The notes below the pieces were generated by a model that did not search any database, had not been told where the DNA came from, and saw nothing but the letters and a program-made list of their open reading frames with translations. 64,000 bases of DNA from contig JAQBNO010000045.1 in the NCBI GenBank assembly GCA_028288485.1, forward strand, positions 62,001 through 126,000, written 5' to 3'. Shown in pieces: positions 1 through 64,000 of this stretch. Made by a program: the position numbers and the translations under genes. Source of the stretch: Segetibacter sp. Lineage in GTDB: Bacteria; Bacteroidota; Bacteroidia; Chitinophagales; Chitinophagaceae. Positions within the stretch are counted from its first letter, which is position 1. The number at the start of each line of letters is the position of its first letter.

Positions 1-525
1 AGATTTGAGAGGTTGGGTGAAAAAAAGGAAGATTGGATTTACGAAGAGAAAATTGGGTACAAAAACCATCTTTATATTATCGGGGCCGGACATTGTGCTT
101 TGGCTCTAAGTAAATTGATGAGTACTATGGATTTTTGTATGCACCTGTACGATGACCGGGAAAGCCTGAACATTTTTTCAGAAAACGAGTTTGTTCAAGA
201 AAAGCTCATTGTAAAAGATTACGGTGAGTTGAGAACTTTAATTCCTCCTGGCTCCAGCCAATATGTGGTGGTAATGACTGTAGGCTACCGGACAGATGAT
301 ACAACAGTACGTGCATTAATGGATAAAGAGTTTAAATATTTTGGAATATTAGGAAGTAAAAAGAAAATTGAAAAGATGTTTACTACCTATCGGGAAGAAG
401 GAATTGACGAAGCTCTTTTAGCAAAAATTCATGCTCCTGTGGGTGTGCCTGTTAATAGCCAAACTCCTGAAGAAATTGCCATAAGCATCGCTGCCCAAAT
501 CATTAAGGTGAAAAATGGACAATAA
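1..525 (+). CDS. xdhC: XdhC-family protein, C-terminal part (5' end outside window)
   Basis: The reading frame is open from base 1, so this is the 3' part of a longer gene; the first possible in-window start is only a TTG at 13. The visible part matches the XdhC C-terminal Rossmann domain: a glycine-rich 'YIIGAGHCALALSKL' nucleotide-binding start, then a 'GILGSKKK' segment and the family-typical ending 'IHAPVGVPVNSQTPEEIAISIAAQII'. XdhC proteins insert or sulfurate the molybdenum cofactor of xanthine dehydrogenase. That fits the urate-to-glyoxylate genes that follow, since xanthine dehydrogenase makes urate. The xanthine dehydrogenase subunits are not in the window and would be expected upstream. 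The family call is firm; its exact partner is inferred from context. Confidence 0.85.
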   Translation, partial: RFERLGEKKEDWIYEEKIGYKNHLYIIGAGHCALALSKLMSTMDFCMHLYDDRESLNIFSENEFVQEKLIVKDYGELRTLIPPGSSQYVVVMTVGYRTDDTTVRALMDKEFKYFGILGSKKKIEKMFTTYREEGIDEALLAKIHAPVGVPVNSQTPEEIAISIAAQIIKVKNGQ

Positions 526-735
526 CACTGCTTCAAATTTAAAATTAGACGTGAAACTGATCCTAATTCACCTTTATTTAAATTTTTGCAATGGAAACAT
601 TATGGAAATGCTTGAATGAAGATGATTAGTTTTGAAAACAATTATTGATTTAAAGGGACAAAATCTTCTTGAGATAAGTCATTTTTTTATTCGTTTATTT
701 TTCCAGCCCTCCAGGCAGCCCATTAATAACTGGAC
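526..735. other. Intergenic spacer before recQ, no gene seen
   Basis: AT-rich spacer between the XdhC-family gene and recQ. No open frame with coding character and no convincing hairpin terminator was seen. Its last part runs into the R1 repeat at 736. Confidence 0.5.
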
Positions 736-796
736 GTACAAGTGAGCGACGCAACAAAAGCCGAACAGAAATACCTCTGCTAAGTACACAAAAAAA
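736..796 (+). repeat. R1 dispersed element, copy 1
   Basis: Head GTACAAGTGAGCGACGCAAC at 736-755 and tail GCTAAGTACACAAAAAA at 779-796 enclose a variable centre with a small CAGA/TCTG inverted repeat. It lies about 50 bp upstream of the recQ start. See the R1 finding for the family. Confidence 0.75.
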
Positions 797-845
797 CTTC
801 TCTTTAAAAAAGATGCGCCTTACTTTTATCGCGTATTTATTATTT

Positions 846-3017
846 ATGACTATCTCTCCCAATCCTCAAAAAATTCTTCAAACAGTCTTTGGTTACGATT
901 CCTTTCGCCATAACCAGCAGGAGATAGTTGAACACGTTTTAGCCGGAAACGACTCTGTGGTACTGATGCCCACGGGTGGAGGTAAAAGCTTATGTTACCA
1001 GGTTCCTGCTTTGTGCCTGCCCGGTGTGACCATAGTGGTAAGTCCGTTAATCGCATTAATGAAAGACCAGGTAGATGCACTAAAGGTGAACGGTATTGAA
1101 GCGGCTTTTTTAAACAGTACACAAAGTCCGGCTGAACAATCTTTTATTTTTAAACAGTTACAGGCTAACCGGCTGAAGTTATTATACCTGGCCCCGGAGC
1201 GTTTAATGGGTAACGAAACACAATTCCTCGGGTTTTTAAAGCAAATACAGGTTTCGTTATTTGCGGTGGATGAAGCACATTGTATATCGCAATGGGGGCA
1301 CGATTTCAGGCCGGAATATTTAATATTAGGCCAGTTGAAGGAAAGCTTTCCCGGCATTCCCCTGATTGCATTAACAGCTACAGCAGATGATCTTACCAAG
1401 CAGGACATCATTCATAAGCTTCATTTTACTGAGTATAAAGTTTTTGAGAACAGTTTTAACCGCCCTAACATCTACTATTACGTAAAGCCAAAAAGTAATT
1501 ATTACGACGAGTTGGTAAGCTATTTAAAGCAACACAAAGACGATAGCGGAATTATTTACTGTTTAAGCAGGGCCGCAACTGAACGTCTTGCTGAAGATTT
1601 AAAAAGTGATGGTTTTAATGCGGAAGCCTATCATGCAGGAATTGAAAAAAATCTGAAGGACGAAAGGCAGGACAAGTTTTTGCGGGACGATATAAAAATA
1701 ATGATAGCAACGATTGCCTTCGGAATGGGCATCAATAAAAGTAATGTGCGGTTTGTAGTGCATGTTGATCTTCCCAAAAATATTGAAGGGTATTACCAGG
1801 AAACCGGGCGGGCCGGCAGAGATGGATTACATAGTGAAGCGATACTTTTTTATGGTGCAGGCGATGTAATGAAATTGAAAAAGTTTGCCGAAGTAGAAGG
1901 CAATGCGGCTCAGACAAAGATCATGCTTCAAAAGCTTGATAAGATGAGCCGGTTTTGCGAAACAAAGACCTGCAGAAGAAAGTTTCTCCTGAACTATTTT
2001 GGTGAAGATGCTGAAGATTATTGTGGCAGTTGCGATACCTGTTTAAACAAACCGGTTTTAAAGGATTGCACCGTAATCGCGCAAAAATTTTTGAGTACGG
2101 TGGCCAGGGTAAACGAAAGGTTCGGTGTAAGGTATATCGTAGATATTTTAAAGGGAAGTAATAATGAAAAAATCAAAGAGGAACATAAAAAGCTTTCGGT
2201 GTATGGCATAGGCAAGGATGCATCAAAAGAGGAATGGATCCATTATGCAAAGGAGCTGATATATTACGATTACCTGGCTTTAAGCGATGGCGAATACCCG
2301 GTCGCAAAACTTACCGAAAAAAGCAGGGCGGTATTGTACCAAAAACAAAAAGTGTATCTGTCGGCGCCGGTACATGTAGAAATTGCGAAAGAGCCGGAAA
2401 TTTACCAGCAACATACATACGAGAAAGAATTATTTGAATCGCTTAAACAGCTACGTAACAGGTTTGCCCGGGAAGAGAACGTTCCTTCCTATATCATTTT
2501 TAGTGATAGTACATTGCTCGATCTTGCAACTTATCTTCCGCTGAATACAAATGACCTTTTAAAAATATCGGGTTTTGGCGCATATAAAGCCGAGAAGTAT
2601 GGGAACTCTTTTTTAGAAACGGTGCAGGATTATTGTAGCGAAAATAACCTTCAAACGAGAATTGAATTAAGGCAACCAAAAAGAGAAAGGAAACAAAAGA
2701 CGTCTTCTGCAAATGAACGTGCTTCAGATACAAAACGCCTTTCTTTTAAGATGCATAAAGAAGGTAAAACGATTGCGCAAATTGCAGAAGAAAGAAATCT
2801 TTCACTCAATACTATCGAAACGCACTTAAGTTACTATATTTCGCAGGGTGAACTGGAAATAGAGGATTTCGTGCTACCCCACAAGCAACAGGTTATAAAA
2901 AAAGCTGCTGAATTATTTGGACCAGAGAGCCTGAGGATTTTGAAAGATAATTTACCTGAAGAAATAACTTATGGTGAAATTCGAATGATGTTAGCGGCAA
3001 TGAACAAAATAGCGTAA
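846..3017 (+). CDS. recQ: ATP-dependent DNA helicase RecQ
   Basis: A 723-residue RecQ 3'-5' DNA helicase, full length for the Bacteroidota form. Visible in order: Walker A 'TGGGKS' near residue 44, the DEAH box and RecQ aromatic loop in 'DEAHCISQWGHDFRPEY', helicase motif VI 'QETGRAGRDG', a zinc-binding region with four cysteines ending 'CGSCDTC' near 410, an HRDC domain at roughly 530-600 ('ISGFGAYKAEKYG'), and a C-terminal helical HTH-like segment. The frame opens earlier at 813, but those 11 residues are hydrophobic and not RecQ-like, so the ATG at 846 ('MTISPNPQKIL') is preferred. It repairs stalled or broken replication forks. It has no metabolic link to the purine genes around it; position is probably incidental. 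Confidence 0.95.
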   Translation: MTISPNPQKILQTVFGYDSFRHNQQEIVEHVLAGNDSVVLMPTGGGKSLCYQVPALCLPGVTIVVSPLIALMKDQVDALKVNGIEAAFLNSTQSPAEQSFIFKQLQANRLKLLYLAPERLMGNETQFLGFLKQIQVSLFAVDEAHCISQWGHDFRPEYLILGQLKESFPGIPLIALTATADDLTKQDIIHKLHFTEYKVFENSFNRPNIYYYVKPKSNYYDELVSYLKQHKDDSGIIYCLSRAATERLAEDLKSDGFNAEAYHAGIEKNLKDERQDKFLRDDIKIMIATIAFGMGINKSNVRFVVHVDLPKNIEGYYQETGRAGRDGLHSEAILFYGAGDVMKLKKFAEVEGNAAQTKIMLQKLDKMSRFCETKTCRRKFLLNYFGEDAEDYCGSCDTCLNKPVLKDCTVIAQKFLSTVARVNERFGVRYIVDILKGSNNEKIKEEHKKLSVYGIGKDASKEEWIHYAKELIYYDYLALSDGEYPVAKLTEKSRAVLYQKQKVYLSAPVHVEIAKEPEIYQQHTYEKELFESLKQLRNRFAREENVPSYIIFSDSTLLDLATYLPLNTNDLLKISGFGAYKAEKYGNSFLETVQDYCSENNLQTRIELRQPKRERKQKTSSANERASDTKRLSFKMHKEGKTIAQIAEERNLSLNTIETHLSYYISQGELEIEDFVLPHKQQVIKKAAELFGPESLRILKDNLPEEITYGEIRMMLAAMNKIA

Positions 3018-3090
3018 AGTTATTATTGTACCGGTTTTCATATTTTATAGTCCCTGAAAGTACGTCGAATTTGTTTTGTTGGAACCAACA

Positions 3091-3237
3091 TCAATGGTCG
3101 CGCTTGCCAATTCCTTCAAAAGGTGTTTGTTGAATTGATAGGATTAGAATTGTTATTGGTTCCTGGATTTTTTGGTTCCCTGATTTTTTTAAAAATGTAA
3201 GGCCTTCCAATGCCTTTGGTTGAAGTATTACTTCCAT
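3091..3237 (-). pseudogene. YoeB/Txe-like toxin, truncated remnant
   Basis: From the ATG at 3237 the minus strand reads 48 residues that resemble the first half of Txe/YoeB mRNA-cleaving toxins: 'MEVILQPKALEGLTFLKKSG' followed by 'QQTPFEGIGK', the latter a hallmark of the family. A TGA follows at once, where intact family members continue for about 35 more residues with the catalytic Glu/Arg/His. No reading frame downstream restores a clear C-terminus, so the catalytic half is lost or scrambled. The start codon lies inside the last codons of the antitoxin remnant, which is the usual translational coupling of such pairs. Recognised from family knowledge only. Confidence 0.65.
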
Positions 3238-3380
3238 AAGTCTTCAACTTCTATTTTTACTCCCTTGCCTTCAAGCATATCTTTTCTGCTTTGATCAAGT
3301 TTTTTAACCATAGCCGGATTTGATAATATCCGTTCTGTCTCGTCAGATATTTTTTTTTTCTCGCGAGGAATACGAACAAA
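3228..3380 (-). pseudogene. YefM/Phd-like antitoxin, C-terminal remnant
   Basis: An in-frame 50-residue stretch with no start codon. Its second half, 'ETERILSNPAMVKKLDQS' then 'GKGVKIEVEDLWK', closely follows the C-terminal part of YefM/Phd antitoxins ('ETxYLLSNPxMxKxLxxS', ending 'DLWK'). The N-terminal DNA-binding part is not readable in this frame. A run of ten A residues on the minus strand (about 3350-3359) is a plausible frameshift site. The stop codon overlaps the toxin ATG by several bases, as in intact yefM-yoeB operons. The remnant suggests a once mobile module that has decayed here. Confidence 0.65.
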
Positions 3381-3504
3381 TCACCAATACCTCACCAGTT
3401 CTTATTGTTATCCAATGCCTTACAGTCAGGGGCAAATAATTATCGAAAACTTATTTTTCAAATTTTCCATTTCCCCTAATCCCACGCATCCCACTAATCC
3501 GGGT

Positions 3505-4353
3505 TCAGACATCCCTCACTACCGTTCCCGTTATATACCCAAACGGCTCATCTGTTGCAATAAAAATTTCATTCTTATTCTCCATTCCAAACTGTTCGAG
3601 GTTAAATGGAATATGATGTTTGTTTGGCATTATCATGCTGATCTTTTTTACCTGTTCATTTTCTTTTAAAATGTCTTCACCCATGGCATACAACGTTTGT
3701 TGAACAGACAAGCTTTTATGAAAAGCAAAGGTTTTTAAAAGTTGCTGCCTGATCAACTCGTATGTTTGGGTAAAGTTTATCGCGGAAGGATCATAGGTCC
3801 ATGTAGCTTCAAGTTGAGTAGCCAAGATGCGGTCACTGGTTTCTTTTAAAGTGGTCAGTTTGTCTTTAATATATCCTTCAAAAGCTGAGTCTGTGGTTTT
3901 TAGTATCAACAGATCTTTTATTCCCGACGAAATAGAAACGCCCTCAACGTTTTGAATTACCTGTGCAATATGTTTTTCATTTCCGCTGCTAACAAAAGCA
4001 TGGGGATGTGCTTCCCCGTTAAAAGTTAAACGGCCGTATAAATGTTCTGTTATTTCAATAGTGGCCTGCGATACCTGTGGATTTTCTGAGATGAAATAGT
4101 TGGCCAGGTATATGGCAAAGGCTTCAATACTATCAATAAAATGATCTTTAGCCAAAGCATATACTGTATTTTTCTGAGTATCTGTGGGTAATATTTTTGA
4201 ATTATCTCCTACCGTATGCGCAGTTTCAAAGTCTCCCTCCAAAGCAACGTCTACAGAAATTTGCCTGAACTCATGGTAGTCCTTGTGCCGGATAATTTTC
4301 GATAAATTGATCCTGTTTTTCCCGTAAGTGTTTTTCTCTAACCTGGTTTTCAT
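3505..4353 (-). CDS. uox: Urate oxidase (uricase)
   Basis: A 282-residue cofactor-free uricase, converting urate to 5-hydroxyisourate with O2. Its length is typical of the T-fold family. The catalytic positions are visible: the Lys of 'YGKNRI' near residue 12, the Thr-Asp of 'LPTDTQKNT' near 57, the block 'FEGYIKDKLTTLKETSDR' with the substrate-binding Arg region, and 'MPNKHH' near the C-terminus with the catalytic His. It is divergent from allB across a 97-bp spacer, so both may share control. With uraH and uraD it completes urate to allantoin. Confidence 0.95.
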   Translation of the reverse strand: MKTRLEKNTYGKNRINLSKIIRHKDYHEFRQISVDVALEGDFETAHTVGDNSKILPTDTQKNTVYALAKDHFIDSIEAFAIYLANYFISENPQVSQATIEITEHLYGRLTFNGEAHPHAFVSSGNEKHIAQVIQNVEGVSISSGIKDLLILKTTDSAFEGYIKDKLTTLKETSDRILATQLEATWTYDPSAINFTQTYELIRQQLLKTFAFHKSLSVQQTLYAMGEDILKENEQVKKISMIMPNKHHIPFNLEQFGMENKNEIFIATDEPFGYITGTVVRDV

Positions 4354-4450
4354 GTTATTTGTATTGGTGCTGCCTATAATCGTGTCAATTTAAAGCATTA
4401 GTTGCTTTATTTTTACTAAAAGCTGAAATCTTCAATAAGCAGGTCTGAAT
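4354..4450. promoter_or_regulatory. Divergent spacer between uox and allB
   Basis: This 97-bp AT-rich spacer must hold the promoters for uox (minus) and allB (plus). A short symmetric segment, AGCATTAGTTGCT, at about 4394-4406 could be an operator half-site pair. No perfect TAnnTTTG box was seen on the plus side. Regulation by purine intermediates is an inference from the gene arrangement only. Confidence 0.35.
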
Positions 4451-5791
4451 ATGGATGAATTTGCAATTAAAAGTTATCGTGTAGTAACGCCGGAGCATGT
4501 TAAAGCAGCTTTTGTTTTAATAAAGAACGGCGTTATAACTGATGTGGTTGAGACTTTACCCGAAAGCTTTTTCGTTAAAGTAATTGATGTAGGAGATAAG
4601 CTTTTAATGCCCGGAGTTACAGACCCGCATGTGCATATAAATGAACCGGGACGAACTGAATGGGAAGGTTTTGAAACCGCAACTAAAGCTGCAATTGCCG
4701 GCGGAATTACCACTTTAATAGATATGCCCCTAAATTCATCGCCTGTAACAACAACAGCAAAAGCATTCAACGAAAAACTGGCTGCGGCAAAAAATAAAAT
4801 TCATGCAAATGTTGGCTTTTGGGGTGGACTGGTTCCTGGCAATGAGAAAGATATTGAACCTTTAATTGAAAGAGGAGTATTGGGGTTTAAAGCATTCCTC
4901 ACACACTCCGGTATAGGTGAATTTCCTAACGTAACAGAAGAAGATTTGAGAAAGGCAATGCCAATAATTGCAAAGTATGATTTGCCGTTATTGGTTCATT
5001 GCGAGCTAACGGGTGAGGTGAAGCTTGAAAGGTCAAACGTGAATTCGTATCAGCAATACGTAGCTTCGAGGCCAAAAGAATGGGAGGATAAGGCCATTGA
5101 AATGATGATACGGTTGTGTGAAGAGTTGAATTGTCGCGTGCATATTGTCCATTTGTCTTCAGCCAATTCTATTGAAGCAATTGCGAAGGCGAAATCTAAA
5201 GCATTACCCTTAACGGTTGAAACAGCGCAGCATTATTTATATTTTAATGCAGAAGAAATACCTGATGGCAATACAGCTTTTAAATGTGCCCCGCCTATTC
5301 GTGAAAAAGCCAACAATGAGCAGCTATGGCAGGCTTTAAAAGATGGTATAATTGACTTTGTTGCTACCGACCATTCTCCGGCTCCTCCGGCTATAAAAGA
5401 ACTCGAAAGCGGCGATTTTACAAAAGCATGGGGAGGAATATCGTCTCTGCAATTTGCGTTGCCCGTGTTATGGACAGCAGCTAAAAAAAGAGGCGGTAGT
5501 TTGCAGGAACTGGTAAAATGGCTTTGTGTAAATCCGGCAAAGCTTGCAGGGAGAGCCAGCACAAAAGGAAAAATAGCCAAAGGCTTTGATGCAGATTTAA
5601 TTGTCTTTGACGATGAAAAAACTTTCACCGTAACTGAAGATCTTATTCAGCATAAGCATAAAGTAACGCCGTATTTAAATGAAATGTTGGCGGGTGTAGT
5701 TGAACAAACTTATTTGCAAGGCGTAAAGGTCTTTGATAAAGGTGCTTTTACAGAACCAAACAAAGGAAACATTATAACAAGGAACGGATGA
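4451..5791 (+). CDS. allB: Allantoinase
   Basis: A 446-residue amidohydrolase-superfamily enzyme that opens allantoin to allantoate. Metal ligands are visible: HxH in 'TDPHVHINEPGRTEWEGF' near residue 60, the carboxylated Lys in 'GFKAFLTHSG' near 150, the His of 'LLVHCE', the His of 'HIVHLSS', and the Asp of 'ATDHSPAPP' near 310. The 'EPGRTEWEGF' segment favours allantoinase over dihydropyrimidinase or dihydroorotase. It is the first gene of a tight plus-strand run, its stop overlapping the allC start by 4 bases (ATGA). Confidence 0.94.
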   Translation: MDEFAIKSYRVVTPEHVKAAFVLIKNGVITDVVETLPESFFVKVIDVGDKLLMPGVTDPHVHINEPGRTEWEGFETATKAAIAGGITTLIDMPLNSSPVTTTAKAFNEKLAAAKNKIHANVGFWGGLVPGNEKDIEPLIERGVLGFKAFLTHSGIGEFPNVTEEDLRKAMPIIAKYDLPLLVHCELTGEVKLERSNVNSYQQYVASRPKEWEDKAIEMMIRLCEELNCRVHIVHLSSANSIEAIAKAKSKALPLTVETAQHYLYFNAEEIPDGNTAFKCAPPIREKANNEQLWQALKDGIIDFVATDHSPAPPAIKELESGDFTKAWGGISSLQFALPVLWTAAKKRGGSLQELVKWLCVNPAKLAGRASTKGKIAKGFDADLIVFDDEKTFTVTEDLIQHKHKVTPYLNEMLAGVVEQTYLQGVKVFDKGAFTEPNKGNIITRNG

Positions 5792-7032
5792 GCAATTACC
5801 AGGAAAGGGCAAATGAAATACTGGCACGTATTGATGAACTTGCAAAAATAACTGAAGAACCAGGAATCGTGACGCGTACCTACGGTTCGGATGCGTTTAT
5901 AGAGGCAAGGGAAAAAGTTGAATCGTGGATGCGCACTGCAGGCCTTGAAACAAGAACCGATAATATAGGGAATGTAAGAGGAAGATTACCAGGTAAAAAT
6001 CCAATCGCAAAAACATTCATTATCGCTTCCCACCTTGATTCAGTCGTAAATGCAGGGAAATTTGACGGTCCTTTAGGCGTGATTATGGGATTAGACCTGC
6101 TTGAAAACCTTGCTGAAAACAAAATTCAATTACCGTTTAATATTGAGCTGATAGCCTTTTGCGATGAAGAAGGTGTTCGCTTTCATTCTACTTATTTAGG
6201 TAGCAAGGCAATTGCAGGTTCGTTTGAAACAAGTCTGTTAGATAAGGCAGACAAAGATGGCGTGACGTTAAAAGAAGTTATTCAAAAGCTTGGCGGAAAC
6301 GAGAACCGGTTAAGTGACGACGCATTAAAGGAAGACCTGTTGGGATATTTTGAAATTCATATAGAACAGGGGCCGGTTTTGTATGATGCAAATATTCCTG
6401 TTGCGCTTGTTTCAGCTATAGCCGGCCAGCAAAGAATTGAACTTGTTTTTACCGGCGTAGCCGGTCATGCCGGCACAGTGCCTATGGGCAAACGACACGA
6501 TGCGTTATGTTGCGCAGCAGAATGCATTTCGGGTATTGAGGAATTTGCAATAGACCACAAAACAAATATTGTTGCCACTGTTGGTAAACTTGAAATTGTG
6601 GATGCAGCAAGCAATGTAATCCCGGGCAAGGTAAAGTGCTCATTGGATATCAGGAGCGCCGATGAAGTGCGTCTTTCCTTCGCCTGCAATGCCTTAAAAA
6701 AGATCATAACCGAGATTTGTACCAACCGCAATATCGCCTGCACCTGGAATATCATACAGGAAACCGACCCCGTAGCCTGTGATCCAAATCTGAATAACAC
6801 CCTGCATCAATCTATAAAAAATGCAGGATATGAAGTTGTGGAACTGGTAAGTGGCGCTGGTCACGACGCCGTTCCACTTTCGGCCATCTGCCCGGTTTCT
6901 ATGATATTCGTGCGTTGCTATAAAGGTATCAGTCATAGCCCGCTTGAAGACGTGGAAATAACAGACATAACTGCAGCAGTTAAAGTAGCCGATAACTTCA
7001 TCCTTAATTTAGCATCAAATTATAACCAGTAA
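5788..7032 (+). CDS. allC: Allantoate amidohydrolase
   Basis: A 414-residue M20-family binuclear metal hydrolase, expected to cut allantoate to ureidoglycine, NH3 and CO2. Metal and catalytic residues are visible: 'ASHLDSV' near 81, 'GKFDGPLGV', the 'DEEGVRF' pair near 127, 'HIEQGPVL' near 192, and the last ligand in 'GISHSPLEDV' near 383. The 'EEGVRF' and 'IEQGP' blocks are typical of the allantoate/ureidopropionate/carbamoylase branch. Its place between allantoinase and ureidoglycine aminohydrolase makes allantoate the best substrate. It overlaps allB by 4 bases and allE follows after 3 bases, so the three are almost surely co-translated. Confidence 0.92.
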   Translation: MSNYQERANEILARIDELAKITEEPGIVTRTYGSDAFIEAREKVESWMRTAGLETRTDNIGNVRGRLPGKNPIAKTFIIASHLDSVVNAGKFDGPLGVIMGLDLLENLAENKIQLPFNIELIAFCDEEGVRFHSTYLGSKAIAGSFETSLLDKADKDGVTLKEVIQKLGGNENRLSDDALKEDLLGYFEIHIEQGPVLYDANIPVALVSAIAGQQRIELVFTGVAGHAGTVPMGKRHDALCCAAECISGIEEFAIDHKTNIVATVGKLEIVDAASNVIPGKVKCSLDIRSADEVRLSFACNALKKIITEICTNRNIACTWNIIQETDPVACDPNLNNTLHQSIKNAGYEVVELVSGAGHDAVPLSAICPVSMIFVRCYKGISHSPLEDVEITDITAAVKVADNFILNLASNYNQ

Positions 7033-7035
7033 CCA

Positions 7036-7782
7036 ATGGAAATCTCAGCCCTTACAAGATCAGTTGTAAAAAGCAACCATGCAATCATCAGCCCCGATGG
7101 ATATATCAACAGCAGTGTGCCCGGCTGGACCAATTGCACCGTTAATGTCATCGTCAACGAAGATATGGGAGCGAACCTTTGTCAAACATTTATCAGGTTT
7201 AATAAAGATGGAAAGCTCAAGGGTAAGACAAAGTCGTCGCAAATCTTTTTTTACGTTATTGATGGTCATTGCACTGCAACGGTAGATGATGAAACCCGCG
7301 TTTTGACCAAAGGCCAGTTCGTTTACGTTCCCATAGAAAAAGAATATGCTTTCGAAAGCCATCTGCAGGCAACGCAATTACTTACTTTTCATAAGGTGTA
7401 CGAGTATCTTGAAGGTTACGATGTTCCTCCTGTAATTTTTGGTGATGCCGCAAATGTTGCCGGTCCCGCTTACCTCGGCGATCCTGCTCTTCGCTTGCAG
7501 GTTTTATTGCCCGACGATCATAAGTTCGATATGGCCGTAAATATTTTCACTTACGATCCTGGCGGCCATCTTCCACTGGTTGAAACGCATATCATGGAGC
7601 ACGGTCTCATGTACCTGCAGGGACAGGGTATTTACATGTTAGACAATCAATGGTATCCCGTAAAAAAAGGAGACTCTATATGGATGGCGCCTTATTGCCA
7701 GCAATGGTTTACGGCTATGGGAAAGGAACCAGCCGTATACATTTACTATAAGAATGTAAACAGGTTTCCGACCATAGTGTGA
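7036..7782 (+). CDS. allE: (S)-ureidoglycine aminohydrolase
   Basis: A 248-residue bicupin protein of the YlbA/AllE family, which releases ammonia from (S)-ureidoglycine to give (S)-ureidoglycolate. It opens with the family-typical 'TRSVVKSNHAIISPDGYI' and 'VPGWTNCTVNVIVNEDMGA'. The second cupin carries the Mn-binding cluster in 'ETHIMEHGLMYLQGQG' and ends 'MAPYCQQWFTAMGK'. It starts 3 bases after allC. This fixes the route as allantoate, ureidoglycine, ureidoglycolate. No ureidoglycolate lyase or dehydrogenase is recognised in the window. Confidence 0.93.
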   Translation: MEISALTRSVVKSNHAIISPDGYINSSVPGWTNCTVNVIVNEDMGANLCQTFIRFNKDGKLKGKTKSSQIFFYVIDGHCTATVDDETRVLTKGQFVYVPIEKEYAFESHLQATQLLTFHKVYEYLEGYDVPPVIFGDAANVAGPAYLGDPALRLQVLLPDDHKFDMAVNIFTYDPGGHLPLVETHIMEHGLMYLQGQGIYMLDNQWYPVKKGDSIWMAPYCQQWFTAMGKEPAVYIYYKNVNRFPTIV

Positions 7783-7854
7783 GTAGTAGTAAGATGTAAG
7801 TAGCAAGTCGTAAGAAAGCAACAGGTAAAAAGTGAGGAATTAGGGAATTAGGAA

Positions 7855-7913
7855 TTTTTTGGTAGCCGGCGTGAGTAATTCTATTAACCTTTTGTTGCCA
7901 CGCTCGCTTGTAC
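7855..7913 (-). repeat. R1 dispersed element, copy 2 (degenerate)
   Basis: On the minus strand the head reads GTACAAGCGAGCGTGGCAAC (7913-7894), with a TAAT/ATTA centre and an A-run tail (RC of TTTTTTGGTAGCC). More diverged than most copies. Confidence 0.6.
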
Positions 7914-7955
7914 CGTAAAGCATTATTCAGCGCGGCAGTTCACCCTGTCCCGGTC

Positions 7956-8090
7956 GAAGAAAGTAACTCCTGATAAAAAATAGGGACAGGCGACGAAAAA
8001 TCAAAAAAGAAACGATTGCATCCCGTTTCTTTCCTTGCGCCGGGATTAGGCGGCAGTGCTACTGTAGCTTCAGCATTCGTTTTTCATGCA
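7956..8090 (+). repeat. R2 structured repeat, copy A
   Basis: Begins GAAGAAAGTAACTCC and ends GCTTCAGCATTCGTTTTTCA. The centre is a perfect 9-bp hairpin: AAAGAAACG (8006-8014) and CGTTTCTTT (8024-8032) around the loop ATTGCATCC. The same loop class with different stem sequences recurs in copies B and C. Confidence 0.75.
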
Positions 8091-8217
8091 TTTTTTTACG
8101 CGCAACTATTAACTGTAAAAGGTAAACCTGAAGGTTCAGGCATTTGCAGGCATTTTGACAATGTAGGATAAGTCTGTATTAATAAAGGACAAGGACTGGA
8201 ACTAACGCCTTTTCTAT

Positions 8218-8261
8218 TCCCGATTGCTATGTCACTGCTATGTGATTGCTATCGGGATTGA
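8218..8261. repeat. Imperfect 11-bp tandem repeat inside a hairpin
   Basis: Three consecutive TGCTAT(G/C)-type units (TTGCTATGTCAC, TGCTATGTGAT, TGCTATCGGG) lie between complementary arms TCCCGAT and ATCGGGA. Nothing similar was seen elsewhere in the window. Function unknown. Confidence 0.5.
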
Positions 8262-8407
8262 TTTTTTTGCTTCTTTTTTTACCACGAAGAAAAGAAAAAC
8301 CAATAGGATCAGTACAACATGGACAACTCTAACTATTTTTAATTCGCAACTGCATTAAAACAGACAATCCGTTAAGTAAACTACATTGTTCACCATCGCC
8401 CCATCTT

Positions 8408-8911
8408 ATGAAAATAGCAGAATTCGAACATTTAAGCATCGAAAGGAAGAAGGCCCTTCTTACCCAATGCTGTGGTTCTGCTACATGGGTAAATAAAATG
8501 ATGGCCGAACCTCCTTTCAAAGACCTTGTTGACCTTGAAGAGACTGCAGAAGAAAAATGGCGGGAGTGCATAGAGCTGGATTGGCTGGAAGCATTTCAAC
8601 ATCATCCTAAAATTGGTGACATCAATTCCTTGAAAAAGAAATTCGCGAGTACCGCTCACCTTGCTTCAAATGAACAATCTTCAGTAAATATTGCATCAGA
8701 AAAAATACTGGAAGAACTGGCAAAAGGAAATGAAGCATATGAGAAAAAGTTCGGTTATATTTTTATAGTTTGCGCAACAGGTAAATCTGCGGAAGAGATG
8801 TTGAACATACTTCGTTCAAGATTACCTAACAGCGCCGCAGATGAAATAGAGATTGCTGCTGAAGAACAAATAAAGATCACGAAATTAAGGTTGGAAAAAC
8901 TTTTTGTATAA
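8408..8911 (+). CDS. uraD: 2-oxo-4-hydroxy-4-carboxy-5-ureidoimidazoline (OHCU) decarboxylase
   Basis: A 167-residue, all-helical UraD-family enzyme that decarboxylates OHCU to (S)-allantoin, the third step after uricase. The family signature is seen in 'FQHHPKIGD' with the catalytic His, followed by 'ASNEQSSVN' with the Ser-x-Glu-Gln motif, and 'KFGYIFIVCATGKSAEEML' in the C-terminal half. Length is normal for the stand-alone enzyme. It lies 135 bp before uraH on the same strand; the two are separate genes here, not the UraD-UraH fusion found in some bacteria. Confidence 0.93.
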   Translation: MKIAEFEHLSIERKKALLTQCCGSATWVNKMMAEPPFKDLVDLEETAEEKWRECIELDWLEAFQHHPKIGDINSLKKKFASTAHLASNEQSSVNIASEKILEELAKGNEAYEKKFGYIFIVCATGKSAEEMLNILRSRLPNSAADEIEIAAEEQIKITKLRLEKLFV

Positions 8912-9045
8912 GCGTGATGAGAGATATTCAATTACAAAACAGCAGTATAAAAACTAATGGCAAGTGCGTTAGAAATAACTGTTTTGCATACATTAAAATT
9001 ATCAGAGGGTAAATTAACCTGTAACAAGCTTTTAAAACGATTTGT

Positions 9046-9384
9046 ATGAGCCAGCTAACAACACATATTCTTGATACATCAAAAGGTAAGCCTGTAGCGG
9101 GTGTAAGGGTTTCAATATACCAGGGAGAAAATGATGAATGGACCGAACTTACGTGGGGAGTAACAAATCACAATGGAAGAATAACGGATTTGCTAAAAGA
9201 AGATCTTACGCTGCAGCGGGGGATTTATAAATTGCGTTTCGAGACAAAGGATTATTTCGACAAACATAAAACGCCTACTTTTTACCCATATGTTGAAATT
9301 ATTATTGATATTACAGGTGATGAACATTATCATATTCCATTGCTGATCAGTCCGTTTGGGTATACAACATATTTGGGATCGTAA
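9046..9384 (+). CDS. uraH: 5-hydroxyisourate hydrolase
   Basis: A 112-residue transthyretin-related protein that hydrolyses 5-hydroxyisourate to OHCU. The N-terminal 'LTTHILDTSKGKPVAGV' with catalytic His, the Arg of 'NHNGRITDL' and the late His of 'HYHIPLLISPFGY' are present. The C-terminal tetrapeptide, usually Tyr-Arg-Gly-Ser, reads Tyr-Leu-Gly-Ser here (codons TAT TTG GGA TCG TAA). The Arg of that signature is therefore replaced. Everything else, and the neighbour uraD, supports a working hydrolase. Confidence 0.92.
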   Translation: MSQLTTHILDTSKGKPVAGVRVSIYQGENDEWTELTWGVTNHNGRITDLLKEDLTLQRGIYKLRFETKDYFDKHKTPTFYPYVEIIIDITGDEHYHIPLLISPFGYTTYLGS

Positions 9385-9445
9385 TTAACCTCGTTGTTAT
9401 TTGCATTGCGTGTGAAGGGGCAGGCCGGTGTACGACAGGTCGTAT

Positions 9446-9490
9446 GTAGGGGCAGGTGGCGTTTAGGGAGAGGTCGCGACCCGTCCCTAC
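9446..9490. repeat. R5 palindromic repeat, copy 1
   Basis: Arms GTAGGGGCAGGT and ACCCGTCCCTAC are imperfect inverted repeats around a short centre. A second, shorter copy lies at 9657-9684. Confidence 0.55.
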
Positions 9491-9534
9491 CGAATGAAAA
9501 CAGTCGCAAGACGGTTTGCCGATGAACGGATTGC

Positions 9535-9650
9535 CACCCTTCGACAAGCTCAGGGGAAACTGCGGGATGCTATGAAAAACTGCGTGTCAACCGAGCGTGG
9601 CAACGATGATGCACCAATAACAAATGCCGGTACCAAAATTAAAAATACAA
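9535..9650 (+). repeat. R3 composite repeat, copy 3 (diverged)
   Basis: Starts with an R3 motif (ACCCTTCGACAAGCTCAGG), then after about 45 bp a segment GAGCGTGGCAACGATGATG and GCCGGTACCAAAATTAAAAA. The same order occurs at 30201-30451 and, inverted, at 49167-49328. Confidence 0.6.
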
Positions 9651-9656
9651 TTGTGT

Positions 9657-9684
9657 GTAGAGACAGATCAAGACCCGCCCCTAC
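9657..9684. repeat. R5 palindromic repeat, copy 2
   Basis: GTAGAGACAGATC and GACCCGCCCCTAC form an imperfect inverted repeat. The last A-rich bases lie shortly before the start of the next gene at 9708. Confidence 0.5.
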
Positions 9685-9707
9685 ATTAAAAAATACCTAT
9701 TTCATTG

Positions 9708-11141
9708 ATGAACCTTTCTATTAAAGACACCGAAAAAGATAACTTGCTCGAGACCCTAAGAATTGCCAACCTTACATTTCAGCAAACCTATCCTGGCGAC
9801 AAACCCGACAGGCAACCGGTTCATACGGTATATGGCGGCGCTAATCTTTTTAAGTCGGACACCTGCGTAAAAATGGGGGAGATAGCGTTGCAAAACCTGG
9901 AAACTTATGCGCCGGATTTTGTAACACTTGCCAAAGTATTACGGTTAAAAGGGCATGAACATTTGCCACATTCATTAAAAGATATTGAAACACTAACAAA
10001 TAAGATGGAGGCTTTGGATGAGGCGGACCGAAAAAAAGAACACGCCTGGCTATCTTATTCTGTCTATAAAAAGATCGTGAAAAAACTGCAGACTGAAGCG
10101 GTTGAAGACTTTCGTATCGACTTTGAAGATGGTTTTGGAAACAGGCCTGATGACGAAGAAGATGCAACAGCCCTACAAGCAGCAAATGAACTTGCTACCG
10201 GCATGCGAAATAAAACAATTTCGCCATTTACAGGCATTCGTATAAAACCTTTTACCGAGGATCTGAAATGTCGGGGCGTTCGAACATTAGACATTTTTCT
10301 TACCACATTGCTGCAACGAACCGCTGGAACTTTGCCGCCAAATTTTGTGGTAATGTTACCCAAAGTAACCATACCTGAGCAAATGATCACCTTGGTAAGG
10401 CTGTTCGAAATAATTGAAAAAGCCAACAAGCTGCTGCCGGGAACATTGCAAATGGAAACGATGGTTGAGGCAACCCAAATAATCATGGACGATGAAGGCC
10501 GGAACCCATTGCTGCGAATCATTAAAGCGAGTGAAGGACGGTGCATAGCCGCGCATTTCGGCACCTATGATTATACCGCTTCTGCAGGCATCACTGCAAA
10601 ATACCAAACCATGTCTCATCCTGTTTGCGACTTTGCTCATCACATGACCAAAGTTGCTTTAGGCGGAACCGGCATTTTTCTGTCTGACGGAGCAACCAAC
10701 GTTATGCCCGTCGGACCTCATCGTGGTGATGATCTTACTTACGAACAACAAAGGGAAAACCGAGAAGCTGTACATAATGGCTGGAGAAACGGTTTCAATC
10801 ATACCACTCATTCGCTCATTAATGGCCTGTACCAGGGCTGGGATTTGAACCCTGCACAATTACCCATGCGTTACGCGGCTACTTATAATTTCTTCTTAAG
10901 CAGTTATGAAGACGCAGTATTTCGGTTGAAAACTTTTGTTGACCGTGCTGCTATCTCAACCCTTACCGGTGATATTTTTGACGACGCTGCAACAGGTCAG
11001 GGTTTACTTAATTTCTTTCTTAAAGCAATGAACTGCGGAGCTATTACAGAGGAAGAAGCGTTAGCTACGGGACTTACATTAGATGAAATCAGAAGCCGTT
11101 CTTTCTATAAAATACTGGAGGGCAGGAGAGCAAAAAAGTAG
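9708..11141 (+). CDS. CitE/malate-synthase-like TIM-barrel protein (probably DUF6986)
   Basis: A 477-residue protein, taking the ATG at 9708 over the TTG at 9705. It has marks of the HpcH/HpaI-CitE-malate synthase superfamily: an acidic metal-site block 'DFRIDFEDGFGNRPDDEED' near residue 134, a substrate-binding Arg in 'GIRIKPF', 'TMVEATQIIMD', and 'AAHFGTYDYTAS' near 290. These enzymes join or split C-C bonds of acyl-CoA/oxoacids with Mg2+. I place it in the uncharacterised DUF6986 type, which I recall from purine gene sets. Position after uraH suggests it handles glyoxylate or another end product of urate breakdown. This substrate is inferred, not seen. Confidence 0.7.
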   Translation: MNLSIKDTEKDNLLETLRIANLTFQQTYPGDKPDRQPVHTVYGGANLFKSDTCVKMGEIALQNLETYAPDFVTLAKVLRLKGHEHLPHSLKDIETLTNKMEALDEADRKKEHAWLSYSVYKKIVKKLQTEAVEDFRIDFEDGFGNRPDDEEDATALQAANELATGMRNKTISPFTGIRIKPFTEDLKCRGVRTLDIFLTTLLQRTAGTLPPNFVVMLPKVTIPEQMITLVRLFEIIEKANKLLPGTLQMETMVEATQIIMDDEGRNPLLRIIKASEGRCIAAHFGTYDYTASAGITAKYQTMSHPVCDFAHHMTKVALGGTGIFLSDGATNVMPVGPHRGDDLTYEQQRENREAVHNGWRNGFNHTTHSLINGLYQGWDLNPAQLPMRYAATYNFFLSSYEDAVFRLKTFVDRAAISTLTGDIFDDAATGQGLLNFFLKAMNCGAITEEEALATGLTLDEIRSRSFYKILEGRRAKK

Positions 11142-11176
11142 TTAAAGTGAAAGGTAAAAAGCTTTAATCAAACACG

Positions 11177-12334
11177 TTATTCCTCTTCCCTGATCTTTGA
11201 AACCATCAGTATAATTACCGCTCCTAATAATGCAATTATTCCAAACGACCAGCGAAGGTTGAGAGCCTGGGCAACAAAACCAACAAGCGGCGGAACCATC
11301 AGAAAACCGATGTAACCAACCGTAGAAATAGATGCGAGAGCCTGGCCGCTACTCATTGTTTTTGATCTTCCCGCCAGGCTAAAAACAAGGGGGACGATGC
11401 ATGAAACGCCTAGTCCAACCATGGCAAATCCCACTGCTGCCGGAATAGGGTTGGGTAAAAGAACGGCAAGAAATAAACCTGTAAAAATTAGCCAGCCGCT
11501 CGCATTGAGAAGCTTTTTAATTCCGATCTTATTTACGAGTTTGTCGCCGGTAAACCTGCCAATCGTCATCATTACCATATAAATTACGAAAGCTGAAGTC
11601 GCAACCGGGTTTGAAGCATGAATTGCTTTTTGAAAATAGATCACGCTCCAGTCATACATCGTGTTTTCGCACGACATACAGCAGAAACAGATGATGGCAA
11701 ATTTCATCAGGTGTTTGTCGGGTAGGGAAAATATAGGTTTTTTACCCTGTTGAACAGGTTCCTGGTCAAGTGTATTGGAGTAAAAATATAAGGAAAGCAG
11801 CAGCAGGACCAGGCTTACTGCCAACAAGTGATAGCCAGGGGCTACATTGAAAGTTACCATCAGGTAACCGAAAGCAGCCCCGGCAAAACCTGCAAGGCTC
11901 CACATGCCGTGAAAGGTGGTCATGATTGATTTATCGTACAGTTGTTGTACTCCTACAGCCTGCGAATTAGCTGAAAGATTCATGAGGTTGCGGGTTGAGC
12001 CAAAACAAAAGAGGGCTGCGGCCAATTGCCAGGTTTGAGTTGCAAAGCCGGGAAAACACAGAACGAGGTTAAAAGCCGCCGCGCCTGTTATTAAAATTTT
12101 CCTGCTGTTGACCCGGCCCAATAAATAGCTGGTAAGCGGCATCGTGAGTAAGAGCCCTACCGGGGCAGCAAACAATACTGCACCCAGTTGTGCCTCGTTC
12201 AAATGCAATTGTTGTTGTATGGTAGGTATCCGCGAAGCCCATGAAGAGTAACCGAAACCGGAGATAAAGAAAAAAACAGTTAAAGCAATTCGTGATTTTG
12301 CTGGCGGGTTTACATTCAAAACAACTGTTTCCAT
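11177..12334 (-). CDS. MFS transporter (YbjJ-like)
   Basis: A 385-residue major facilitator protein with about 12 hydrophobic segments. The N-terminal half contains 'SSWASRIPTIQQQLHLNEAQLG', 'LLGRVNSRK' (the loop 2-3 motif) and 'TTFHGMWSLAGFAGAAFG', all typical of the YbjJ-like subgroup. The substrate is unknown for most of this subgroup. It converges on the purine cluster, ending 36 bp from the TIM-barrel gene. A link to purine uptake or export is possible but not shown; known urate/allantoin carriers are of other families. Confidence 0.85.
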   Translation of the reverse strand: METVVLNVNPPAKSRIALTVFFFISGFGYSSWASRIPTIQQQLHLNEAQLGAVLFAAPVGLLLTMPLTSYLLGRVNSRKILITGAAAFNLVLCFPGFATQTWQLAAALFCFGSTRNLMNLSANSQAVGVQQLYDKSIMTTFHGMWSLAGFAGAAFGYLMVTFNVAPGYHLLAVSLVLLLLSLYFYSNTLDQEPVQQGKKPIFSLPDKHLMKFAIICFCCMSCENTMYDWSVIYFQKAIHASNPVATSAFVIYMVMMTIGRFTGDKLVNKIGIKKLLNASGWLIFTGLFLAVLLPNPIPAAVGFAMVGLGVSCIVPLVFSLAGRSKTMSSGQALASISTVGYIGFLMVPPLVGFVAQALNLRWSFGIIALLGAVIILMVSKIREEE

Positions 12335-12668
12335 TCTACTATCTTATGAAATCTGCGAAAGTAAATATATTATCGCCTTCGGGCATTAATTATATTTAAA
12401 GAAACAATGCCTGGTGCGAGGCTTTTTTAAAACAGAAATAGGAAAAATCGGGTGTTTTTTATGATACTACAAGTAGCCGCGTTGCACAGGGACGATGCTA
12501 AATGGGAGTTTTGTTGCAGGGTGAAAACGGATAGCATGTTCAATAATAGTTCCTGTTATGGAAACTGAAATCTCGTGACAGGATCAAGGAAGATAGATAT
12601 AGCTGGAAACGGGAAATGGAAAATAGGAGGGAACTGTCTGCACCTTTATTACAGCACAGCTTGAGATG
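12335..12668. other. 334-bp spacer, no gene seen
   Basis: Between two minus-strand genes. No coding frame or terminator stands out. Around 12465-12515 a segment with TACAAGTAG, GCACAGGGACGATG resembles a heavily decayed R1 element, but the match is too weak to call. Confidence 0.4.
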
Positions 12669-13502
12669 TTATTTATAGCACAATATCACACTCTCGTTTT
12701 CCTGTATACCATTCACTTTAAATTGCTCAAGTTTTTGGGGAGATAACACATTCACCTGGAAACCGGCTGTTTTTAACCGCTTTGTATAATCGCTCAACGA
12801 ATAGATTCGCACGTGGTCTTTCTGGCCAAATAAGCGCTCCTGCTTTTTCGGGTCACGGATAAAAGGTTCTTCTATGGTAGTTGGAAGTCTTTCTGAATAA
12901 GGAACCTGCAGGATAGCTGTTCCGCCAGTCTTTAAAACCCGGTACATTTCATTCATTGCTTTTGCATCGTCGGGAATATGTTCCAGGACGTGGTTGGCGA
13001 TGATCATATCAAAGCTTTCATTATTGAAACGAAGATTTGTCGCATTTGCATACGAAATCGCGCTGTCGATGTTTCTGTAAAAGCCGGGCTCGAGGTCAAC
13101 GGTTGTAACCACCGTCTTACTTTTCAGGTAGTTGTACAAATGTTTTTCGGGCGAAAAGTGAAGAATTGTTTTATGTTCAATCGACAGCATATTTTGTATT
13201 ACTGCCAGCACGAGCCGCTCCCTGTTTTTACTCAGGCAATTGGGGCAGTATACGTTTTCACCATATCCTGCTATCACCTCGTTGATACCGATTGCACCCG
13301 AAGTTTCACTTGAGGGAAATTCGGGGACAAACTTTTGATAAGTAGCACCGCAAAAATTACAGCTAAATCCTTTGCCTTTATATCTTGAATAAAGCAACTT
13401 ATAATAATTATTGCTTGCAAAAGCGATAACACCCCGATAAAAGGCCTGCAACGGATGATAAAGCTTAAACTTTTTTAAGAACTTCTTCAGATGCTCTTTC
13501 AT
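12669..13502 (-). CDS. Class I SAM-dependent methyltransferase with N-terminal zinc ribbon
   Basis: 277 residues. The N-terminus has two CxxC pairs ('CNFCG' near 47 and 'CPNCLSKNRERL' near 84) that should bind zinc. The rest is a Methyltransf_11-type Rossmann fold: an early 'ILHFSPEKHL' in place of the usual motif I, an acidic end of strand 2 in 'VVTTVDLEPG', 'FDMIIANHVLEHIPDD' and 'RVLKTGGTAILQVPY'. The substrate is unknown; relatives often lie in glycan or surface-polymer gene groups. Its start overlaps the end of the upstream membrane protein gene by 4 bases, so the two are translationally coupled. Confidence 0.85.
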   Translation of the reverse strand: MKEHLKKFLKKFKLYHPLQAFYRGVIAFASNNYYKLLYSRYKGKGFSCNFCGATYQKFVPEFPSSETSGAIGINEVIAGYGENVYCPNCLSKNRERLVLAVIQNMLSIEHKTILHFSPEKHLYNYLKSKTVVTTVDLEPGFYRNIDSAISYANATNLRFNNESFDMIIANHVLEHIPDDAKAMNEMYRVLKTGGTAILQVPYSERLPTTIEEPFIRDPKKQERLFGQKDHVRIYSLSDYTKRLKTAGFQVNVLSPQKLEQFKVNGIQENESVILCYK

Positions 13503-14035
13503 TCGGATCCTCTCCTGTACTTATTAACACCCGAAATTTCCATCCTGCTAATTAATGCGTAGATCCGTAATCGGATGTATTGTTGTAAAAGGATAGGGTA
13601 AACATTGTAGAACACGTTATTAATTGTAATAATTACGGCCCATCCGGTTTGGTTATGTACAAGGGCATACCAGGTAGCCAACAAAAAAAATAATAGCAAG
13701 GCAGCGGGAAATTTCTCGAAAAAATAGGTTTTACTCAATTGTTTTTTCATTTCCTTTTTGCCATCCAACACTTTGTAACCGGGAAACTTTTTCCTGATCA
13801 ACCTGTATATTACAGGTCCATCCTGTGTGTATTTTTGAATAAGGCCGATCCCGATCTTTTTATAAAAACCTGCACTTCTGCCAATCACAAATCTATTAAA
13901 ATGGGAGTTTGGAAAGAAGTAAGGTAAAATACTTACTGCTGAAAAAAGATAAACGAGACTTACCGGTAGTGCCTGGAAGCAAAATATTACAACTGGCGTT
14001 AAATGTACTATCGACCATGCAATGTTTGGTAACAT
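13499..14035 (-). CDS. CrtO-like acyltransferase-type membrane protein
   Basis: About 178 residues from the ATG at 14035. The frame opens at a TTG at 14086, but 'MLPNIAWSIVHL' is the more natural start. Two hydrophobic segments near the N-terminus and two near the C-terminus are separated by a polar, basic region. The C-terminal block 'NVFYNVYPILLQQYIRLRI' resembles the glycosyl-4,4'-diaponeurosporenoate acyltransferase (CrtO) family, which acylates carotenoid glycosides; the 'YPxLLQ(R/Q)YxRxR' pattern is the main evidence. No carotenoid gene is near. Its substrate is unknown, and the coupled methyltransferase suggests a small lipid- or glycan-modifying unit. Confidence 0.6.
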   Translation of the reverse strand: MLPNIAWSIVHLTPVVIFCFQALPVSLVYLFSAVSILPYFFPNSHFNRFVIGRSAGFYKKIGIGLIQKYTQDGPVIYRLIRKKFPGYKVLDGKKEMKKQLSKTYFFEKFPAALLLFFLLATWYALVHNQTGWAVIITINNVFYNVYPILLQQYIRLRIYALISRMEISGVNKYRRGSE

Positions 14036-14244
14036 GTTATACCAACAAACATATTGCTCAATTTTTCTTGAATTGCCTGGGCGCAAGCATTCATTTGGTT
14101 AAAGTAAACCGGCAACTCGATGAAACCAATTTCGATTGTTTTCGTGTTTTTAATGACGTAGCTCTGTTATCCTGAACATCATTCCCTCAATGCGCATTTA
14201 CATCACGAAATGTCGCAATGGCCGGGTCAGAAATTATTGGGCTG

Positions 14245-14634
14245 TTATTTTCCTGCCCAATAATCTATCACCAAAACTTTGTCAAGATGAGGTGTCAGTA
14301 CATCAACAAAAGCTTTGTGTGAAGGATGCGGAAGGTATTCTTCACGGTCTTTTTCAGTTTCAAAGCTTACAAAAAAACAATGGGTAAATCCCTGGTTAAT
14401 ATTCTCCGGACTATTGTTAGTGCCCCATTCAAATCCTTTTACAGCCTTTATTTTTGATGGAAGTTCCCGGAAAGCATCTTCCACCTTTTTTACATCTGCA
14501 GGTGTGCTTGCATCTTTAAATTTCAGTAACACTACGTGTCTTAAAAGTTTACCTGGCATTTGTTTCGAGTTTTGTGCGTGCAAAATTGGTGCAATTGCAA
14601 CCAAAATCAATAAAAGGGCGAGTGCTTTTTTCAT
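14245..14634 (-). CDS. Secreted Dabb (stress-responsive alpha/beta-barrel) domain protein
   Basis: 129 residues with a clear signal peptide ('MKKALALLLILVAIAPILHAQ'). The mature part is a single Dabb domain: 'LRHVVLLKFKDASTPADVK', 'WGTNNSPENINQGFTHCFFV', 'HPSHKAFVDVLTPHLDKVLVIDY'. The His-rich edge residues typical of the ferredoxin-like dimer are present. Bacterial Dabb proteins include small oxygenase-like enzymes and proteins with no known function; export to the periplasm is common in Bacteroidota. Single gene, no operon partner. Confidence 0.9.
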   Translation of the reverse strand: MKKALALLLILVAIAPILHAQNSKQMPGKLLRHVVLLKFKDASTPADVKKVEDAFRELPSKIKAVKGFEWGTNNSPENINQGFTHCFFVSFETEKDREEYLPHPSHKAFVDVLTPHLDKVLVIDYWAGK

Positions 14635-14837
14635 TTATTATTTTTAGCGTACAAGATAGTAAAAGTTGGAGTTTCATTTTTACTTAACCTTTTCACTGGT
14701 GAAAAGCGATCACTGCAGGCATGGGAAAAGCTATATCATCAGTAGCGCATTCAATATTTAAAAACCTATAGTTAGCACGAAAATGCAAAAACAGTGTACA
14801 TTCAGTTATTAATTACAGGTGAATTAAACATCTTAAC

Positions 14838-15671
14838 ATGAAACCATTACTCACTGTTTGTTTGCTGATGATCTCCCTGGTTACGCTTGCCCAAAAGAAA
14901 TCAAACCGCGGTTGGGTAAAACTCTTTAACGGAAAGGATCTCAAAGACTGGAAAGTAAAAATTAAGGATCATCCCTTAAATGAAAATTTTGGAAATACTT
15001 TTCGCGTCGAAGATGGAGTGATGAAGGTGAGGTACGACCAGTATGATGATTTCAAAGAACAATACGGACATATTTTTTATAAGAAAAAATATTCAGCTTA
15101 TTTGCTGGTGGTAGAGTATCGTATGGTGGGAGAGCAGGTAAAGGGTGGTCCGGGTTGGGCTGTAAGGAACAGCGGGGCTATGCTCCATTGCCAGGCGCCC
15201 GAAACTATGTTCCTCGACCAGGATTTCCCGATAAGTATGGAGGACCAGTTGTTAGGAGGCAATGGTAAAGACGCAAGATCGACCTGTAACCTTTGTACCC
15301 CCGGCACCAACGTGTTTTTAAAGGGTAAACTTTTTACGCCTCACTGTGTTAATTCAACTTCCAAGACCTACCATGGGGAACAGTGGGTACACGCGGAAGC
15401 GCTGGTTTTAGGCGATTCTATTATTAAGCAAATCGTTGAAACCGATACTGTGATGGTATATGGAAAGCCTCAGTACGATGGTAGAGATAAGTGGGTAAAA
15501 AAATTAGGCTTGCAGGATGGCGCATTAATAAAAGAAGGCTATATTTCTTTGCAAAGCGAAAGCCATCCCTGTGAATTTAGAAAAGTGGAACTGTTTGACC
15601 TGGGGAAGTATTTAAATAAGCCTGAGAAATTAAACAAGATTTTGCAAACCCTGGCAGCACGAGACAAGTGA
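14838..15671 (+). CDS. Secreted DUF1080 (3-keto-disaccharide hydrolase-type) protein
   Basis: 277 residues with a signal peptide ending 'SLVTLAQ'. The mature protein is one DUF1080 beta-sandwich: the opening 'GWVKLFNGKDLKDWKVK', then 'FRVEDGVMKVRYD', 'YRMVGEQVKGGPGWAVRNSG', 'PISMEDQLLGG' and the closing 'YISLQSESHPCEFRKVELFDL'. DUF1080 proteins are concanavalin-like and include 3-keto-glucoside hydrolases acting on sugars outside the cell. Substrate unknown here. It stands alone, oppositely oriented to the Dabb gene, 200 bp away. Confidence 0.9.
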   Translation: MKPLLTVCLLMISLVTLAQKKSNRGWVKLFNGKDLKDWKVKIKDHPLNENFGNTFRVEDGVMKVRYDQYDDFKEQYGHIFYKKKYSAYLLVVEYRMVGEQVKGGPGWAVRNSGAMLHCQAPETMFLDQDFPISMEDQLLGGNGKDARSTCNLCTPGTNVFLKGKLFTPHCVNSTSKTYHGEQWVHAEALVLGDSIIKQIVETDTVMVYGKPQYDGRDKWVKKLGLQDGALIKEGYISLQSESHPCEFRKVELFDLGKYLNKPEKLNKILQTLAARDK

Positions 15672-15737
15672 ATACAATAAGGGTCCTCCGTCAATTCACT
15701 CCATTTGTAAAGGGTTTGGTATTTATGGTATAGGCTC

Positions 15738-15848
15738 CTATTTTTTGATGTTGCTCCAGTTGTCCCAATGGATCCTTTTGGTCATGTCATTCTTTTTCAA
15801 CAACTTGACTACAACGTAACCATTTTCCTTCAGCTTTCGTAGAAGAAG
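15738..15848 (-). pseudogene. Possible C-terminal fragment of a lost gene
   Basis: A start-less minus-strand frame of 36 residues has protein-like composition ('LRKLKENGYVVVKLLKKND' then 'RIHWDNWSNIKK' before TAG). It has no start codon or upstream continuation and its family is not recognised. It may be a remnant or chance. Confidence 0.2.
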
Positions 15849-15947
15849 TTACTGGTAAACTTAAATTATGCCGTTTGTGAAAGGTCAAAAGCGAAAGGTG
15901 AAAGTCTTCCTTCATTTGACTTTTGACGTTTCGCGTTTCACATGACT

Positions 15948-16400
15948 TTAATTATTGCCAGATTGTTTTTCATAATCCCTTCTATGCCCCGCATCAACAG
16001 CATAACAGCCTGAAATAATACTTAACTTATTCCCGGTAATTTGTATAAATACCTTAGTCGACTGGTCATCGTTGTCATAAATAATCCTGTTTCTAAATTC
16101 GCCTGCGGGTAAAACAAGGCATACACTCGCCTCAACTGTTGTATCACTTACGATAGAATAGGTTCCCCTTTTAACAAGTTGTCCGTCTGTGAAAGACTCG
16201 TAGTTCGAACCCGTGAATTTTAAGATATTGCCGTTTGCTGCCGGATAATCAGTGGCTGCCCTCATACCACCCGAACTTTGCCTTAATTCCCAACTGCCAA
16301 TGATACGCGTTTCAGCATTATTTGTTGAATTGTCTTTTCCGCACGCTGGAAAAAGACTGACTAACGATGCAAAAGCGATTATTGAAATGAGCCGTTTCAT
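15948..16400 (-). CDS. Small lipocalin-like lipoprotein
   Basis: 150 residues. The N-terminus 'MKRLISIIAFASLVSLFPAC' is a lipoprotein signal with the lipid Cys at 20. After a short linker the mature protein begins 'RIIGSWELRQSSGG', followed by 'GNILKFTGSNYESFTDGQLVKRGTYSI'. This pattern is common in small Bacteroidota lipocalin-like domains. Likely in the inner leaflet or periplasm-facing side of a membrane; function unknown. It stands alone. Confidence 0.75.
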   Translation of the reverse strand: MKRLISIIAFASLVSLFPACGKDNSTNNAETRIIGSWELRQSSGGMRAATDYPAANGNILKFTGSNYESFTDGQLVKRGTYSIVSDTTVEASVCLVLPAGEFRNRIIYDNDDQSTKVFIQITGNKLSIISGCYAVDAGHRRDYEKQSGNN

Positions 16401-17008
16401 AAGTATTTAATTTTAGTCCTGACACCTGCAATGTAACTGCCGTTGCACCTGATAGTTTAGCTGAAAGATATTTTTAAGGTTATAATTAAAACTAAAAACA
16501 TACAGGCAGCAGCTCAGTGCTGGCTATACCTGCAAATATCAAAAGATCGGCCCATCACGTTATTGCTTTTCCAATAATCAGTCAATTTATTGAAGTTGGA
16601 CTTTTCGACGTAATTCCCTTTGTATCTGTAGTTGTTGTTGCCTTTGTAACCGTTGCATGTTTACTCTTTGCGGTTGAACGTTTTGCCATTGAATTCGTTG
16701 TTGCTCTAATCGTCTTTGTGTTTGCCGGTTCCTTAATTATGCTTTATACCTCGTGCAACCAAAATTAAACTTTGCTTCTAAAGATGAAAGAAGTACGACT
16801 TTCATCTTATAAACCGGCAATTCTATGCTTGTTAGAGTAACTGCCGCTAATAGATCTACAACTCCTTGCACCCGGTTTGATTACACCCGTTCCACGAAAG
16901 CGTTCTTATTTTACGTTCATTAATTGTTACACAACGGTACTAGTGGCAAAATATAAAGGGGGAATTTCATAATAAGGGCTACCTTCAATAGGAATCCTCA
17001 CTATTATA
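16401..17008. other. 608-bp spacer with uncertain small ORFs and one hairpin
   Basis: No gene is firmly supported. A GTG-started 83-residue hydrophobic frame (16517-16768, plus) and an opposing Lys/Thr-rich 36-residue frame starting 'MAKRSTAKSKHATVTKATTT' overlap here. A perfect 10-bp hairpin, AAGATGAAAG (16781-16790) and CTTTCATCTT (16799-16808), lies 12 bp after the plus frame but lacks a T-run on that side. The upstream regulatory region of the PAS-AraC gene should lie in the last 200 bp. Confidence 0.4.
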
Positions 17009-18376
17009 ATGCATAAATTGCCAGAAGGTATAAGTAACAAACAAACGGTTATTTCTAAAAAATCAACAAGCGAAACAAACGATACACTCCACCACTTAGC
17101 TTTCGAGAATTCTTCCCAGCCAAACATCATATCTGTAGTAAGCACCGGAATAATAGTAACAGCCAATATAGCGGCGTGTAACCTGCTGGGGTACTCCAAA
17201 CAGGAGTTATTGACGAAAAGCAGGGCAGCTATTTTTGAAATAAATAAGAGCAGCTTCAAAAAGATGTTTAAACAAAGAATGCGGGAGGGGCAATCAGCAG
17301 CTTTGGTAACTGCTGTAAAAAAAGACGGTCAAATCTTTCCATGTGAAATAACTTCTGCCGTTTTCGTAGATAATGGTATTGAAAAAGCAATTACCACTAT
17401 TACGGATATGAGTAAAAGCATTCTGAAGCAAAAGAACATTGATACAAAGAAAGAAAAAATTGTGGCAGATAATATTATTCTTGCACAAGCCAAATCAGAT
17501 GTAAGGCTGGTCGAAAATAACGAATGGATAAAATGTATCGCAAAAACATCGTACGATGTAATGTGGGACTGGGATATAGCAACCGGTGAAATTTATGTAG
17601 GAGATAGTATTGTAGAGTTGTTTGGTTATAAAGTGCAAAACAACGCAGTAAATATTAAAGATCTGCGCCGTTGCCTTCGTCGAGAAGAGAAAGAGATTGT
17701 AGAAAAAAAATTACTCGAAACGCTGGCTTCCAACAGCAAAAGCTGGAAGGACTCATTTACTTTTAAGCGAAGCGATAGTACTATTGCTTTTACCACCAGC
17801 AGGGCAAGCATTATAAGAGATGAGAACGGTATAGCAGTACGTATGATTGGTGCTTTACAAGATGTAAGCAGGCTGCAGGAACTGGAAAGTAAATTAGAAG
17901 AACAAATGGCCGTACTGGATCGATACCCAATAATAGGAGAATTGATCAACACCGAACAGGGAATGGGGAACAGACCGGCAGCAACAGGCTCGATAGACGA
18001 CAAGAAAACAATACTGGTTAAAAAAATAAAAAGTATTGTTGTTCAATTGGTACACTATTCAAACGAACAACTGCAAACAAATTTTTCGGATTACCTGAGC
18101 AAGGAACTGCAATATGATTATACCTACCTTGCCAACCTGTTTTCTCAGGAAGAGGGTATTCCAATTCAAAAATTTATTATTGCGCAAAAAATTGAACGGG
18201 TAAAAGAACTGATTATAGAGGAGAAGCTTAACCTTACACAAATTGCAGTTAAACTCCATTATAGCAGTGTAGCGCATTTATCCAACCAATTCAAAAAGGT
18301 TACCGGCTTCAGTCCTTCTTACTTTAAAGAACGTGAAAGCAAACAGGATAAAACAATGCAAATTGCAGGCATATAG
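17009..18376 (+). CDS. PAS-PAS-AraC family transcriptional regulator
   Basis: 455 residues. Two PAS domains come first: about 30-140 ('IISVVSTGIIVTANIAACNL', 'KDGQIFPCEITSAVF') and about 165-295 ('SYDVMWDWDIATGEIYVGDS', a PAS_3 type). A short coiled stretch follows. The C-terminus, about 360-440, is an AraC double helix-turn-helix: 'IERVKELIIEEKLNLTQIA', 'YSSVAHLSNQFKKVTGFSPS'. No kinase or receiver domain is present. It likely senses a small ligand or redox state in the cytoplasm and binds DNA directly. The next gene on the same strand encodes the Big_5/DUF3494 lipoprotein, a possible target. Confidence 0.88.
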   Translation: MHKLPEGISNKQTVISKKSTSETNDTLHHLAFENSSQPNIISVVSTGIIVTANIAACNLLGYSKQELLTKSRAAIFEINKSSFKKMFKQRMREGQSAALVTAVKKDGQIFPCEITSAVFVDNGIEKAITTITDMSKSILKQKNIDTKKEKIVADNIILAQAKSDVRLVENNEWIKCIAKTSYDVMWDWDIATGEIYVGDSIVELFGYKVQNNAVNIKDLRRCLRREEKEIVEKKLLETLASNSKSWKDSFTFKRSDSTIAFTTSRASIIRDENGIAVRMIGALQDVSRLQELESKLEEQMAVLDRYPIIGELINTEQGMGNRPAATGSIDDKKTILVKKIKSIVVQLVHYSNEQLQTNFSDYLSKELQYDYTYLANLFSQEEGIPIQKFIIAQKIERVKELIIEEKLNLTQIAVKLHYSSVAHLSNQFKKVTGFSPSYFKERESKQDKTMQIAGI

Positions 18377-18874
18377 CCTTTTTTTTCGTGTCAATGCCGG
18401 TATAAGCAAGATAAAGTAATGATCTTAAAGCAGGAACACTTCAATTGCTGTAATGCGTAACCTGCTAAATTGAAACAACCTTGCAACATTACCTCCAGCG
18501 CATTGCAAGACTAACTTATCTTTTATTATTATACTTCCGCCTTCTAAATTTCTTCATTGTTGCCTGTTGTATAAACCGTACAACGGTCCCTGCCTCGGCG
18601 CCGCGAGGGCGGGAAGAATGAAAAATTGTAGTAATCCTGCCGGCTCAATAAAATTATTACCCACCTTATTATTCCAAAAAGGTTACGAGTAATGCCTCTT
18701 AACACACATTTCTACTGCATTAAACGATTGATGCAGTAGGGAATGTGTGAATGATGTAACACTTTCCTTTAATTTATGTAACACTACAACACATTGAAAA
18801 ACGTTCATTTTGCGTTTTAATACGTGTGCAAAAAAATTTAAAGCACAATAATTACATTTCACCAATCCGAATTT
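18377..18874. other. 498-bp spacer upstream of the DUF3494 lipoprotein gene
   Basis: No gene seen. Its main feature is the long inverted repeat at 18703-18749. A GC-rich patch at about 18590-18612 is unlike the surrounding sequence. The promoter of the downstream gene should lie after 18750. Confidence 0.5.
18703..18749. promoter_or_regulatory. Long inverted repeat upstream of the DUF3494 lipoprotein gene
   Basis: Arms CACACATTTCTACTGCAT and ATGCAGTAGGGAATGTGTG pair over 17 bp with a small internal bulge, around a 10-base centre TAAACGATTG. There is no T-run on either side, so it is not a simple terminator. It lies about 125 bp before the ATG at 18875. It could be an operator, perhaps for the PAS-AraC regulator just upstream, or a leader hairpin. 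Confidence 0.5.
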
Positions 18875-21376
18875 ATGAAACAAATTACTACGATTACTGA
18901 GAGTACCTTTTTACAAAAGTGTAAAAGTTACTCCACGATCTTCAACAAAAAATGGTACATGTTTTTGCTGCTGTTTGTTTTTGCAGCAGGCTGTAAAAAA
19001 GTTATGGAACAAGTAGGACTTTCGAGCTTTTGCCCGGAAGTTATTTCAACCAGCCCGTTCGATACAGCTTCGGGTGTAAATGCTGCAGTCGACGTAACTG
19101 CAAAATTTAACAAGGAAATGAACCGTGCTTCGATTAACGCCACAACCTTTACCTTAACGCAAGGCACCACACCCATTGCTGGTTTGATTTCCTACTCAGG
19201 TGAGACTGCAACTTTTTCGCCAACAAATGACCTGGCTCCAAACACTACCTATACAGGAACGATTACTTCAGGTGTACGCGATACCGAGGGTAATGCAATG
19301 ATAAGTAATTATGTATGGAGTTTTAGAACAGGTGCTGGTCCCGATATTATAGCACCCACGGTCACTTCTACTGACCCCGAAAATGCTGCAACAGGTGTTG
19401 CATTGAACAAAAACATTTCAGCAACATTCAGTGAAGTAATGGATTCTTTATCCGTTACAACAAGCTTTACTATAACAAATACAACATTGGGTGGCTCATT
19501 AGTACCGGGAGCTATTACATATACAGGAACAACCGCTGTCTATTCCCCTTTATCTAACCTCTCACCTAATACTACTTATACCGGTACTATTACCACCGGC
19601 GCTAAGGATATTACGGGCAATACCCTTTCAGGAAACTATGTTTGGAGCTTTACAACCGGTGCAACAGCCGATGATATTGCCCCAACTGTAATTTCAACCG
19701 TTCCTGACAACGAAGCAACAAATGTTGCTTTTAACACTAAAATTTCTGCGTCGTTCAGCGAAGCAATGGACCCTTCAACAATAACCGCTGCCACCTTTAC
19801 ATTAACTGATGGAACAACAGCAATTTTAGGTGCAGTAAGCTATGTTGGGTCAACTGCTACTTTTACTGCTGCTGCTAACCTGTCGCCTAATACTACCTAT
19901 ACCGGTACTATCACTACAGGTGCAAAAGATCTTGCAGGCAATGCACTTCAGTATAGTTATGCATGGAACTTTAAAACCGGGGCAGCAGCCGATGCAATTG
20001 CTCCGACTGTAATTTCAACGGTTCCTGCAAATGCGGCCACAAATGTTGCTTTTAACACTAAAATTTCTGCTTCGTTCAGTGAAGCAATGGACCCTTCAAC
20101 AATTTCGAACACAACCTTTACATTAAAACAAGGAACGACAGCAGTTGCAGGAACGGTAACCTATCTTGGTACAACCGCCACTTTTTCTCCGCAGGCGAAC
20201 CTGTTACCTAATACAACGTACACTGGTACTATTACTACAGGTGCCAGGGACCTTGCAGGCAATGCACTTGCAAGCAATTATGTTTGGAAGTTTACAACAG
20301 GTGCGGCCCCCGATGTAACACGGCCGACAGTGATTACAACAGATCCTGCAAATAATGCTACAAATGTGCCCTATAATAAGATCATTACTGCCACTTTTAG
20401 TGAAGCAATGAACCCATTATCAATTACTACTGCAACTTTTACTGTAAAGGATGGAGCAACAGTTGTTGTGGGAACCATTTCTTACTCCGGAACAACAGCA
20501 AGTTTTTCACCGTCAGTTAACCTGGCGCCCGGTACTACTTTTACAGCAACCATAACTACAGGTGCAAAAGACCTTGCTGGTAATACACTCGCAAGCAATC
20601 ATGTCTGGACTTTTACTACGGTAGTTCCTGTAACGGTTCACCCTATACTAGCTTCCGCAGCTCTTTTCGGAGCTTTCGGAGGAAGTGCAGGAATAACAAA
20701 CCAGGGTTTAAATACAGTGATTAATAATGGTAGTATTGGTACAACTGGTGCATCTACTATTATCACCGGTTTTCATGATGGAACAACGGCCGCTGTTTAT
20801 ACCGAAACACCCATGAATAAAGGAAATGTAAAAGGTAGAATATATACAGCTCCTCCCGCTCCCGGAGATGCTACTTCATTTTCAATTGCAACCAAGGGCT
20901 TGTCCGATGCCAACATTGCTTACAACAGTATTTCACCCGCTTCTAAGCCAGGTGGTATCGATCCAGGTGCAGGCGAACTTGGTAATTTAACCTTAGCTCC
21001 CGGCATTTATAAATCGGCAGGTGCAACTTTCAAAATAACAAACGGTCCGCTAACCCTTGATGCGAAAGGTGATCCAAATGCTCAATGGTTTTTTCAAACT
21101 GCAGCAGGACTAACAGTAGGTATTGCCGGACCAGCAGGTGCACGTAGTGTTGTATTGATAAACGGTGCCCAGGCTAAGAATGTATATTGGTACGTTGGAA
21201 GTTCAGCCGTTATTAACGGAGCCGGAGGCGGAGTTATGACCGGAACTATCATTGCTTCTGCAGGTATTACTTTCTCTACTGCCGGTAATGCGGTTCAAAC
21301 AGTATTGAATGGCAGGGCGCTTTCTCTGAATGCTTCAGTTACCATGGTAAACACAACTATTAACGTTCCTCAATAA
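18875..21376 (+). CDS. Lipoprotein with five Big_5 repeats and a DUF3494 ice-binding-like domain
   Basis: 833 residues. The N-terminus is long for a lipoprotein signal but has a lipobox, 'FVFAAGCKK', near residue 40. Five Ig-like Big_5 (SbsA-type) domains of about 107 residues follow, starting near 53, 159, 268, 375 and 481; each has 'P.V.ST.P...AT.V' and ends 'NTTYTGTITTGA.D..GN'. Residues from about 590 form a DUF3494 domain ('ASAALFGAFGGSAGITNQG', 'LAPGIYKSAGATFKIT', 'QWFFQTAAGLTVG'), the ice-binding-protein beta-solenoid. It should be anchored at the cell surface. Function may be ice binding or adhesion. An OmpA protein follows on the same strand. Confidence 0.92.
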   Translation: MKQITTITESTFLQKCKSYSTIFNKKWYMFLLLFVFAAGCKKVMEQVGLSSFCPEVISTSPFDTASGVNAAVDVTAKFNKEMNRASINATTFTLTQGTTPIAGLISYSGETATFSPTNDLAPNTTYTGTITSGVRDTEGNAMISNYVWSFRTGAGPDIIAPTVTSTDPENAATGVALNKNISATFSEVMDSLSVTTSFTITNTTLGGSLVPGAITYTGTTAVYSPLSNLSPNTTYTGTITTGAKDITGNTLSGNYVWSFTTGATADDIAPTVISTVPDNEATNVAFNTKISASFSEAMDPSTITAATFTLTDGTTAILGAVSYVGSTATFTAAANLSPNTTYTGTITTGAKDLAGNALQYSYAWNFKTGAAADAIAPTVISTVPANAATNVAFNTKISASFSEAMDPSTISNTTFTLKQGTTAVAGTVTYLGTTATFSPQANLLPNTTYTGTITTGARDLAGNALASNYVWKFTTGAAPDVTRPTVITTDPANNATNVPYNKIITATFSEAMNPLSITTATFTVKDGATVVVGTISYSGTTASFSPSVNLAPGTTFTATITTGAKDLAGNTLASNHVWTFTTVVPVTVHPILASAALFGAFGGSAGITNQGLNTVINNGSIGTTGASTIITGFHDGTTAAVYTETPMNKGNVKGRIYTAPPAPGDATSFSIATKGLSDANIAYNSISPASKPGGIDPGAGELGNLTLAPGIYKSAGATFKITNGPLTLDAKGDPNAQWFFQTAAGLTVGIAGPAGARSVVLINGAQAKNVYWYVGSSAVINGAGGGVMTGTIIASAGITFSTAGNAVQTVLNGRALSLNASVTMVNTTINVPQ
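19676..20320 (+). repeat. Near-identical tandem copies encoding Big_5 domains 3 and 4
   Basis: Domains 3 and 4 share long identical or nearly identical DNA, for example at 19730-19790 and 20045-20105, with a period of about 321 bp. The other three domains are more diverged. This points to a recent duplication or gene conversion inside the coding sequence. Confidence 0.75.
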
Positions 21377-21423
21377 CCTGAATATCTGGTGTTGTTTGCT
21401 TAAGAAAGGTTTTGGTTCCTGCA

Positions 21424-21464
21424 TTTGTTTTTCAATTGGGCATCGTTGTGTCACTCACTTGTAC
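21424..21464 (-). repeat. R1 dispersed element, copy 3 (short)
   Basis: Minus-strand head GTACAAGTGAGTGACACAAC with GATG following (21464-21441), then a short centre and a tail AAAAACAAA. It lies between the DUF3494 lipoprotein gene and the OmpA gene. Confidence 0.7.
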
Positions 21465-21599
21465 AGATGGTGTTTCACGCAGCGATCCGGGACGAGCCTT
21501 AAGTAAACAACATTCAGTTATCGGTTTATAACACATAAAATTTTATTCCACTCGGTCGGAAGTATAGAACGAAAAAAATAATTATTAAAGAAATATTCC

Positions 21600-23576
21600 A
21601 TGTTACATAATATAACAAAACAAAAAATTGCCTTCCTGGCGCTTGCCTTAGTTCTTTCGGGAACCGCCGCCCATGCACAAAAAAGTACGCGCCCAAGACC
21701 CATATGGTGGTTCGGCGAATCAGGCGCAGCCAATTTTAATACTTTCCGCGGTACTACTCAAATGCTCAACAGCACCTTAACGGTTCCTGCTGCATTTCAC
21801 AAAGGAGGTGGCATTAAGCCCTATGCATCTGTGTTAGCCGAGTACAGGCCATCTAAAATGTTTGGAGGTATGCTGAATGTAGCCTACGATAATCGTGGTG
21901 GCAAATTTGACAGCGTTATGGCGCCATGTAATTGCCCCGCAAGTTTATCAACCAATTTAAGTTACATCTCAATTGAGCCAAGTTTAAGGATTGCACCCTT
22001 TTCGTCAGCATTTTATGTATTTGCAGGTCCTACAATCAATATCAATTTGACCAAAGGATTTACTTACACGCAGGAAAGACAAACCGATAAAAGAGCCGAT
22101 TGGAGTGATATTCGTAAAGCCGTATTCTCAGCCCAGGCAGGTGCCGGCATAGATATTCCGCTTTCTAAGCGCACAAGCGCTACACAAATGACACTTTCGC
22201 CGTTTGCATCTTTTCAAACAGATCTTCTCGGCGCAGCCAGGAAAGTAGAATCATGGTCTTTATACACCGTGCGTACAGGTATAGCACTTAAATTCGGAAC
22301 AGCCAGGAAAGTACCTCCTGCAAAAACTGTAACTGAACCCGTAAGTACTCCCGTGGTAGCCGTTCCTTACAGCGACGTACAATTTAATGTGCGTGCACCT
22401 AAAGTGGTTCCGTTAAATCGCAGGGTAAAAGAAACATTTGCCCTTCGTAACTCAGTATTTTTTAACGCGGGATCGAGTGAAATACCGAGCAGGTATATAG
22501 CTTTAACCAACAACCAGGCTCTTTTATTTAAAGAAGAGCAATTGCAAGAAGCCCAACCCGATAATTTGAATAACGGCAGATCTGCCAGGCAGTTAGCAGT
22601 ATATCATAACATCTTAAATATCGTCGGCGATCGTTTAAGGGCCAACCCGAAAAGCACTATTAGTTTAAGCGGTGCCTCTGATAAAAATCCTGTAGAAGGA
22701 AAACTGATGGCTGAAAATATCAAACAGTATTTAGTAAGCACTTTTGGTATCAATGCTTCAAGGATAACTACAGAAGGTAGAGACAAGCCCCTTATTCCTT
22801 CAGAACAACCGGGCGCAACAAAAGAACTTGCCTTATTACGTGAAGGTGATCGCAGGGTAGATATTGTAAGTGCTTCACCTGAATTATTATTGCAGGTGGG
22901 TGGAGTTACCTCACCATTTTTAAAGCCGGTTCAAATAACAGCAGTACAACAGGATCCTATGGATAGCCACGTGTTATTTACTGTAGGCGGCGCCGATTCT
23001 GTACTTAAGTCATGGACGGTTCAGGTTACAGATGAACAAGGGAAAGTTCAGAATTACGGACCCTATACAAAAGACCTCGCATCTGTTTCAGGAAAAACTA
23101 TTTTAGGCAACAGTACCCAGGGTAACTATAAAATTGTGATGCTGGGCGAAACAAACAGCGGACGGTCGATCAGGAAAGAAAGCGTTGTTAGTTTGGTGAA
23201 GATGGACGATCCGAAGCAAGAGGGATTGCGTTACAGTATCCTGTTTGATTTTGATAAGTCTAAGTCAATAGCTTCATATGAAAAGTTTCTTACTGATGTT
23301 GTAGCCCCACTTGTTCCTGCAAACGGAAGGGTTATTATACATGGTCATACCGATATAATTGGAGATGACAGGTATAACCGTTTCTTATCTAATGAGCGGG
23401 CAGTCGGTGCACAACAAATAATCGAACGTGCCCTGGCAAACGCCGGGAAGAAAGGTGTTACGTTTGAAACCTATGGGTTTGGTGAAGACACAGGAATGGC
23501 ACCATTTGAAAATGAACTTCCCGAGGAACGATTCTACAATAGAACTGTAGTTATTGATATTGTTCCTGGCAAATGA
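21600..23576 (+). CDS. OmpA-family outer membrane protein with two OmpA-like domains
   Basis: 658 residues. A signal peptide ends near 'GTAAHAQ'. Residues about 30-245 look like an outer-membrane beta-barrel ('PSLRIAPFSSAFYVFAGPTI', a C-terminal aromatic strand 'LYTVRTGIALKFG'). A degenerate OmpA-like domain follows at about 286-425 ('VFFNAGSSEIPSRYIALT', 'RRVDIVSASP'), then a beta-rich linker. A canonical OmpA peptidoglycan-binding domain ends the protein ('SILFDFDKSKSIASYEKFL', 'IHGHTDIIGDDRYNRFLS', 'YNRTVVIDI'). It likely tethers the outer membrane to peptidoglycan. It follows the DUF3494 gene by 223 bp and probably works with it at the surface. Confidence 0.9.
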   Translation: MLHNITKQKIAFLALALVLSGTAAHAQKSTRPRPIWWFGESGAANFNTFRGTTQMLNSTLTVPAAFHKGGGIKPYASVLAEYRPSKMFGGMLNVAYDNRGGKFDSVMAPCNCPASLSTNLSYISIEPSLRIAPFSSAFYVFAGPTININLTKGFTYTQERQTDKRADWSDIRKAVFSAQAGAGIDIPLSKRTSATQMTLSPFASFQTDLLGAARKVESWSLYTVRTGIALKFGTARKVPPAKTVTEPVSTPVVAVPYSDVQFNVRAPKVVPLNRRVKETFALRNSVFFNAGSSEIPSRYIALTNNQALLFKEEQLQEAQPDNLNNGRSARQLAVYHNILNIVGDRLRANPKSTISLSGASDKNPVEGKLMAENIKQYLVSTFGINASRITTEGRDKPLIPSEQPGATKELALLREGDRRVDIVSASPELLLQVGGVTSPFLKPVQITAVQQDPMDSHVLFTVGGADSVLKSWTVQVTDEQGKVQNYGPYTKDLASVSGKTILGNSTQGNYKIVMLGETNSGRSIRKESVVSLVKMDDPKQEGLRYSILFDFDKSKSIASYEKFLTDVVAPLVPANGRVIIHGHTDIIGDDRYNRFLSNERAVGAQQIIERALANAGKKGVTFETYGFGEDTGMAPFENELPEERFYNRTVVIDIVPGK

Positions 23577-23630
23577 AATTAGTGAATGGACAAATGAAAT
23601 AATTTTTAAAGCGGATACATGGAAAAAAGA

Positions 23631-23671
23631 GACCGTTCTGAAACTAAACTTTCAGGCGGTCTTTTGTTTTT
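23631..23671 (+). terminator. Rho-independent terminator after the OmpA gene
   Basis: GACCGTTCTGAAA and TTTCAGGCGGTC form an imperfect stem around CTAAAC, followed by TTTTGTTTTT. It is 55 bp after the stop codon. Confidence 0.8.
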
Positions 23672-23806
23672 AGAGAGTGGCCTGAAAACTTCACTGCCTT
23701 TTCTTAGGGAAGTATTTTTTAGTCGTACCGTTAAACACGGGCGCTTAATAATAAGTTGTACATGTATCATCGGTAGGCCGAGGAAGCCTAAGTGGGTTGT
23801 GCTGTT

Positions 23807-23861
23807 ATTCCGAGGTACGAGGAATCTTCTAATGCGAGTGGAATTCCTCCTACGTCGGAAT
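23807..23861. repeat. R4 palindromic repeat, copy 1
   Basis: Arms ATTCCGAGGTACGAGGAAT (23807-23825) and ATTCCTCCTACGTCGGAAT (23843-23861) match as inverted repeats at 17 of 19 positions. A diverged copy lies at 39837-39894. REP/BIME-like in form. Confidence 0.7.
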
Positions 23862-24060
23862 GACAAAAACACTTTTTTTTCCCTTGCCCGGTATAATTAT
23901 GGCAAAAACGAAAATCAGAAATGCACCCCTGTGAATTGTAGTCCCAAATCATACTATTAAAGATTTTATTTCGTTATAGCGCGTTAGCTTCACCTATTAG
24001 AGGGATCATAGGACTGCTAATAGAAGTGCTCCAAAAGAATTTGCTGATAAAAAACGACCC

Positions 24061-26487
24061 ATGCTATTTACTTTTTCTCCTAATAAAAATATTCGCTTAC
24101 TGCTTGCAACTGCAGCTATGTTGTTGTGCACTCTCCAACCGGTTCTTTCGCAATCGCTACCGCCACGAGATTCATCAAAAACAATGGTAAGCGACAGCCT
24201 GCTTCCCGGGCTGATGATGAAAGTCGCGTCTTATACAGCTACAATTGACCATACTGATTTTTTAATCAGGCGCAAATTCAATATTACCCCTATTTCGTTT
24301 GACTTACCAGAAATCGAAAGAAGGGTGAAAGGTTTTAAGTTGAGACTTGAAAAAAAAGGAAACCAGATGAATCTGCGTAGTTTGAACAGCGGGATCATCA
24401 TGCTGAACGAGATTTCGGGCAAACTTAATTCTTACCAAAAGGTTTTGTCAGCTTTTAGCAATGAACTGACTCGGAGTAATACAGAGGTAAAAAAAATACT
24501 TCGTGATCCGGTTTTGAATTTCAGGGTATCTGATGCGGTTCTGCTCGAACAATTACACGCTATACGGTCTGAGGGAGACGATCTGGATTCAATGCAACAG
24601 AAAACCCTTGCAAAGGTGAACTTATTGCGAAACAAGGTATCTGTTAATCTGTTGCAGGCTACTGATATCATTTCAGATATGCGTTATTTAGCCATTTCGT
24701 TTAAGATGGCGATGTGGGACCAGGAAGAGTCTCCTTTACTCATTGCTAAAAAAGAGGAATACAAAAGCGACCTTATTGAAATAACAAGCTTAGGTCTGCA
24801 AAGATCCTGGCTAATCATTTTAATTTACTTAAAGGGAAAATGGAATGTGATAACCCTCGGTCTCATGTTTTTTATTTTTATCTTTTGCTGGATGCTGTTA
24901 AATATGCGCCGGATAAGAAAACAGCAGAATGCTGCTTCAGTGCTGGAGCCCATGCATTTTTTGAGTCGTAATGTTTTGATTGGTTGCCTCATGGCGTTTT
25001 TTACTTATTTGCCATTCTTCTTTGGCAATCCCCCAATGTCGCTACTGCATGCGTGCGAGGTATTGCGTTTAGCCACACTCACCTTCCTTTTATTACCCTA
25101 TTTGTCAAAGCAGGCTAAAATATTGTGGACGGTGCTGAGTTTACTGTGGCTATATTATGCGTTAGATAATATACTGCTCGACTCCGCGTATGGAGAACGC
25201 TGGGGCCTCTTTTTCGCTGGCATCCTGTTGGCTGCGATTTGCGCTAAAATAATTATTAGTAAGAAGCCCAATTTCATAAAGTTGCCCGAATCTGCCGCAA
25301 CAAAGGCGCTGGCCATCTTTTCACTCACACTAGTATTACTGTCCGTAATCTTTAACATGACAGGAAGGGTGTCGCTTGCAAAAATATTTGGCGTAACTGC
25401 TATACAGTGTCTTATGCTGGGTATCAGCCTGAAAGTTTTTTGTACTATGGTGCTGGAAGCTATTTATGTTCAGTCTGAAGCTTACCTTGATAGCCGTTTT
25501 GCAAAGTTTATCAATTATAAAATTCTTGAACATCAATTCTTAAAGATTTTATGGGTGCTGTCGTTAACTGCATGGACAGTTTCCTTAATTCGCAACTTTA
25601 CCCTTTATGATGCAATGTTCGAGGTCCTTGGTTCTTTTTTTAACGAAACAAGAACAATCGGGAGCATGGTATTTTCATTTAAAAGCGTTGCCATTTTTAT
25701 TTTTATCATCTGGCTTTCTTCAATGATCTCAGGAATTATCAACTTTTTCTTTGGAAACGATAAAGTAAAAAATTCCACCAGCCGAAGCCGGCTTGGCTCA
25801 ATGATGTTGCTGATACGTTTAACTATCTGGACCCTCGGTTTTTGTATTGCGGTGGCTGCTGCCGGTATTCCTTTAGATAAGCTATCGCTCATGATAGGGG
25901 CGTTGGGTGTGGGTATTGGTTTTGGTTTGCAAAATATTGTGAACAACCTGGTGTCGGGAGTGATACTTGCCTTTGAAAGGCCTATTCAAGTAGGCGACCT
26001 GATAGAAGTGGGAGGTAAGCGTGGAGTTGTGAAAGAGATTGGCGTTAGAAGCAGCAAGATCAATAACAACGAAGGCGCCGATATAATTGTTCCCAATGGC
26101 GATCTGCTTAGTCAACACCTCATTAACTGGACAATGCAGGACCGTAATAAACAAATAGAATTTATAATTGGAATACCATACCAGTCGGATATAAAAAAGG
26201 TGACAACAGCAATTCATGGCACGTTGACAAAAAATGAAAAGGTAATGAAATCGCCGGCTGCGGCGATAGTAGTACAGCAGTTGGGAGAATGGGCCATCGA
26301 TCTGAAGATCTCGTTCTGGGTGGATGATCTTACTGAAGCGGGATCAATAAGAAGTGATGCAATGATTCAAATTTATGAAATGCTAATTGCCAATGGTGTG
26401 CGCCTACCGGTACATAGGGGGCCTGCAGCAGAACCACCAATACCGAAGACTCCCATACCATGGAAACTGGTAGAAGACAATGTATAA
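24061..26487 (+). CDS. MscS-family mechanosensitive channel, large type
   Basis: 808 residues. A signal peptide (to about residue 31, 'LQPVLSQ') precedes a periplasmic helical, coiled-coil-prone region to about 250. About ten membrane segments follow. The MscS core starts near 575: the pore helix 'LSLMIGALGVGIGFGLQNIV' with small-residue packing, then 'SGVILAFERPIQVGDLIEVG' and the beta domain 'GVVKEIGVRSSKI', 'DIIVPNGDLLSQHLINWT'. The C-terminal domain ends near 790. It should sit in the inner membrane and release solutes on hypo-osmotic shock. Size and layout resemble the MscK/YjeP class but without its very long periplasmic domain. Confidence 0.92.
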   Translation: MLFTFSPNKNIRLLLATAAMLLCTLQPVLSQSLPPRDSSKTMVSDSLLPGLMMKVASYTATIDHTDFLIRRKFNITPISFDLPEIERRVKGFKLRLEKKGNQMNLRSLNSGIIMLNEISGKLNSYQKVLSAFSNELTRSNTEVKKILRDPVLNFRVSDAVLLEQLHAIRSEGDDLDSMQQKTLAKVNLLRNKVSVNLLQATDIISDMRYLAISFKMAMWDQEESPLLIAKKEEYKSDLIEITSLGLQRSWLIILIYLKGKWNVITLGLMFFIFIFCWMLLNMRRIRKQQNAASVLEPMHFLSRNVLIGCLMAFFTYLPFFFGNPPMSLLHACEVLRLATLTFLLLPYLSKQAKILWTVLSLLWLYYALDNILLDSAYGERWGLFFAGILLAAICAKIIISKKPNFIKLPESAATKALAIFSLTLVLLSVIFNMTGRVSLAKIFGVTAIQCLMLGISLKVFCTMVLEAIYVQSEAYLDSRFAKFINYKILEHQFLKILWVLSLTAWTVSLIRNFTLYDAMFEVLGSFFNETRTIGSMVFSFKSVAIFIFIIWLSSMISGIINFFFGNDKVKNSTSRSRLGSMMLLIRLTIWTLGFCIAVAAAGIPLDKLSLMIGALGVGIGFGLQNIVNNLVSGVILAFERPIQVGDLIEVGGKRGVVKEIGVRSSKINNNEGADIIVPNGDLLSQHLINWTMQDRNKQIEFIIGIPYQSDIKKVTTAIHGTLTKNEKVMKSPAAAIVVQQLGEWAIDLKISFWVDDLTEAGSIRSDAMIQIYEMLIANGVRLPVHRGPAAEPPIPKTPIPWKLVEDNV

Positions 26488-26760
26488 ATTGACAAATTAA
26501 AAAACCTACCGAAAAAAGCACGAGCAACTAATAGCTACAAGAGTCTTGTAAAGACGGAATCCCTGCATTATTCCTATTTTTCGCCTGGTACCAAAACAAT
26601 ACTTTTTTAGAAGTATTTAAGATAAAAAAGAGGTGATTTTGAATACTTTAAAGCTTAAGGCAAATAAGAAATGCCAGCTATAGATTTTTATATTTGTTGC
26701 TGCCACCTGGAGCTTTTTATAGGGTCATCGTTCATTCCCCTGACATGGGAAGCCGGTTAA

Positions 26761-26782
26761 CCTGAGCAAAGCCGAAGGGTCG
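26761..26782 (-). repeat. Single R3 motif
   Basis: Reads CCTGAGCAAAGCCGAAGGGT on the plus strand, the reverse complement of the R3 unit, without the composite part. Confidence 0.6.
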
Positions 26783-26904
26783 AAATCCATTCATCCGCAA
26801 TCTTGCAGGAGCCTGTAAGAAAGGGTTTCGATAAAAAAGGAAAGCGCATCTATTTTGTGGCGCAATCCACTAATTAATATTTTAAGAAGTATTCGTTTGA
26901 GCAA

Positions 26905-26912
26905 TAACTTTG
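26905..26912 (+). promoter_or_regulatory. Candidate -7 box for the PAS histidine kinase gene
   Basis: TAACTTTG matches the Bacteroidota TAnnTTTG -7 consensus, about 45 bp before the TTG start. No clear -33 TTG was found at the usual distance, so this is tentative. Confidence 0.35.
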
Positions 26913-26955
26913 TGCAGGTTTCGTATTAAGACTAATTAACAAAAATTCCAAACTT

Positions 26956-28932
26956 TTGTCTTTGCCAAATATAACTTCGTATCCTGGTATCTACCAATAC
27001 CAACATCTGCCGGTATTGGCAAAGTTCATATTAGACGAACACCTGCGTGTATTTGCTGAGCAGCAATTGAAATATGCGCGACAATACAGCCTACCACTTT
27101 TAAAGTTCCTGGCCCAATACTCCGATGAACAACTCATTGAAATTTCCATGGGGTCGGTTGCAGAACTTTTAGGGTACTTGATAAACAATAAACCCGCCGA
27201 GCAAATTGACAACTCTTTACAGAAATGGTTAGCTAACCAACTGGATGTGGTAGGCAAGTATGATATCGCAGCGGAAGACATAACCTTACTAAATCATGTA
27301 AGAGGCAAGTCTTTAAGGAACTTTGCTTATAAATTGTATAATGATGACCAGGACAGGTATGATTTACTGGATGAAATCGACGATTTTCTATTGAGTGCAA
27401 CCACTGCCGCAGCCAATACTTATATTAGTATTTTAAAAGACAGGATAAATGAGGAAGAAGAATTTAAGTCAAAGCTTTCAAATGCACTTCCCGGTTCTGT
27501 TTATGTTATTAATTTGCAGGAGCAGAAGGTTCTTCATGCTAATGATAAGTTAAGCCAGATACTGGGTTATTCAACTGCCCAATTAAACGCCGCAACTATA
27601 GATTTTTATCAATCCATTACTCATCCGGACGACTGGATGAAAATTATTGAACATAGAAACGACCTTTCTGACAATAATGTAGTGAGCTCAATTGAAATAA
27701 GATTTAAAGACCGCAAGGGTAATTATAAATGGTTACGTAGTTATGAAACCAATTTAAGACGTAATGACGATGGCGAGATTAATGAAGTGATTGGAGTTGC
27801 TTTTGATGTAACAGGTGAAAAAGCCATAACCGAAGCATTGGCAGTAAGAGAAGCGCAGCTGCTGGAAGCACAAACTATTGCACACATAGGTAGCTTCGAA
27901 TGGGATATTACGGGACGCAACTCGACCACAAACACTCCGGAGACTTATAAGATTTTTGAGCTGGAGGGAATGGAGAAATTTGAACAGTTTATGGCACACG
28001 TTCATAACGACGATGTTAAATTAGTAGAAGAGGCATTAAGACAATCTTTCAAAACAGGCAATTACGACTGTATTTTCAGGTATTTAAGAAATGGAATTGA
28101 GAAAATTATCTGGTCAAAAGGTGTGGTGACAATTGTTGGCGGAATTGCGGTTAAAATGGTTGGAACGGTGCAGGATGTTACAACAATCAAACGTATAGAA
28201 GCAGAGCTAAAAGCAAAAACGATTGAACTGCAGAAGTCTAATGAAAGTCTTCAACAATTTGCATCAATCGCCAGCCATGATTTAAAAGAACCATTAAGAA
28301 AAATATCGGTGTTTGGTTCAAAAGTATTGAACCAGGAAAAGGACAAACTTTCAAATGTGTCAAAGGCCGCATTAAATAAAATATTTGATAGTGCCCGCAG
28401 AATGCAACAGATGATCGATGATATTTTGCAGTTCTCTTTTACCCAGGGAAACCAGCAGAAACAGCAAACAAATCTTGAAGAAGTTGTTTCAGAAGTAAAG
28501 GAGCTTTTATCTGAAAATATTTCGGACAAGAATGCGGTTGTTTTTTCCGACGGGCTTCCTCCTGCTTGCGTAATAGCTCCGCAAATGAGGCAACTGTTTC
28601 AGAATTTGATTGCAAATGCATTGAAGTTTTCAAGAGACGATGAACGACCGCAAATAACTATTACCCATTCTTATCATATAGAAAAGCCGGCAGTTTCAAT
28701 AGAAAAAAAGCTTTTGGAAATTCGAATAGCAGATAATGGAATCGGCTTCAACCAGGAGGATCACGAAAAGATCTTTGGACTATTCTACCGGCTACATTCA
28801 AGGGCCGAGTTTGAAGGAAATGGCTTAGGGTTGTCTATCTGTAAGAAAATAGTTGAAAATCATAATGGAAAAATTACAGCAGAATCTAAATTAGGCGAAG
28901 GCGCTACTTTTAAAATATTGCTACCTGTTTAG
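26956..28932 (+). CDS. PAS-domain sensor histidine kinase
   Basis: 658 residues from a TTG start; no ATG lies upstream before the in-frame stop. The first 160 residues are helical and not recognised with certainty ('LRVFAEQQLKYARQYSLPLL'), perhaps an RsbR-N or globin-sensor-like input. Two PAS domains follow, about 172-290 ('ILGYSTAQLNAATIDFYQSI') and about 300-412. The dimerisation His is in 'FASIASHDLKEPLRKISVF' near 438. The ATPase has N-box 'LFQNLIANALKFSRD', 'IADNGIGF' and 'GNGLGLSICKKIVENH'. There are no membrane segments, so it is cytoplasmic. No response regulator is adjacent on its strand; the orphan receiver at 29431 is the nearest. Confidence 0.93.
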   Translation: MSLPNITSYPGIYQYQHLPVLAKFILDEHLRVFAEQQLKYARQYSLPLLKFLAQYSDEQLIEISMGSVAELLGYLINNKPAEQIDNSLQKWLANQLDVVGKYDIAAEDITLLNHVRGKSLRNFAYKLYNDDQDRYDLLDEIDDFLLSATTAAANTYISILKDRINEEEEFKSKLSNALPGSVYVINLQEQKVLHANDKLSQILGYSTAQLNAATIDFYQSITHPDDWMKIIEHRNDLSDNNVVSSIEIRFKDRKGNYKWLRSYETNLRRNDDGEINEVIGVAFDVTGEKAITEALAVREAQLLEAQTIAHIGSFEWDITGRNSTTNTPETYKIFELEGMEKFEQFMAHVHNDDVKLVEEALRQSFKTGNYDCIFRYLRNGIEKIIWSKGVVTIVGGIAVKMVGTVQDVTTIKRIEAELKAKTIELQKSNESLQQFASIASHDLKEPLRKISVFGSKVLNQEKDKLSNVSKAALNKIFDSARRMQQMIDDILQFSFTQGNQQKQQTNLEEVVSEVKELLSENISDKNAVVFSDGLPPACVIAPQMRQLFQNLIANALKFSRDDERPQITITHSYHIEKPAVSIEKKLLEIRIADNGIGFNQEDHEKIFGLFYRLHSRAEFEGNGLGLSICKKIVENHNGKITAESKLGEGATFKILLPV

Positions 28933-29050
28933 GTAATAAAGCCTTTCTCACCGCCTGCCGGTAAGACCTGGGATTCTTAAAAGCAAGCGGCGCAAAAGTG
29001 TTTGATTGTTATAATTTGGGCAATAGAACCGGGTGCAAAAAGGGGGAAGA

Positions 29051-29293
29051 TTATATAGCAATTTCTTCGTTTTCTACAATAGCTTCTTTAATATCCACGC
29101 TTAGTTCGTTCACCCAACCGGGGAGGTCTTCGTGTTGCATTAAATTCCATAAACCTTCTTCATCCTTCACTGCGGAAAAAGTGCCGCCCTCAATTTCTCC
29201 ATCCCTGGTAGAAATATGATAACTGATTGGATATAGTAACCTGTTGAACTCAAACCTGTGACCATTAATAGAGCGGAAAAACGTTTGTTGCAT
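29051..29293 (-). CDS. Small conserved-looking protein of unknown function
   Basis: 80 residues from the ATG at 29293 ('MQQTFFRSINGHRFEFNRLL'); the frame could start 14 residues earlier, but that part looks like leader. The protein is acidic in its second half ('EDLPGWVNELSVDIKEAIVE') and has the look of a small mixed alpha/beta domain. Not recognised. It has a coding-like composition and is followed (minus direction) by the end of the histidine kinase gene in convergence. Confidence 0.6.
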   Translation of the reverse strand: MQQTFFRSINGHRFEFNRLLYPISYHISTRDGEIEGGTFSAVKDEEGLWNLMQHEDLPGWVNELSVDIKEAIVENEEIAI

Positions 29294-29430
29294 ATTTGAA
29301 TATTGTTGGTGTAATGTAACCTTTGTAACCCACAATACCCAAATTAGTTTGCGCCTTTAGAAGAGGTATTGTACTCTTTGGTTTGCCTTTATTTATAGTT
29401 AATGTTAACCATTCGCTTACCTTTTTCTAC

Positions 29431-29874
29431 TTAACGAGGGATATGATTATTTTTAATTGATCCCTTTGTATGTATTGGATTTAAAAAATAGCCGTTGCAA
29501 AGGTTTTCGACTATACCGGTCAAACCTTCGTAGGTTTCGGGCTTCACCAGGTAATGATTTGCACCGTTTTTAAGACAAAAATCAATATCGTTCGTTTGAT
29601 TTGACGTTGAAAACATTATTATCGGCACATCGTTAAATTCATCCTTTGTTCTGATTTCTACCAAACATTCTTTTCCGCTTTTACGTGGCATGTTCAGATC
29701 AAGAAAGATGGCATCTGGTTTGGCAATACTATCTAATAGACTTATCAATTTTACCCCGTCTGAAGCTACGGTTAACGTGAGTTGAAGACAAATTTCTTCA
29801 ACTGCTGTTCGAAAGAGATCTACATCATCATCGTCATCATCAGCTATTACGATATGTTTAACAAGGGAGTGCAT
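29431..29874 (-). CDS. Single-domain response regulator (CheY-like receiver)
   Basis: 147 residues, one receiver domain. The acidic pocket is in 'VIADDDDDDVDLF', the phospho-accepting Asp in 'DAIFLDLNMPRKSGKE' near 60, the Thr/Ser switch in 'IIMFSTSNQTNDI', and the conserved Lys in 'HYLVKPETYEG'. It lacks an output domain, so it probably relays phosphate or acts by protein contact. Such stand-alone receivers in Bacteroidota often serve PAS kinases of the type encoded at 26956-28932 and 36277-38955, but pairing here is only suggested by closeness. Confidence 0.9.
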   Translation of the reverse strand: MHSLVKHIVIADDDDDDVDLFRTAVEEICLQLTLTVASDGVKLISLLDSIAKPDAIFLDLNMPRKSGKECLVEIRTKDEFNDVPIIMFSTSNQTNDIDFCLKNGANHYLVKPETYEGLTGIVENLCNGYFLNPIHTKGSIKNNHIPR

Positions 29875-30200
29875 AAAGAACTATTAATACTGTCCATAAA
29901 AGGCAGTACGGTGCAATATTACTCATTAAGGTATTGATAGTTAATTAATTAATCATAAAGTTTTCTTTTATTTTTTAAGGTATTTTATATTAACCAAATG
30001 CTTATACCTGGCCCAGGTGGAAAGGAATTTAGATTTTTTTGTAGCAAAATATAGGAAGCGTTTTTTATCTAATTGCTGCTATAATTCAGTTTTGGGAGAG
30101 ATAGTTATCTGAGGTACTTGTTCAACAACTATAAAAATGTACAAGAGTACGACGCGAGAAACCTTAGGGGGCGGCCCCCCAACCATTCAAAATGAACTTT

Positions 30201-30310
30201 GCGACCCTTCGGCTTCGCTCAGGCGACCCTTCGGCTTCGCTCAGGCTACCCTTCAGCTTCGCTCAGGCTACCCTTCGGCTTAGCCCAGGCTACCCTTCGG
30301 CTTCGCTCAG
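30201..30310 (+). repeat. Five-unit 22-bp tandem array (R3)
   Basis: Five head-to-tail units of 22 bp start at 30201, 30223, 30245, 30267 and 30289. Each is a version of G(C)(G/T)ACCCTTCGGCTTCGCTCAG. Units differ by one to four bases. There are no spacers between them, so this is not a CRISPR. The array is the first part of R3 composite copy 1. Confidence 0.9.
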
Positions 30311-30451
30311 GATAAAAAAAAATGCTTCGCTAAGTTCTATCAAAGAATTATAAGTTGAACTGAGCGTAGCAACGATGATTCTTATAGTACAAAAAGCCGG
30401 TATCAAAAAAACATTAAAAATTAAGACAGCAAAAACGAGTTCATTAATAGG
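30201..30451 (+). repeat. R3 composite repeat, copy 1
   Basis: The 22-bp array is followed by an A-run, an inverted repeat (GCTAAGTTC and GAACTGAGC), then CGTAGCAACGATGATTC, AGTACAAAAAGCCGGTA and TTAAGACAGCAAAAACGAG. The same order is found inverted at 49167-49328, where the array is a single unit, and in diverged form at 9535-9650. Confidence 0.8.
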
Positions 30452-30504
30452 ATGCTGCATAAAAAGCCAGTGCTGGTACCAAAAAAATGAATACGGATAC
30501 GGGC

Positions 30505-31062
30505 TTACAAATAAATATTGAACGTACCTTTTTTGACATCGTTGCCTGAAAGCGCGATTACCCTGCTTTTTTCAGCATTACGGGCGAAATCGTTTTGAAT
30601 GTTTGGGTCTCCCTCAAAATAAAGTTGAGTAGTAAGCTCATTAAAGCCGTTAGCCCTTACCTTGACATGAATATGTCTCGGCCTGCCGGAATATGGAGGC
30701 GGAAAAATTGTTGTAAAACTATAATCGCCTTTTGCATCTGTTTTTAATTGTCCGCGCCCTTTAAAACCTTCCATATCATATTCTCCGTTTTTCCTGCAAT
30801 GCCATACATCGATAATTGCGTTTGCTACAGGTGTTTTACAATCAGCCGCGTGCAGAACTGTACCTGCTATTGTAAGAGGTGTTCCATCAGTTTCAATAAC
30901 TGTACGTTCAGGAGCTTTTGCTTTATAAAACGGGCCTTCTGCATCCCGGTTCGTTTTGCATGCCCCTTCAACACTGTTAGAGACTTCACCCGCCCGGCTC
31001 TTTACGCCAGTAATTATTAAAGGAAGAATACCGATCAACTTTAGAAAATCTTTCCTTTCCAT
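30505..31062 (-). CDS. Intradiol ring-cleavage dioxygenase-like protein
   Basis: 185 residues of the intradiol dioxygenase fold (catechol or protocatechuate type). An N-terminal hydrophobic signal-like segment ('FLKLIGILPLIITGV') suggests export. Ferric-iron ligands are visible: Tyr in 'KNGEYDMEGF', and Tyr, His, His in 'PPPYSGRPRHIHVKV'. The domain begins 'NRDAEGPFYKAKAPER' and contains 'NAIIDVWHC'. The protein is short and lacks the N-terminal helical domain of true catechol dioxygenases. Substrate unknown; it may act on aromatic compounds outside the cytoplasm. A strong terminator separates it from the TonB receptor upstream. Confidence 0.88.
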   Translation of the reverse strand: MERKDFLKLIGILPLIITGVKSRAGEVSNSVEGACKTNRDAEGPFYKAKAPERTVIETDGTPLTIAGTVLHAADCKTPVANAIIDVWHCRKNGEYDMEGFKGRGQLKTDAKGDYSFTTIFPPPYSGRPRHIHVKVRANGFNELTTQLYFEGDPNIQNDFARNAEKSRVIALSGNDVKKGTFNIYL

Positions 31063-31077
31063 AAGTTTGGTTTTAAT

Positions 31078-31120
31078 AAAAAAACTATTGGAAAGCTACT
31101 TACTTTCCAATAGTCTTTTT
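31078..31120 (-). terminator. Rho-independent terminator after the TonB receptor gene
   Basis: A perfect 12-bp stem, ACTATTGGAAAG (31084-31095) and CTTTCCAATAGT (31103-31114), with T-runs on both sides. On the minus strand it directly follows the receptor stop and precedes the dioxygenase gene. Confidence 0.88.
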
Positions 31121-31127
31121 TATTCAT

Positions 31128-33797
31128 TTATTGCTGCATGTTATCTGTGCCTTGACCCGTTTGATTGTTCTTGCGCTTAAATAACAGCGCATCTATTTTA
31201 CCAAATCGATAAGCTAAAGTAAGCCTAACCATTTGAGGGTCGCGTAAACGGTTATAAAACTGGGTAAAATACTCGCTTTCAGAATACTGGTTGAAGCTAC
31301 GTGTTCTAAAAATATCGCTTATGCTAACTGTGGCAGAAAGAGCCCTGGTCTTTAAAAAACTCTTTTTAACTGCCAGGTCGATGCCATAAAAAGGTTCAAT
31401 ATAACCTTGTGCTGAACTTTGCGCCTGGCCAAAACCTCCACCTCCACCGCCAGGACCACCACCACCACGAGCACCTGGAGGACCTCCTCCAAAACCTCCG
31501 CCACCACCGCCGGGGGGTAAATTAGTTTTTGACTGGTAGGTTGCTGAAAGCTGTGCAGTAAAATCAGCCGGCAATTTGAAATTACTGTTGAACTTACCAA
31601 GAACACTCCACTGGCTGTTGGTCGAAACATCTTTTACATTACTTGCATTGATCGTTGAATTATAAATATTCATGTTAGTGGTAATGTCCCACCATTTGGT
31701 AAGGAAATCCTGCGATGTAAGTTCAATACCATACGATTGGCTTGAGTTTGCGTTAATATAGGTGTTAATAAACGCTTCTCTGCCAGTAAAGGGATTTACT
31801 CCTTTTTGAAGATAGCGGGTAATAAGGTTGGTCGTTTTCTTGTAATAGGTTGAGGCTAAGAAGTTGTGATTTTTGTTGAATGTTTTCGCGTACGACATTT
31901 CGAAAGAGCTGGTGAATTCAGGAACAAGGTTTGGATTACCTGTTGTAATGTTCAATTCATCAGTGTAATCAGCAAAAGGTATCAACTGGAAGAAGTTCGG
32001 CCTGTTAATACGGCGGGTAACACTGAATTGCAATTCCTGGTCGCCTTTAAACTTCTGGCTTAAAAATATTGATGGGAAAAAGCTTATGGGATAACTGTTG
32101 CTAAACTTCTCGCCGGTGTTTGTTAGTTCACCTTTATAGTTTGAACTTTCTGCGCGCATTCCCAGTTTGTAGCCAAAGTTCTTTATGCTGCTTGTGATGC
32201 TTGCATATGCAGCATACACATTATCGTCGTTTGTATAATTATTCGAGGTTGAAGGAATAAGCTTATAGGCATTAATACTATTATCGAAAAAGTAATTGCT
32301 GTTTTCATTTTCCCTGCCACGTATAGATGCCCTTAATCCTGTTTCTAATTTCGTTTTTGACGAGATAGGATTTACATAGTCTGATTGAATAATAAAATTA
32401 TAGTCTGTTCCCCCACCAGTTAACTGTTGTAACGAAGTGGACTTGATCGAACTGCCGGCTGAAGTCCTGTTGGTGGTATAGAAAGATTCTGACTCGTTTT
32501 TACCGTTGAAGTAATTCACATCGGCGGTTAATTCCTCTCCTTCTTTAGCAAAAAGTTGTTTTAATCCAAGTGCAAGTCCTTTACCGTTGAAACTTCTTGA
32601 GCCTGTTGAAATTCGCTCGCTGTTACTACTTTTAATACCTGTACTGAAAAGGCTATCGGTGGTAATGCCGATCAGTTCACCTGGTTTGAATTGTCCATTT
32701 ACTCTAAACCCAGCCAATGAAAGCGTAGTACGGTTTGTTACAAAGTAATCTAAACCAGCGCGGCCAAAAATAAAGCGACCCGTAGATTTATCGGTATTGT
32801 TTTGACTAATGGTCGTTCGTGGGGTGTCGGTAAGGTTAATTCTGTCAACACTTCCTACAGTATTAGATTTCCTTTGATTTACATTGATGCTTCCAAAAAA
32901 ATTTATTTTTCCCTGGCGGGCATTAAAATCAAAGCCTCCATTCATTGCGCCTAATCTGTCGATACCTGCTCTCAGGTTACCATTATAGCCTGTTCTTTTA
33001 TTCTTTTTTAAAACAATATTTAATATGCCTGCGCCTCCACCTGAAGCATCATATTTGGCCGATGGATTGGTAATCACTTCCACGCTTTCAATTGCGTCGG
33101 CAGGTATTTGTTCGAGGGTAAGTGTTGTTGGCCTGCCATCAACAAAAATTTGAGGCGCGGCGTTTCTCAGAGCTACATTTCCATCGATATCTACGTTTAC
33201 AGATGGAACATTTTTCATAACATCTAAAGCAGATCCGCCTGATGTTACAATATTCTTATCTACACTGAATACCTTTTTGTCAATATCCATTTTCAACCTT
33301 CCTGAACTGGTTGCGGTAACAGTTACGTCCTGCAATTTCCTGATGTCGGCTTTTAGTGTAATTTTTCCAAGGTCTTTATCAAATCCTCCAGCCATATCCG
33401 GCATTCCTCCCCCGGCCGGTCTTGCACCACTTTTAGGCTGAAAAGAAATGGCCTGCTCAAAAGCCTTATACCCTGTAGCAGTTATTTTCAGCTTTAAGCC
33501 CGTGACGGGTAATTCTTCAAAGTTGAATTCGCCGTTGCCTTTGGTAGCAGCACCTTTTACCAGAACTTCTTTAGTTTTCTTCGTTGTATTATCCACCTTC
33601 GTTTGAAGGATTACAACGGAAGCATCACTAATGGCTTTACCAACACTATCTACGAGCTTGCCGTAAATATGACCAATTGATGGTGCTGACATACCTGGTC
33701 TTCCGCCCCCCGTTCCACCAGGTGTTCCTGGCGGCGTTTGTGCAGATAAGTTAAAGACGGCGATAAAGAAAGTGGCGAGGAGTAAAATCTTCTTCAT
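31128..33797 (-). CDS. TonB-dependent outer membrane receptor (CarboxypepD_reg, plug, OMP_b-brl_3)
   Basis: 889 residues. The signal peptide ends 'FNLSAQTPPG'. A carboxypeptidase-regulatory-like domain spans about 42-125 ('IYGKLVDSVGKAISDASVVI'). The plug is at about 150-265 ('ALDVMKNVPSVNVDIDGNVA', 'IPADAIESVEVITNPSAKYD'). The rest is an outer-membrane barrel of the OMP_b-brl_3 type ending in an aromatic strand 'VRLTLAYRFGKID'. A Gly/Pro-rich stretch near residues 762-795 interrupts a barrel segment, probably an outer loop. No SusD partner is nearby. The ligand is unknown. Confidence 0.93.
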   Translation of the reverse strand: MKKILLLATFFIAVFNLSAQTPPGTPGGTGGGRPGMSAPSIGHIYGKLVDSVGKAISDASVVILQTKVDNTTKKTKEVLVKGAATKGNGEFNFEELPVTGLKLKITATGYKAFEQAISFQPKSGARPAGGGMPDMAGGFDKDLGKITLKADIRKLQDVTVTATSSGRLKMDIDKKVFSVDKNIVTSGGSALDVMKNVPSVNVDIDGNVALRNAAPQIFVDGRPTTLTLEQIPADAIESVEVITNPSAKYDASGGGAGILNIVLKKNKRTGYNGNLRAGIDRLGAMNGGFDFNARQGKINFFGSINVNQRKSNTVGSVDRINLTDTPRTTISQNNTDKSTGRFIFGRAGLDYFVTNRTTLSLAGFRVNGQFKPGELIGITTDSLFSTGIKSSNSERISTGSRSFNGKGLALGLKQLFAKEGEELTADVNYFNGKNESESFYTTNRTSAGSSIKSTSLQQLTGGGTDYNFIIQSDYVNPISSKTKLETGLRASIRGRENENSNYFFDNSINAYKLIPSTSNNYTNDDNVYAAYASITSSIKNFGYKLGMRAESSNYKGELTNTGEKFSNSYPISFFPSIFLSQKFKGDQELQFSVTRRINRPNFFQLIPFADYTDELNITTGNPNLVPEFTSSFEMSYAKTFNKNHNFLASTYYKKTTNLITRYLQKGVNPFTGREAFINTYINANSSQSYGIELTSQDFLTKWWDITTNMNIYNSTINASNVKDVSTNSQWSVLGKFNSNFKLPADFTAQLSATYQSKTNLPPGGGGGGFGGGPPGARGGGGPGGGGGGFGQAQSSAQGYIEPFYGIDLAVKKSFLKTRALSATVSISDIFRTRSFNQYSESEYFTQFYNRLRDPQMVRLTLAYRFGKIDALLFKRKNNQTGQGTDNMQQ

Positions 33798-33825
33798 AAA
33801 TAAATTATTGAAATTTATATTGATA

Positions 33826-33853
33826 CAAAAGTATCAGTGGCAATTACAATCAA
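33826..33853 (-). promoter_or_regulatory. Promoter of the TonB receptor gene with overlapping palindrome
   Basis: On the minus strand, TTG (33853-33851), a 17-bp gap and TACTTTTG (33833-33826) match the Bacteroidota -33/-7 promoter. The -7 box sits inside the palindrome GATACTTTTGTATC, a possible operator. The start codon is about 29 bp downstream. Confidence 0.6.
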
Positions 33854-34234
33854 GCAGGAATTGAGACCAACGCGGGAAATGTTGCGACAAACGAAAGAAA
33901 TTGGTCAAATTAAAGTGGGTAGAATTACCGGGGCAATAAATTGTTATGTGAATAGCATGAGCTGACGGAGATAATCACACTACTGTTATTTTTTGCGGCA
34001 GGTTTATACTTTTCGGCTTTCTTTTCCCCGATGAACAGAAAGTAAGTCGCGATGAAAAATGGGGAAAAAATCAAGAAAGGAATGATTACATCCCATTCAT
34101 TGTTCCCTGATTAAGCTGTATTGCAACTGTCGCTTCAGCATTTGCTTTTCATGCCTGTTGTAATCGTATGGTCATTGCAAATGAACCTTCCTGGATTATT
34201 CCATACATTTAACCCATCTATAAAAAAGCTGTCA
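33854..34234. other. Spacer holding R2 copy B, no gene
   Basis: Divergent spacer between the TonB receptor gene and the esterase-fusion gene. Besides R2 copy B it shows no gene. The hydrolase reading frame extends through part of it, but this part has no coding character. Confidence 0.5.
34034..34153 (+). repeat. R2 structured repeat, copy B
   Basis: Begins GAACAGAAAGTAAGTCGC and ends GCTTCAGCATTTGCTTTTCA. Hairpin AAGGAATG (34077-34084) and CATTCATT (34094-34101) with one mismatch, around the loop ATTACATCC. Confidence 0.72.
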
Positions 34235-35800
34235 ATGATTAAATTTCTGTTTCTCCTATCCGGGATATTGCTTTGTAGCAACCTCTTACCCGCACAACAA
34301 AAGGTTATACAATTATATAAAGGTGCAGCACCGGGTTCAGAAAGCTGGACCTGGAACGAAGCGGAGAACGACGACAATGCATGGAAAACAAAAGCAGTAT
34401 ATAACGTTTCGCATCCAACGCTCACTGTTTTTGCACCCGATTCCGGGTCTTCAACCGGAACTGCTGTTATTATTGCGCCCGGTGGTGCTTTTCACGCTTT
34501 ATCAATTAATAGCGAAGGGTTCGATGTGGCCCGCTGGCTGGTTAGGAAGGGTGTCACTTGTTTTGTTTTGAAGTACAGGCTCGCTCGCAGTCTAACCACA
34601 GATCCGGTTGCCGAAATGACTGCTAAATGGGGCAAGCCTGATTTTAACGACGCGATTAAAGCTACTGTACCACTAAGCGTTGCAGATGGAAAAGCGGCGA
34701 TTGCATATGTACGGGCTCATGCGGCTGAATATGGTGTAGATCCGCACAAGATCGGTATTGTTGGTTTCTCAGCGGGAGGCACCGTCGCTGCATCTGCTGC
34801 ATTTAATTATACTGCTGAAAACCGGCCTGATTTTGTTGCCCCGGTATATCCTTTCTTTCCTCCCGAAATGGTGACTAACATTCCTGCAGATGCTCCGCCG
34901 ATGTTCATTGCTGCTGCAACCGACGACGGTTTAAACCTTGCACCTCACAGCGCGAATTTGTACCAGCAATGGCTTACTGCAAAAAAGTCGGCCGAGATAC
35001 ATATGTATTCGAAAGGTAACCATGGTTTTGGGATGCGGGTGCAGCACCTGCCTTCCGATACCTGGATTGAACGTTTTAGCGACTGGTTGAGCGTAAACAA
35101 TTTTCTTAAGTTGGTACATCCGCCCGAGTGGGCAACAAAGTTGGCCGACTGGCAGATCGACGAAGTAAAGAAAAAAGATGACTGGCAAAATCTTGCACGA
35201 TACAGGAAGGCGAATTCAGCACTGGCTGCAACAAAGTCAACAAAGCCACGTGTAGTGTTCATGGGTAACTCCATAACCGATGCCTGGATCAGGGTAGACT
35301 CGTCTTTCTTCTGGGGCAAAAATTACATCGACAGGGGCATCAGCGGACAAACAACACCCCAGATGCTCGTACGTTTTCGTCCTGATGTTATCGACCTGAA
35401 ACCGGCAGTAGTTGTCATTCTTGCCGGTATCAACGATATTGCCGCCAACACTGGTCCCATGACCCTTGACGAAACATTTGGTAACATTGTTTCCATGTCG
35501 CAACTGGCGAAGGCAAATAATATAAAGGTGGTTATTTCATCTGTTTTACCTGCGTACGATTTTCCGTGGCGCACAGGAATGCAGCCTGCAGACAAAGTAA
35601 TTAAACTCAACGCCATGCTGAAAGACTATTCAGCTAAAAACAACATTGTCTATCTCGATTATTTCAATGCAATGAAAGACGAGCTAAACGGCTTACCCGC
35701 CCGGTTATCTCACGATGGTGTTCATCCAAATCTTACAGGTTATAAAATAATGGAACCACTGGCTGAGAAAGCAATTGCAGAAGCTTTAAAGCGGAAATAA
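34235..35800 (+). CDS. Secreted fusion of an alpha/beta-hydrolase and an SGNH hydrolase
   Basis: 521 residues from the ATG at 34235. The frame is open from 34121, but only the later start gives a signal peptide ('MIKFLFLLSGILLCSNLLPA'). The first half is an alpha/beta hydrolase like BD-FAE or acetyl-xylan esterases: oxyanion 'IAPGGAFH', nucleophile Ser in 'GIVGFSAGG' near 178, and a His in 'SKGNHGFGM'. The second half, from about 335, is a GDSL/SGNH esterase: 'FMGNSITDAW', 'LAGINDIAANT', and the catalytic Asp/His in 'DGVHPNLTG'. Both sets of catalytic residues appear complete. It likely removes acyl groups from plant or microbial polysaccharides in the periplasm. Confidence 0.92.
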   Translation: MIKFLFLLSGILLCSNLLPAQQKVIQLYKGAAPGSESWTWNEAENDDNAWKTKAVYNVSHPTLTVFAPDSGSSTGTAVIIAPGGAFHALSINSEGFDVARWLVRKGVTCFVLKYRLARSLTTDPVAEMTAKWGKPDFNDAIKATVPLSVADGKAAIAYVRAHAAEYGVDPHKIGIVGFSAGGTVAASAAFNYTAENRPDFVAPVYPFFPPEMVTNIPADAPPMFIAAATDDGLNLAPHSANLYQQWLTAKKSAEIHMYSKGNHGFGMRVQHLPSDTWIERFSDWLSVNNFLKLVHPPEWATKLADWQIDEVKKKDDWQNLARYRKANSALAATKSTKPRVVFMGNSITDAWIRVDSSFFWGKNYIDRGISGQTTPQMLVRFRPDVIDLKPAVVVILAGINDIAANTGPMTLDETFGNIVSMSQLAKANNIKVVISSVLPAYDFPWRTGMQPADKVIKLNAMLKDYSAKNNIVYLDYFNAMKDELNGLPARLSHDGVHPNLTGYKIMEPLAEKAIAEALKRK

Positions 35801-35866
35801 GGGTACTGTAGTGCGCTAAAAAATGTAAGTGTTTTGCAAGTCCTCCTTCCGGGGACGATTTAGGAG

Positions 35867-35924
35867 TTTTTTGTACTTAGCTGAAGCTCTACTATGATGC
35901 TTCCGTTGCGTCGCACACTTATAC
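35867..35924 (-). repeat. R1 dispersed element, copy 4
   Basis: Minus strand: head GTATAAGTGTGCGACGCAAC, centre with GAAGC/GCTTC inverted repeat, tail GCTAAGTACAAAAAA. It lies just after the esterase-fusion gene. Confidence 0.8.
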
Positions 35925-35976
35925 GGCTGTAATTGCATCAACAGGTTGTTGGAGTTGTTAATCAATAAGTAAATAA

Positions 35977-36011
35977 AAATCCCTTATAAATCGTCGATCT
36001 ATAAGGGATTT
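35977..36011 (-). terminator. Terminator after tRNA-Leu
   Basis: A perfect 12-bp stem, AAATCCCTTATA (35977-35988) and TATAAGGGATTT (36000-36011). On the minus strand it starts 12 bp after the tRNA 3' end and is followed by a T-rich run. Confidence 0.82.
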
Positions 36012-36023
36012 AAAGGTGGAAAG

Positions 36024-36107
36024 TGCCCAAGACTGGATTCGAACCAGCACATCCTTGCGAACGCTGCGACCTGAACACAGTGCGTCTACCAATTTCGCCA
36101 CTTGGGC
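36024..36107 (-). tRNA. tRNA-Leu (anticodon CAG)
   Basis: The minus strand folds as a class II tRNA of 84 nt. The acceptor stem pairs GCCCAAG with CTTGGGC. The D arm contains AAATTGGTAGACGC. The anticodon stem CTGTG/CGCAG encloses the loop TTCAGGT, giving anticodon CAG for Leu codon CUG. A long variable arm and the T arm (CTGG, TTCGAAT, CCAG) follow. CCA is not encoded, so the CCA-adding enzyme encoded at 45749 would complete it. Confidence 0.93.
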
Positions 36108-36212
36108 ATTTTTTGTTCCAGGAGTGCAAATATAGAAAAAGATAATTAGCAATTGAGCAATTATGACTCCCGAAGTAGGAGATAGGAGGGAAGGGGAATA
36201 GAGAAGCGATAA

Positions 36213-36270
36213 GTACAAGTGAGTGACACAACGATGTTGAATGAAGTTCTGCTGTTTGTTACCCAAAAAA
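36213..36270 (+). repeat. R1 dispersed element, copy 5
   Basis: Head GTACAAGTGAGTGACACAAC with GATG at 36213-36236. The tail is diverged (TTACCCAAAAAA) and ends 7 bp from the stop of the histidine kinase gene on the other strand. Confidence 0.72.
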
Positions 36271-36276
36271 CCTACA

Positions 36277-38955
36277 CTATTCCTTTCCTGCCTCGGGTAA
36301 TAAAATCGTAAATGTTGCGCCTTCGCCGGGCCTTCCCTGTGCGCTTATGAAACCTTTGTGGTTCTCGATAACCTTGTGTACTATGGCAAGACCAATTCCG
36401 GTTCCCGGAAACTCGCTTTGCCCGTGCAGCCTTTGAAAAATCTTGAAGATATTCGAGGCATGTTCCTGCTCAAACCCTATTCCATTATCGGTGATGCGAA
36501 CTTCATGATAGCGGGTGGGTGTTCCGTTCACTATTTTCGTAACAGTAGATGAAGAAATATTAATTACAGGGGGCTCTTCTTTTTTACTGTACTTAAGGCT
36601 ATTGCTGATAATATTCTGGAACAATTGACGCAGTTGAACCGGATCACCATTTATTACAGGAAGATGGCTGATCGAAAAAACTGCTTCTTTTTCTCCAATG
36701 GAAGTTTCGAGGTCGTTTAATATTTGCTGTACCACTTCATGCAGATCAACCTTTGTAGTATCTGCAACCTTTTTAGTGCTTATTTGCGAATAGACCAACA
36801 GGTCGTTTATAAGAACACTCATGCGTTTTGCCGCATTTTCCATCCGCTCAAACATTCTCGTTTCTTCTTCAGTAAGACGTTCTCCCATACCTTTTCGCAA
36901 TCTTTCTGAGAAGTAATGAATTTTTCTGAGTGGCTCCTGCAAATCGTGGGAGGCCGCATACGCAAATTCTTCGAGATTGGCATTCGAATGCTTTAATTCT
37001 GCGATCGAGTTCTCCAGCTCGTGGTGAAGCCTCTTAAGCGAAGTCTGGTCGGTAAATGTTACCAATACTTCGCCGCCTGCCTTCACTGTATGAATATTGA
37101 AGTACACGTCGTAGCCATCCTGGTAATGGATGTCGAAGCTATTGGAGGTGTTGGTAAGAAGCGTGTTTTTATAAATATCAAAAAGACCGTTTGTTTTATA
37201 GGCCGGAAAGTAATTGCTTGCCAGCGCACCTGCCAGGTTTTCTGCGGTTTTATCTATGTACGCCGCAACCGCCTGGTTCACTATTACAAACCTGAAATCC
37301 TGGATCTCTCCCGTTTCATCGCAAACCGGAGTCAATGTAAACATGCCGGCATGCGACGTATTGAAAACGGTGCTGAGCTTATCCGCCGTAGTTGTTAGTT
37401 CTACCTGCAGTTTTTTTGTAGCGGTAAAGTCGAGAAAGGTGATAAAAAAGTCGTCGCCACGTTTTTTAGCCAATACATCAAACCACGCATCAACGCCGTC
37501 TGCCTGGTAGTGATTTTCAAATCTTAGTTTATCGTCGCTGCTTTCATACAGCTTTTTATATTGTTGAAATAATCCTCCCAAACTGCCGGGGAATACTTCG
37601 TTGTGTCGTTTTCCAACAAGTTCGCCCGGTTCCATCCGGGCATAGTGAGCGAGTGTGCTGTTGACAGTTTTAAATGTAAAATCTACCAGTTCGCCCTGCT
37701 CATTTTTTAAAGGGGTCATAGAAAATATACCGGTCTGAGAGCTGTCGATTACATCCTGGAGATACTCTGCGGCTTCTTCTACTGCCAGTTTATTTTCCTT
37801 ATTTGCTGTAATGTCGGTAAAGGTGATGACAATGCCGTTGCTGCCTCTTTTTACTGCTGATGTATCGTACCATCCTCTTAAATTTTCTGCTTCATAATAA
37901 ATATCGCTACGTATACTTTTCCCTGTTTCGATGACCTGGATATATGAATCGTAAAATCCGTATTTTTTACCCATAGGGAACACATCAAGGTAGTCTTTTC
38001 CCTCGGTTTCTTCCGGTGTTTTGCCTATCAGTTCGGTAAATGCCTGGTTTATTTTTACGATGGTAAGATTAACTATCTTACCCGATGAGTCGCGAACGCC
38101 TTCACACGCAAAAATGGCGTTAATAGAGGCCTCGAAAATGCTCTTTAACAGATCTGCCTGTTCTTCTATCTGCTCTTCGTTTTTTTTCTTATCCGAAATA
38201 TCTACGAAAGACGATACCACGTTATCTCCCTGTTTCATCATCGACACAATGAACCAGCCATACTCGTTACCGTTTTCGTCGCGAAACGAGGTTTCGATCC
38301 TAACCGGTTCGCCTGTGTTGATTACCTGCTTGTGTAATTCGAACTGCTCGGAGAACCGGAGGTGAGGAAGAACACTCAATAAAGTTTTGCCAATACAATC
38401 GGGCGAGAAACATCCTAACCTTAGTCCTGCTTTGTTGCAATGGGTAATGCGGAAGTCGACGATTTCGTGGTCTTCATTCCTCACGGCCTCCAACAGTAAA
38501 AGACCATCGGCAGAAGCGTCCAATATTCCGGTGAACTTCCTTGCCTGCTCCTGTCGTTCTATCTCGCGTTTAAAAGATTCGGTACGATCTCTTGTTACAC
38601 TTATTACACCGCCCATTACCTTGCTTCTTAATGCGCTGAAATATCTTCCAAGGTATTCATTATAAAAACTCTCCTCATGAGGCTTACCCGACTCCCATAC
38701 TTTCAGGCACTGTTTAAACAATACTGATTTGTATTCTTCATCTAAAAGTTTATTGGTTAGTACCCGTTGACCTAACAGAACTTCTTTAGGCGCGGTTAAG
38801 AAATAGCAGGCGGCATTATTACAATAGGCGACTTCAAAATCAGAAACACCTGGGCCGTTCTCCCTAACAGGTTTAAACCAAATTACTGACTCCGGCAAAG
38901 CATCAAAGAGTTCGGTAATTAACGGGTCTTCACTTATCGCAGTTTCCATAAGCAA
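36277..38955 (-). CDS. Multi-PAS sensor histidine kinase (five PAS domains)
   Basis: 892 residues, no signal peptide or membrane segment. Five PAS domains follow each other at about 12-125, 145-265, 275-390, 400-515 and 525-640. Each has the same pattern, an input strand 'DF.(V/I/F)...N.A' and an end such as 'TFTDITANK', suggesting they arose by internal duplication. The H-box is 'EEFAYAASHDLQEPLRKIHY' near 665. The ATPase has 'LFQNIISNSLKYSKK', 'ITDNGIGF' and 'GTGIGLAIVHKVIENH'. It is a cytoplasmic sensor with several possible ligand sites. No regulator gene is adjacent, so its partner is unknown. Confidence 0.93.
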   Translation of the reverse strand: MLMETAISEDPLITELFDALPESVIWFKPVRENGPGVSDFEVAYCNNAACYFLTAPKEVLLGQRVLTNKLLDEEYKSVLFKQCLKVWESGKPHEESFYNEYLGRYFSALRSKVMGGVISVTRDRTESFKREIERQEQARKFTGILDASADGLLLLEAVRNEDHEIVDFRITHCNKAGLRLGCFSPDCIGKTLLSVLPHLRFSEQFELHKQVINTGEPVRIETSFRDENGNEYGWFIVSMMKQGDNVVSSFVDISDKKKNEEQIEEQADLLKSIFEASINAIFACEGVRDSSGKIVNLTIVKINQAFTELIGKTPEETEGKDYLDVFPMGKKYGFYDSYIQVIETGKSIRSDIYYEAENLRGWYDTSAVKRGSNGIVITFTDITANKENKLAVEEAAEYLQDVIDSSQTGIFSMTPLKNEQGELVDFTFKTVNSTLAHYARMEPGELVGKRHNEVFPGSLGGLFQQYKKLYESSDDKLRFENHYQADGVDAWFDVLAKKRGDDFFITFLDFTATKKLQVELTTTADKLSTVFNTSHAGMFTLTPVCDETGEIQDFRFVIVNQAVAAYIDKTAENLAGALASNYFPAYKTNGLFDIYKNTLLTNTSNSFDIHYQDGYDVYFNIHTVKAGGEVLVTFTDQTSLKRLHHELENSIAELKHSNANLEEFAYAASHDLQEPLRKIHYFSERLRKGMGERLTEEETRMFERMENAAKRMSVLINDLLVYSQISTKKVADTTKVDLHEVVQQILNDLETSIGEKEAVFSISHLPVINGDPVQLRQLFQNIISNSLKYSKKEEPPVINISSSTVTKIVNGTPTRYHEVRITDNGIGFEQEHASNIFKIFQRLHGQSEFPGTGIGLAIVHKVIENHKGFISAQGRPGEGATFTILLPEAGKE

Positions 38956-39201
38956 AATGATTGAAACAAAATAACGTTGTTTTTGTTTAATTTGTTTAGG
39001 TCTGTTCCTGTTTTACTTCTACAATTTTATGGTTTGCTACTAATCTAACAAATACCAATCTTATATCGAAGCGTTTTTCTACTAAAGTTTACGCTTTCTA
39101 CCAATTTTTACTGTACAAGTCGTAATATGTAAGTCGCATTTTTTAAGACCGGTATGAAAGGGAATATTATAATACGAGCCGGTGTGTTCCATAGGTTGCT
39201 T

Positions 39202-39222
39202 CGTTGCGTCGCAATCACTTTA
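39202..39222 (-). repeat. R1 dispersed element, copy 6 (head only)
   Basis: Minus strand reads a diverged head with GCGACGCAACG; no clear tail follows. Confidence 0.4.
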
Positions 39223-39510
39223 TCGGCAAATCTTTTGGCAGCAAGCAGGCGAGGGTAAAGTTAATAAGAAAAGTAACTATTTGAAAGTTGGATGTGCCAT
39301 TTTCAAATTTTCGTTTTCGCATAATTAGTGTTCGTCATTTCGGGTGGTTAATTTCTCTAACTAAAATAGTTCTTTGAAGATCAACATGGTATAATAAGAG
39401 CGTTATTAATTTTTCATCTTTCATCGAATGCAGTGTTGTCACGTTCTTTTATCTCAGAAAATGTTTCTGTTTTTATCGGTTTCGATGAATGTTGTTGCAT
39501 TTCCTTTATG

Positions 39511-39653
39511 AAAAGAAAGTAGCTCCGCATGAAAGATCGGGAAAATCAAGAAAGGAAAGATTAAATCGCTTTCCTTTCGTTGTTTCTGAATTAAGCTTTT
39601 GTACTACTCCCGACAGTCGGGACAAGTTTTGACTTCAGCATTTGTTTTTCATT
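39511..39653 (+). repeat. R2 structured repeat, copy C
   Basis: Begins AAAAGAAAGTAGCTCCGCAT and ends CTTCAGCATTTGTTTTTCAT. Perfect 9-bp hairpin AAAGGAAAG (39551-39559) and CTTTCCTTT (39569-39577) around ATTAAATCG. It has a small insert with a TCCCGACAGTCGGGA palindrome before the 3' end. Confidence 0.75.
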
Positions 39654-39836
39654 CGGTTTTAGCTAAAGCTATAAAGGCGCAAATGGCTGCTATAATAAAC
39701 AATTAGTCACCTAAATCCTCCTCGTTGCTAGTGATTGATTAGTTTCTGCTCCCTCGACAAGTTCATCGAAAACGACATTATACAAATTTCTAAAGCTCCT
39801 TTTTCCGATAAAATCGTTCTTGGTTTTACCATTTCC

Positions 39837-39894
39837 ATTCCGGGGTACGAAGAATCTCTTGTATTGCGAATGGAATGGTTCCTTCGTCAACCTG
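39837..39894. repeat. R4 palindromic repeat, copy 2 (diverged)
   Basis: ATTCCGGGGTACGAAGAATC, then after a short centre GGTTCCTTCGTC. Aligns base by base with copy 1 at 23807-23861. Confidence 0.6.
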
Positions 39895-40195
39895 ACAAAA
39901 TCGCCATGTCATTGGCAGCCGTGCACAGCTTGGCAAAGGAATCGCCTGCCCGTTCATCAACCTGCTCTTAGTTCAAGAAATTGCTTTCGAGCAAATACCG
40001 CGGGACAGGCAGTGGCTGCCAATGAGAGCGGATATTACCATAATGGTATAAAGTGTATGGCGAAAATTTGGAAATGCGACTATGTGGGAGAGCTGAAACA
40101 GTTTTTCGATTGGTTAGACCAATTGCCATGAAGCGGGATACTACGTATAAACAGGTTACTAACAGCTGGGGCAATAGCAGCCGCCACGTTACGAT

Positions 40196-41125
40196 TTAAC
40201 CAGCTCCGGCTGCTTTCCTCTTCCATCCAATCAACAGTACACCAGTTATCACTAACAGTGTACCTATGATTTGTTCGGTAAATATTGATTCCCCTAATAT
40301 ATAATGCGCCTGCACTATTGTTGAAACCGGGCCGATGCCTGAAATTATTGCAACATTGTTTGCACCAATCCGTTTTAAACCATTCGAGATCATGAATGAT
40401 GGAATTACTGTGGCCACTATTGCCAGCAATATTCCATACTGCCATAGACCAACTCCTGTATTAAGGGTTTGTATATTTCCCACAACGATAAAATGCATAA
40501 AAATGCCGGCAGTAGCAGCAAGCATGGCAAAACCGGTAAACTTGTTTGCTCCAATTAAAGGAATAATTTTTCCGCTTCCGGCAATATAAATTGAATAGGT
40601 AATGGCGCATAGAAAAACCAGGAAGCTACCCAGGAAGAAATTGGGATTACCGGTATCTATAGTTAATTCACCATAGTAAGCGATTGCAATACCAAGATAA
40701 GTCAGCAGCAGTGCAATTTTTTGAGAACGCGACATGGGCTGTTTGAAAAAATAAACATTGATGAGGACGGCAAAGGTCGGGTAGAGAAATAGGATGAGTC
40801 TTTCAAGTCCTGCAGAAATGTATTGTAGACCGATGAAATCGAACAGGCTCGAAAAGTAATAGCCAAACAAACCGAGCAATACAACGTATAACCATTCCTT
40901 TCTGCTCATACGGATATTGCCTTTTTGGTTACTGCTTATTACCGCCGAGACCAGGTAAAAGGGAAGTGAAAAAACCATTCGTAATGTAAGCAGGGTCAAA
41001 GCATCGGTATGGGTATTACCAAATGCTTTTTTTACGATAATAGCTTTGGTTGAAAATAGAATAGCACCGGTTAAGGTTACCAGGAAACCTGCTATAGTGA
41101 TCTTATTTTGTTTCGCTGCATTCAT
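40196..41125 (-). CDS. EamA/DMT-family transporter
   Basis: 309 residues with ten hydrophobic segments in two EamA repeats. The N-terminal repeat begins 'AGFLVTLTGAILFSTKAIIV', and the second ends 'GTLLVITGVLLIGWKRKA', typical for RhaT/EamA-type drug/metabolite exporters. The substrate cannot be read from sequence. It lies 223 bp downstream of dapD on the same strand, with a GC-rich hairpin between. Confidence 0.9.
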   Translation of the reverse strand: MNAAKQNKITIAGFLVTLTGAILFSTKAIIVKKAFGNTHTDALTLLTLRMVFSLPFYLVSAVISSNQKGNIRMSRKEWLYVVLLGLFGYYFSSLFDFIGLQYISAGLERLILFLYPTFAVLINVYFFKQPMSRSQKIALLLTYLGIAIAYYGELTIDTGNPNFFLGSFLVFLCAITYSIYIAGSGKIIPLIGANKFTGFAMLAATAGIFMHFIVVGNIQTLNTGVGLWQYGILLAIVATVIPSFMISNGLKRIGANNVAIISGIGPVSTIVQAHYILGESIFTEQIIGTLLVITGVLLIGWKRKAAGAG

Positions 41126-41135
41126 TCAAAAGTTA

Positions 41136-41166
41136 AGCCCCGGCAAGTTGTTCGCCTGCCAGGGCT
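41136..41166 (-). terminator. GC-rich hairpin between dapD and the DMT transporter gene
   Basis: AGCCCCGGCA and TGCCAGGGCT pair with one internal mismatch around a 10-base loop. On the minus strand it lies after dapD and just before the transporter start, with only a weak T-run. It could end the dapD transcript or lie in the transporter leader. Confidence 0.4.
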
Positions 41167-41348
41167 GTTAGTTATGTGAACAAGTTGTATTTTCTTCAGT
41201 TTCGTTAACCGGAAGTCGCAAGCTGTAAGTTTCGAGTCGCAATTCCGAAACCGCAAGTCGGAAATAGCGAGTTTTGTAGCAAATCACACCAGCAACTACC
41301 GCGCACGACTAGCGATCAACGCACCAGCGGTTTGCGATTTCTCTCCAA

Positions 41349-42161
41349 TTACACCGCTACATTAAAATCTCTCAAAGCATCGTTCAAACTTGTTTTAAGA
41401 TCTGTGCTCGGTTTGCGTTTACCAATGATCAGGGCACAACTCACATTATATTCGCCTGCAGGGAATTTTTTAGTATAAGTGCCTGGTATTACCACGCTTC
41501 TTGATGGAACACGTCCTTTGTATTCAATTGGTTCGTTACCACTTACGTCAATGATTTTTGTTGATTGGGTAAGTACTACGTTTGCGCCTAACACAACTTC
41601 TTTTTCCAGTACAACACCTTCCACTACAATTGAACGGCTGCCCAAAAAACATCCATCTTCAACAATTACCGGTGTTGCCTGCAATGGTTCCAAAACCCCT
41701 CCAATGCCAACACCACCACTAAGATGAACGTCTTTTCCAATTTGAGCACAGCTACCAACAGTCGCCCACGTGTCGACCATCGTTCCTTCATCTACAAATG
41801 CACCGATGTTTACGTAGCTCGGCATGAGCACAACGTTCTTCGCAAGGTAAGCGCCGTAACGTGCAACAGCGTGCGGAACAGCACGAACGCCCAGCTCTTT
41901 ATAATTGCTTTTGAGTTTCATTTTGTCGTAGAACTCGAAAGGAGGCAAAGAATAGGTCTCCATCTGCTGGATGCCAAAATACATCAGTATGGCCTGTTTG
42001 ACCCATTCATTTACTACCCAACCATTTTCTGACGGAGAGGCTACACGAAGGCGTCCTTTATCCACTTCTTCAATAACATCTCTAACCGCTTTTTCGTATT
42101 CCGGAGTTTTCAAAAGTTCCCTTTTAGCAAAGGCTTCCTGTATGAGCGACTGTAATTCCAT
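41349..42161 (-). CDS. dapD: Tetrahydrodipicolinate N-succinyltransferase
   Basis: 270 residues, the usual length. DapD transfers succinyl from succinyl-CoA to tetrahydrodipicolinate in the diaminopimelate/lysine pathway. The N-terminal helical domain ('ENGWVVNEWVKQAILMYFGI') precedes a left-handed beta-helix with hexapeptide repeats: 'NIGAFVDEGTMVDTWATVGS', 'AQIGKDVHLSGGVGIGGVL', 'VIVEDGCFLGSRSIVVEG'. The C-terminal 'RVPSRSVVIPGTYTKKFP' is typical of the family. It feeds peptidoglycan cross-links and lysine. No other dap gene is adjacent. Confidence 0.96.
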   Translation of the reverse strand: MELQSLIQEAFAKRELLKTPEYEKAVRDVIEEVDKGRLRVASPSENGWVVNEWVKQAILMYFGIQQMETYSLPPFEFYDKMKLKSNYKELGVRAVPHAVARYGAYLAKNVVLMPSYVNIGAFVDEGTMVDTWATVGSCAQIGKDVHLSGGVGIGGVLEPLQATPVIVEDGCFLGSRSIVVEGVVLEKEVVLGANVVLTQSTKIIDVSGNEPIEYKGRVPSRSVVIPGTYTKKFPAGEYNVSCALIIGKRKPSTDLKTSLNDALRDFNVAV

Positions 42162-42621
42162 TTCTTAAAATTTGTGCGAAATTACAGGGTTATATAAAAA
42201 CATTAGAAAGAAGATGAGAAAAAGCTTTCAAAATGCCTTCGAGCCAATGAGCCAAAAGTGAAAAAGCACTGTTGGATCACTGCTCTTAGATTTATATGAA
42301 GGAGGAATATTATTTTGCGCTGCTTGCGGACAATTGCGATTCAATGTCATTGACTTAAGCTACAATGTGAGGTCGGGCTGAGCCGTTCGAAGCCTAATTG
42401 CGATAAGAGTAATTAGATACCCTTCGATAAGTTCAGGGTAACAAACGTTAAATCGACGACCTTGAATTGGGATTGTTTAATAGGTCGAACGTATAAGAGT
42501 TTGCTACGCGAAGAAGATTGAGGCGGCAATTAAAGGACGTCGGGGAGAAAGAAAGTAACGTAACCAAGTTTTCTCCCGCGATAAATTCTTCTCCTCGGTT
42601 TAAGTAACAGTGTATAAGTTC
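42162..42621. other. 460-bp spacer, one R3-type motif, no gene
   Basis: No gene seen. TACCCTTCGATAAGTTCAGG with a following GTA at about 42419-42441 is a self-complementary R3 relative. A weak hairpin with arms GGGGAGAAA and TTTTCTCCC lies at about 42542-42577. Confidence 0.5.
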
Positions 42622-43251
42622 TTAATTCCTCTGAATAAAAGAGCGCACTGCTTTCGGGTCCTTCATTGACATTCTAAAAAAATCTGCTAAAGAAACATTT
42701 TTTGTTGCTTGCTCAATTGCCCAATGTACCCATTCTCCACTCGATGGTCTTGGCGCATCATAGCCAATCACTTTCATTTCTTTATTAACCAGGAGATAAG
42801 TGGGAAACTGCACGTTATACGCTCTTAAAAGATTTATTTTTTGTGGTCGGTTGCGGGCATAAAACAAGTGTATTCCCGGCATTTCCTTTTCTTTGATCAT
42901 TTGTTTCCATACCGGCTTCCTGTTAATATTTTCAATGCAAATGCTCAGGAAAACAACGTTTGTATCGTGGGCAAAAGACTGATGCAGCGCTTTCGAATAC
43001 GGTATTTCCTTGAGGCAGGGCGCACAGGCGGTAAACCAAAAATCAACATAAATAGTTTTGCCTGACAGCGAAGAGGTATGAAAAATTTTGCCACTTGTGT
43101 CTTCTAACAGCAGTTCTGCAAATGGTTTGTTTTTTAAAAGGTCATAATTGGCAGCAACAGAATCGACCCAACCCTTGTTTTGAGCAAAACAGTTTGTACA
43201 CGAAATAAGGAAAACAAATACGGTGATCAATTTTTTCATTCTCTTCATCAT
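42622..43251 (-). CDS. Secreted TlpA/thioredoxin-like disulfide protein
   Basis: 209 residues. The signal peptide ends 'NCFAQ'. The mature protein has a thioredoxin-like fold with a CxxC active site in 'VDFWFTACAPCLKEIPYSK' near residue 75, and 'FPTYLLVNKEMKVIGYDAP' with the cis-Pro later. It belongs to the TlpA/ResA-like group used by Bacteroidota for periplasmic thiol reduction, including cytochrome c maturation. No cytochrome gene is adjacent, so its client is unknown. Confidence 0.88.
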   Translation of the reverse strand: MMKRMKKLITVFVFLISCTNCFAQNKGWVDSVAANYDLLKNKPFAELLLEDTSGKIFHTSSLSGKTIYVDFWFTACAPCLKEIPYSKALHQSFAHDTNVVFLSICIENINRKPVWKQMIKEKEMPGIHLFYARNRPQKINLLRAYNVQFPTYLLVNKEMKVIGYDAPRPSSGEWVHWAIEQATKNVSLADFFRMSMKDPKAVRSFIQRN

Positions 43252-43624
43252 AATACATCTAACCTAAAAACTGCAATTTCAGCTAAGTTTGCAACAGAAC
43301 CAAGATTTTAGGGATTTTAAAGGATTTGGACGAAATAGAACGCGGATTGGACTGATTAGAAAAATAGCACCGGGAAAGCAGGGATGAGAAGAATTATGAG
43401 CAAGAAAGAAGCTTGATCGAATAGATTTCAAGGATGAGTTTAAAATAATAGGTTATTCATGGAGCTTCTTTATCCCATTATTCCCTAAAATCGCACTCAT
43501 CCGCAGCTCCGACAAAATTTGCAGAACGTGGTTTGTTGTACAGTGAGTGACACTAACTGTCCCGTTCACGGGAACGATGTTTAATTGGAATACTTGAGTT
43601 AAGTACATAAAAAAGACTTCATTA
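43252..43624. other. 373-bp divergent spacer with R1 copy 7
   Basis: Spacer between the thioredoxin-like gene (minus) and the glycosyltransferase gene (plus). No gene seen. Its last 90 bp are an R1 element of the long subtype. Confidence 0.5.
43538..43614 (+). repeat. R1 dispersed element, copy 7 (long subtype)
   Basis: Head GTACAGTGAGTGACAC is followed by an extra segment with CCCGTTCACGGG, then ACGATG and the tail TTAAGTACATAAAAAA. Only copy 13 shares this insert. The tail ends 10 bp before the next start codon. Confidence 0.75.
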
Positions 43625-44776
43625 ATGAAAATAGCTTTCGATGCTAAAAGAGCGTATCAGAACGGGACAGGGTTGGGGCATTATAGTCGTACACTGATTT
43701 CATCGCTGGCTACTTATTATGCAGAACACAATTATTATCTATGTGCTCCAAAACTTACAAACCGTTACGATGCTTCAGCCTTCACTAATGTTCGGAATAT
43801 CGTTCCAGCAAGCTTTATTTCTAAAAAGTTTAAGTCGGCGTGGAGAAGCAATTGGGTTAAAAAAGATTTGAAAAAAGAGGCGATTGATATTTACCACGGA
43901 CTGAGCCATGAAATACCGGTGGGTATTCAAAGTACAGGAATACGGTCGGTGGTAACTATTCACGATCTTATTTTTGAAAGGAACCCCGAACAATACAATT
44001 GGATAGATATACAGATTTACCGCCGAAAGTTCAAATATGCGTGCTTGCATGCAAACCATATCATTGCTATCAGCGAACAAACAAAGGCCGACGTTGCCAA
44101 CTTTTACAAAATCCCCGAAGAGAAAATAACGGTCTGCTACCAAAGCTGTAACCCTGCATTTGCTCAAACTGTTCCCGCAGCAGAAAAAGAAAGAATAAGG
44201 CAGTATTACCATCTGCCGGCTAAATTTTTCCTGTATGTCGGTTCTATAATTGAAAGAAAAAACCTATTGAATATTTGTAAGGCTTTACATGAGCTCAATC
44301 AACAATCCGGATTCCCGCTGGTAGTAATCGGAGATGGTAGAAGTTATAAGCAGCAGGTGAAAGATTACATTAAACAGCATGGTCTCGACAAGCGGGTTAT
44401 TTTCCTGTCGGAAAGTGAGGCTGCGAAAAAATCATTAGGCTATCAAACTGCTGCTGATTTCCCTGCTATCTACCAATTATCGAACGGCGTTATTTATCCT
44501 TCGATTTTTGAAGGCTTTGGAATCCCCGTTTTGGAGGCTTTGTGGAGCAGGGTTCCCGTTATTACCTCGAATATTTCCTGTCTTCCGGAAACGGGCGGCG
44601 ACGCAGCTTATTATGTAAACCCATATTCGGTTGGTGAAATTGCTGAAGGAATGATAAAATTAGCTACAGATGAAAGCCTGGTAGCAGAAATGACGGCAAA
44701 AGGCTGGCTGCACGCGCAAAAATTTACGCCGCAAAAGTGTGCGGAAGATGTTATGGCAGTTTATCTTCGCCAGTAA
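43625..44776 (+). CDS. Glycosyltransferase family 4 (GT-B) protein
   Basis: 383 residues. The N-terminal half has 'DAKRAYQNGTGLGHYSRTLI' and 'VVTIHDLIFERNPEQYNW'. The GT4 donor-site signature is seen in 'FFLYVGSIIERKNLLNICKA' and 'YPSIFEGFGIPVLEALWSRV' with the EX7E pair, then 'VITSNISCLPETGGDAAYYV'. It transfers a sugar from a nucleotide donor, probably to a glycan or lipid at the inner membrane; donor and acceptor are unknown. Its stop overlaps the next start by 1 base (TAATG), so it is coupled to tsaC. Confidence 0.92.
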   Translation: MKIAFDAKRAYQNGTGLGHYSRTLISSLATYYAEHNYYLCAPKLTNRYDASAFTNVRNIVPASFISKKFKSAWRSNWVKKDLKKEAIDIYHGLSHEIPVGIQSTGIRSVVTIHDLIFERNPEQYNWIDIQIYRRKFKYACLHANHIIAISEQTKADVANFYKIPEEKITVCYQSCNPAFAQTVPAAEKERIRQYYHLPAKFFLYVGSIIERKNLLNICKALHELNQQSGFPLVVIGDGRSYKQQVKDYIKQHGLDKRVIFLSESEAAKKSLGYQTAADFPAIYQLSNGVIYPSIFEGFGIPVLEALWSRVPVITSNISCLPETGGDAAYYVNPYSVGEIAEGMIKLATDESLVAEMTAKGWLHAQKFTPQKCAEDVMAVYLRQ

Positions 44777-45345
44777 TGACTCACTTTTCTGCTGATATCG
44801 AACAATGCCTTGAAGTCTTAAACAGGGGCGGTGTAATTCTTTATCCAACCGACACCATTTGGGGACTGGGTTGCGATGCCACCAATGCAGGTGCGGTTCA
44901 GAAACTGTTACAGATAAAAGGAAAACCTCCGAACAAAGGTTTAGTGGTTTTGCTTGCGTCGGAAAGAGACGTTTTACAATATGTTGCTGCTCCCGACCTG
45001 GAAGTTTTCAACTACCTGTCAGTGACAAAAAAGCCAACAACTGTCGTGTACGAACATGGACTTGGGGTTGCAGACGAAGTGCTAAACGAAGATGGAAGCA
45101 TTGCGATACGCCTGGTAAATGAGGATTTTTGCCGCCACCTGCTAAAAAGGTTTAGGAAGCCTGTCGTTTCCACTTCCGCAAATATTCATGGGCAACCTTC
45201 TCCCCAAACTTTTAAAAGTATTTCCCCGCAAATTATTTCGTGTGTAGATTATGTAGTAGAATTTCGACAAGGTGAAGAAAAAATTCACAGTGCCTCTACA
45301 ATCATAAAATGGCTACATGGAAATCCTATTACAATACGGCAATAA
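44776..45345 (+). CDS. tsaC: L-threonylcarbamoyladenylate synthase (TsaC/Sua5/YrdC family)
   Basis: About 189 residues from the ATG at 44776, which overlaps the glycosyltransferase stop; an earlier in-frame start at 44737 would overlap that gene without need. The YrdC fold is seen in 'GGVILYPTDTIWGLGCDA', 'LLQIKGKPPNKGLVVLL', 'SIAIRLVNEDFCRHLL' and 'PVVSTSANIHGQPSP'. The enzyme makes threonylcarbamoyl-AMP for t6A37 of ANN-decoding tRNAs. It lacks the extra Sua5 C-terminal domain. It opens a stretch rich in tRNA and RNA genes. Confidence 0.94.
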   Translation: MTHFSADIEQCLEVLNRGGVILYPTDTIWGLGCDATNAGAVQKLLQIKGKPPNKGLVVLLASERDVLQYVAAPDLEVFNYLSVTKKPTTVVYEHGLGVADEVLNEDGSIAIRLVNEDFCRHLLKRFRKPVVSTSANIHGQPSPQTFKSISPQIISCVDYVVEFRQGEEKIHSASTIIKWLHGNPITIRQ

Positions 45346-45434
45346 TTTTTGATAAATATTAAAATTTTTAAATTTTAATGTGACAAAAACGTTGTGGCAG
45401 AGTAATTGTTTCAACTAATACAAAACTGCCAATT

Positions 45435-45650
45435 ATGCCACAAGTAACTTTATCCGTACCACATGAAAAACTACCGTTATTGAATGAAGTCCTGTCTGCT
45501 CTGGGAATTGAAACCAAAAGCATGAGAAACCTATTTCAAAAATCTTCCTTCGGCTCTAACTCTACTGAGTCTTCTACCGACCAAAATACCAGCTTTTTTT
45601 CAAAGCATTTTAGCTGGGAATATTTCAGCAACGAACTTGAGTTTGAATAA
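45435..45650 (+). CDS. Small protein of unknown function (71 aa)
   Basis: A start 'MPQVTLSVPHEKLPLLNEVL' gives an amphipathic, coding-like N-terminus that could be a short DNA- or protein-binding segment. The middle is Ser/Thr/Asn-rich and the end is aromatic and acidic ('FSWEYFSNELEFE'). A hairpin follows within 30 bp of the stop. Not recognised, but start, composition and terminator suggest a real gene. Confidence 0.6.
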   Translation: MPQVTLSVPHEKLPLLNEVLSALGIETKSMRNLFQKSSFGSNSTESSTDQNTSFFSKHFSWEYFSNELEFE

Positions 45651-45676
45651 CTGGTACTTCAACATTTCAAACTTCT

Positions 45677-45703
45677 ACTTTCACCTGTCAGTGAAAGTTG
45701 TTT
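45677..45703 (+). terminator. Hairpin after the 71-aa gene
   Basis: ACTTTCAC and GTGAAAGT pair perfectly around CTGTCA, followed by TGTTT. It lies about 27 bp after the stop codon. The T-run is weak. Confidence 0.55.
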
Positions 45704-45748
45704 CCAATACTACCTATACATCGTTAAACAATTATATTTGCTGCCATC

Positions 45749-47167
45749 ATGTTTATAGATTGCAGCGAAAAAGAACTTTTTGTTTTTAAAAAAATTGCGA
45801 ATGCAGCGGCAGAGCTCCAAATGCCTGCATTTGTGATCGGTGGATTCGTACGCGATAAAATAATTGGCCGGCCTACCAAAGATGCGGACATCGTTTGTTT
45901 GGGCGATGGCATTTTGCTCGCAAACCAGGTAGCTGCCCGTTTTAATCCCCGTCCTCAGGTTGCTTTCTTCAAAAATTTTGGCACTGCACAAATAAAGCTT
46001 GGCGAGTTTGAAGTTGAATTCGTAGGTGCACGAAAGGAAAGTTATCGCTCCGATAGCAGAAATCCTGAAGTTGAACCTGGTACAATTAAAGACGATCAAG
46101 ATCGTCGTGACTTCACCATTAATGCCTTGGCAATCAGCCTCAATAAAGAAAATTACGGCGACTTAATTGATCCCTTTAATGGCATTAATGATATTAAAGC
46201 TAAAATTATCCGCACGCCATTAGCGCCTGTCCAGACTTTTAGTGATGACCCGTTGCGAATGATGCGTGCAATACGCTTTGCTTCGCAACTAGGTTTCTCC
46301 ATTGAAGAAGCAACTTTCCAGGCGATAAAAGATAACAAAGAAAGAATTACCATCGTTTCACAGGAAAGGATCACCGATGAGTTAAATAAAATAATGCTGA
46401 GCAATAAGCCTTCTGTTGGATGGGAGCTTTTGTTCACCTCCGGTTTGTTGAGCATCATCTTCCCCCAAATGGTCGATCTCGCAGGAGCTGAATATATAGA
46501 CGGGAAAGGCCACAAAGATAACTTTTACCATACACTGCAGGTTCTTGATAACATCAGCGCTCATACCAGCGATTTGTGGCTCCGTTGGGCAGCGGTATTA
46601 CATGACATTGCAAAGCCGGTAACAAAGCGTTTTGAAGAAGGCCACGGCTGGACCTTTCACGGACATGAAGTGGTGGGAGCACGAATGGTCCCAAAAATAT
46701 TCAACAAATTAAAACTGCCTCTGAATGAAAAAATGAGGTTTGTCCAAAAACTGGTCGAACTTCATTTACGGCCTATAAGCTTAACGAAAGAAAACATTAC
46801 TGATAGTGCTATCCGGCGGTTAATATTTGATGCAGGAGACGACATTGATGCATTGATGATGTTGTGCAGCGCCGATATCACCAGCAAGAACAAGTTTAAA
46901 GTTAAACGCTACCTCGCTAATTTTGAGCTGGTAAAAAAGCGGATTGAGGAAGTGGAAGAATTGGATAAGATCCGCAACTGGCAACCTCCGGTGACAGGCG
47001 AAATTATTATGGAAACTTTCGGTTTAACCCCCGGCCGCAATGTTGGGCTCATAAAAGATGCAATCCGCGAAGCAATACTTGATGGTATCATCTCTAATAG
47101 TTACCAGGAAGCATATAATTATATGTTGAAGAAAGGAGAGGAGTTGAACCTGAAGCCTGTTGCCTGA
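45749..47167 (+). CDS. cca: CCA tRNA nucleotidyltransferase
   Basis: 472 residues of the class II nucleotidyltransferase family. The polymerase head has '[20 protein letters not shown]' with the metal Asp pair, and '[14 protein letters not shown]'. The neck has '[17 protein letters not shown]'. An HD domain follows ('[16 protein letters not shown]', '[12 protein letters not shown]'). It adds or repairs 3'-CCA ends, which this genome needs since tRNA-Leu at 36024 lacks an encoded CCA. TATATTTG, a perfect -7 box, ends only 8 bp before the ATG; if used, the transcript would be nearly leaderless. Confidence 0.94.
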
Positions 47168-47395
47168 TTTTGGTGCCTGCATGAGTATGGTAAGAAGTTT
47201 GTACGCTAAATTCAAAAATAAATCATGCGCCGTTACAGCCCGCCATCTTATTGAAGGGGTTTGGATGGCAATAAAAGTCAGATGTGGCGTGATTTTATCA
47301 GCTTTCTTCATGCTTATGCAATATTGCTTTAAGTAAAAAGTCAGTAATTTTCTATAAACCGTTAGTTTTAACGCTTTAAAATAAAGAACCTTCCC

Positions 47396-48001
47396 ATGGC
47401 CGTTTTAAAATTCAGGGCGTATTATGAAGACGACGACAGCGTTTATCGCGACATCGTTATAAAACATACACAAACCTTTGCCGATCTTCATCTTGCTATT
47501 TTGAAAGCGTATGAATTCGACACTAAATTCCAGGCAACTTTTTACCGCAGCAACGACAACTGGCAGCGTGGACGTGAAATAACGTTGGCGAAATACGACA
47601 AGGAATATAAGGCGCCACCCTTAATAATGGCTGAAACTCCAATCGGCTCTGAGATTAAAGACCCTAACCAGAAGTTTATATATGCCTACGATTTTACCAA
47701 AGGATGGACTTTTTTAGTTGAGTTGATTAATGTAAGCAAAGATGAAAGTCCTAAAATTAACTACCCGTCAACTATGCGTGTGGAAGGAATTGGCCCTGCA
47801 CAATATGGAACAAAAAGCCTTTTGGGCGATAAATTCGTCGACATCGAGGAAAAGTATGATTTAAGTGCAGGGGCCGAAGGTTTTGGACGTGAGGGTGATA
47901 GCGACACGGAGCCGGAAGATGCCGAAGACTCCGACGACTCAGAAGAAACCGAAGATGAGGCATTCGGAGATGCTGAAGGTGGAAAAGAAGAGGAGTATTA
48001 A
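47396..48001 (+). CDS. Plasmid pRiA4b ORF-3-like protein with acidic tail
   Basis: 201 residues. The first 140 resemble the pRiA4b ORF-3 (IS1096 TnpR-like) fold: 'VYRDIVIKHTQTFADLHLAI', 'AYEFDTKFQATFYRSNDNW', 'QKFIYAYDFTKGWTFLVELI', 'YPSTMRVEGIGPAQYG'. The last 45 residues are almost all Asp, Glu, Ser and Gly. This family is widespread and its function is not known. The tail could bind basic proteins or nucleic-acid-binding partners. It lies between cca and miaA on the same strand, 47 bp before miaA, which suggests an RNA-linked role but does not prove it. Confidence 0.8.
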   Translation: MAVLKFRAYYEDDDSVYRDIVIKHTQTFADLHLAILKAYEFDTKFQATFYRSNDNWQRGREITLAKYDKEYKAPPLIMAETPIGSEIKDPNQKFIYAYDFTKGWTFLVELINVSKDESPKINYPSTMRVEGIGPAQYGTKSLLGDKFVDIEEKYDLSAGAEGFGREGDSDTEPEDAEDSDDSEETEDEAFGDAEGGKEEEY

Positions 48002-48048
48002 CCTACTCTCTATGCCTATTTATTAAGTAGCTAAACTGCCGCGAAAGC

Positions 48049-48954
48049 TTGCATTCAAATACCATTATTATTGTTTGTGGTCCTACTGCTGTAGGTAAGA
48101 CGGCTTTCGCTATCGATCTTGCCCGGGCACTCCAAACGGATATTATTTCTGTAGACTCAAGGCAATGTTATAAAGAATTAGGTATAGGGGTTGCCAAACC
48201 ATCACCGCAGGAATTAGCGGCCGTTCGCCATTACTTCATTAATTCTCACAGCATTTACGACGAAGTAAATGCTGGTGTGTTTGAAAAGTATGCTTTAGAT
48301 GTCGTTGAACACATTTTTAAAAAACACGCGACCGCCGTTATGGTTGGGGGAACAGGCCTTTACATAAAAGCCTTTTGCGAAGGAATGGACGAAATTCCCG
48401 CGGTTAACTTAGCTATACGACAACGGGTTATTGGCGAGTATGAGGAAAATGGGCTGGAATATTTGCAAAAGAAAATCGCTGAAAAAGACCCGGTTTTCTG
48501 GAAGGTGGCAGAGCAACAAAATCCTCAGCGTTTAATGAGGGCGCTGGAAGTTTTGCTGTCGACAGGCAGGTCTGTTACCTCTTTTCGTAAAGGACATAAA
48601 GTGAAACGACCTTTCAACATAATAAAAGCGGGACTTGAACTCCCACGGGTGAAGTTATATGACCAGATCAACAACCGTGTGGATAAGATGATGGATGACG
48701 GTTTATTAAATGAAGTTAAAAATCTGTATGAGAAAAGAACGCAGAATGCGCTGCAAACTGTCGGTTACCGGGAATTGTTTGATTACCTCGAAAACAAATG
48801 CAGCTTAAGTGAAGCCGTTGAAAAAATTAAGACTAATTCCCGGCAATATGCCAAAAGGCAGCTTACATGGTTTAAAAAAGATCCGGAAATAACATGGTAC
48901 GATCCGCGGGAAATGCCTGCATCATCCCTTGTTGCAGGTTTAAATTTAGAATAG
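48049..48954 (+). CDS. miaA: tRNA dimethylallyltransferase
   Basis: 301 residues from a TTG at 48049; an in-frame stop at 48028 leaves no better start. The P-loop 'IIIVCGPTAVGKTAFAIDLA', 'TDIISVDSRQCYKELGIGVA', 'HYFINSHSIYDEVNAGVFEK' and 'AVMVGGTGLYIKAFCEGMD' are all family marks, as is 'QTVGYRELFDYLE' near the C-terminus. MiaA puts an isopentenyl group on A37 of tRNAs reading U-starting codons. Together with tsaC and cca it makes a small tRNA-maturation neighbourhood. Confidence 0.95.
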   Translation: MHSNTIIIVCGPTAVGKTAFAIDLARALQTDIISVDSRQCYKELGIGVAKPSPQELAAVRHYFINSHSIYDEVNAGVFEKYALDVVEHIFKKHATAVMVGGTGLYIKAFCEGMDEIPAVNLAIRQRVIGEYEENGLEYLQKKIAEKDPVFWKVAEQQNPQRLMRALEVLLSTGRSVTSFRKGHKVKRPFNIIKAGLELPRVKLYDQINNRVDKMMDDGLLNEVKNLYEKRTQNALQTVGYRELFDYLENKCSLSEAVEKIKTNSRQYAKRQLTWFKKDPEITWYDPREMPASSLVAGLNLE

Positions 48955-49045
48955 TTTCTTCATTTTTATTTTTTACTGAAACCTTAGAGGATATTTAGTC
49001 AGCGGCGCTGCTTGAGAAATAAGCATGATACTAACGGACCTGGAG

Positions 49046-49106
49046 TTTTTTTGTAGCCAGCGATAGAATTTACATTAGATATCGTTGCGTCGCACACTTC
49101 TGCTAC
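49046..49106 (-). repeat. R1 dispersed element, copy 8
   Basis: Minus strand: head AAGTGTGCGACGCAACGAT, centre with a CGATA/TATCG inverted repeat, tail GGCTACAAAAAAA. Confidence 0.75.
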
Positions 49107-49166
49107 ATCAAAAAATCAACACGCTCATTTTGTTTGGCGTAACGGCCCCTTTAACGGTTAGGCTTC

Positions 49167-49328
49167 TCTACTAATGAACTCGTTGTTGCTGTCTTGTTTT
49201 TAATGTTTTTCGGTACCGGCTTTTTGTACTATAAGAATCGTCGTTGCTACGCTCAGTTCAACCTTTAATTCTTTGATAGAACTGAGCGTATCAGTTTTTT
49301 TTTTACCCTGAGCTAAGCCAAAGGGTCG
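49167..49328 (-). repeat. R3 composite repeat, copy 2
   Basis: Minus strand: one R3 unit (ACCCTTTGGCTTAGCTCAGG), an A-run, inverted repeat CGCTCAGTTC/GAACTGAGCG, then CGTAGCAACGACGATTC, AGTACAAAAAGCCGGTACC and AAGACAGCAACAACGAG. It aligns closely with 30289-30451 over its whole length. Confidence 0.8.
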
Positions 49329-49598
49329 CAATCTTTTTCGTCTGCATTGCCAGTTGCAACAAAAGAGTGAAGTTGATGCCTGTTTTTATGGATTGGTGTT
49401 ATAATATTCGCTTCTCACAACTGGTATTGCATAAGATGCACCACCCGGTTGGGGTGCCGGCGAAGGCATGCTGAAACCAGCAAAGCGGTTTCTGAAACAA
49501 GCGGGTGGAATCCCGTACAATAACGAAGAAACGTGGCTCGAGCTATAAATGATCGCACTAGAACTCCATTTTGCATGGTTTCGGCGACCCTAGGTTTC

Positions 49599-49617
49599 TT
49601 GCGTCGCACACTTGTAC
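49599..49617 (-). repeat. R1 dispersed element, copy 9 (head only)
   Basis: Minus strand GTACAAGTGTGCGACGCAA; the tail is not recognisable. Confidence 0.6.
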
Positions 49618-49717
49618 ATTTTGTTCTTCTGTAAATTTTTGGAGCACAAGTAACATCATTGATTTTTGTATTCCCATAAATCCTGTCAATCGTATAATCT
49701 GTGTTAAGTTTGCAGCA

Positions 49718-50887
49718 ATGAATATCTTCAATACTACTTCGCGTATAATTATAACCTGTAATAAAAGACTATCTCCTTATTTGCAACAGGAAGTGATAGA
49801 ATTAGGTTTTTCGCCGGAAAGAGTGTTTGCTACAGGCGTTGAGCTAAATGGAACCATGAGAGACTGTATTCGTCTTAACCTGAACCTCCGGTGCGCAAGC
49901 CAGGTTTTATTTGCTATAAAATCTTTTTTGGCTACCGGTCCCGACCAGTTATACCAGGAGTTGTTAACGCTTCCCTGGGAGCAAATGATAAAATCGGATG
50001 GCTACTTCACAATTACCAGTAATGTTGATAATATTAATATCAGGACCCCTTTGTTTGCGAATGTAAAAATGAAGGATGCGATTGTAGATAGGATGCGTGA
50101 AAAGACTAACAGCAGGCCCAATTCAGGGCCGAATCTCGACGAGGCTGTTTTTCATTTATACTGGAAGGAAAATGAAGCAGAAATATTTATAGATACTTCA
50201 GGTGAAACTTTGGCAAAACATGGCTACCGGAAAATTCCGGGTAAGGCGCCTATGTTGGAAGCATTGGCAGCGGCAACTATCTTAGCCACCAAGTGGGACA
50301 GAAAATCGCCTTTTATAAACCCCATGTGCGGTTCTTCCACCATTGCTATTGAGGCAGCGTTAATAGCAACAAACCGTCGGCCCGGTTTATTTCGTAACAA
50401 CTACGCTTTTATGCATCTTGTTGGCTACGATAAAGGAATATACGAAAGCGAGCGACAACAGCTTTTTCAACAAATTCTCGAAGTGCCTGAGCTTACGATC
50501 ATAGCATCTGATATAAGTGACGACGCAGTTAATATTTCAAAAATAAACGCCGCTGCTGCAGGTGTTGAACACAACATAAAGTTCTCGGTTTGCGACTTTG
50601 AATTAACAGAAGTACCTGAAGGTGAAAACGGCATTGTTTTTTTCAACCCCGAATATGGCGACCGGCTTGGAGTTGAGGCTGAGCTGCAAATAACGTATAA
50701 GCGAATCGGCGACTTTATGAAAAAGAAGTGCAGAGGATACAGTGGCTATATTTTTACCGGTAACCTCGAACTTGCAAAAAAGATAGGCCTAAAAGCCAGC
50801 CGCAGAATAGAGTTTTACACCAGTAAAATTGATTGTCGCTTACTTGAATATGAATTGTATTTGGGAACAAAGAGGGTGGACAACTAA
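49718..50887 (+). CDS. THUMP-domain SAM-dependent RNA methyltransferase (RlmL/TrmN-like)
   Basis: About 389 residues from the ATG at 49718 ('MNIFNTTSRIIITCNKRLSP'); the longer frame from 49571 is rejected because it reads through a repeat. A THUMP RNA-binding domain covers about 1-160 ('NLRCASQVLFAIKSF', 'LYWKENEAEIFIDTSGE'). The UPF0020 methyltransferase has 'GYRKIPGKAPMLEALAAA', motif I region 'FINPMCGSSTIAIEAALIA' and motif IV 'FFNPEYGDRLG', where NPEY replaces the common NPPY. This points to N2-guanine methylation of rRNA (RlmL type) or tRNA. It is about two-thirds of the size of the two-domain RlmKL of gammaproteobacteria. Confidence 0.9.
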   Translation: MNIFNTTSRIIITCNKRLSPYLQQEVIELGFSPERVFATGVELNGTMRDCIRLNLNLRCASQVLFAIKSFLATGPDQLYQELLTLPWEQMIKSDGYFTITSNVDNINIRTPLFANVKMKDAIVDRMREKTNSRPNSGPNLDEAVFHLYWKENEAEIFIDTSGETLAKHGYRKIPGKAPMLEALAAATILATKWDRKSPFINPMCGSSTIAIEAALIATNRRPGLFRNNYAFMHLVGYDKGIYESERQQLFQQILEVPELTIIASDISDDAVNISKINAAAAGVEHNIKFSVCDFELTEVPEGENGIVFFNPEYGDRLGVEAELQITYKRIGDFMKKKCRGYSGYIFTGNLELAKKIGLKASRRIEFYTSKIDCRLLEYELYLGTKRVDN

Positions 50888-50907
50888 GCTTCACTCGCGG
50901 GATTGAT

Positions 50908-50961
50908 AGCTGAAACTAGAATTTTATTAATAAGACCGTTAATAGAATTCTAGTTTCAGCT
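50908..50961. terminator. Bidirectional hairpin between convergent genes
   Basis: A perfect 16-bp inverted repeat, AGCTGAAACTAGAATT (50908-50923) and AATTCTAGTTTCAGCT (50946-50961), around a 22-base AT-rich centre. It sits between the convergent RNA methyltransferase and zinc protease genes. T-runs are short, so termination is inferred from place and stability. Confidence 0.65.
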
Positions 50962-50993
50962 TTAACTCGTGTATACCGTGGTAAATGTTTCTT

Positions 50994-51839
50994 TTAATTT
51001 AAACTCGGATCGTCAAAAGTATTGCCCTGGCTTAAATCTCCTGTCTGGTAACCTTTTTTGAACCAATACATTCGCTGCGCCGAGGTTCCGTGGGTAAACG
51101 CGTCGGGCACTACTTGTCCCTGCGCTTCTTGTTGCAAACGGTCGTCACCGATAGCGTTGGCGGCGGTCAGTGCTTCGTTTATATCTCCAGGCTCTATTAT
51201 TCCTTCCATTTGTTGTGTGTGATGTGCCCACACACCTGCATAGAAATCTGCTTGTAATTCCAGCTTTACCGAAAGTTTGTTCCCTTCCCGTTCCCCGGAT
51301 CTTTGTTGTAATGAGTGCACCTTGTCTGATGTTCCCATCAGGTTTTGGATATGGTGCCCTACTTCGTGCGCCACAACATAGGCCATTGCAAAATCACCCG
51401 GTGCCCCAAAACGGCTTTTCAAGTCACGGAAAAATGAAAGATCAATGTATACTTTTGAATCCCCCGGGCAATAAAAAGGCCCGACTGCAGCGCTTGCCGA
51501 TCCACAGGCAGATTGAACAGAATTTGAAAACAGTACCAGCCTTGGCTTTTGATAGTTTTGTAAAAGCTGTGTCCATACATTTTCTGTTTCCTTTAATACT
51601 ACAGAAGTAAATTGCGCCAGCGTGTCGTCGGCCGCACTTCGTTCATTATTGTACTGCTTGCCACTTGCCGGTTGTTGACCAGGCAGTAGATCGGGAGCAG
51701 AACCTGGGTCGCCGCCCAAAAAAGAATAAAGCAGGTAAATGATCAATCCGCCTATACCGCCACCTACAGCTAAACCGCCACCACCCATTCCACGACGATC
51801 TTCTACATTGTCACTTCCAGACCTACCACGCCACAGCAT
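50994..51839 (-). CDS. YpfJ/KPN_02809-family neutral zinc metallopeptidase
   Basis: 281 residues. The N-terminus is 'MLWRGRSGSDNVEDRRG' with a Gly-rich run and one membrane segment ('GGIGGLIIYLLYSFL'), typical of the YpfJ family. The zinc site is 'YVVAHEVGHHIQNLMG' near 160, and the family blocks 'FYCPGDSKVYIDLSFF', 'LELQADFYAGVWAHH' and 'THGTSAQRMYWFKKGY' follow. It is inner-membrane anchored with the catalytic domain on the outer side, by family knowledge. The physiological target is unknown. Confidence 0.94.
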   Translation of the reverse strand: MLWRGRSGSDNVEDRRGMGGGGLAVGGGIGGLIIYLLYSFLGGDPGSAPDLLPGQQPASGKQYNNERSAADDTLAQFTSVVLKETENVWTQLLQNYQKPRLVLFSNSVQSACGSASAAVGPFYCPGDSKVYIDLSFFRDLKSRFGAPGDFAMAYVVAHEVGHHIQNLMGTSDKVHSLQQRSGEREGNKLSVKLELQADFYAGVWAHHTQQMEGIIEPGDINEALTAANAIGDDRLQQEAQGQVVPDAFTHGTSAQRMYWFKKGYQTGDLSQGNTFDDPSLN

Positions 51840-52102
51840 AATAAAATGTTTTAAGTTTTAAGAATTAGGAACAGCAACAGCACGTTCAATAGTTATGCCA
51901 TTAAAAAAGCTTCGTTGGAAAGTTTTTTCGGAAGGAGTTGTAATTTATTAGAAATGACAAGAGAATGATTTACAATACATGGTTAACTAATAAATAAGAG
52001 CCGGAAAAGTTTGAAGCAAATAAAACGCTATTTAAAAAAAAAATCGAGTCTCTGCGGTCCTGCTTTGTTTAAATAAAAGTTTAAGTAATGTTCCAGACCG
52101 AG

Positions 52103-52167
52103 ATACAAGTTGCAGTGAGTGACACAACGATGTTAAAGAAAGTACCAATGCTTGCTCCATAAAAAAA
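52103..52167 (+). repeat. R1 dispersed element, copy 10
   Basis: Head ATACAAGTTGCAGTGAGTGA with CACAACGATG following; a CAATGC centre; tail ATAAAAAAAG. The head has a 4-bp insertion. Confidence 0.7.
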
Positions 52168-52188
52168 GCACCCTTAATAAGGGTGCAC
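52161..52188 (-). terminator. Rho-independent terminator after the FadL-type porin gene
   Basis: GCACCCTT (52168-52175) and AAGGGTGC (52179-52186) pair perfectly around AAT; on the minus strand seven T follow. It is about 20 bp after the stop codon. Confidence 0.85.
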
Positions 52189-52207
52189 TTAAAAATTAGA
52201 TGCAGGA

Positions 52208-53782
52208 TTATAATTTGAAACCCACCGTCACTACCACGTTCCCGCGGGTATTCTGCTGTTCGGCAAAAGTATTTGGTTTGTCGCTCAAGCGATAAGGGAA
52301 ATTTACATCTTTAGTGAAGTTGTGTACATAGGTAAGATCGATAAACATACCATGATTTCGGTAACCAAGCCCGCCACTTCCCTGCACAATACTTGATTTT
52401 ATCGGATCTTGTTCTCCGGAAACTTCTTTTGTTTGCCGGTATGGATTGGAATAGTATGCGCCGCCCAACCTGAACATTATGGTATTGAATTTTAGTTCGC
52501 CACCTAACCTGTAATTGAACGCAGCTTTATATTGATTCTTGATTACAGCTTTAAGGTCTTTGTAATATTGTTGATCTTCGCTGGTAACTGTTTCTCCATC
52601 TGCCTTAAAATTTGAGCCTCCGTAACCTACATACTCTATATCCGCTGTAATAAATCCCCTCTGTTTGCGGGTATCATTTACTTCCCTGAAAACATAAGAT
52701 CCGCTTACCAGCGCTTTCCATGGAGTAGTAGCACTATAAAGCGTTTTGCCGGGCACGTTTCCGGTGAAGATGGTAGAAGTTGCTTTCCTCACACCTTCAA
52801 AATCTTCTGTGTCGGCAGTTAAGTCGGTGCTTTGCTTATCGGTGAGGCTGTAGAGGGTAGGAGTATGTATGGCTAAACCTAAACGTACAAATTCGGTGGG
52901 TTTAAAAATGAGGCCCAGTTTGGCATTAACTCCAAATCCCTTTGTGGTTAAATAGTCGTTGAATTCAAAATAATTGAAGTCGTTATGCAAATCGCCGCTT
53001 GGATCTGACTCCCTGAACCGGGTGCTGCGGCTATAATTCACAATAGGAATTCCGATGCTGCCACCCACATAAAATTTGTCATCCATGTTGGCCGAGTAAC
53101 CTAATGCCAGTTCATAAATTCCGCCGGAGGTCTCGATTGTTTTCTGTTGATCTAATCCAATGCCTTTTTCTAATAAAAATTCGGGCAAGCCTTTTACGAT
53201 CGAATCTGCGCTGTTTGAACTTTTGAAGATATCTATAAGATAGGCATATAAAGCCGGAGCGGTTCCATAGGCAAAACTGGGCTCGTTAAGTGCGTCATCA
53301 ATATTAAGGTTGCTTTGGCTTAGCTGCTCTACATATTGTTCGCTGAAACTACTTTGGTTATTTAAACCTTTATACGAAACTATATTATTAAAGTTAGCTG
53401 TTTGGTTTATCCCTATACTAAACGCCTGGTTTGTCCATTTGCTTCCGGGGCTATTAAAACCAAGTACCACACCGCTAGTGCCGATATCAAAACCTGTTTT
53501 ATTAGCCGTCATATTGCTGCCGCGGTAGATTCCCTTATTGTTGTTTAAGGTAATGCCCGGTGTAAAAACAAACTCGCGTGTTTTGTACATGCTTAAGCCG
53601 GCCGGGTTTACGTATAAAGCATTTAAGTCTCCTCCTAAAGAACCCATAGCCCCGCCAATAGCCATATTTCGGGCAGTTCCATGTTGTGGAAAATAAGAAT
53701 ATCTCAAAACATCTTCAGGTAACTGGGCTATAGATGCGATAGAGCAGACCAGGCCACCTGTAAAAAGTAAAAACTTTTTCAT
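52208..53782 (-). CDS. FadL/TodX-family outer membrane transport protein
   Basis: 524 residues. The signal peptide ends 'SIASIAQ'. The early block 'HGTARNMAIGGAMGSLGGDL' with 'NALYVNPAGLSMYKTREF' is the FadL/OMPP1 plug-like N-terminus. The rest alternates polar and aromatic residues as a barrel and ends in an aromatic strand 'VVVTVGFKL'. These porins let hydrophobic compounds such as fatty acids or aromatics cross the outer membrane. Substrate unknown here. The gene stands alone, closed by its own terminator. Confidence 0.9.
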   Translation of the reverse strand: MKKFLLFTGGLVCSIASIAQLPEDVLRYSYFPQHGTARNMAIGGAMGSLGGDLNALYVNPAGLSMYKTREFVFTPGITLNNNKGIYRGSNMTANKTGFDIGTSGVVLGFNSPGSKWTNQAFSIGINQTANFNNIVSYKGLNNQSSFSEQYVEQLSQSNLNIDDALNEPSFAYGTAPALYAYLIDIFKSSNSADSIVKGLPEFLLEKGIGLDQQKTIETSGGIYELALGYSANMDDKFYVGGSIGIPIVNYSRSTRFRESDPSGDLHNDFNYFEFNDYLTTKGFGVNAKLGLIFKPTEFVRLGLAIHTPTLYSLTDKQSTDLTADTEDFEGVRKATSTIFTGNVPGKTLYSATTPWKALVSGSYVFREVNDTRKQRGFITADIEYVGYGGSNFKADGETVTSEDQQYYKDLKAVIKNQYKAAFNYRLGGELKFNTIMFRLGGAYYSNPYRQTKEVSGEQDPIKSSIVQGSGGLGYRNHGMFIDLTYVHNFTKDVNFPYRLSDKPNTFAEQQNTRGNVVVTVGFKL

Positions 53783-53862
53783 AAACTACGAGTTAATAAA
53801 AACCGCATTCAAACGAACACGGTTTTTTTATATAATCAATTACAAGTTCAAATTCTATTGTA

Positions 53863-54630
53863 TTAATTCCTTGAGGGGCGACTCACTCCACCTGAACTGC
53901 TGCCCGATGAAGAACTTCCGGAAGAAGAACTGCCCGAGGAAGACGATGGTGTGTAGGTTCTTTCGGGCGCCCTATAGGTATTATTATTTTCGTTTGTGGT
54001 AGTATTGTTCCTATTGCTGTATGTGCGGTTCTCCGACGGGGTGACTACTCTTTTTAGTGTATTTCCAAGTGTTTGCCTGTTGCTATTATAGCTGTTGTTG
54101 TTGTTATTATAACTCCGGTTATTATAGCCATTCAAAGTTGGTCTGTTCACATTTGAAGAAACCCTTGTGGGGGATTTAATATATACGTTCGAGTAAGGAC
54201 TATACCCGCCGTATTGCGGATAGTAATTGCCGTAGTAATTGCTGCCGTAAAGGTTATACCCGCCCGCATAGAATGGGCTATAGTAGCTATTAAAAGGACT
54301 GTTCCATGTACTCCAGTAGTAGGGGTTATTCCAGTTATTACGGTAATAGCTATAAGAATAGGAAGGAACATAGCGGCTGTCGTTCCAATAGGAATAATCA
54401 TCAATTGTAGACCAGCGTTGACGGTCCCTGATCTTCATTCGCAGGTACTGATCGTCCTGCGAGCTTACATAGTCTTCGTATTTATCCTGCTTTCTTGTTT
54501 CTTTTTTAGCCACTCCCTCCCTTACAGGTGAGAAATAAACATCGTCAGGGGTTTGACTTGCTTTATAGGTAGATGAACAACCTGTTATGATGGCTGCAAG
54601 GATACCATAAAGTAGAATTTTGAATTTCAT
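53863..54630 (-). CDS. Low-complexity Tyr/Asn/Ser-rich lipoprotein
   Basis: 255 residues. The lipobox 'AAIITGCSS' puts the lipid Cys near 18. Residues 85-150 are unusually rich in Tyr, Asn, Trp, Ser and Pro ('YYRNNWNNPYYWSTWNSPF'). A polar Asn run follows and the C-terminal 30 residues are Ser/Gly ('SSSGSSSSGSSSSG'). Such proteins are often annotated as vitellogenin-like in Bacteroidota without evidence. It is likely an extended surface or periplasmic lipoprotein. Function unknown. Confidence 0.82.
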   Translation of the reverse strand: MKFKILLYGILAAIITGCSSTYKASQTPDDVYFSPVREGVAKKETRKQDKYEDYVSSQDDQYLRMKIRDRQRWSTIDDYSYWNDSRYVPSYSYSYYRNNWNNPYYWSTWNSPFNSYYSPFYAGGYNLYGSNYYGNYYPQYGGYSPYSNVYIKSPTRVSSNVNRPTLNGYNNRSYNNNNNSYNSNRQTLGNTLKRVVTPSENRTYSNRNNTTTNENNNTYRAPERTYTPSSSSGSSSSGSSSSGSSSGGVSRPSRN

Positions 54631-54774
54631 ACTTAAGGGTTTTTAAAAATTTTATCTAAAGTGAAGTTATTACTTTTGCCGCTCTTCGCCGCATCTGACT
54701 TTCTATTCGCAAACTGTTTGCCAGATGTTAAAGCTAATAAAGACTTTTGTTAAGGTAAGGATAAAATAACACTT

Positions 54775-56253
54775 ATGAGTAAGGAAATTACTTCGAGAAA
54801 AGATGATTATTCTCAATGGTATAACGACTTGATTATTAAGGGAGGACTAGCCGATTATAGTGCTGTGCGGGGGTGCATGGTTATTAAACCTTATGGCTAT
54901 GCTCTTTGGGAAAACATGCGCGATGTACTCGATAAAATGTTTAAGGATACCGGGCACCAGAACGCTTATTTCCCATTGTTCGTTCCCAAGAGCCTGTTTG
55001 AAAAAGAGGAAGAAAATGCGGAGGGATTTGCAAAGGAATGCGCAGTTGTAACGCACTATCGTTTAAAGGTAAACCCTGACAAGAAGGGTGCTTTAATGGT
55101 TGACCCGGAAAGTAAGCTGGAGGAAGAACTTATAATAAGACCAACGAGCGAAGCGATTATCTGGAATACCTATAAGGGCTGGATCCAAAGTTACAGAGAC
55201 CTCCCTTTGCTGATTAATCAATGGGCGAATGTGGTAAGGTGGGAGATGCGTACCCGGTTATTTTTGCGAACCGCTGAATTCTTGTGGCAGGAAGGACATA
55301 CTGCCCATGCTACTGCAGAAGAAGCAGTAGCAGAAACCAAACAGATGCTTGAAGTTTATGCAGACTTTGCGGAAACTTATATGGCGATGCCGGTAATTAA
55401 AGGCGTTAAAAGTGCAAACGAGCGTTTTGCAGGTGCTTTGGATACGTATTGCATTGAAGCGATGATGCAGGATGGAAAAGCTTTGCAGGCTGGAACTTCT
55501 CACTTTCTTGGTCAAAATTTTGCCAAAGCGTTTGACGTAAAGTTTAGTGATAAAGAAAACAAGCTGGATTACGTTTGGGCAACGAGTTGGGGAGTAAGTA
55601 CACGACTTATAGGTGCATTAGTTATGGCGCACAGCGACGATGACGGGCTGATCCTTCCTCCAAAGCTGGCGCCGATACAGGTGGTGATCGTTCCTATATT
55701 TAAAGGGGAGGAGCAAAAAAAAGCAATTGATGAAAAGGTAAGTGTTCTTGTAAAAGAACTGAAACAGGCAGGCGTAAAAGTAAAATATGATGACAGTGAT
55801 AATGCAAGGCCGGGCTGGAAGTTCGCAGAATATGAATTGAAAGGTGTTCCGCTAAGAATTGGAATAGGCGCAAGGGACATTCAAAATAATGTAGTTGAAG
55901 TTGCAAGGCGCGATACCCGTGAGAAGAAAAGTTACCCTATGGAAGGTCTTGCCGACAGCCTTGTGAATTTGCTAAACGACATCCAGCAAAGTATTTACAA
56001 CAAGGCGTTTAATTTCAGGGAAGAACATATAACGCCTGCAGAAACGTGGGACGAATTTGTGAAATTGCTGGATGAAAAAGCGGGCTTCATTTCGGCGCAT
56101 TGGGATGGAACAGGTGAAACGGAAGACAAGATCAAGGAACTTACCAAAGCTACCATTCGGTGCATTCCTTTAAACAATACAAAGGAGGAAGGCAAGTGTA
56201 TTCTTACTGGTCAACCATCGAACCAAAGGGTGTTATTTGCAAGAGCATATTAA
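54775..56253 (+). CDS. proS: Prolyl-tRNA synthetase, archaeal/eukaryotic type
   Basis: 492 residues, the short ProS type without the bacterial editing insert. Class II motifs: '[20 protein letters not shown]' near motif 1, '[20 protein letters not shown]' and '[20 protein letters not shown]' (motif 2), and '[20 protein letters not shown]' (motif 3). The anticodon domain contains '[20 protein letters not shown]' and the protein ends '[10 protein letters not shown]' with the terminal Tyr usual for this type. This version is common in Bacteroidota. Confidence 0.96.
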
Positions 56254-56275
56254 TACAACGAAGTAATAATATTTT

Positions 56276-56302
56276 AAAACCAGCGGCTAAACCGCTGGTT
56301 TT
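56276..56302 (+). terminator. Rho-independent terminator after proS
   Basis: AAAACCAGCGG (56276-56286) and CCGCTGGTTTT (56292-56302) form a perfect 11-bp stem with loop CTAAA, followed by AATTTTTAA. 22 bp after the stop. Confidence 0.9.
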
Positions 56303-56354
56303 AATTTTTAATATTATATTTATAGGTACTTGCAAAATCCAAAACTACCTGCTA

Positions 56355-56666
56355 ATGTCTCAATCATTTCAGCAACAGCCGTTCGATAGGCAAACGCCTC
56401 CTAAGAACTACCTGGTTGAAGCTATCCTTGTCACCATATTTTGTTGTTTGCCAATGGGTATACTCGGGATTATTTTCGCCATGCAGGTAAACAGCAAGTT
56501 TGCTAACGGTGATTATGAAGGTGCCCTGGGGGCATCGAAAGACGCGGCAAAGTTTACAAAGATCGGCTTTATTGTCAGTTTGGTTTTTGTTGCCTTGTGG
56601 TTGGCTTTCATATTTATTTTCGGAGGATGGGCGATTATGCAAGAATGGAGACATAATGACGATTAG
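56355..56666 (+). CDS. CD225/dispanin-family small membrane protein
   Basis: 103 residues from the ATG at 56355 ('MSQSFQQQPFDRQTPPKNYL'); the longer frame from 56160 overlaps proS and its terminator. The CD225 pattern is clear: first intramembrane segment 'VEAILVTIFCCLPMGILGII', the conserved 'FAMQVNSKFANGDYEGALGA' and 'SKDAAKFTKIGF' linker, then a second membrane segment. The double Cys and the basic/small linker match interferon-induced transmembrane relatives. Its role in bacteria is unknown. Its stop overlaps the GTG start of the next gene by one base. Confidence 0.9.
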   Translation: MSQSFQQQPFDRQTPPKNYLVEAILVTIFCCLPMGILGIIFAMQVNSKFANGDYEGALGASKDAAKFTKIGFIVSLVFVALWLAFIFIFGGWAIMQEWRHNDD

Positions 56667-57088
56667 TGGGAACAGCCAAACCAATAATAGAGTTTTCAGT
56701 AGTTGTTGTAGCGGCGTTGGGTTTGGCGCTGTTGTATTTTTTTGCAGATGCACGTATCGTTACCTTTTTTCCGCCATGTCCTTTCCACCGGTTAACGGGC
56801 CTGTTTTGTCCTGGCTGTGGATCACAACGGGCTATTTCGGCCCTTTTGCATGGCCAATTATTGCACGCTATTCGTTTCAACCTGTTGCTTGTTTGTTGCC
56901 TGCCTTTGTTGGCTTATTCTGCATACACATCCACGTTAAAGTTGTCTGCCCAAAAACCTCAAATTCAACGCCTTTTTTATTCTCCCTTGTTTGTAAAAAG
57001 CTTTTTAGTAATGGTGATTATGTTTTTCATATTAAGAAATATCCCGTCATATCCATTCAACCTCTTAGCTCCTCACTCTCTTCGATAA
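56666..57088 (+). CDS. DUF2752 membrane protein
   Basis: 140 residues from a GTG that overlaps the previous stop (TAGTG). Three hydrophobic segments. The DUF2752 core is 'FFPPCPFHRLTGLFCPGCGS' followed by 'QRAISALLHGQLLHAIRFNL', with the CxxxxxxxxxxCxxC pattern that defines the family. DUF2752 and CD225 genes are often neighbours in Bacteroidota. Function is not known. The 16S-like start coupling implies joint expression with the CD225 gene. Confidence 0.88.
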   Translation: MGTAKPIIEFSVVVVAALGLALLYFFADARIVTFFPPCPFHRLTGLFCPGCGSQRAISALLHGQLLHAIRFNLLLVCCLPLLAYSAYTSTLKLSAQKPQIQRLFYSPLFVKSFLVMVIMFFILRNIPSYPFNLLAPHSLR

Positions 57089-57225
57089 GAAAGGATTGTA
57101 GAGCTGGCATAACGAGATTGTTCGATAGTGGTTGTTTACTTAATTTGTGGAGATGTAGATAATAATAGAATAAGCTGAGTGAACAGAAAGTATTAATTTA
57201 CCTTCTTTGTAATAAATCACCCCCA

Positions 57226-57402
57226 ATGACGAGGAATAAAATTGCTTTAACTTTAGCTGTAGTTGCCGGATTAATTTGCTTAGCCAAATTTGTGCATACC
57301 TATATTCAAACAAAAACTTTTGACTACCTGATTTTGTTTGCAGGTCTTTTTATTATCTTTTTTGGCATTAGTCGCAACATGCCAAAACGTAATAATCACT
57401 GA
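57226..57402 (+). CDS. 58-aa two-helix membrane protein
   Basis: A short frame starting at the ATG at 57226 and ending in TGA at 57402. The sequence starts 'MTRNKIALTLAVVAGLICLA', has a short polar loop ('KFVHTYIQTKTFDY'), a second hydrophobic helix ('LILFAGLFIIFFGIS') and a basic end 'RNMPKRNNH'. Positive residues at both ends suggest both termini in the cytoplasm. It is the third membrane gene on this strand after CD225 and DUF2752. Not recognised; a small regulatory or structural subunit is possible. Confidence 0.7.
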   Translation: MTRNKIALTLAVVAGLICLAKFVHTYIQTKTFDYLILFAGLFIIFFGISRNMPKRNNH

Positions 57403-57433
57403 CAGACCGTTCAATAAAGCTTTATCATTTTAG

Positions 57434-57494
57434 TGTCTTTTTTCGGGGGCCGGCAGCCGGCGTAAAGGCAACTCCGGTTGTGTCACTCACTTTT
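57434..57494 (-). repeat. R1 dispersed element, copy 11
   Basis: Minus strand: head AAAAGTGAGTGACACAACC; GC-rich centre GCCGGCTGCCGGC, self-complementary; tail CGAAAAAAGAC. Confidence 0.65.
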
Positions 57495-57579
57495 GCCGCA
57501 TCTTTTCATGGCAGCATACTTTTGAAGAAACATGTGGACTTGAATTTCGGAGTTTTAAAACTTCAAGTAATGACTTGCC

Positions 57580-57638
57580 GTACAAGTGAGTGACACAAGA
57601 ATGCCAAATAGTAATTTGAAAGCTAAGTACAAAAAAAA
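57580..57638 (+). repeat. R1 dispersed element, copy 12
   Basis: Head GTACAAGTGAGTGACACAA at 57580, centre with CAAAT/ATTTG inverted repeat, tail GCTAAGTACAAAAAAAA. One of the cleanest copies. Confidence 0.82.
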
Positions 57639-57754
57639 GAAAACAGCGGCGGCGACTGACCACAGACGACAAACGACCGACAAAACCCAAACCTGCAGTT
57701 GCCGATTTTCAACTCGCGACTTGCGAACTCACCACTAACCAGTCACAACTCACC

Positions 57755-58480
57755 CTACAACTGCGAGGTAACATGATTATAATCAGCGAGGATCACCTGC
57801 AAAAAAAGGCGGGGCTCGGGCTGTTTGCTCATAATTTGAAGCGTTTGCTCAATTTTCTGCTGTGCCTGCAGCGCTAACATGCTGTTACCGCTTCTGTTAA
57901 CGTTCAGTATAACTTCTTTGATCAACTGTATGTCGCCGTCGTTTAAATTGACCACTTCAGGATAAGTAACCCGGTATGTAGCGGGATCAACGGGTTCGTA
58001 AAAAGTATGTTGCATTTGTGTTCGCGGCCTTGTTTTTACCAGCACTGTACCTGCAATGACATCTCCAAGCCGTTGCTTTTTTTCTGTTACAGCCACCATT
58101 ACCAATGCAAGCAGGTTGCTGGTGATGGTGAAGTCGATAAGGCGGAAAACCCACCGGTTAAAGTATTGACCGAAAGAAGGTTGACTGCCATTGAGGCTGA
58201 TAACTTTTATTCCCATAACTTTTTTACCTACACTCTGGCCGTTCAGCAGCAGTTCGCACAAAAGGTCGTAAAAAAACAGCGGGAGAACAAGAACGACCAT
58301 TAGCCATTCGTAACCATTCAGGAATTGTCGCCCCGTAAAGCCGATAAGGAACAGAGCCAGGATCACATAAGCTATCAATACTGCCCAGTCAATGATGGTT
58401 CCTAGCATTCGGTCGCCCAGGCTGCCAAGTTCATACTCAACATCGATATTCTGCGGAGTAGTTATATTTATCGTGTTCAT
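57755..58480 (-). CDS. RDD-family membrane protein
   Basis: 241 residues. The RDD domain is at about 10-150, with 'VEYELGSLGDRMLGTIIDW' giving the Arg and Asp, two or three membrane segments, and 'NGQSVGKKVMGIKVISLNG' and 'RWVFRLIDFTIT'. A soluble C-terminal part of about 80 residues is predicted to be helical ('GDIQLIKEVILNVNRSGNS'). It is divergent from the SpoIIM gene. In Bacteroidota such a gene commonly starts the MoxR-associated cluster that follows here. Confidence 0.9.
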   Translation of the reverse strand: MNTINITTPQNIDVEYELGSLGDRMLGTIIDWAVLIAYVILALFLIGFTGRQFLNGYEWLMVVLVLPLFFYDLLCELLLNGQSVGKKVMGIKVISLNGSQPSFGQYFNRWVFRLIDFTITSNLLALVMVAVTEKKQRLGDVIAGTVLVKTRPRTQMQHTFYEPVDPATYRVTYPEVVNLNDGDIQLIKEVILNVNRSGNSMLALQAQQKIEQTLQIMSKQPEPRLFLQVILADYNHVTSQL

Positions 58481-58659
58481 ATAATAGGTTATGCCCCCGC
58501 CCTTGACAGGATTTACACTGGCAAAAACAAAACAAATATCCCGGAAAATAAACTTCCTGCCAAGTAACCGGCCAATCGAATAAATTTTAGTGCATTAATA
58601 AAAATAACCACATAAATTGTCACTTATTTTTACAATTCACCTAAACTTGCCGGCATTAT

Positions 58660-59718
58660 ATGAGAGAAGCGCAGTTTCTGAAGCAAAACGCAGAGAAATG
58701 GAAGCTGTATGAAGCGGAAATTAAGGAGAATGAACAACCTGATAAACTTGCGGACCGCTTTATTGAATTAACAGATGACCTGGCCTACAGTAAAACATTT
58801 TACCCCTCCAGTAATACAACCAGGTACCTTAACGGATTAGCCAGCCTGTTTCACCTGAAAATATATAAGAACAAAAAAGAACAGACCGGCCGGATTTTGA
58901 ATTTTTGGCAATTTGAGCTGCCTTATTTATTCAGGTATTACCACCGCCTGTTTTTTTACTCGTTTATTTTCTTCGTTGTTTTTTGTGGTATCGGAGCGTT
59001 GTCAGCTAAGTACGATGAAACTTTTATCAGGCTCATTTTAAGTGATGGCTATGTTGATATGACCAATGAAAATATTGAAAAAGGTGACCCTTTCGGTGTG
59101 TATAAAAGCATGAACCAGGTAACTATGTTTTTTCACATCGCTTTCAACAACATTAGGGTTGCATTTGCAACGTACGTAATGGGAGGTATATTCTCGGTGG
59201 GTGCCATCTGGTTATTATTGAATAACGGCTTAATGCTGGGTTCTTTTGAATATTACTTTTTTTCAAACGACCTTGGATTTAAGAGCATTACCGTAATTTT
59301 TATTCATGGAACGTTAGAGATTTGGGCATTTGTAATTGCAGGGGCTGCAGGTTTAATCCTGGGAAACAGCATGCTATTCCCGGGAACTTATAGCAGGAGT
59401 GTGTCGATTTTAAAAGGTGGAAAAGATGGCTTGAAGATAGTACTGGGCCTGGTGCCCATCTTCCTGGTGGCGGCATTTTTAGAAAGCTTCGTAACCCGCT
59501 ACGATAACATGCCTTTGTGGCTAAGCTTATCGATATTAACGGCGAGTGTAATCTTTATAATTTGGTACTTTATACTATACCCGATGCAGCTACACGCGAA
59601 AATTAAAAACGCGTTAAATGAAAGGACAAAACACTATCAAACCCCAACCCAAAACTTTACCGCATGGCTGAACAAAAAATTGAATTCAGAAAAATCAGGG
59701 ACTTTAGTGAAAACCTGA
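58660..59718 (+). CDS. SpoIIM-family (stage II sporulation protein M-like) membrane protein
   Basis: 352 residues. A soluble N-terminal helical part ('MREAQFLKQNAEKWKLYE') precedes about seven membrane segments. The SpoIIM block is in 'FFHIAFNNIRVAFATYVMGG' and 'LMLGSFEYYFFSNDLGF', then 'FIHGTLEIWAFVIAGAAGLI'. The family takes its name from a spore-forming protein, but here it is a non-sporulation relative tied to MoxR clusters. It may help assemble or insert the VWA/DUF58 complex; that is inference. The next gene starts 55 bp before its stop. Confidence 0.9.
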   Translation: MREAQFLKQNAEKWKLYEAEIKENEQPDKLADRFIELTDDLAYSKTFYPSSNTTRYLNGLASLFHLKIYKNKKEQTGRILNFWQFELPYLFRYYHRLFFYSFIFFVVFCGIGALSAKYDETFIRLILSDGYVDMTNENIEKGDPFGVYKSMNQVTMFFHIAFNNIRVAFATYVMGGIFSVGAIWLLLNNGLMLGSFEYYFFSNDLGFKSITVIFIHGTLEIWAFVIAGAAGLILGNSMLFPGTYSRSVSILKGGKDGLKIVLGLVPIFLVAAFLESFVTRYDNMPLWLSLSILTASVIFIIWYFILYPMQLHAKIKNALNERTKHYQTPTQNFTAWLNKKLNSEKSGTLVKT

Positions 59719-60548
59719 ACGATACCTTTCTATTTATAAAACAGAATTTCAAGCCGCTCGTCATCAGTTTCCTTACCATTGCCGGGGTGTTTATATTAGC
59801 CAATTCTATTTTTAACGGTATCTATCAAAGCCGGATGGAAGGATTTTTCAGGCAGATTTTTTCCGGTGGCCGAGCCTCTGCAGGTTATCCTTACCAAATG
59901 TTAGGTGGTAGTTCTATCCTGTTACCGATTCTTGGATGGTTAAGTATGACTGCCATGCAGGTAACCATTATTGCGTACATAAAGGTATACGAACTGAAAC
60001 AGCGCGAGGAGGCTACAGTTGCAGAAGTATGGGAAGAGTTTAAAGCGTATTATTTTAAGGTACTGATCTATTCAATTCCTGTTTATTTATTATCGCTTTT
60101 GGGTTATGTTTTTTGCATTGCGCCCGGCGTTTACTTTACCGTAGTATTTCTGCCTTTCCCTGTTTTGTTAATGGTAGAAAACGTGAGCTTTAACGGCGCC
60201 TATAATCGTTGCTTCGAGATCATTAAAAATAACTGGTGGCAGTCGTTTGTTATTTACCTGGTTGTATACCTTATATATGCCTTTTCAGCCGCTATTATTT
60301 CGTATACAATGGCAGGTGTAGCAGGTTTACTTTCGTATTTTACAACTAATGATTTATCTGCCACAATAGGAATTGCTACCTCGGTGCTCAGCGTATTTTC
60401 ATTTGTTTTTTACATCATCTTTTATGTATCGGTTGCTATGCATTACTTTACCCTTGCCGAAAAGCTTGACGGTACGGGAATGCTGCAGCGACTTGACAGG
60501 CTGGGTGAAAAGGGCGGTGATTTTGATAACATTAAAGAGCAGTATTAG
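59664..60548 (+). CDS. Multi-span membrane protein of the MoxR cluster
   Basis: 294 residues with a cytoplasmic N-terminus ('MAEQKIEFRKIRDFSENLND') and six or so membrane segments. A repeated 'YLLSLLGYVFCIAPGVYFTV' and 'NGAYNRCFEIIKNNWWQSFV' recall DUF975/glycerophosphodiesterase-type membrane domains. The family is not named with confidence. It overlaps the SpoIIM gene by 55 bases, unusually long, but the start is supported by the strong N-terminal sequence. Place in the cluster says it belongs to the same membrane complex. Confidence 0.82.
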   Translation: MAEQKIEFRKIRDFSENLNDTFLFIKQNFKPLVISFLTIAGVFILANSIFNGIYQSRMEGFFRQIFSGGRASAGYPYQMLGGSSILLPILGWLSMTAMQVTIIAYIKVYELKQREEATVAEVWEEFKAYYFKVLIYSIPVYLLSLLGYVFCIAPGVYFTVVFLPFPVLLMVENVSFNGAYNRCFEIIKNNWWQSFVIYLVVYLIYAFSAAIISYTMAGVAGLLSYFTTNDLSATIGIATSVLSVFSFVFYIIFYVSVAMHYFTLAEKLDGTGMLQRLDRLGEKGGDFDNIKEQY

Positions 60549-60888
60549 GTGGGGAATGGACAGTGTCTTAACTGTAAGTCAAAAGTCGCTGATCGACCGT
60601 TCAAAGTCGTCAGCCGGTAGTTAGACTATCAGTGGCCGGGGTCAGTTGTCCGTGGTCTTTTCTTGTACTTAGCTTCAGAATTACTGTTTCGCATTGTTCC
60701 CGTTAACGGGACAGGAGTGTCACTCGGTTGTACGGTGTGTAGTTATGGGGCTTTTGCCGATAGCATTTGAATGTCCAAAACGACAAACACAATCATTACA
60801 AAGCATCAAATTACAGGAAAGTATGTTGCACATGGGCATCCTTCCCTTGCAGGAGAAGGACGGAGTTTACCGCGGTAATTCGGGGAGG
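60549..60888. other. 340-bp spacer with R1 copy 13 inside the MoxR cluster
   Basis: Separates two plus-strand cluster genes. A frame from 60694 is open to the DUF4129 gene, but its first 65 residues run through R1 copy 13 and lack coding character. A short AGTC-rich tract lies at about 60578-60620. Confidence 0.55.
60657..60733 (-). repeat. R1 dispersed element, copy 13 (long subtype)
   Basis: Minus strand: GTACAACCGAGTGACACTCC, then CCCGTTAACGGG, ACAATG, a CAG/CTG centre and the tail GCTAAGTACAAGAAAA. It shares the extra palindromic segment with copy 7. Confidence 0.8.
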
Positions 60889-61587
60889 ATGAGGTCAAAA
60901 TCTTTCTTTTTTACTTTCGTATTGCTTTTCTGCTATAATACATTGTTTAGCCAACAGAGCGTTCAAATGGATTCGGGAAGGATCCACGAACGTTCGATCA
61001 GTAAACAAGCGTTGCAAAAAATACGTGGGGACCAGGATTTTCAATATGACAGGTATAGGGAACCTCCTAAAAGTATCTGGGACAAATTCTGGAGCTGGGC
61101 CTGGTATAAAATCGACCAGTTGATGAGTACAAGGCCGGGCAAAATAACGGTGTGGACTTTTATTATTCTGCTCGCTGTTTCGGCTATCGTATTTTTTATT
61201 TTGAAAGTAACGGAGATGAATAAAGTGGGACTATTTGCCAGGACAAGCGATAGCGAAATCAGGTACAATATATCATCCGACGACATTAACCAGATTTCGT
61301 TCGACGAGGCAATTGAACGTGCAATATCTGAAGGTAACTTTCGCCTTGCCCTGCGGCTTTTGTACCTGCAATCTTTGAAGAAGTTATCAGACAAAGGATA
61401 TATCGACTGGCAGATCAACAAAACAAACAGCGACTATATATTTGAAGTTTTGAACAAGCCATGGCATCCTTTATTTAAATCGCTGACCCGTAAATTTGAG
61501 TATAGCTGGTACGGTGAAATGAATATTGGTAAAGACGATTTCGAAAATTTGCAATTACAGTTTCAACAATTCAACAACCAATTGTAG
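60889..61587 (+). CDS. DUF4129-domain membrane protein
   Basis: 232 residues from the ATG at 60889, which is preceded by GGGGAGG and begins a clear signal peptide ('MRSKSFFFTFVLLFCYNTLF'). The mature N-terminus is periplasmic ('QALQKIRGDQDFQYDRY'), one membrane helix is at about 83-103, and the C-terminal cytoplasmic DUF4129 is 'FDEAIERAISEGNFRLALRL' with 'LYLQSLKKLSDKGYIDW'. The family often sits beside transglutaminase or MoxR genes. It overlaps the next gene by one base. Confidence 0.9.
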   Translation: MRSKSFFFTFVLLFCYNTLFSQQSVQMDSGRIHERSISKQALQKIRGDQDFQYDRYREPPKSIWDKFWSWAWYKIDQLMSTRPGKITVWTFIILLAVSAIVFFILKVTEMNKVGLFARTSDSEIRYNISSDDINQISFDEAIERAISEGNFRLALRLLYLQSLKKLSDKGYIDWQINKTNSDYIFEVLNKPWHPLFKSLTRKFEYSWYGEMNIGKDDFENLQLQFQQFNNQL

Positions 61588-62765
61588 TGAAGGGATACAG
61601 GAATTTTATAATTGTATTTGCTGTAGTATTGGTTTTGTACATCGTTACAGAAGTTAACAGGCCAAAGCCGGTTAACTGGACGGTGACGTTAAGTAAAAAT
61701 GATAAAATTCCGTATGGTGGTTTTATTATGTACCAGCAGCTTAAGGACCTTTTTCGTAATGCAACTGTTCAGTCTTTCCGCGAACCATTATACGAGCAGA
61801 TTAATAATTTTGATGAGAGTAATACAGCTTATATTGTTCTTACTCCAACCTTCAATCCTTCGAATGCCGATGTACTGGAAATGAAGAATTATGTAAGCAA
61901 GGGGAACTATTTTTTTGCTTCGGCCAATGCGTTTTCTAAATCGTTTTTAGACTCGTTTAATGTAGCAACCGGTACCCGTTATTCAATTAATGTAAAAGAT
62001 ACAACCAGTATAAATTTTGTAAATCCATCGGTGAGGTCAGCTACAAATTATACTTTTCAAACAGGTACTATTGACCAGTACTTTTCGAAGATCGACACTG
62101 CAAAAGTTGTTCTTTTGGGTATCAACAATCATCGTGAACCGAATTTCATAAAAATTCCTTATGGTGAGGGCGCCTTCTTTTTGCATGCCAATGCCTTGTG
62201 TTTCAGTAATTATTTTTTGCTGTTTAAAAATAACGCCTCATATACTGCGAAAGCTTTGTCTTATATTCCCGCAGAAGTTACCAGTATTTACTGGGACGAA
62301 TATTCAAAGCTGGGAAGAGCAGGTGCAGCAACTCCATTGAGGTTCTTGTTATCAAACGAATATCTCCGGTGGGCACTACGTCTTGGTATAATCGGTTTGG
62401 TCTTGTATGTTTTGTTCCAGATGAAGAGAAGGCAACGGGTTATTCCGGTAATAGAACCGTTACAAAACAGCACACTCGACTTTATCAAAACCGTTGCAGG
62501 GGTCTACTTCAATACAAAAGATAACACGGGAATAGCAGATAAAAAGGTGTCTTATTTTCTTGAATTTGTTCGCCAGCGGTTCAATCTTCCAACACAACAG
62601 CTCGACGATAACTTTATCGAGCAGTTGTCGCGGAAAAGCAGCGTCGAAAAAGAGTATGTTGCAGAATTGGTTACCATGTTGGCAGGTTTACAAGGGCAGC
62701 GGGTGAGTGACAACTTACTGGTGTTGCTAAACAATAAAATTGATCACTTTTATAAACAAGTATAA
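61587..62765 (+). CDS. DUF4350-domain membrane protein
   Basis: 392 residues from a GTG overlapping the previous stop (TAGTG). One N-terminal membrane helix ('NFIIVFAVVLVLYIVTEVN'), a periplasmic DUF4350 domain at about 30-250 ('YGGFIMYQQLKDLFRNATVQ', 'LEMKNYVSKGNYFFASANAF'), a second helix ('LRLGIIGLVLYVLFQMKR'), and a cytoplasmic helical end ('FVRQRFNLPTQQLDDNFIEQ'). It ends directly before the MoxR ATG. The periplasmic domain has a ThuA/glutamine amidotransferase-like fold by family knowledge. Confidence 0.88.
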   Translation: MKGYRNFIIVFAVVLVLYIVTEVNRPKPVNWTVTLSKNDKIPYGGFIMYQQLKDLFRNATVQSFREPLYEQINNFDESNTAYIVLTPTFNPSNADVLEMKNYVSKGNYFFASANAFSKSFLDSFNVATGTRYSINVKDTTSINFVNPSVRSATNYTFQTGTIDQYFSKIDTAKVVLLGINNHREPNFIKIPYGEGAFFLHANALCFSNYFLLFKNNASYTAKALSYIPAEVTSIYWDEYSKLGRAGAATPLRFLLSNEYLRWALRLGIIGLVLYVLFQMKRRQRVIPVIEPLQNSTLDFIKTVAGVYFNTKDNTGIADKKVSYFLEFVRQRFNLPTQQLDDNFIEQLSRKSSVEKEYVAELVTMLAGLQGQRVSDNLLVLLNNKIDHFYKQV

Positions 62766-63740
62766 ATGGAGTTAGAAGAGTCAGAACGGCAAACCGGTGT
62801 GGAAGCGCTAAGTGCAGCCGTTGCCAGGGTAAAAGAAGAAATAGGCAAGGTAATCGTAGGGCAGGATGCCATGATAGAATTACTCCTTGCCGCGATTATT
62901 GCTGACGGGCATGTATTAATTGAAGGTGTACCTGGAGTGGCTAAAACTTTGACAGCAAAATTATTAGCGCGTTGTATTGACGTTCCTTTTAGCCGTATCC
63001 AGTTTACGCCCGATCTAATGCCAAGCGATGTTATCGGTACTTCTGTTTTCAATCCGCAGGCAGGAAGTTTTTCTTTTAAACGTGGCCCCATTTTCAGCAA
63101 CGTTGTTTTGATTGATGAAATTAACCGCTCACCCGCAAAGACCCAGGCCGCGTTGTTCGAAGTGATGGAAGAGAAGCAGATAACGTACGATGGTATTACT
63201 TATACTATGGAAGCACCTTTCCTCGTGCTTGCAACGCAAAATCCAATTGAGCAGGAGGGAACCTACCGGTTGCCGGAAGCGCAACTCGACAGGTTTATGT
63301 TTAAGATAGAGGTAAAATACCCTTCGCTCGAAGAGGAAGTGCTGATATTACAGCACACCAATGAAGGTAAAACAACTGATTTATCGAATGTGCAGGTAGT
63401 TTTAACTGCCGGGCAAATAAAGGATCTGCGGAATATCGCGTCTCATCTTCATATTGAAGAAAAGGTTTTGCGATACATAGCGGAACTGATCTTCGAAACA
63501 CGAAATAATAAATCATTGTTTTTAGGCGGGTCACCGAGAGCTTCTGTAGCAGTGCTAAAGGCATCGAAAGCAGTAGCGGCCATGAATGGAAGAGAGTTTG
63601 TTACGCCGGATGATGTGAAAAGAGTTTTGTCGCCTGTACTGCGCCACCGTATCATACTAACTCCAGAAAAAGAAATGGAAGGAAGTACAGCAGATGATAT
63701 TATCGACAGCATTGTTAAGAAGATTGAAGTGCCGAGATAA
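62766..63740 (+). CDS. MoxR-family AAA+ ATPase
   Basis: 324 residues, complete. 'GKVIVGQDAMIELLLAAIIA' precedes the Walker A 'LIEGVPGVAKTLTAKLL' near 60; Walker B is 'VVLIDEINRSPAKTQAALFE' near 118; 'MVFATQNP'-type sensor 1 is 'LVLATQNPIEQEGTYRLPEA'; the Arg finger region is 'EAQLDRFMFK'. The lid domain ends 'DIIDSIVKKIEVP'. MoxR ATPases act as chaperones or activators for VWA/DUF58 complexes. DUF58 begins right after it, as usual. This is the core of the cluster. Confidence 0.95.
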   Translation: MELEESERQTGVEALSAAVARVKEEIGKVIVGQDAMIELLLAAIIADGHVLIEGVPGVAKTLTAKLLARCIDVPFSRIQFTPDLMPSDVIGTSVFNPQAGSFSFKRGPIFSNVVLIDEINRSPAKTQAALFEVMEEKQITYDGITYTMEAPFLVLATQNPIEQEGTYRLPEAQLDRFMFKIEVKYPSLEEEVLILQHTNEGKTTDLSNVQVVLTAGQIKDLRNIASHLHIEEKVLRYIAELIFETRNNKSLFLGGSPRASVAVLKASKAVAAMNGREFVTPDDVKRVLSPVLRHRIILTPEKEMEGSTADDIIDSIVKKIEVPR

Positions 63741-63785
63741 TGCCCGCCTTGCCTGCCGACATTGAAGTAATAAATTAATAGATAC

Positions 63786-64000
63786 TTGAAAAAAATCTGG
63801 TCAACATACATTACACCACTTTTTCTAACTACCCGCTGGAATGCCGCCATCTCGGCTTGTATTGTATTATTCGTGTGCCGGTTTTTTTTATCATGGCTGG
63901 GTATCATACCCTATCTCGCATTGTTGGTTTTCATAGTGCTTTTTTGCTTTGATTATTTCCTGCTATTCGCAAAGGAAAAAGGAGTTTTTGCAGCCAGGTC
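63786..64000 (+). CDS. DUF58-family protein, N-terminal part (runs off window)
   Basis: Reading starts at a TTG at 63786 and stays open to the window end. The visible 71 residues begin 'LKKIWSTYITPLFLTTRWNA', with two membrane helices ('AISACIVLFVCRFFLSWL', 'ALLVFIVLFCFDYFLLF') and then 'KEKGVFAAR'. This is the usual N-terminus of Bacteroidota DUF58 proteins before their VWA-like domain. It follows the MoxR gene by 45 bases. DUF58 proteins are the typical partners of MoxR ATPases. Confidence 0.8.
   Translation, partial: MKKIWSTYITPLFLTTRWNAAISACIVLFVCRFFLSWLGIIPYLALLVFIVLFCFDYFLLFAKEKGVFAAR

Follow-up and report, generated by a model that had tools for sequence, protein, structure and literature searches.

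R1, an intergenic repeat of Segetibacter and other Chitinophagaceae with a two-state palindromic core that can hold further DNA

Dispersed palindromic repeats are best known from Proteobacteria and streptococci; one of them, BOX, is a modular repeat, and in RAYT-mobilised REPINs an inverted doublet is what replicates. In the portions of the literature drawn on here, REPs and REPINs, which go with RAYT transposases, are described as short, palindromic, multi-copy, extragenic and non-autonomous, with compensatory variants in their stems (PMC3116915, PMC3733652). A GTAG or CGTC tetranucleotide stands at the foot of the stem, which mostly has 5-13 bp (PMC3733652), and insertion sequences are known to target REPs (PMC1525189). 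The CGTC-tagged palindromic repeats reported from Bacteroidetes are extragenic and have stems of 8-9 bp, loops of 4-5 nt and a terminal CGTC (PMC3733652). The pneumococcal elements BOX, RUP and SPRITE proliferated in the past, move slowly now and are all but missing from most relatives; large BOX elements also exist (PMC3049150).

R1 is about 80 nt long and consists of a left arm, a 14-nt palindromic core and a right arm with a terminal A-run. Its consensus is GTACAAG-core-CAAC-GATG, with a dyad of about 11 nt in the core. Like REPs and REPINs it is short, palindromic, extragenic and numerous (905 copies, 131 of 133 scored intergenic, dyad in the core). Unlike them, it has no GTAG or CGTC tag beside the stem of its consensus, its copy number does not depend on Y1 genes in those relatives that were tested, and it has additional, direct-repeat-like arms and two fixed core states. 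As in BOX, modules combine into longer elements with common ends (core inserts and composites); however, R1 belongs to a different phylum than BOX, RUP and SPRITE, and its extra module sits at one place, the core, which differs from BOX as described. With the CGTC-tagged repeats, as far as the cited source characterises them, R1 shares the palindrome, the extragenic position and the phylum but not the 8-9-bp stem and the terminal CGTC. One of the two core states, when reverse-complemented, happens to have CGTC in the middle of its dyad; the other does not.

The 905 copies are matches of the R1 head in the 6.4-Mb genome of Segetibacter sp., for which the reversed-pattern control gave none. They lie on both strands and amount to about 1% of this Bacteroidota genome (905 x ~80 nt). 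In nine congeners the number of heads ranges from 3 to 1,299, which is very uneven for one genus. Of 133 Chitinophagaceae genomes sampled, 70 contain the head; outside the family 12 of 263 genomes had one or two matches, a chance-like result, and in this sample of the order R1 is confined to the one family. Together with the presence and absence at syntenic sites described below, these numbers support the first-pass annotation, which had seen a dispersed and possibly mobile miniature element. Its statement that it knew of no named family with this sequence is supported as well: Rfam gave no match at gathering scores in the window (the whole 64-kb stretch analysed) and three further stretches of the genome, and none of six head strings was matched in the literature searched. 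A replication-strand bias was considered and rejected: G013, a genome in a single contig, has 30 copies on the forward and 28 on the reverse strand, interspersed as judged by eye.

All 13 sites first noticed in the window exist, and they occur in both orientations (Table 1). With up to three mismatches the head pattern recovers ten of them, where 0.02 are expected from shuffles; 39202 and 43538 were recovered with a looser core pattern and 60657 as an expanded core. Four of the 13 (7855, 43538, 60657 and 49599) are not plain copies, and the list was incomplete by the last three elements of Table 1. The proposed common tail GCTAAGTACAAAAAA is likewise not the commonest one; a GCCGGTACCAAAAAA-like form is more frequent. 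As to the statement that no copy lies in a called gene, 131 of 133 copies of a wider sample from this genome were scored as intergenic; the gene caller was crude, however, and missed an ORF in which at least one of these matches (window position 16143) lies by chance. In the window, site 36213 overlaps a 102-aa ORF and 49599 an over-extended TTG start. In the copy at 7853..7938, the upstream GCCGCGCT can pair with AGCGTGGC with one mismatch. Close pairs of R1 were noticed, for example at 57.4-57.6 kb of the window.

Table 1. R1 copies and related elements in the 64-kb window
Feature	Position	Strand	Remarks
R1 copy	716..795	+	core GTGAGCGACGCAAC, rare mixed state
R1 copy	7853..7938	-	core type Y (GCGAGCGTGGCAAC)
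R1 copy	21405..21484	-	core AGTGACA
R1 copy	35865..35944	-	core TGCGACG
R1 copy	36193..36272	+	core AGTGACA
R1 copy, subfamily A (TTTGCCGATAAAGTGATTGCGACGCAAC)	39163..39242	-	
R1 copy	43517..43616	+	core with additional hairpin (GTCCCGTTCACGGGAAC), about 20 nt
R1 copy	49044..49123	-	immediately after composite
Composite with R1 ends	49122..49643	-	left end is site 49599
R1 copy	52089..52168	+	
R1 copy	57437..57516	-	core AGTGACA
R1 copy	57560..57639	+	core AGTGACA; strand opposite to neighbour 57437..57516
R1 copy	60654..60753	-	core with inserted hairpin (GTCCCGTTAACGGGAAC), about 20 nt
Further element	9515..9640	+	left half of subfamily A; core with CCCTTCGACAAGCTCAGGG palindrome and stem of type Z
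Further element	18552..18655	+	GC-rich palindrome replaces core; recognised by right arm and GTACAA, by eye
Second composite	30139..30489	+	five tandem CCCTTCGGCTTCGCTCAGG-like palindromes

R1 had been taken for an element with conserved ends and a variable, often self-complementary centre, possibly a structured RNA with a changing stem. The copies are real, but the modular variation lies in the core, which can be replaced or interrupted, and the stem-like part of R1 is the head itself. In the centre, short inverted repeats are no more frequent than expected by chance. Against mononucleotide shuffles the centres of 223 copies from this genome had a folding z-score of -0.02, and 3.6% of the copies were below -2, compared with 5.8% and 7.2% in the flanking controls. 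Neither the consensus folds of the five core classes (25, 227, 108, 138 and 30 copies) nor the folds of single copies showed structure past the core, and the core dyad is the sole stem common to R1 copies. The covarying positions lie in the core, and mutual information in 151 copies of this genome was high outside the core only between neighbouring or shifted columns. The coupling within the core of these 151 copies is built in by the selection of core forms, thus the decisive count is the one in which the search pattern left the three core positions free. In this count 515 of 523 copies were in one of two states (259 AGTGACA, 256 TGCGACG, 8 other). The partners in the dyad were T-A in 261 copies and C-G in 259, whereas about 131 and 129 would be expected if they were independent.

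In this genome alone the two states are close to 50:50 (82 and 75 copies). The arm consensus differs little from one core class to another. No near-identical short copies were found here: the closest pair of arms is identical at 42 of 58 positions. Column-shuffled sets reach 35-37; hence subfamilies of R1 exist. The consensuses of the left and the right arm are similar (r 0.74 at 42 nt, the second-best value being 0.62 at 65); within single copies this likeness is absent, and the idea that the arms are a duplicated target was rejected. R1 was searched for with the core, so that decayed copies and those with a foreign core are under-counted and the conservation of the core is partly built in. 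A scan with the right arm only was noisy (651 raw matches versus 305 in reversed sequence; 554 after merging, 194 with a known core), and its other matches were therefore taken into account only if they also showed a palindromic core.

The core doubles as an insertion point for larger DNA. In plain elements GAC and AAC of the core are 2-3 nt apart. Among 326 elements whose right arm was recognised, 16 had 16-84 nt there; L261, one of the 16, is a plain core whose right arm had been misplaced, which leaves about 15 elements with 20-84 nt. The extra DNA folds only modestly better than shuffles (mean z -1.1). The composite at 49.6 kb begins with the left arm and head of R1 (49617-49598) and ends with an R1 right arm from about 49167; its insert comprises a palindromic module of 140 nt and a nested R1 with further hairpins in the core. 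The second composite in Table 1 has the same two ends and lacks the 140-nt module. Altogether, a composite of about 450 nt (about 500 nt at 49.6 kb) is joined at one place, as judged by eye, to the right arms of ten different R1 copies, of which one (L262) is without an A-run; left junctions were seen in six copies of this genome only. Among five full composites (10 pairs) the inserts are on average 0.78 identical (range 0.67-0.88), the left arms 0.49 and the right arms 0.58, and random R1 pairs gave 0.51 and 0.60 for the arms. Plasmid and phage collections contained no match to the composite (E 0.001), and Rfam gave only sub-threshold matches around it (E 3.5-9).

Syntenic gaps with and without R1 were both found in relatives. 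At 43517..43616 a plain-core element is present at the same place and in the same orientation in G005, G008 and G009, and none in G003. At 52089..52168 G005 and G008 have an element in the matching place and orientation, and G009, G007, G004 and G003 have none. Where this genome has the composite at 49.6 kb and the neighbouring R1, G005, G008 and G009 have a gap of 145-150 nt; the gap of G003 has 1,468 nt and contains another element. In 17 syntenic R1 pairs of the same orientation, each between two species, the core identity was 0.91, compared with 0.46 in the centre (0.30 when mispaired) and 0.31 and 0.33 in the flanks (0.26 and 0.28 when mispaired). The core state was kept in 14 of these 17 pairs, which share ancestry and are not 14 independent events; all three changes were in G001 and G002. 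When 17 syntenic gaps that lack the head were scanned with a profile of the whole element, four elements with a different or expanded core were found, two of them by eye only with scores at background; in the other 13 nothing was recognisable, and altered elements could hide there.

No signal of a target-site duplication and no excess of direct or inverted repeats between the end regions were found in 206 copies of this genome and 634 copies in total, although, with the exact ends of R1 uncertain, short duplications in old copies may have escaped notice. Of the features of a MITE, R1 shows presence and absence at syntenic sites but neither terminal inverted repeats nor a target-site duplication. 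A bacterial SINE with an A-tail was also rejected: the A-runs are longer than in a control window, yet no target-site duplication accompanies them. Of the downstream flanks 23% fold below -8 kcal/mol, of the upstream ones 24%. Downstream the share was 30% if the next gene faces R1 and 11% otherwise, which is what terminators of the facing genes would give, and a terminator as part of R1 was rejected. The orientation of R1 to genes is not fixed; the A-run side faces the 3' end of a gene in 84 of 131 cases, a mild bias.

The reading we favour, tentatively and at slightly less than even chances, is that R1 is an old, non-autonomous, REP/BOX-like intergenic repeat of the Chitinophagaceae whose core is read by a protein and serves as a landing site. 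R1 would have spread by mobilisation in trans. The core would be the recognition site of a putative sequence-specific DNA-binding protein, either the mobiliser or a host nucleoid protein, that accepts the two core sequences and not intermediates. Selection, rather than copying between elements, would keep the core intact, and palindromes and larger composites would insert into it while the arms stay. We counted the Y1 mismatch discussed next, the missing duplication signal, the lack of near-identical short copies, the core-based search, the 13 gaps in which altered elements could hide, the shared ancestry of the syntenic pairs, the small number of left junctions, the by-eye placing of the right ones and the modest folding of the extra core DNA against this reading. 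R1 could instead be a pure parasite, MITE- or REP-like, moved by a Y1 (RAYT-type) or another transposase and otherwise without effect; the core would then be the hairpin of the transposase, and the differences in copy number past bursts. The uneven numbers within the genus, the two orientations, and syntenic presence and absence are what such an element would give, and this genome has one intact and one broken match to Y1 (PF01797). However, the number of these matches is unrelated to that of R1: none in G033 with 246 and in G006 with 134 copies, seven in G007 with 3 copies, and two partial or broken ones in G001 with 1,299. As Y1 numbers did not follow R1 numbers in 26 relatives, a Y1/RAYT partner was rejected. 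As a raw count, five of 22 Y1 loci have an R1 within the roughly 2-3 kb looked at around them. The core also persists at some syntenic sites despite drifted arms, and we regard a pure parasite as rather unlikely.

Gene conversion over short tracts would account for much of the same evidence. If cores alone were exchanged, by hairpin breakage and repair from another copy, this would keep them identical, limit the states to two and spread inserts from core to core. Homogeneous cores between diverged arms, the likeness of the arms in the two core classes, alternative cores at syntenic sites and one insert in many R1 would all follow. Yet with states near 50:50 frequent conversion should randomise the state at each site, whereas most syntenic pairs, related as they are by ancestry, keep theirs; we consider this explanation improbable. 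A structured small or cis-acting RNA with a variable stem seems very improbable. A small hairpin with a compensatory T-A/C-G change can form in the core, and hairpin tips of structured RNAs tolerate insertions, but there is no consensus fold past the core, no folding excess in the centre, no Rfam match at gathering scores in the stretches scanned and no fixed orientation to genes. A more far-reaching version of the landing-site reading, to which we likewise give little probability, is a genome-wide network of attachment sites: selection would keep a two-state recognition core, common to the family, at hundreds of intergenic places, and a putative dedicated system would insert palindromes and composites at one exact position of it. 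The chromosome would then hold about 900 ready, type-specific landing pads.

R1 makes up about 1% of a genome, shows no link to Y1 among the relatives tested, and has a strict two-state core and one insert in ten different copies. It provides hundreds of natural two-state replicates with which it can be asked which protein reads the core of a repeat, and whether such repeats are parasitic or kept by the host.

R1 is a real, large and family-specific element. The first-pass annotation had listed 13 sites in the window that share a head; ten of these were recovered with the head GTACAAGTGWGYGACRCAAC at up to three mismatches (0.02 expected from shuffled sequence), two more with a looser core pattern and one as an expanded core. 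Further copies are present in abundance genome-wide. With up to two mismatches, the own genome (6,375,045 bases in 220 contigs) contains 905 R1 heads, split 460 to 445 between the strands, and the reversed head pattern gave no match under the same conditions. The annotation had also placed all copies between genes. In a wider sample of the own genome (861 kb) this largely holds, as 131 of 133 copies were scored intergenic, but the 131 include at least one chance match, inside an open reading frame that was not called. The gene caller used for scoring was a simple one: it found 461 genes, a coding fraction of 0.67, hence genes were missed. The A-run side is turned towards the 3' end of the adjacent gene in 84 of the 131 copies. 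In G225, another genome compared, the nine exact matches listed lie on one contig and are grouped by strand (see table); a replication-strand bias is possible there. No such bias was found in genome G013.

The head was present in 23 of 59 genomes including the own one, all 23 within the same family. The family is Chitinophagaceae, because the named records with R1, at least 107 stretches, belong mainly to Segetibacter and Ferruginibacter, both members of it, among the 80 matches listed; some of those listed carry no label more precise than Bacteroidetes or Sphingobacteriales bacterium. The nine congeners G001 to G009 carry 1299, 77, 287, 109, 700, 134, 3, 686 and 573 heads, respectively. Among 396 genomes of the order, tallied by eye from the table as inside or outside the family, 70 of 133 family members had the head, 33 of them with at least ten matches and the largest counts being 1,439 (G178) and 1,420 (G121). 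Outside the family, matches were confined to 12 of 263 genomes, with one or two in each, which is close to what the reversed-pattern control gives. Exact heads also occur in 17 stretches from 14 viral contigs, which may reflect provirus, host contamination or phage carriage; in one (L299) the head immediately precedes an apparent start codon.

Consensus sequences built from 81 and 151 own copies selected by core show that R1 extends from about -26 to +53 relative to the core. The left arm opens with a weak G-N-T-G-A-A-T-A followed by GTACAA; the core reads G-[T/A]-G-[A/T]-G-[T/C]-GAC-[A/G]-CAAC; then come GATG, a weak centre with a TNAATAG-like beginning, GCCGGNNCC and the A-run. At consensus level the two arms are alike (r 0.74 with a shift of 42 nt); inside single copies this likeness is absent (3.78 of 12 within a copy vs 3.76 between copies). 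The proposal of a structured variable centre was not borne out: the copies share no fold beyond the core, and folding of the centre matches that of shuffled sequence.

The core exists in two states. When three positions were left free and a GTACAAG-like left flank was required, 259 of the 523 copies from all loci collected had A-T-A, 256 had T-C-G and only 8 any other combination (82, 75 and 2 in the own genome). Two of the state positions pair with each other in the core dyad and the third does not take part in this pairing; therefore pairing alone is insufficient to explain the coupling. Beyond these three, only the second core letter was clearly associated with the state.

In syntenic congener stretches, 17 pairs of R1 copies share both position and orientation; one further pair, alike in position but opposite in orientation, was left out. 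The state was kept in 14 and changed in 3 (twice in G001, once in G002). Identity was 0.91 in the core (mispaired 0.81), 0.46 in the centre (0.30), and 0.31 upstream and 0.33 downstream (0.26 and 0.28). Among the syntenic gaps that lack the head, 17 in all, four contain an element whose core is different or expanded, and 13 contain nothing recognisable. Because two of these four were visible only by eye, elements of this kind can escape the profile scan. Near-identical copies of the short element were absent among the own copies compared, and no signal of target-site duplication was found.

Locations of composites, gap elements and strand-grouped R1 copies
Feature	Genome or locus	Position	Strand	Content
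~450-nt composite	own, window	49122..49643	-	
Second composite	own, window	30139..30489	+	five tandem CCCTTCGGCTTCGCTCAGG-like palindromes
Gap element, other or expanded core	G003	near 49 kb		
Gap element, other or expanded core	own, L176			
Gap element, other or expanded core	G008	47.2 kb		
Gap element, other or expanded core	own, L268			
Exact R1 matches	G225	0.39-1.42 Mb	+	six copies
Exact R1 matches	G225	3.09-3.42 Mb	-	three copies

The core is also a point of insertion. Among 379 R1 left halves from own and congener loci the right arm was recognised in 326. The spacing from GAC to AAC was 2-3 nt in 310 of these, and 16 were listed with 16-84 nt, one of which (L261) is a plain core with a misplaced right arm. 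The extra DNA is often palindromic by eye, but its folding excess is modest (mean z -1.1, with 31% of cases below -1.5). Long stems or alternative cores, combined with a right arm of the R1 kind, characterise families X, Y and Z; loose patterns recover 26, 30 and 11 copies of these, respectively, in sets that overlap. The CCCTTCGGCTTCGCTCAGG-like palindrome occurs in other R1 cores of the own genome as well.

The composite at 49.6 kb has ten more listed copies at 79-87% identity, from a search that scores only 11 candidates per genome, and further copies besides. It opens at GTACAAG and gives way to an R1 right arm at the position of GATG, where the right arms of ten own loci start, nine of them with the A-run. 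In five full copies the inserts are 0.67-0.88 identical (mean 0.78), and the arms 0.49 (left) and 0.58 (right), vs 0.51 and 0.60 in random R1 pairs. The composite holds a nested R1, with a plain core in G005 and a palindrome-bearing core in the own genome. It also holds a 140-nt palindromic module that is found free-standing in congeners and shows matched changes (GTTATTGC/GCAATAAC and GTTCTTGC/GCAAGAAC). At the 49-kb site the gaps measure 145-150 nt in G005, G008 and G009 vs about 850 in the own genome; G003 has 1,468 nt, occupied by another element. Plasmid and phage collections gave no match to the composite. A free-standing imperfect palindrome of ~140 nt (GTTATTGCAACGGGAC...GTCCCTTATGCAATAAC), with matched changes, was seen at the congener loci L274, L288, L291, L272, L273 and L290, with several copies in G001, G002, G005, G008 and G009, and is possibly an independent mobile element.

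Neither the head nor the associated palindrome sequences were found in the text of open-access papers, where sequences in figures or supplements would escape, and no paper on an intergenic repeat of Segetibacter was found among the open-access papers searched. R1 works like REP and BOX repeats (PMC3116915, PMC3049150), but it fails tested features of REP/RAYT elements (PMC3733652) and of classical MITEs. The own genome has one intact Y1 transposase gene with no R1 in the 2 kb covered, and one broken Y1 match with R1 copies at distances of about 1 kb and more (L009/L010).

The most compelling novelties all concern the core: it is strictly two-state, it persists at syntenic sites, and it is used as a point of insertion. 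Our confidence in the main reading is slightly lowered, partly because elements with alternative cores can hide from the scan for empty gaps. We give nearly even chances to this reading, that R1 is an old non-autonomous intergenic element whose core would be recognised by a protein and would also serve as a landing place.
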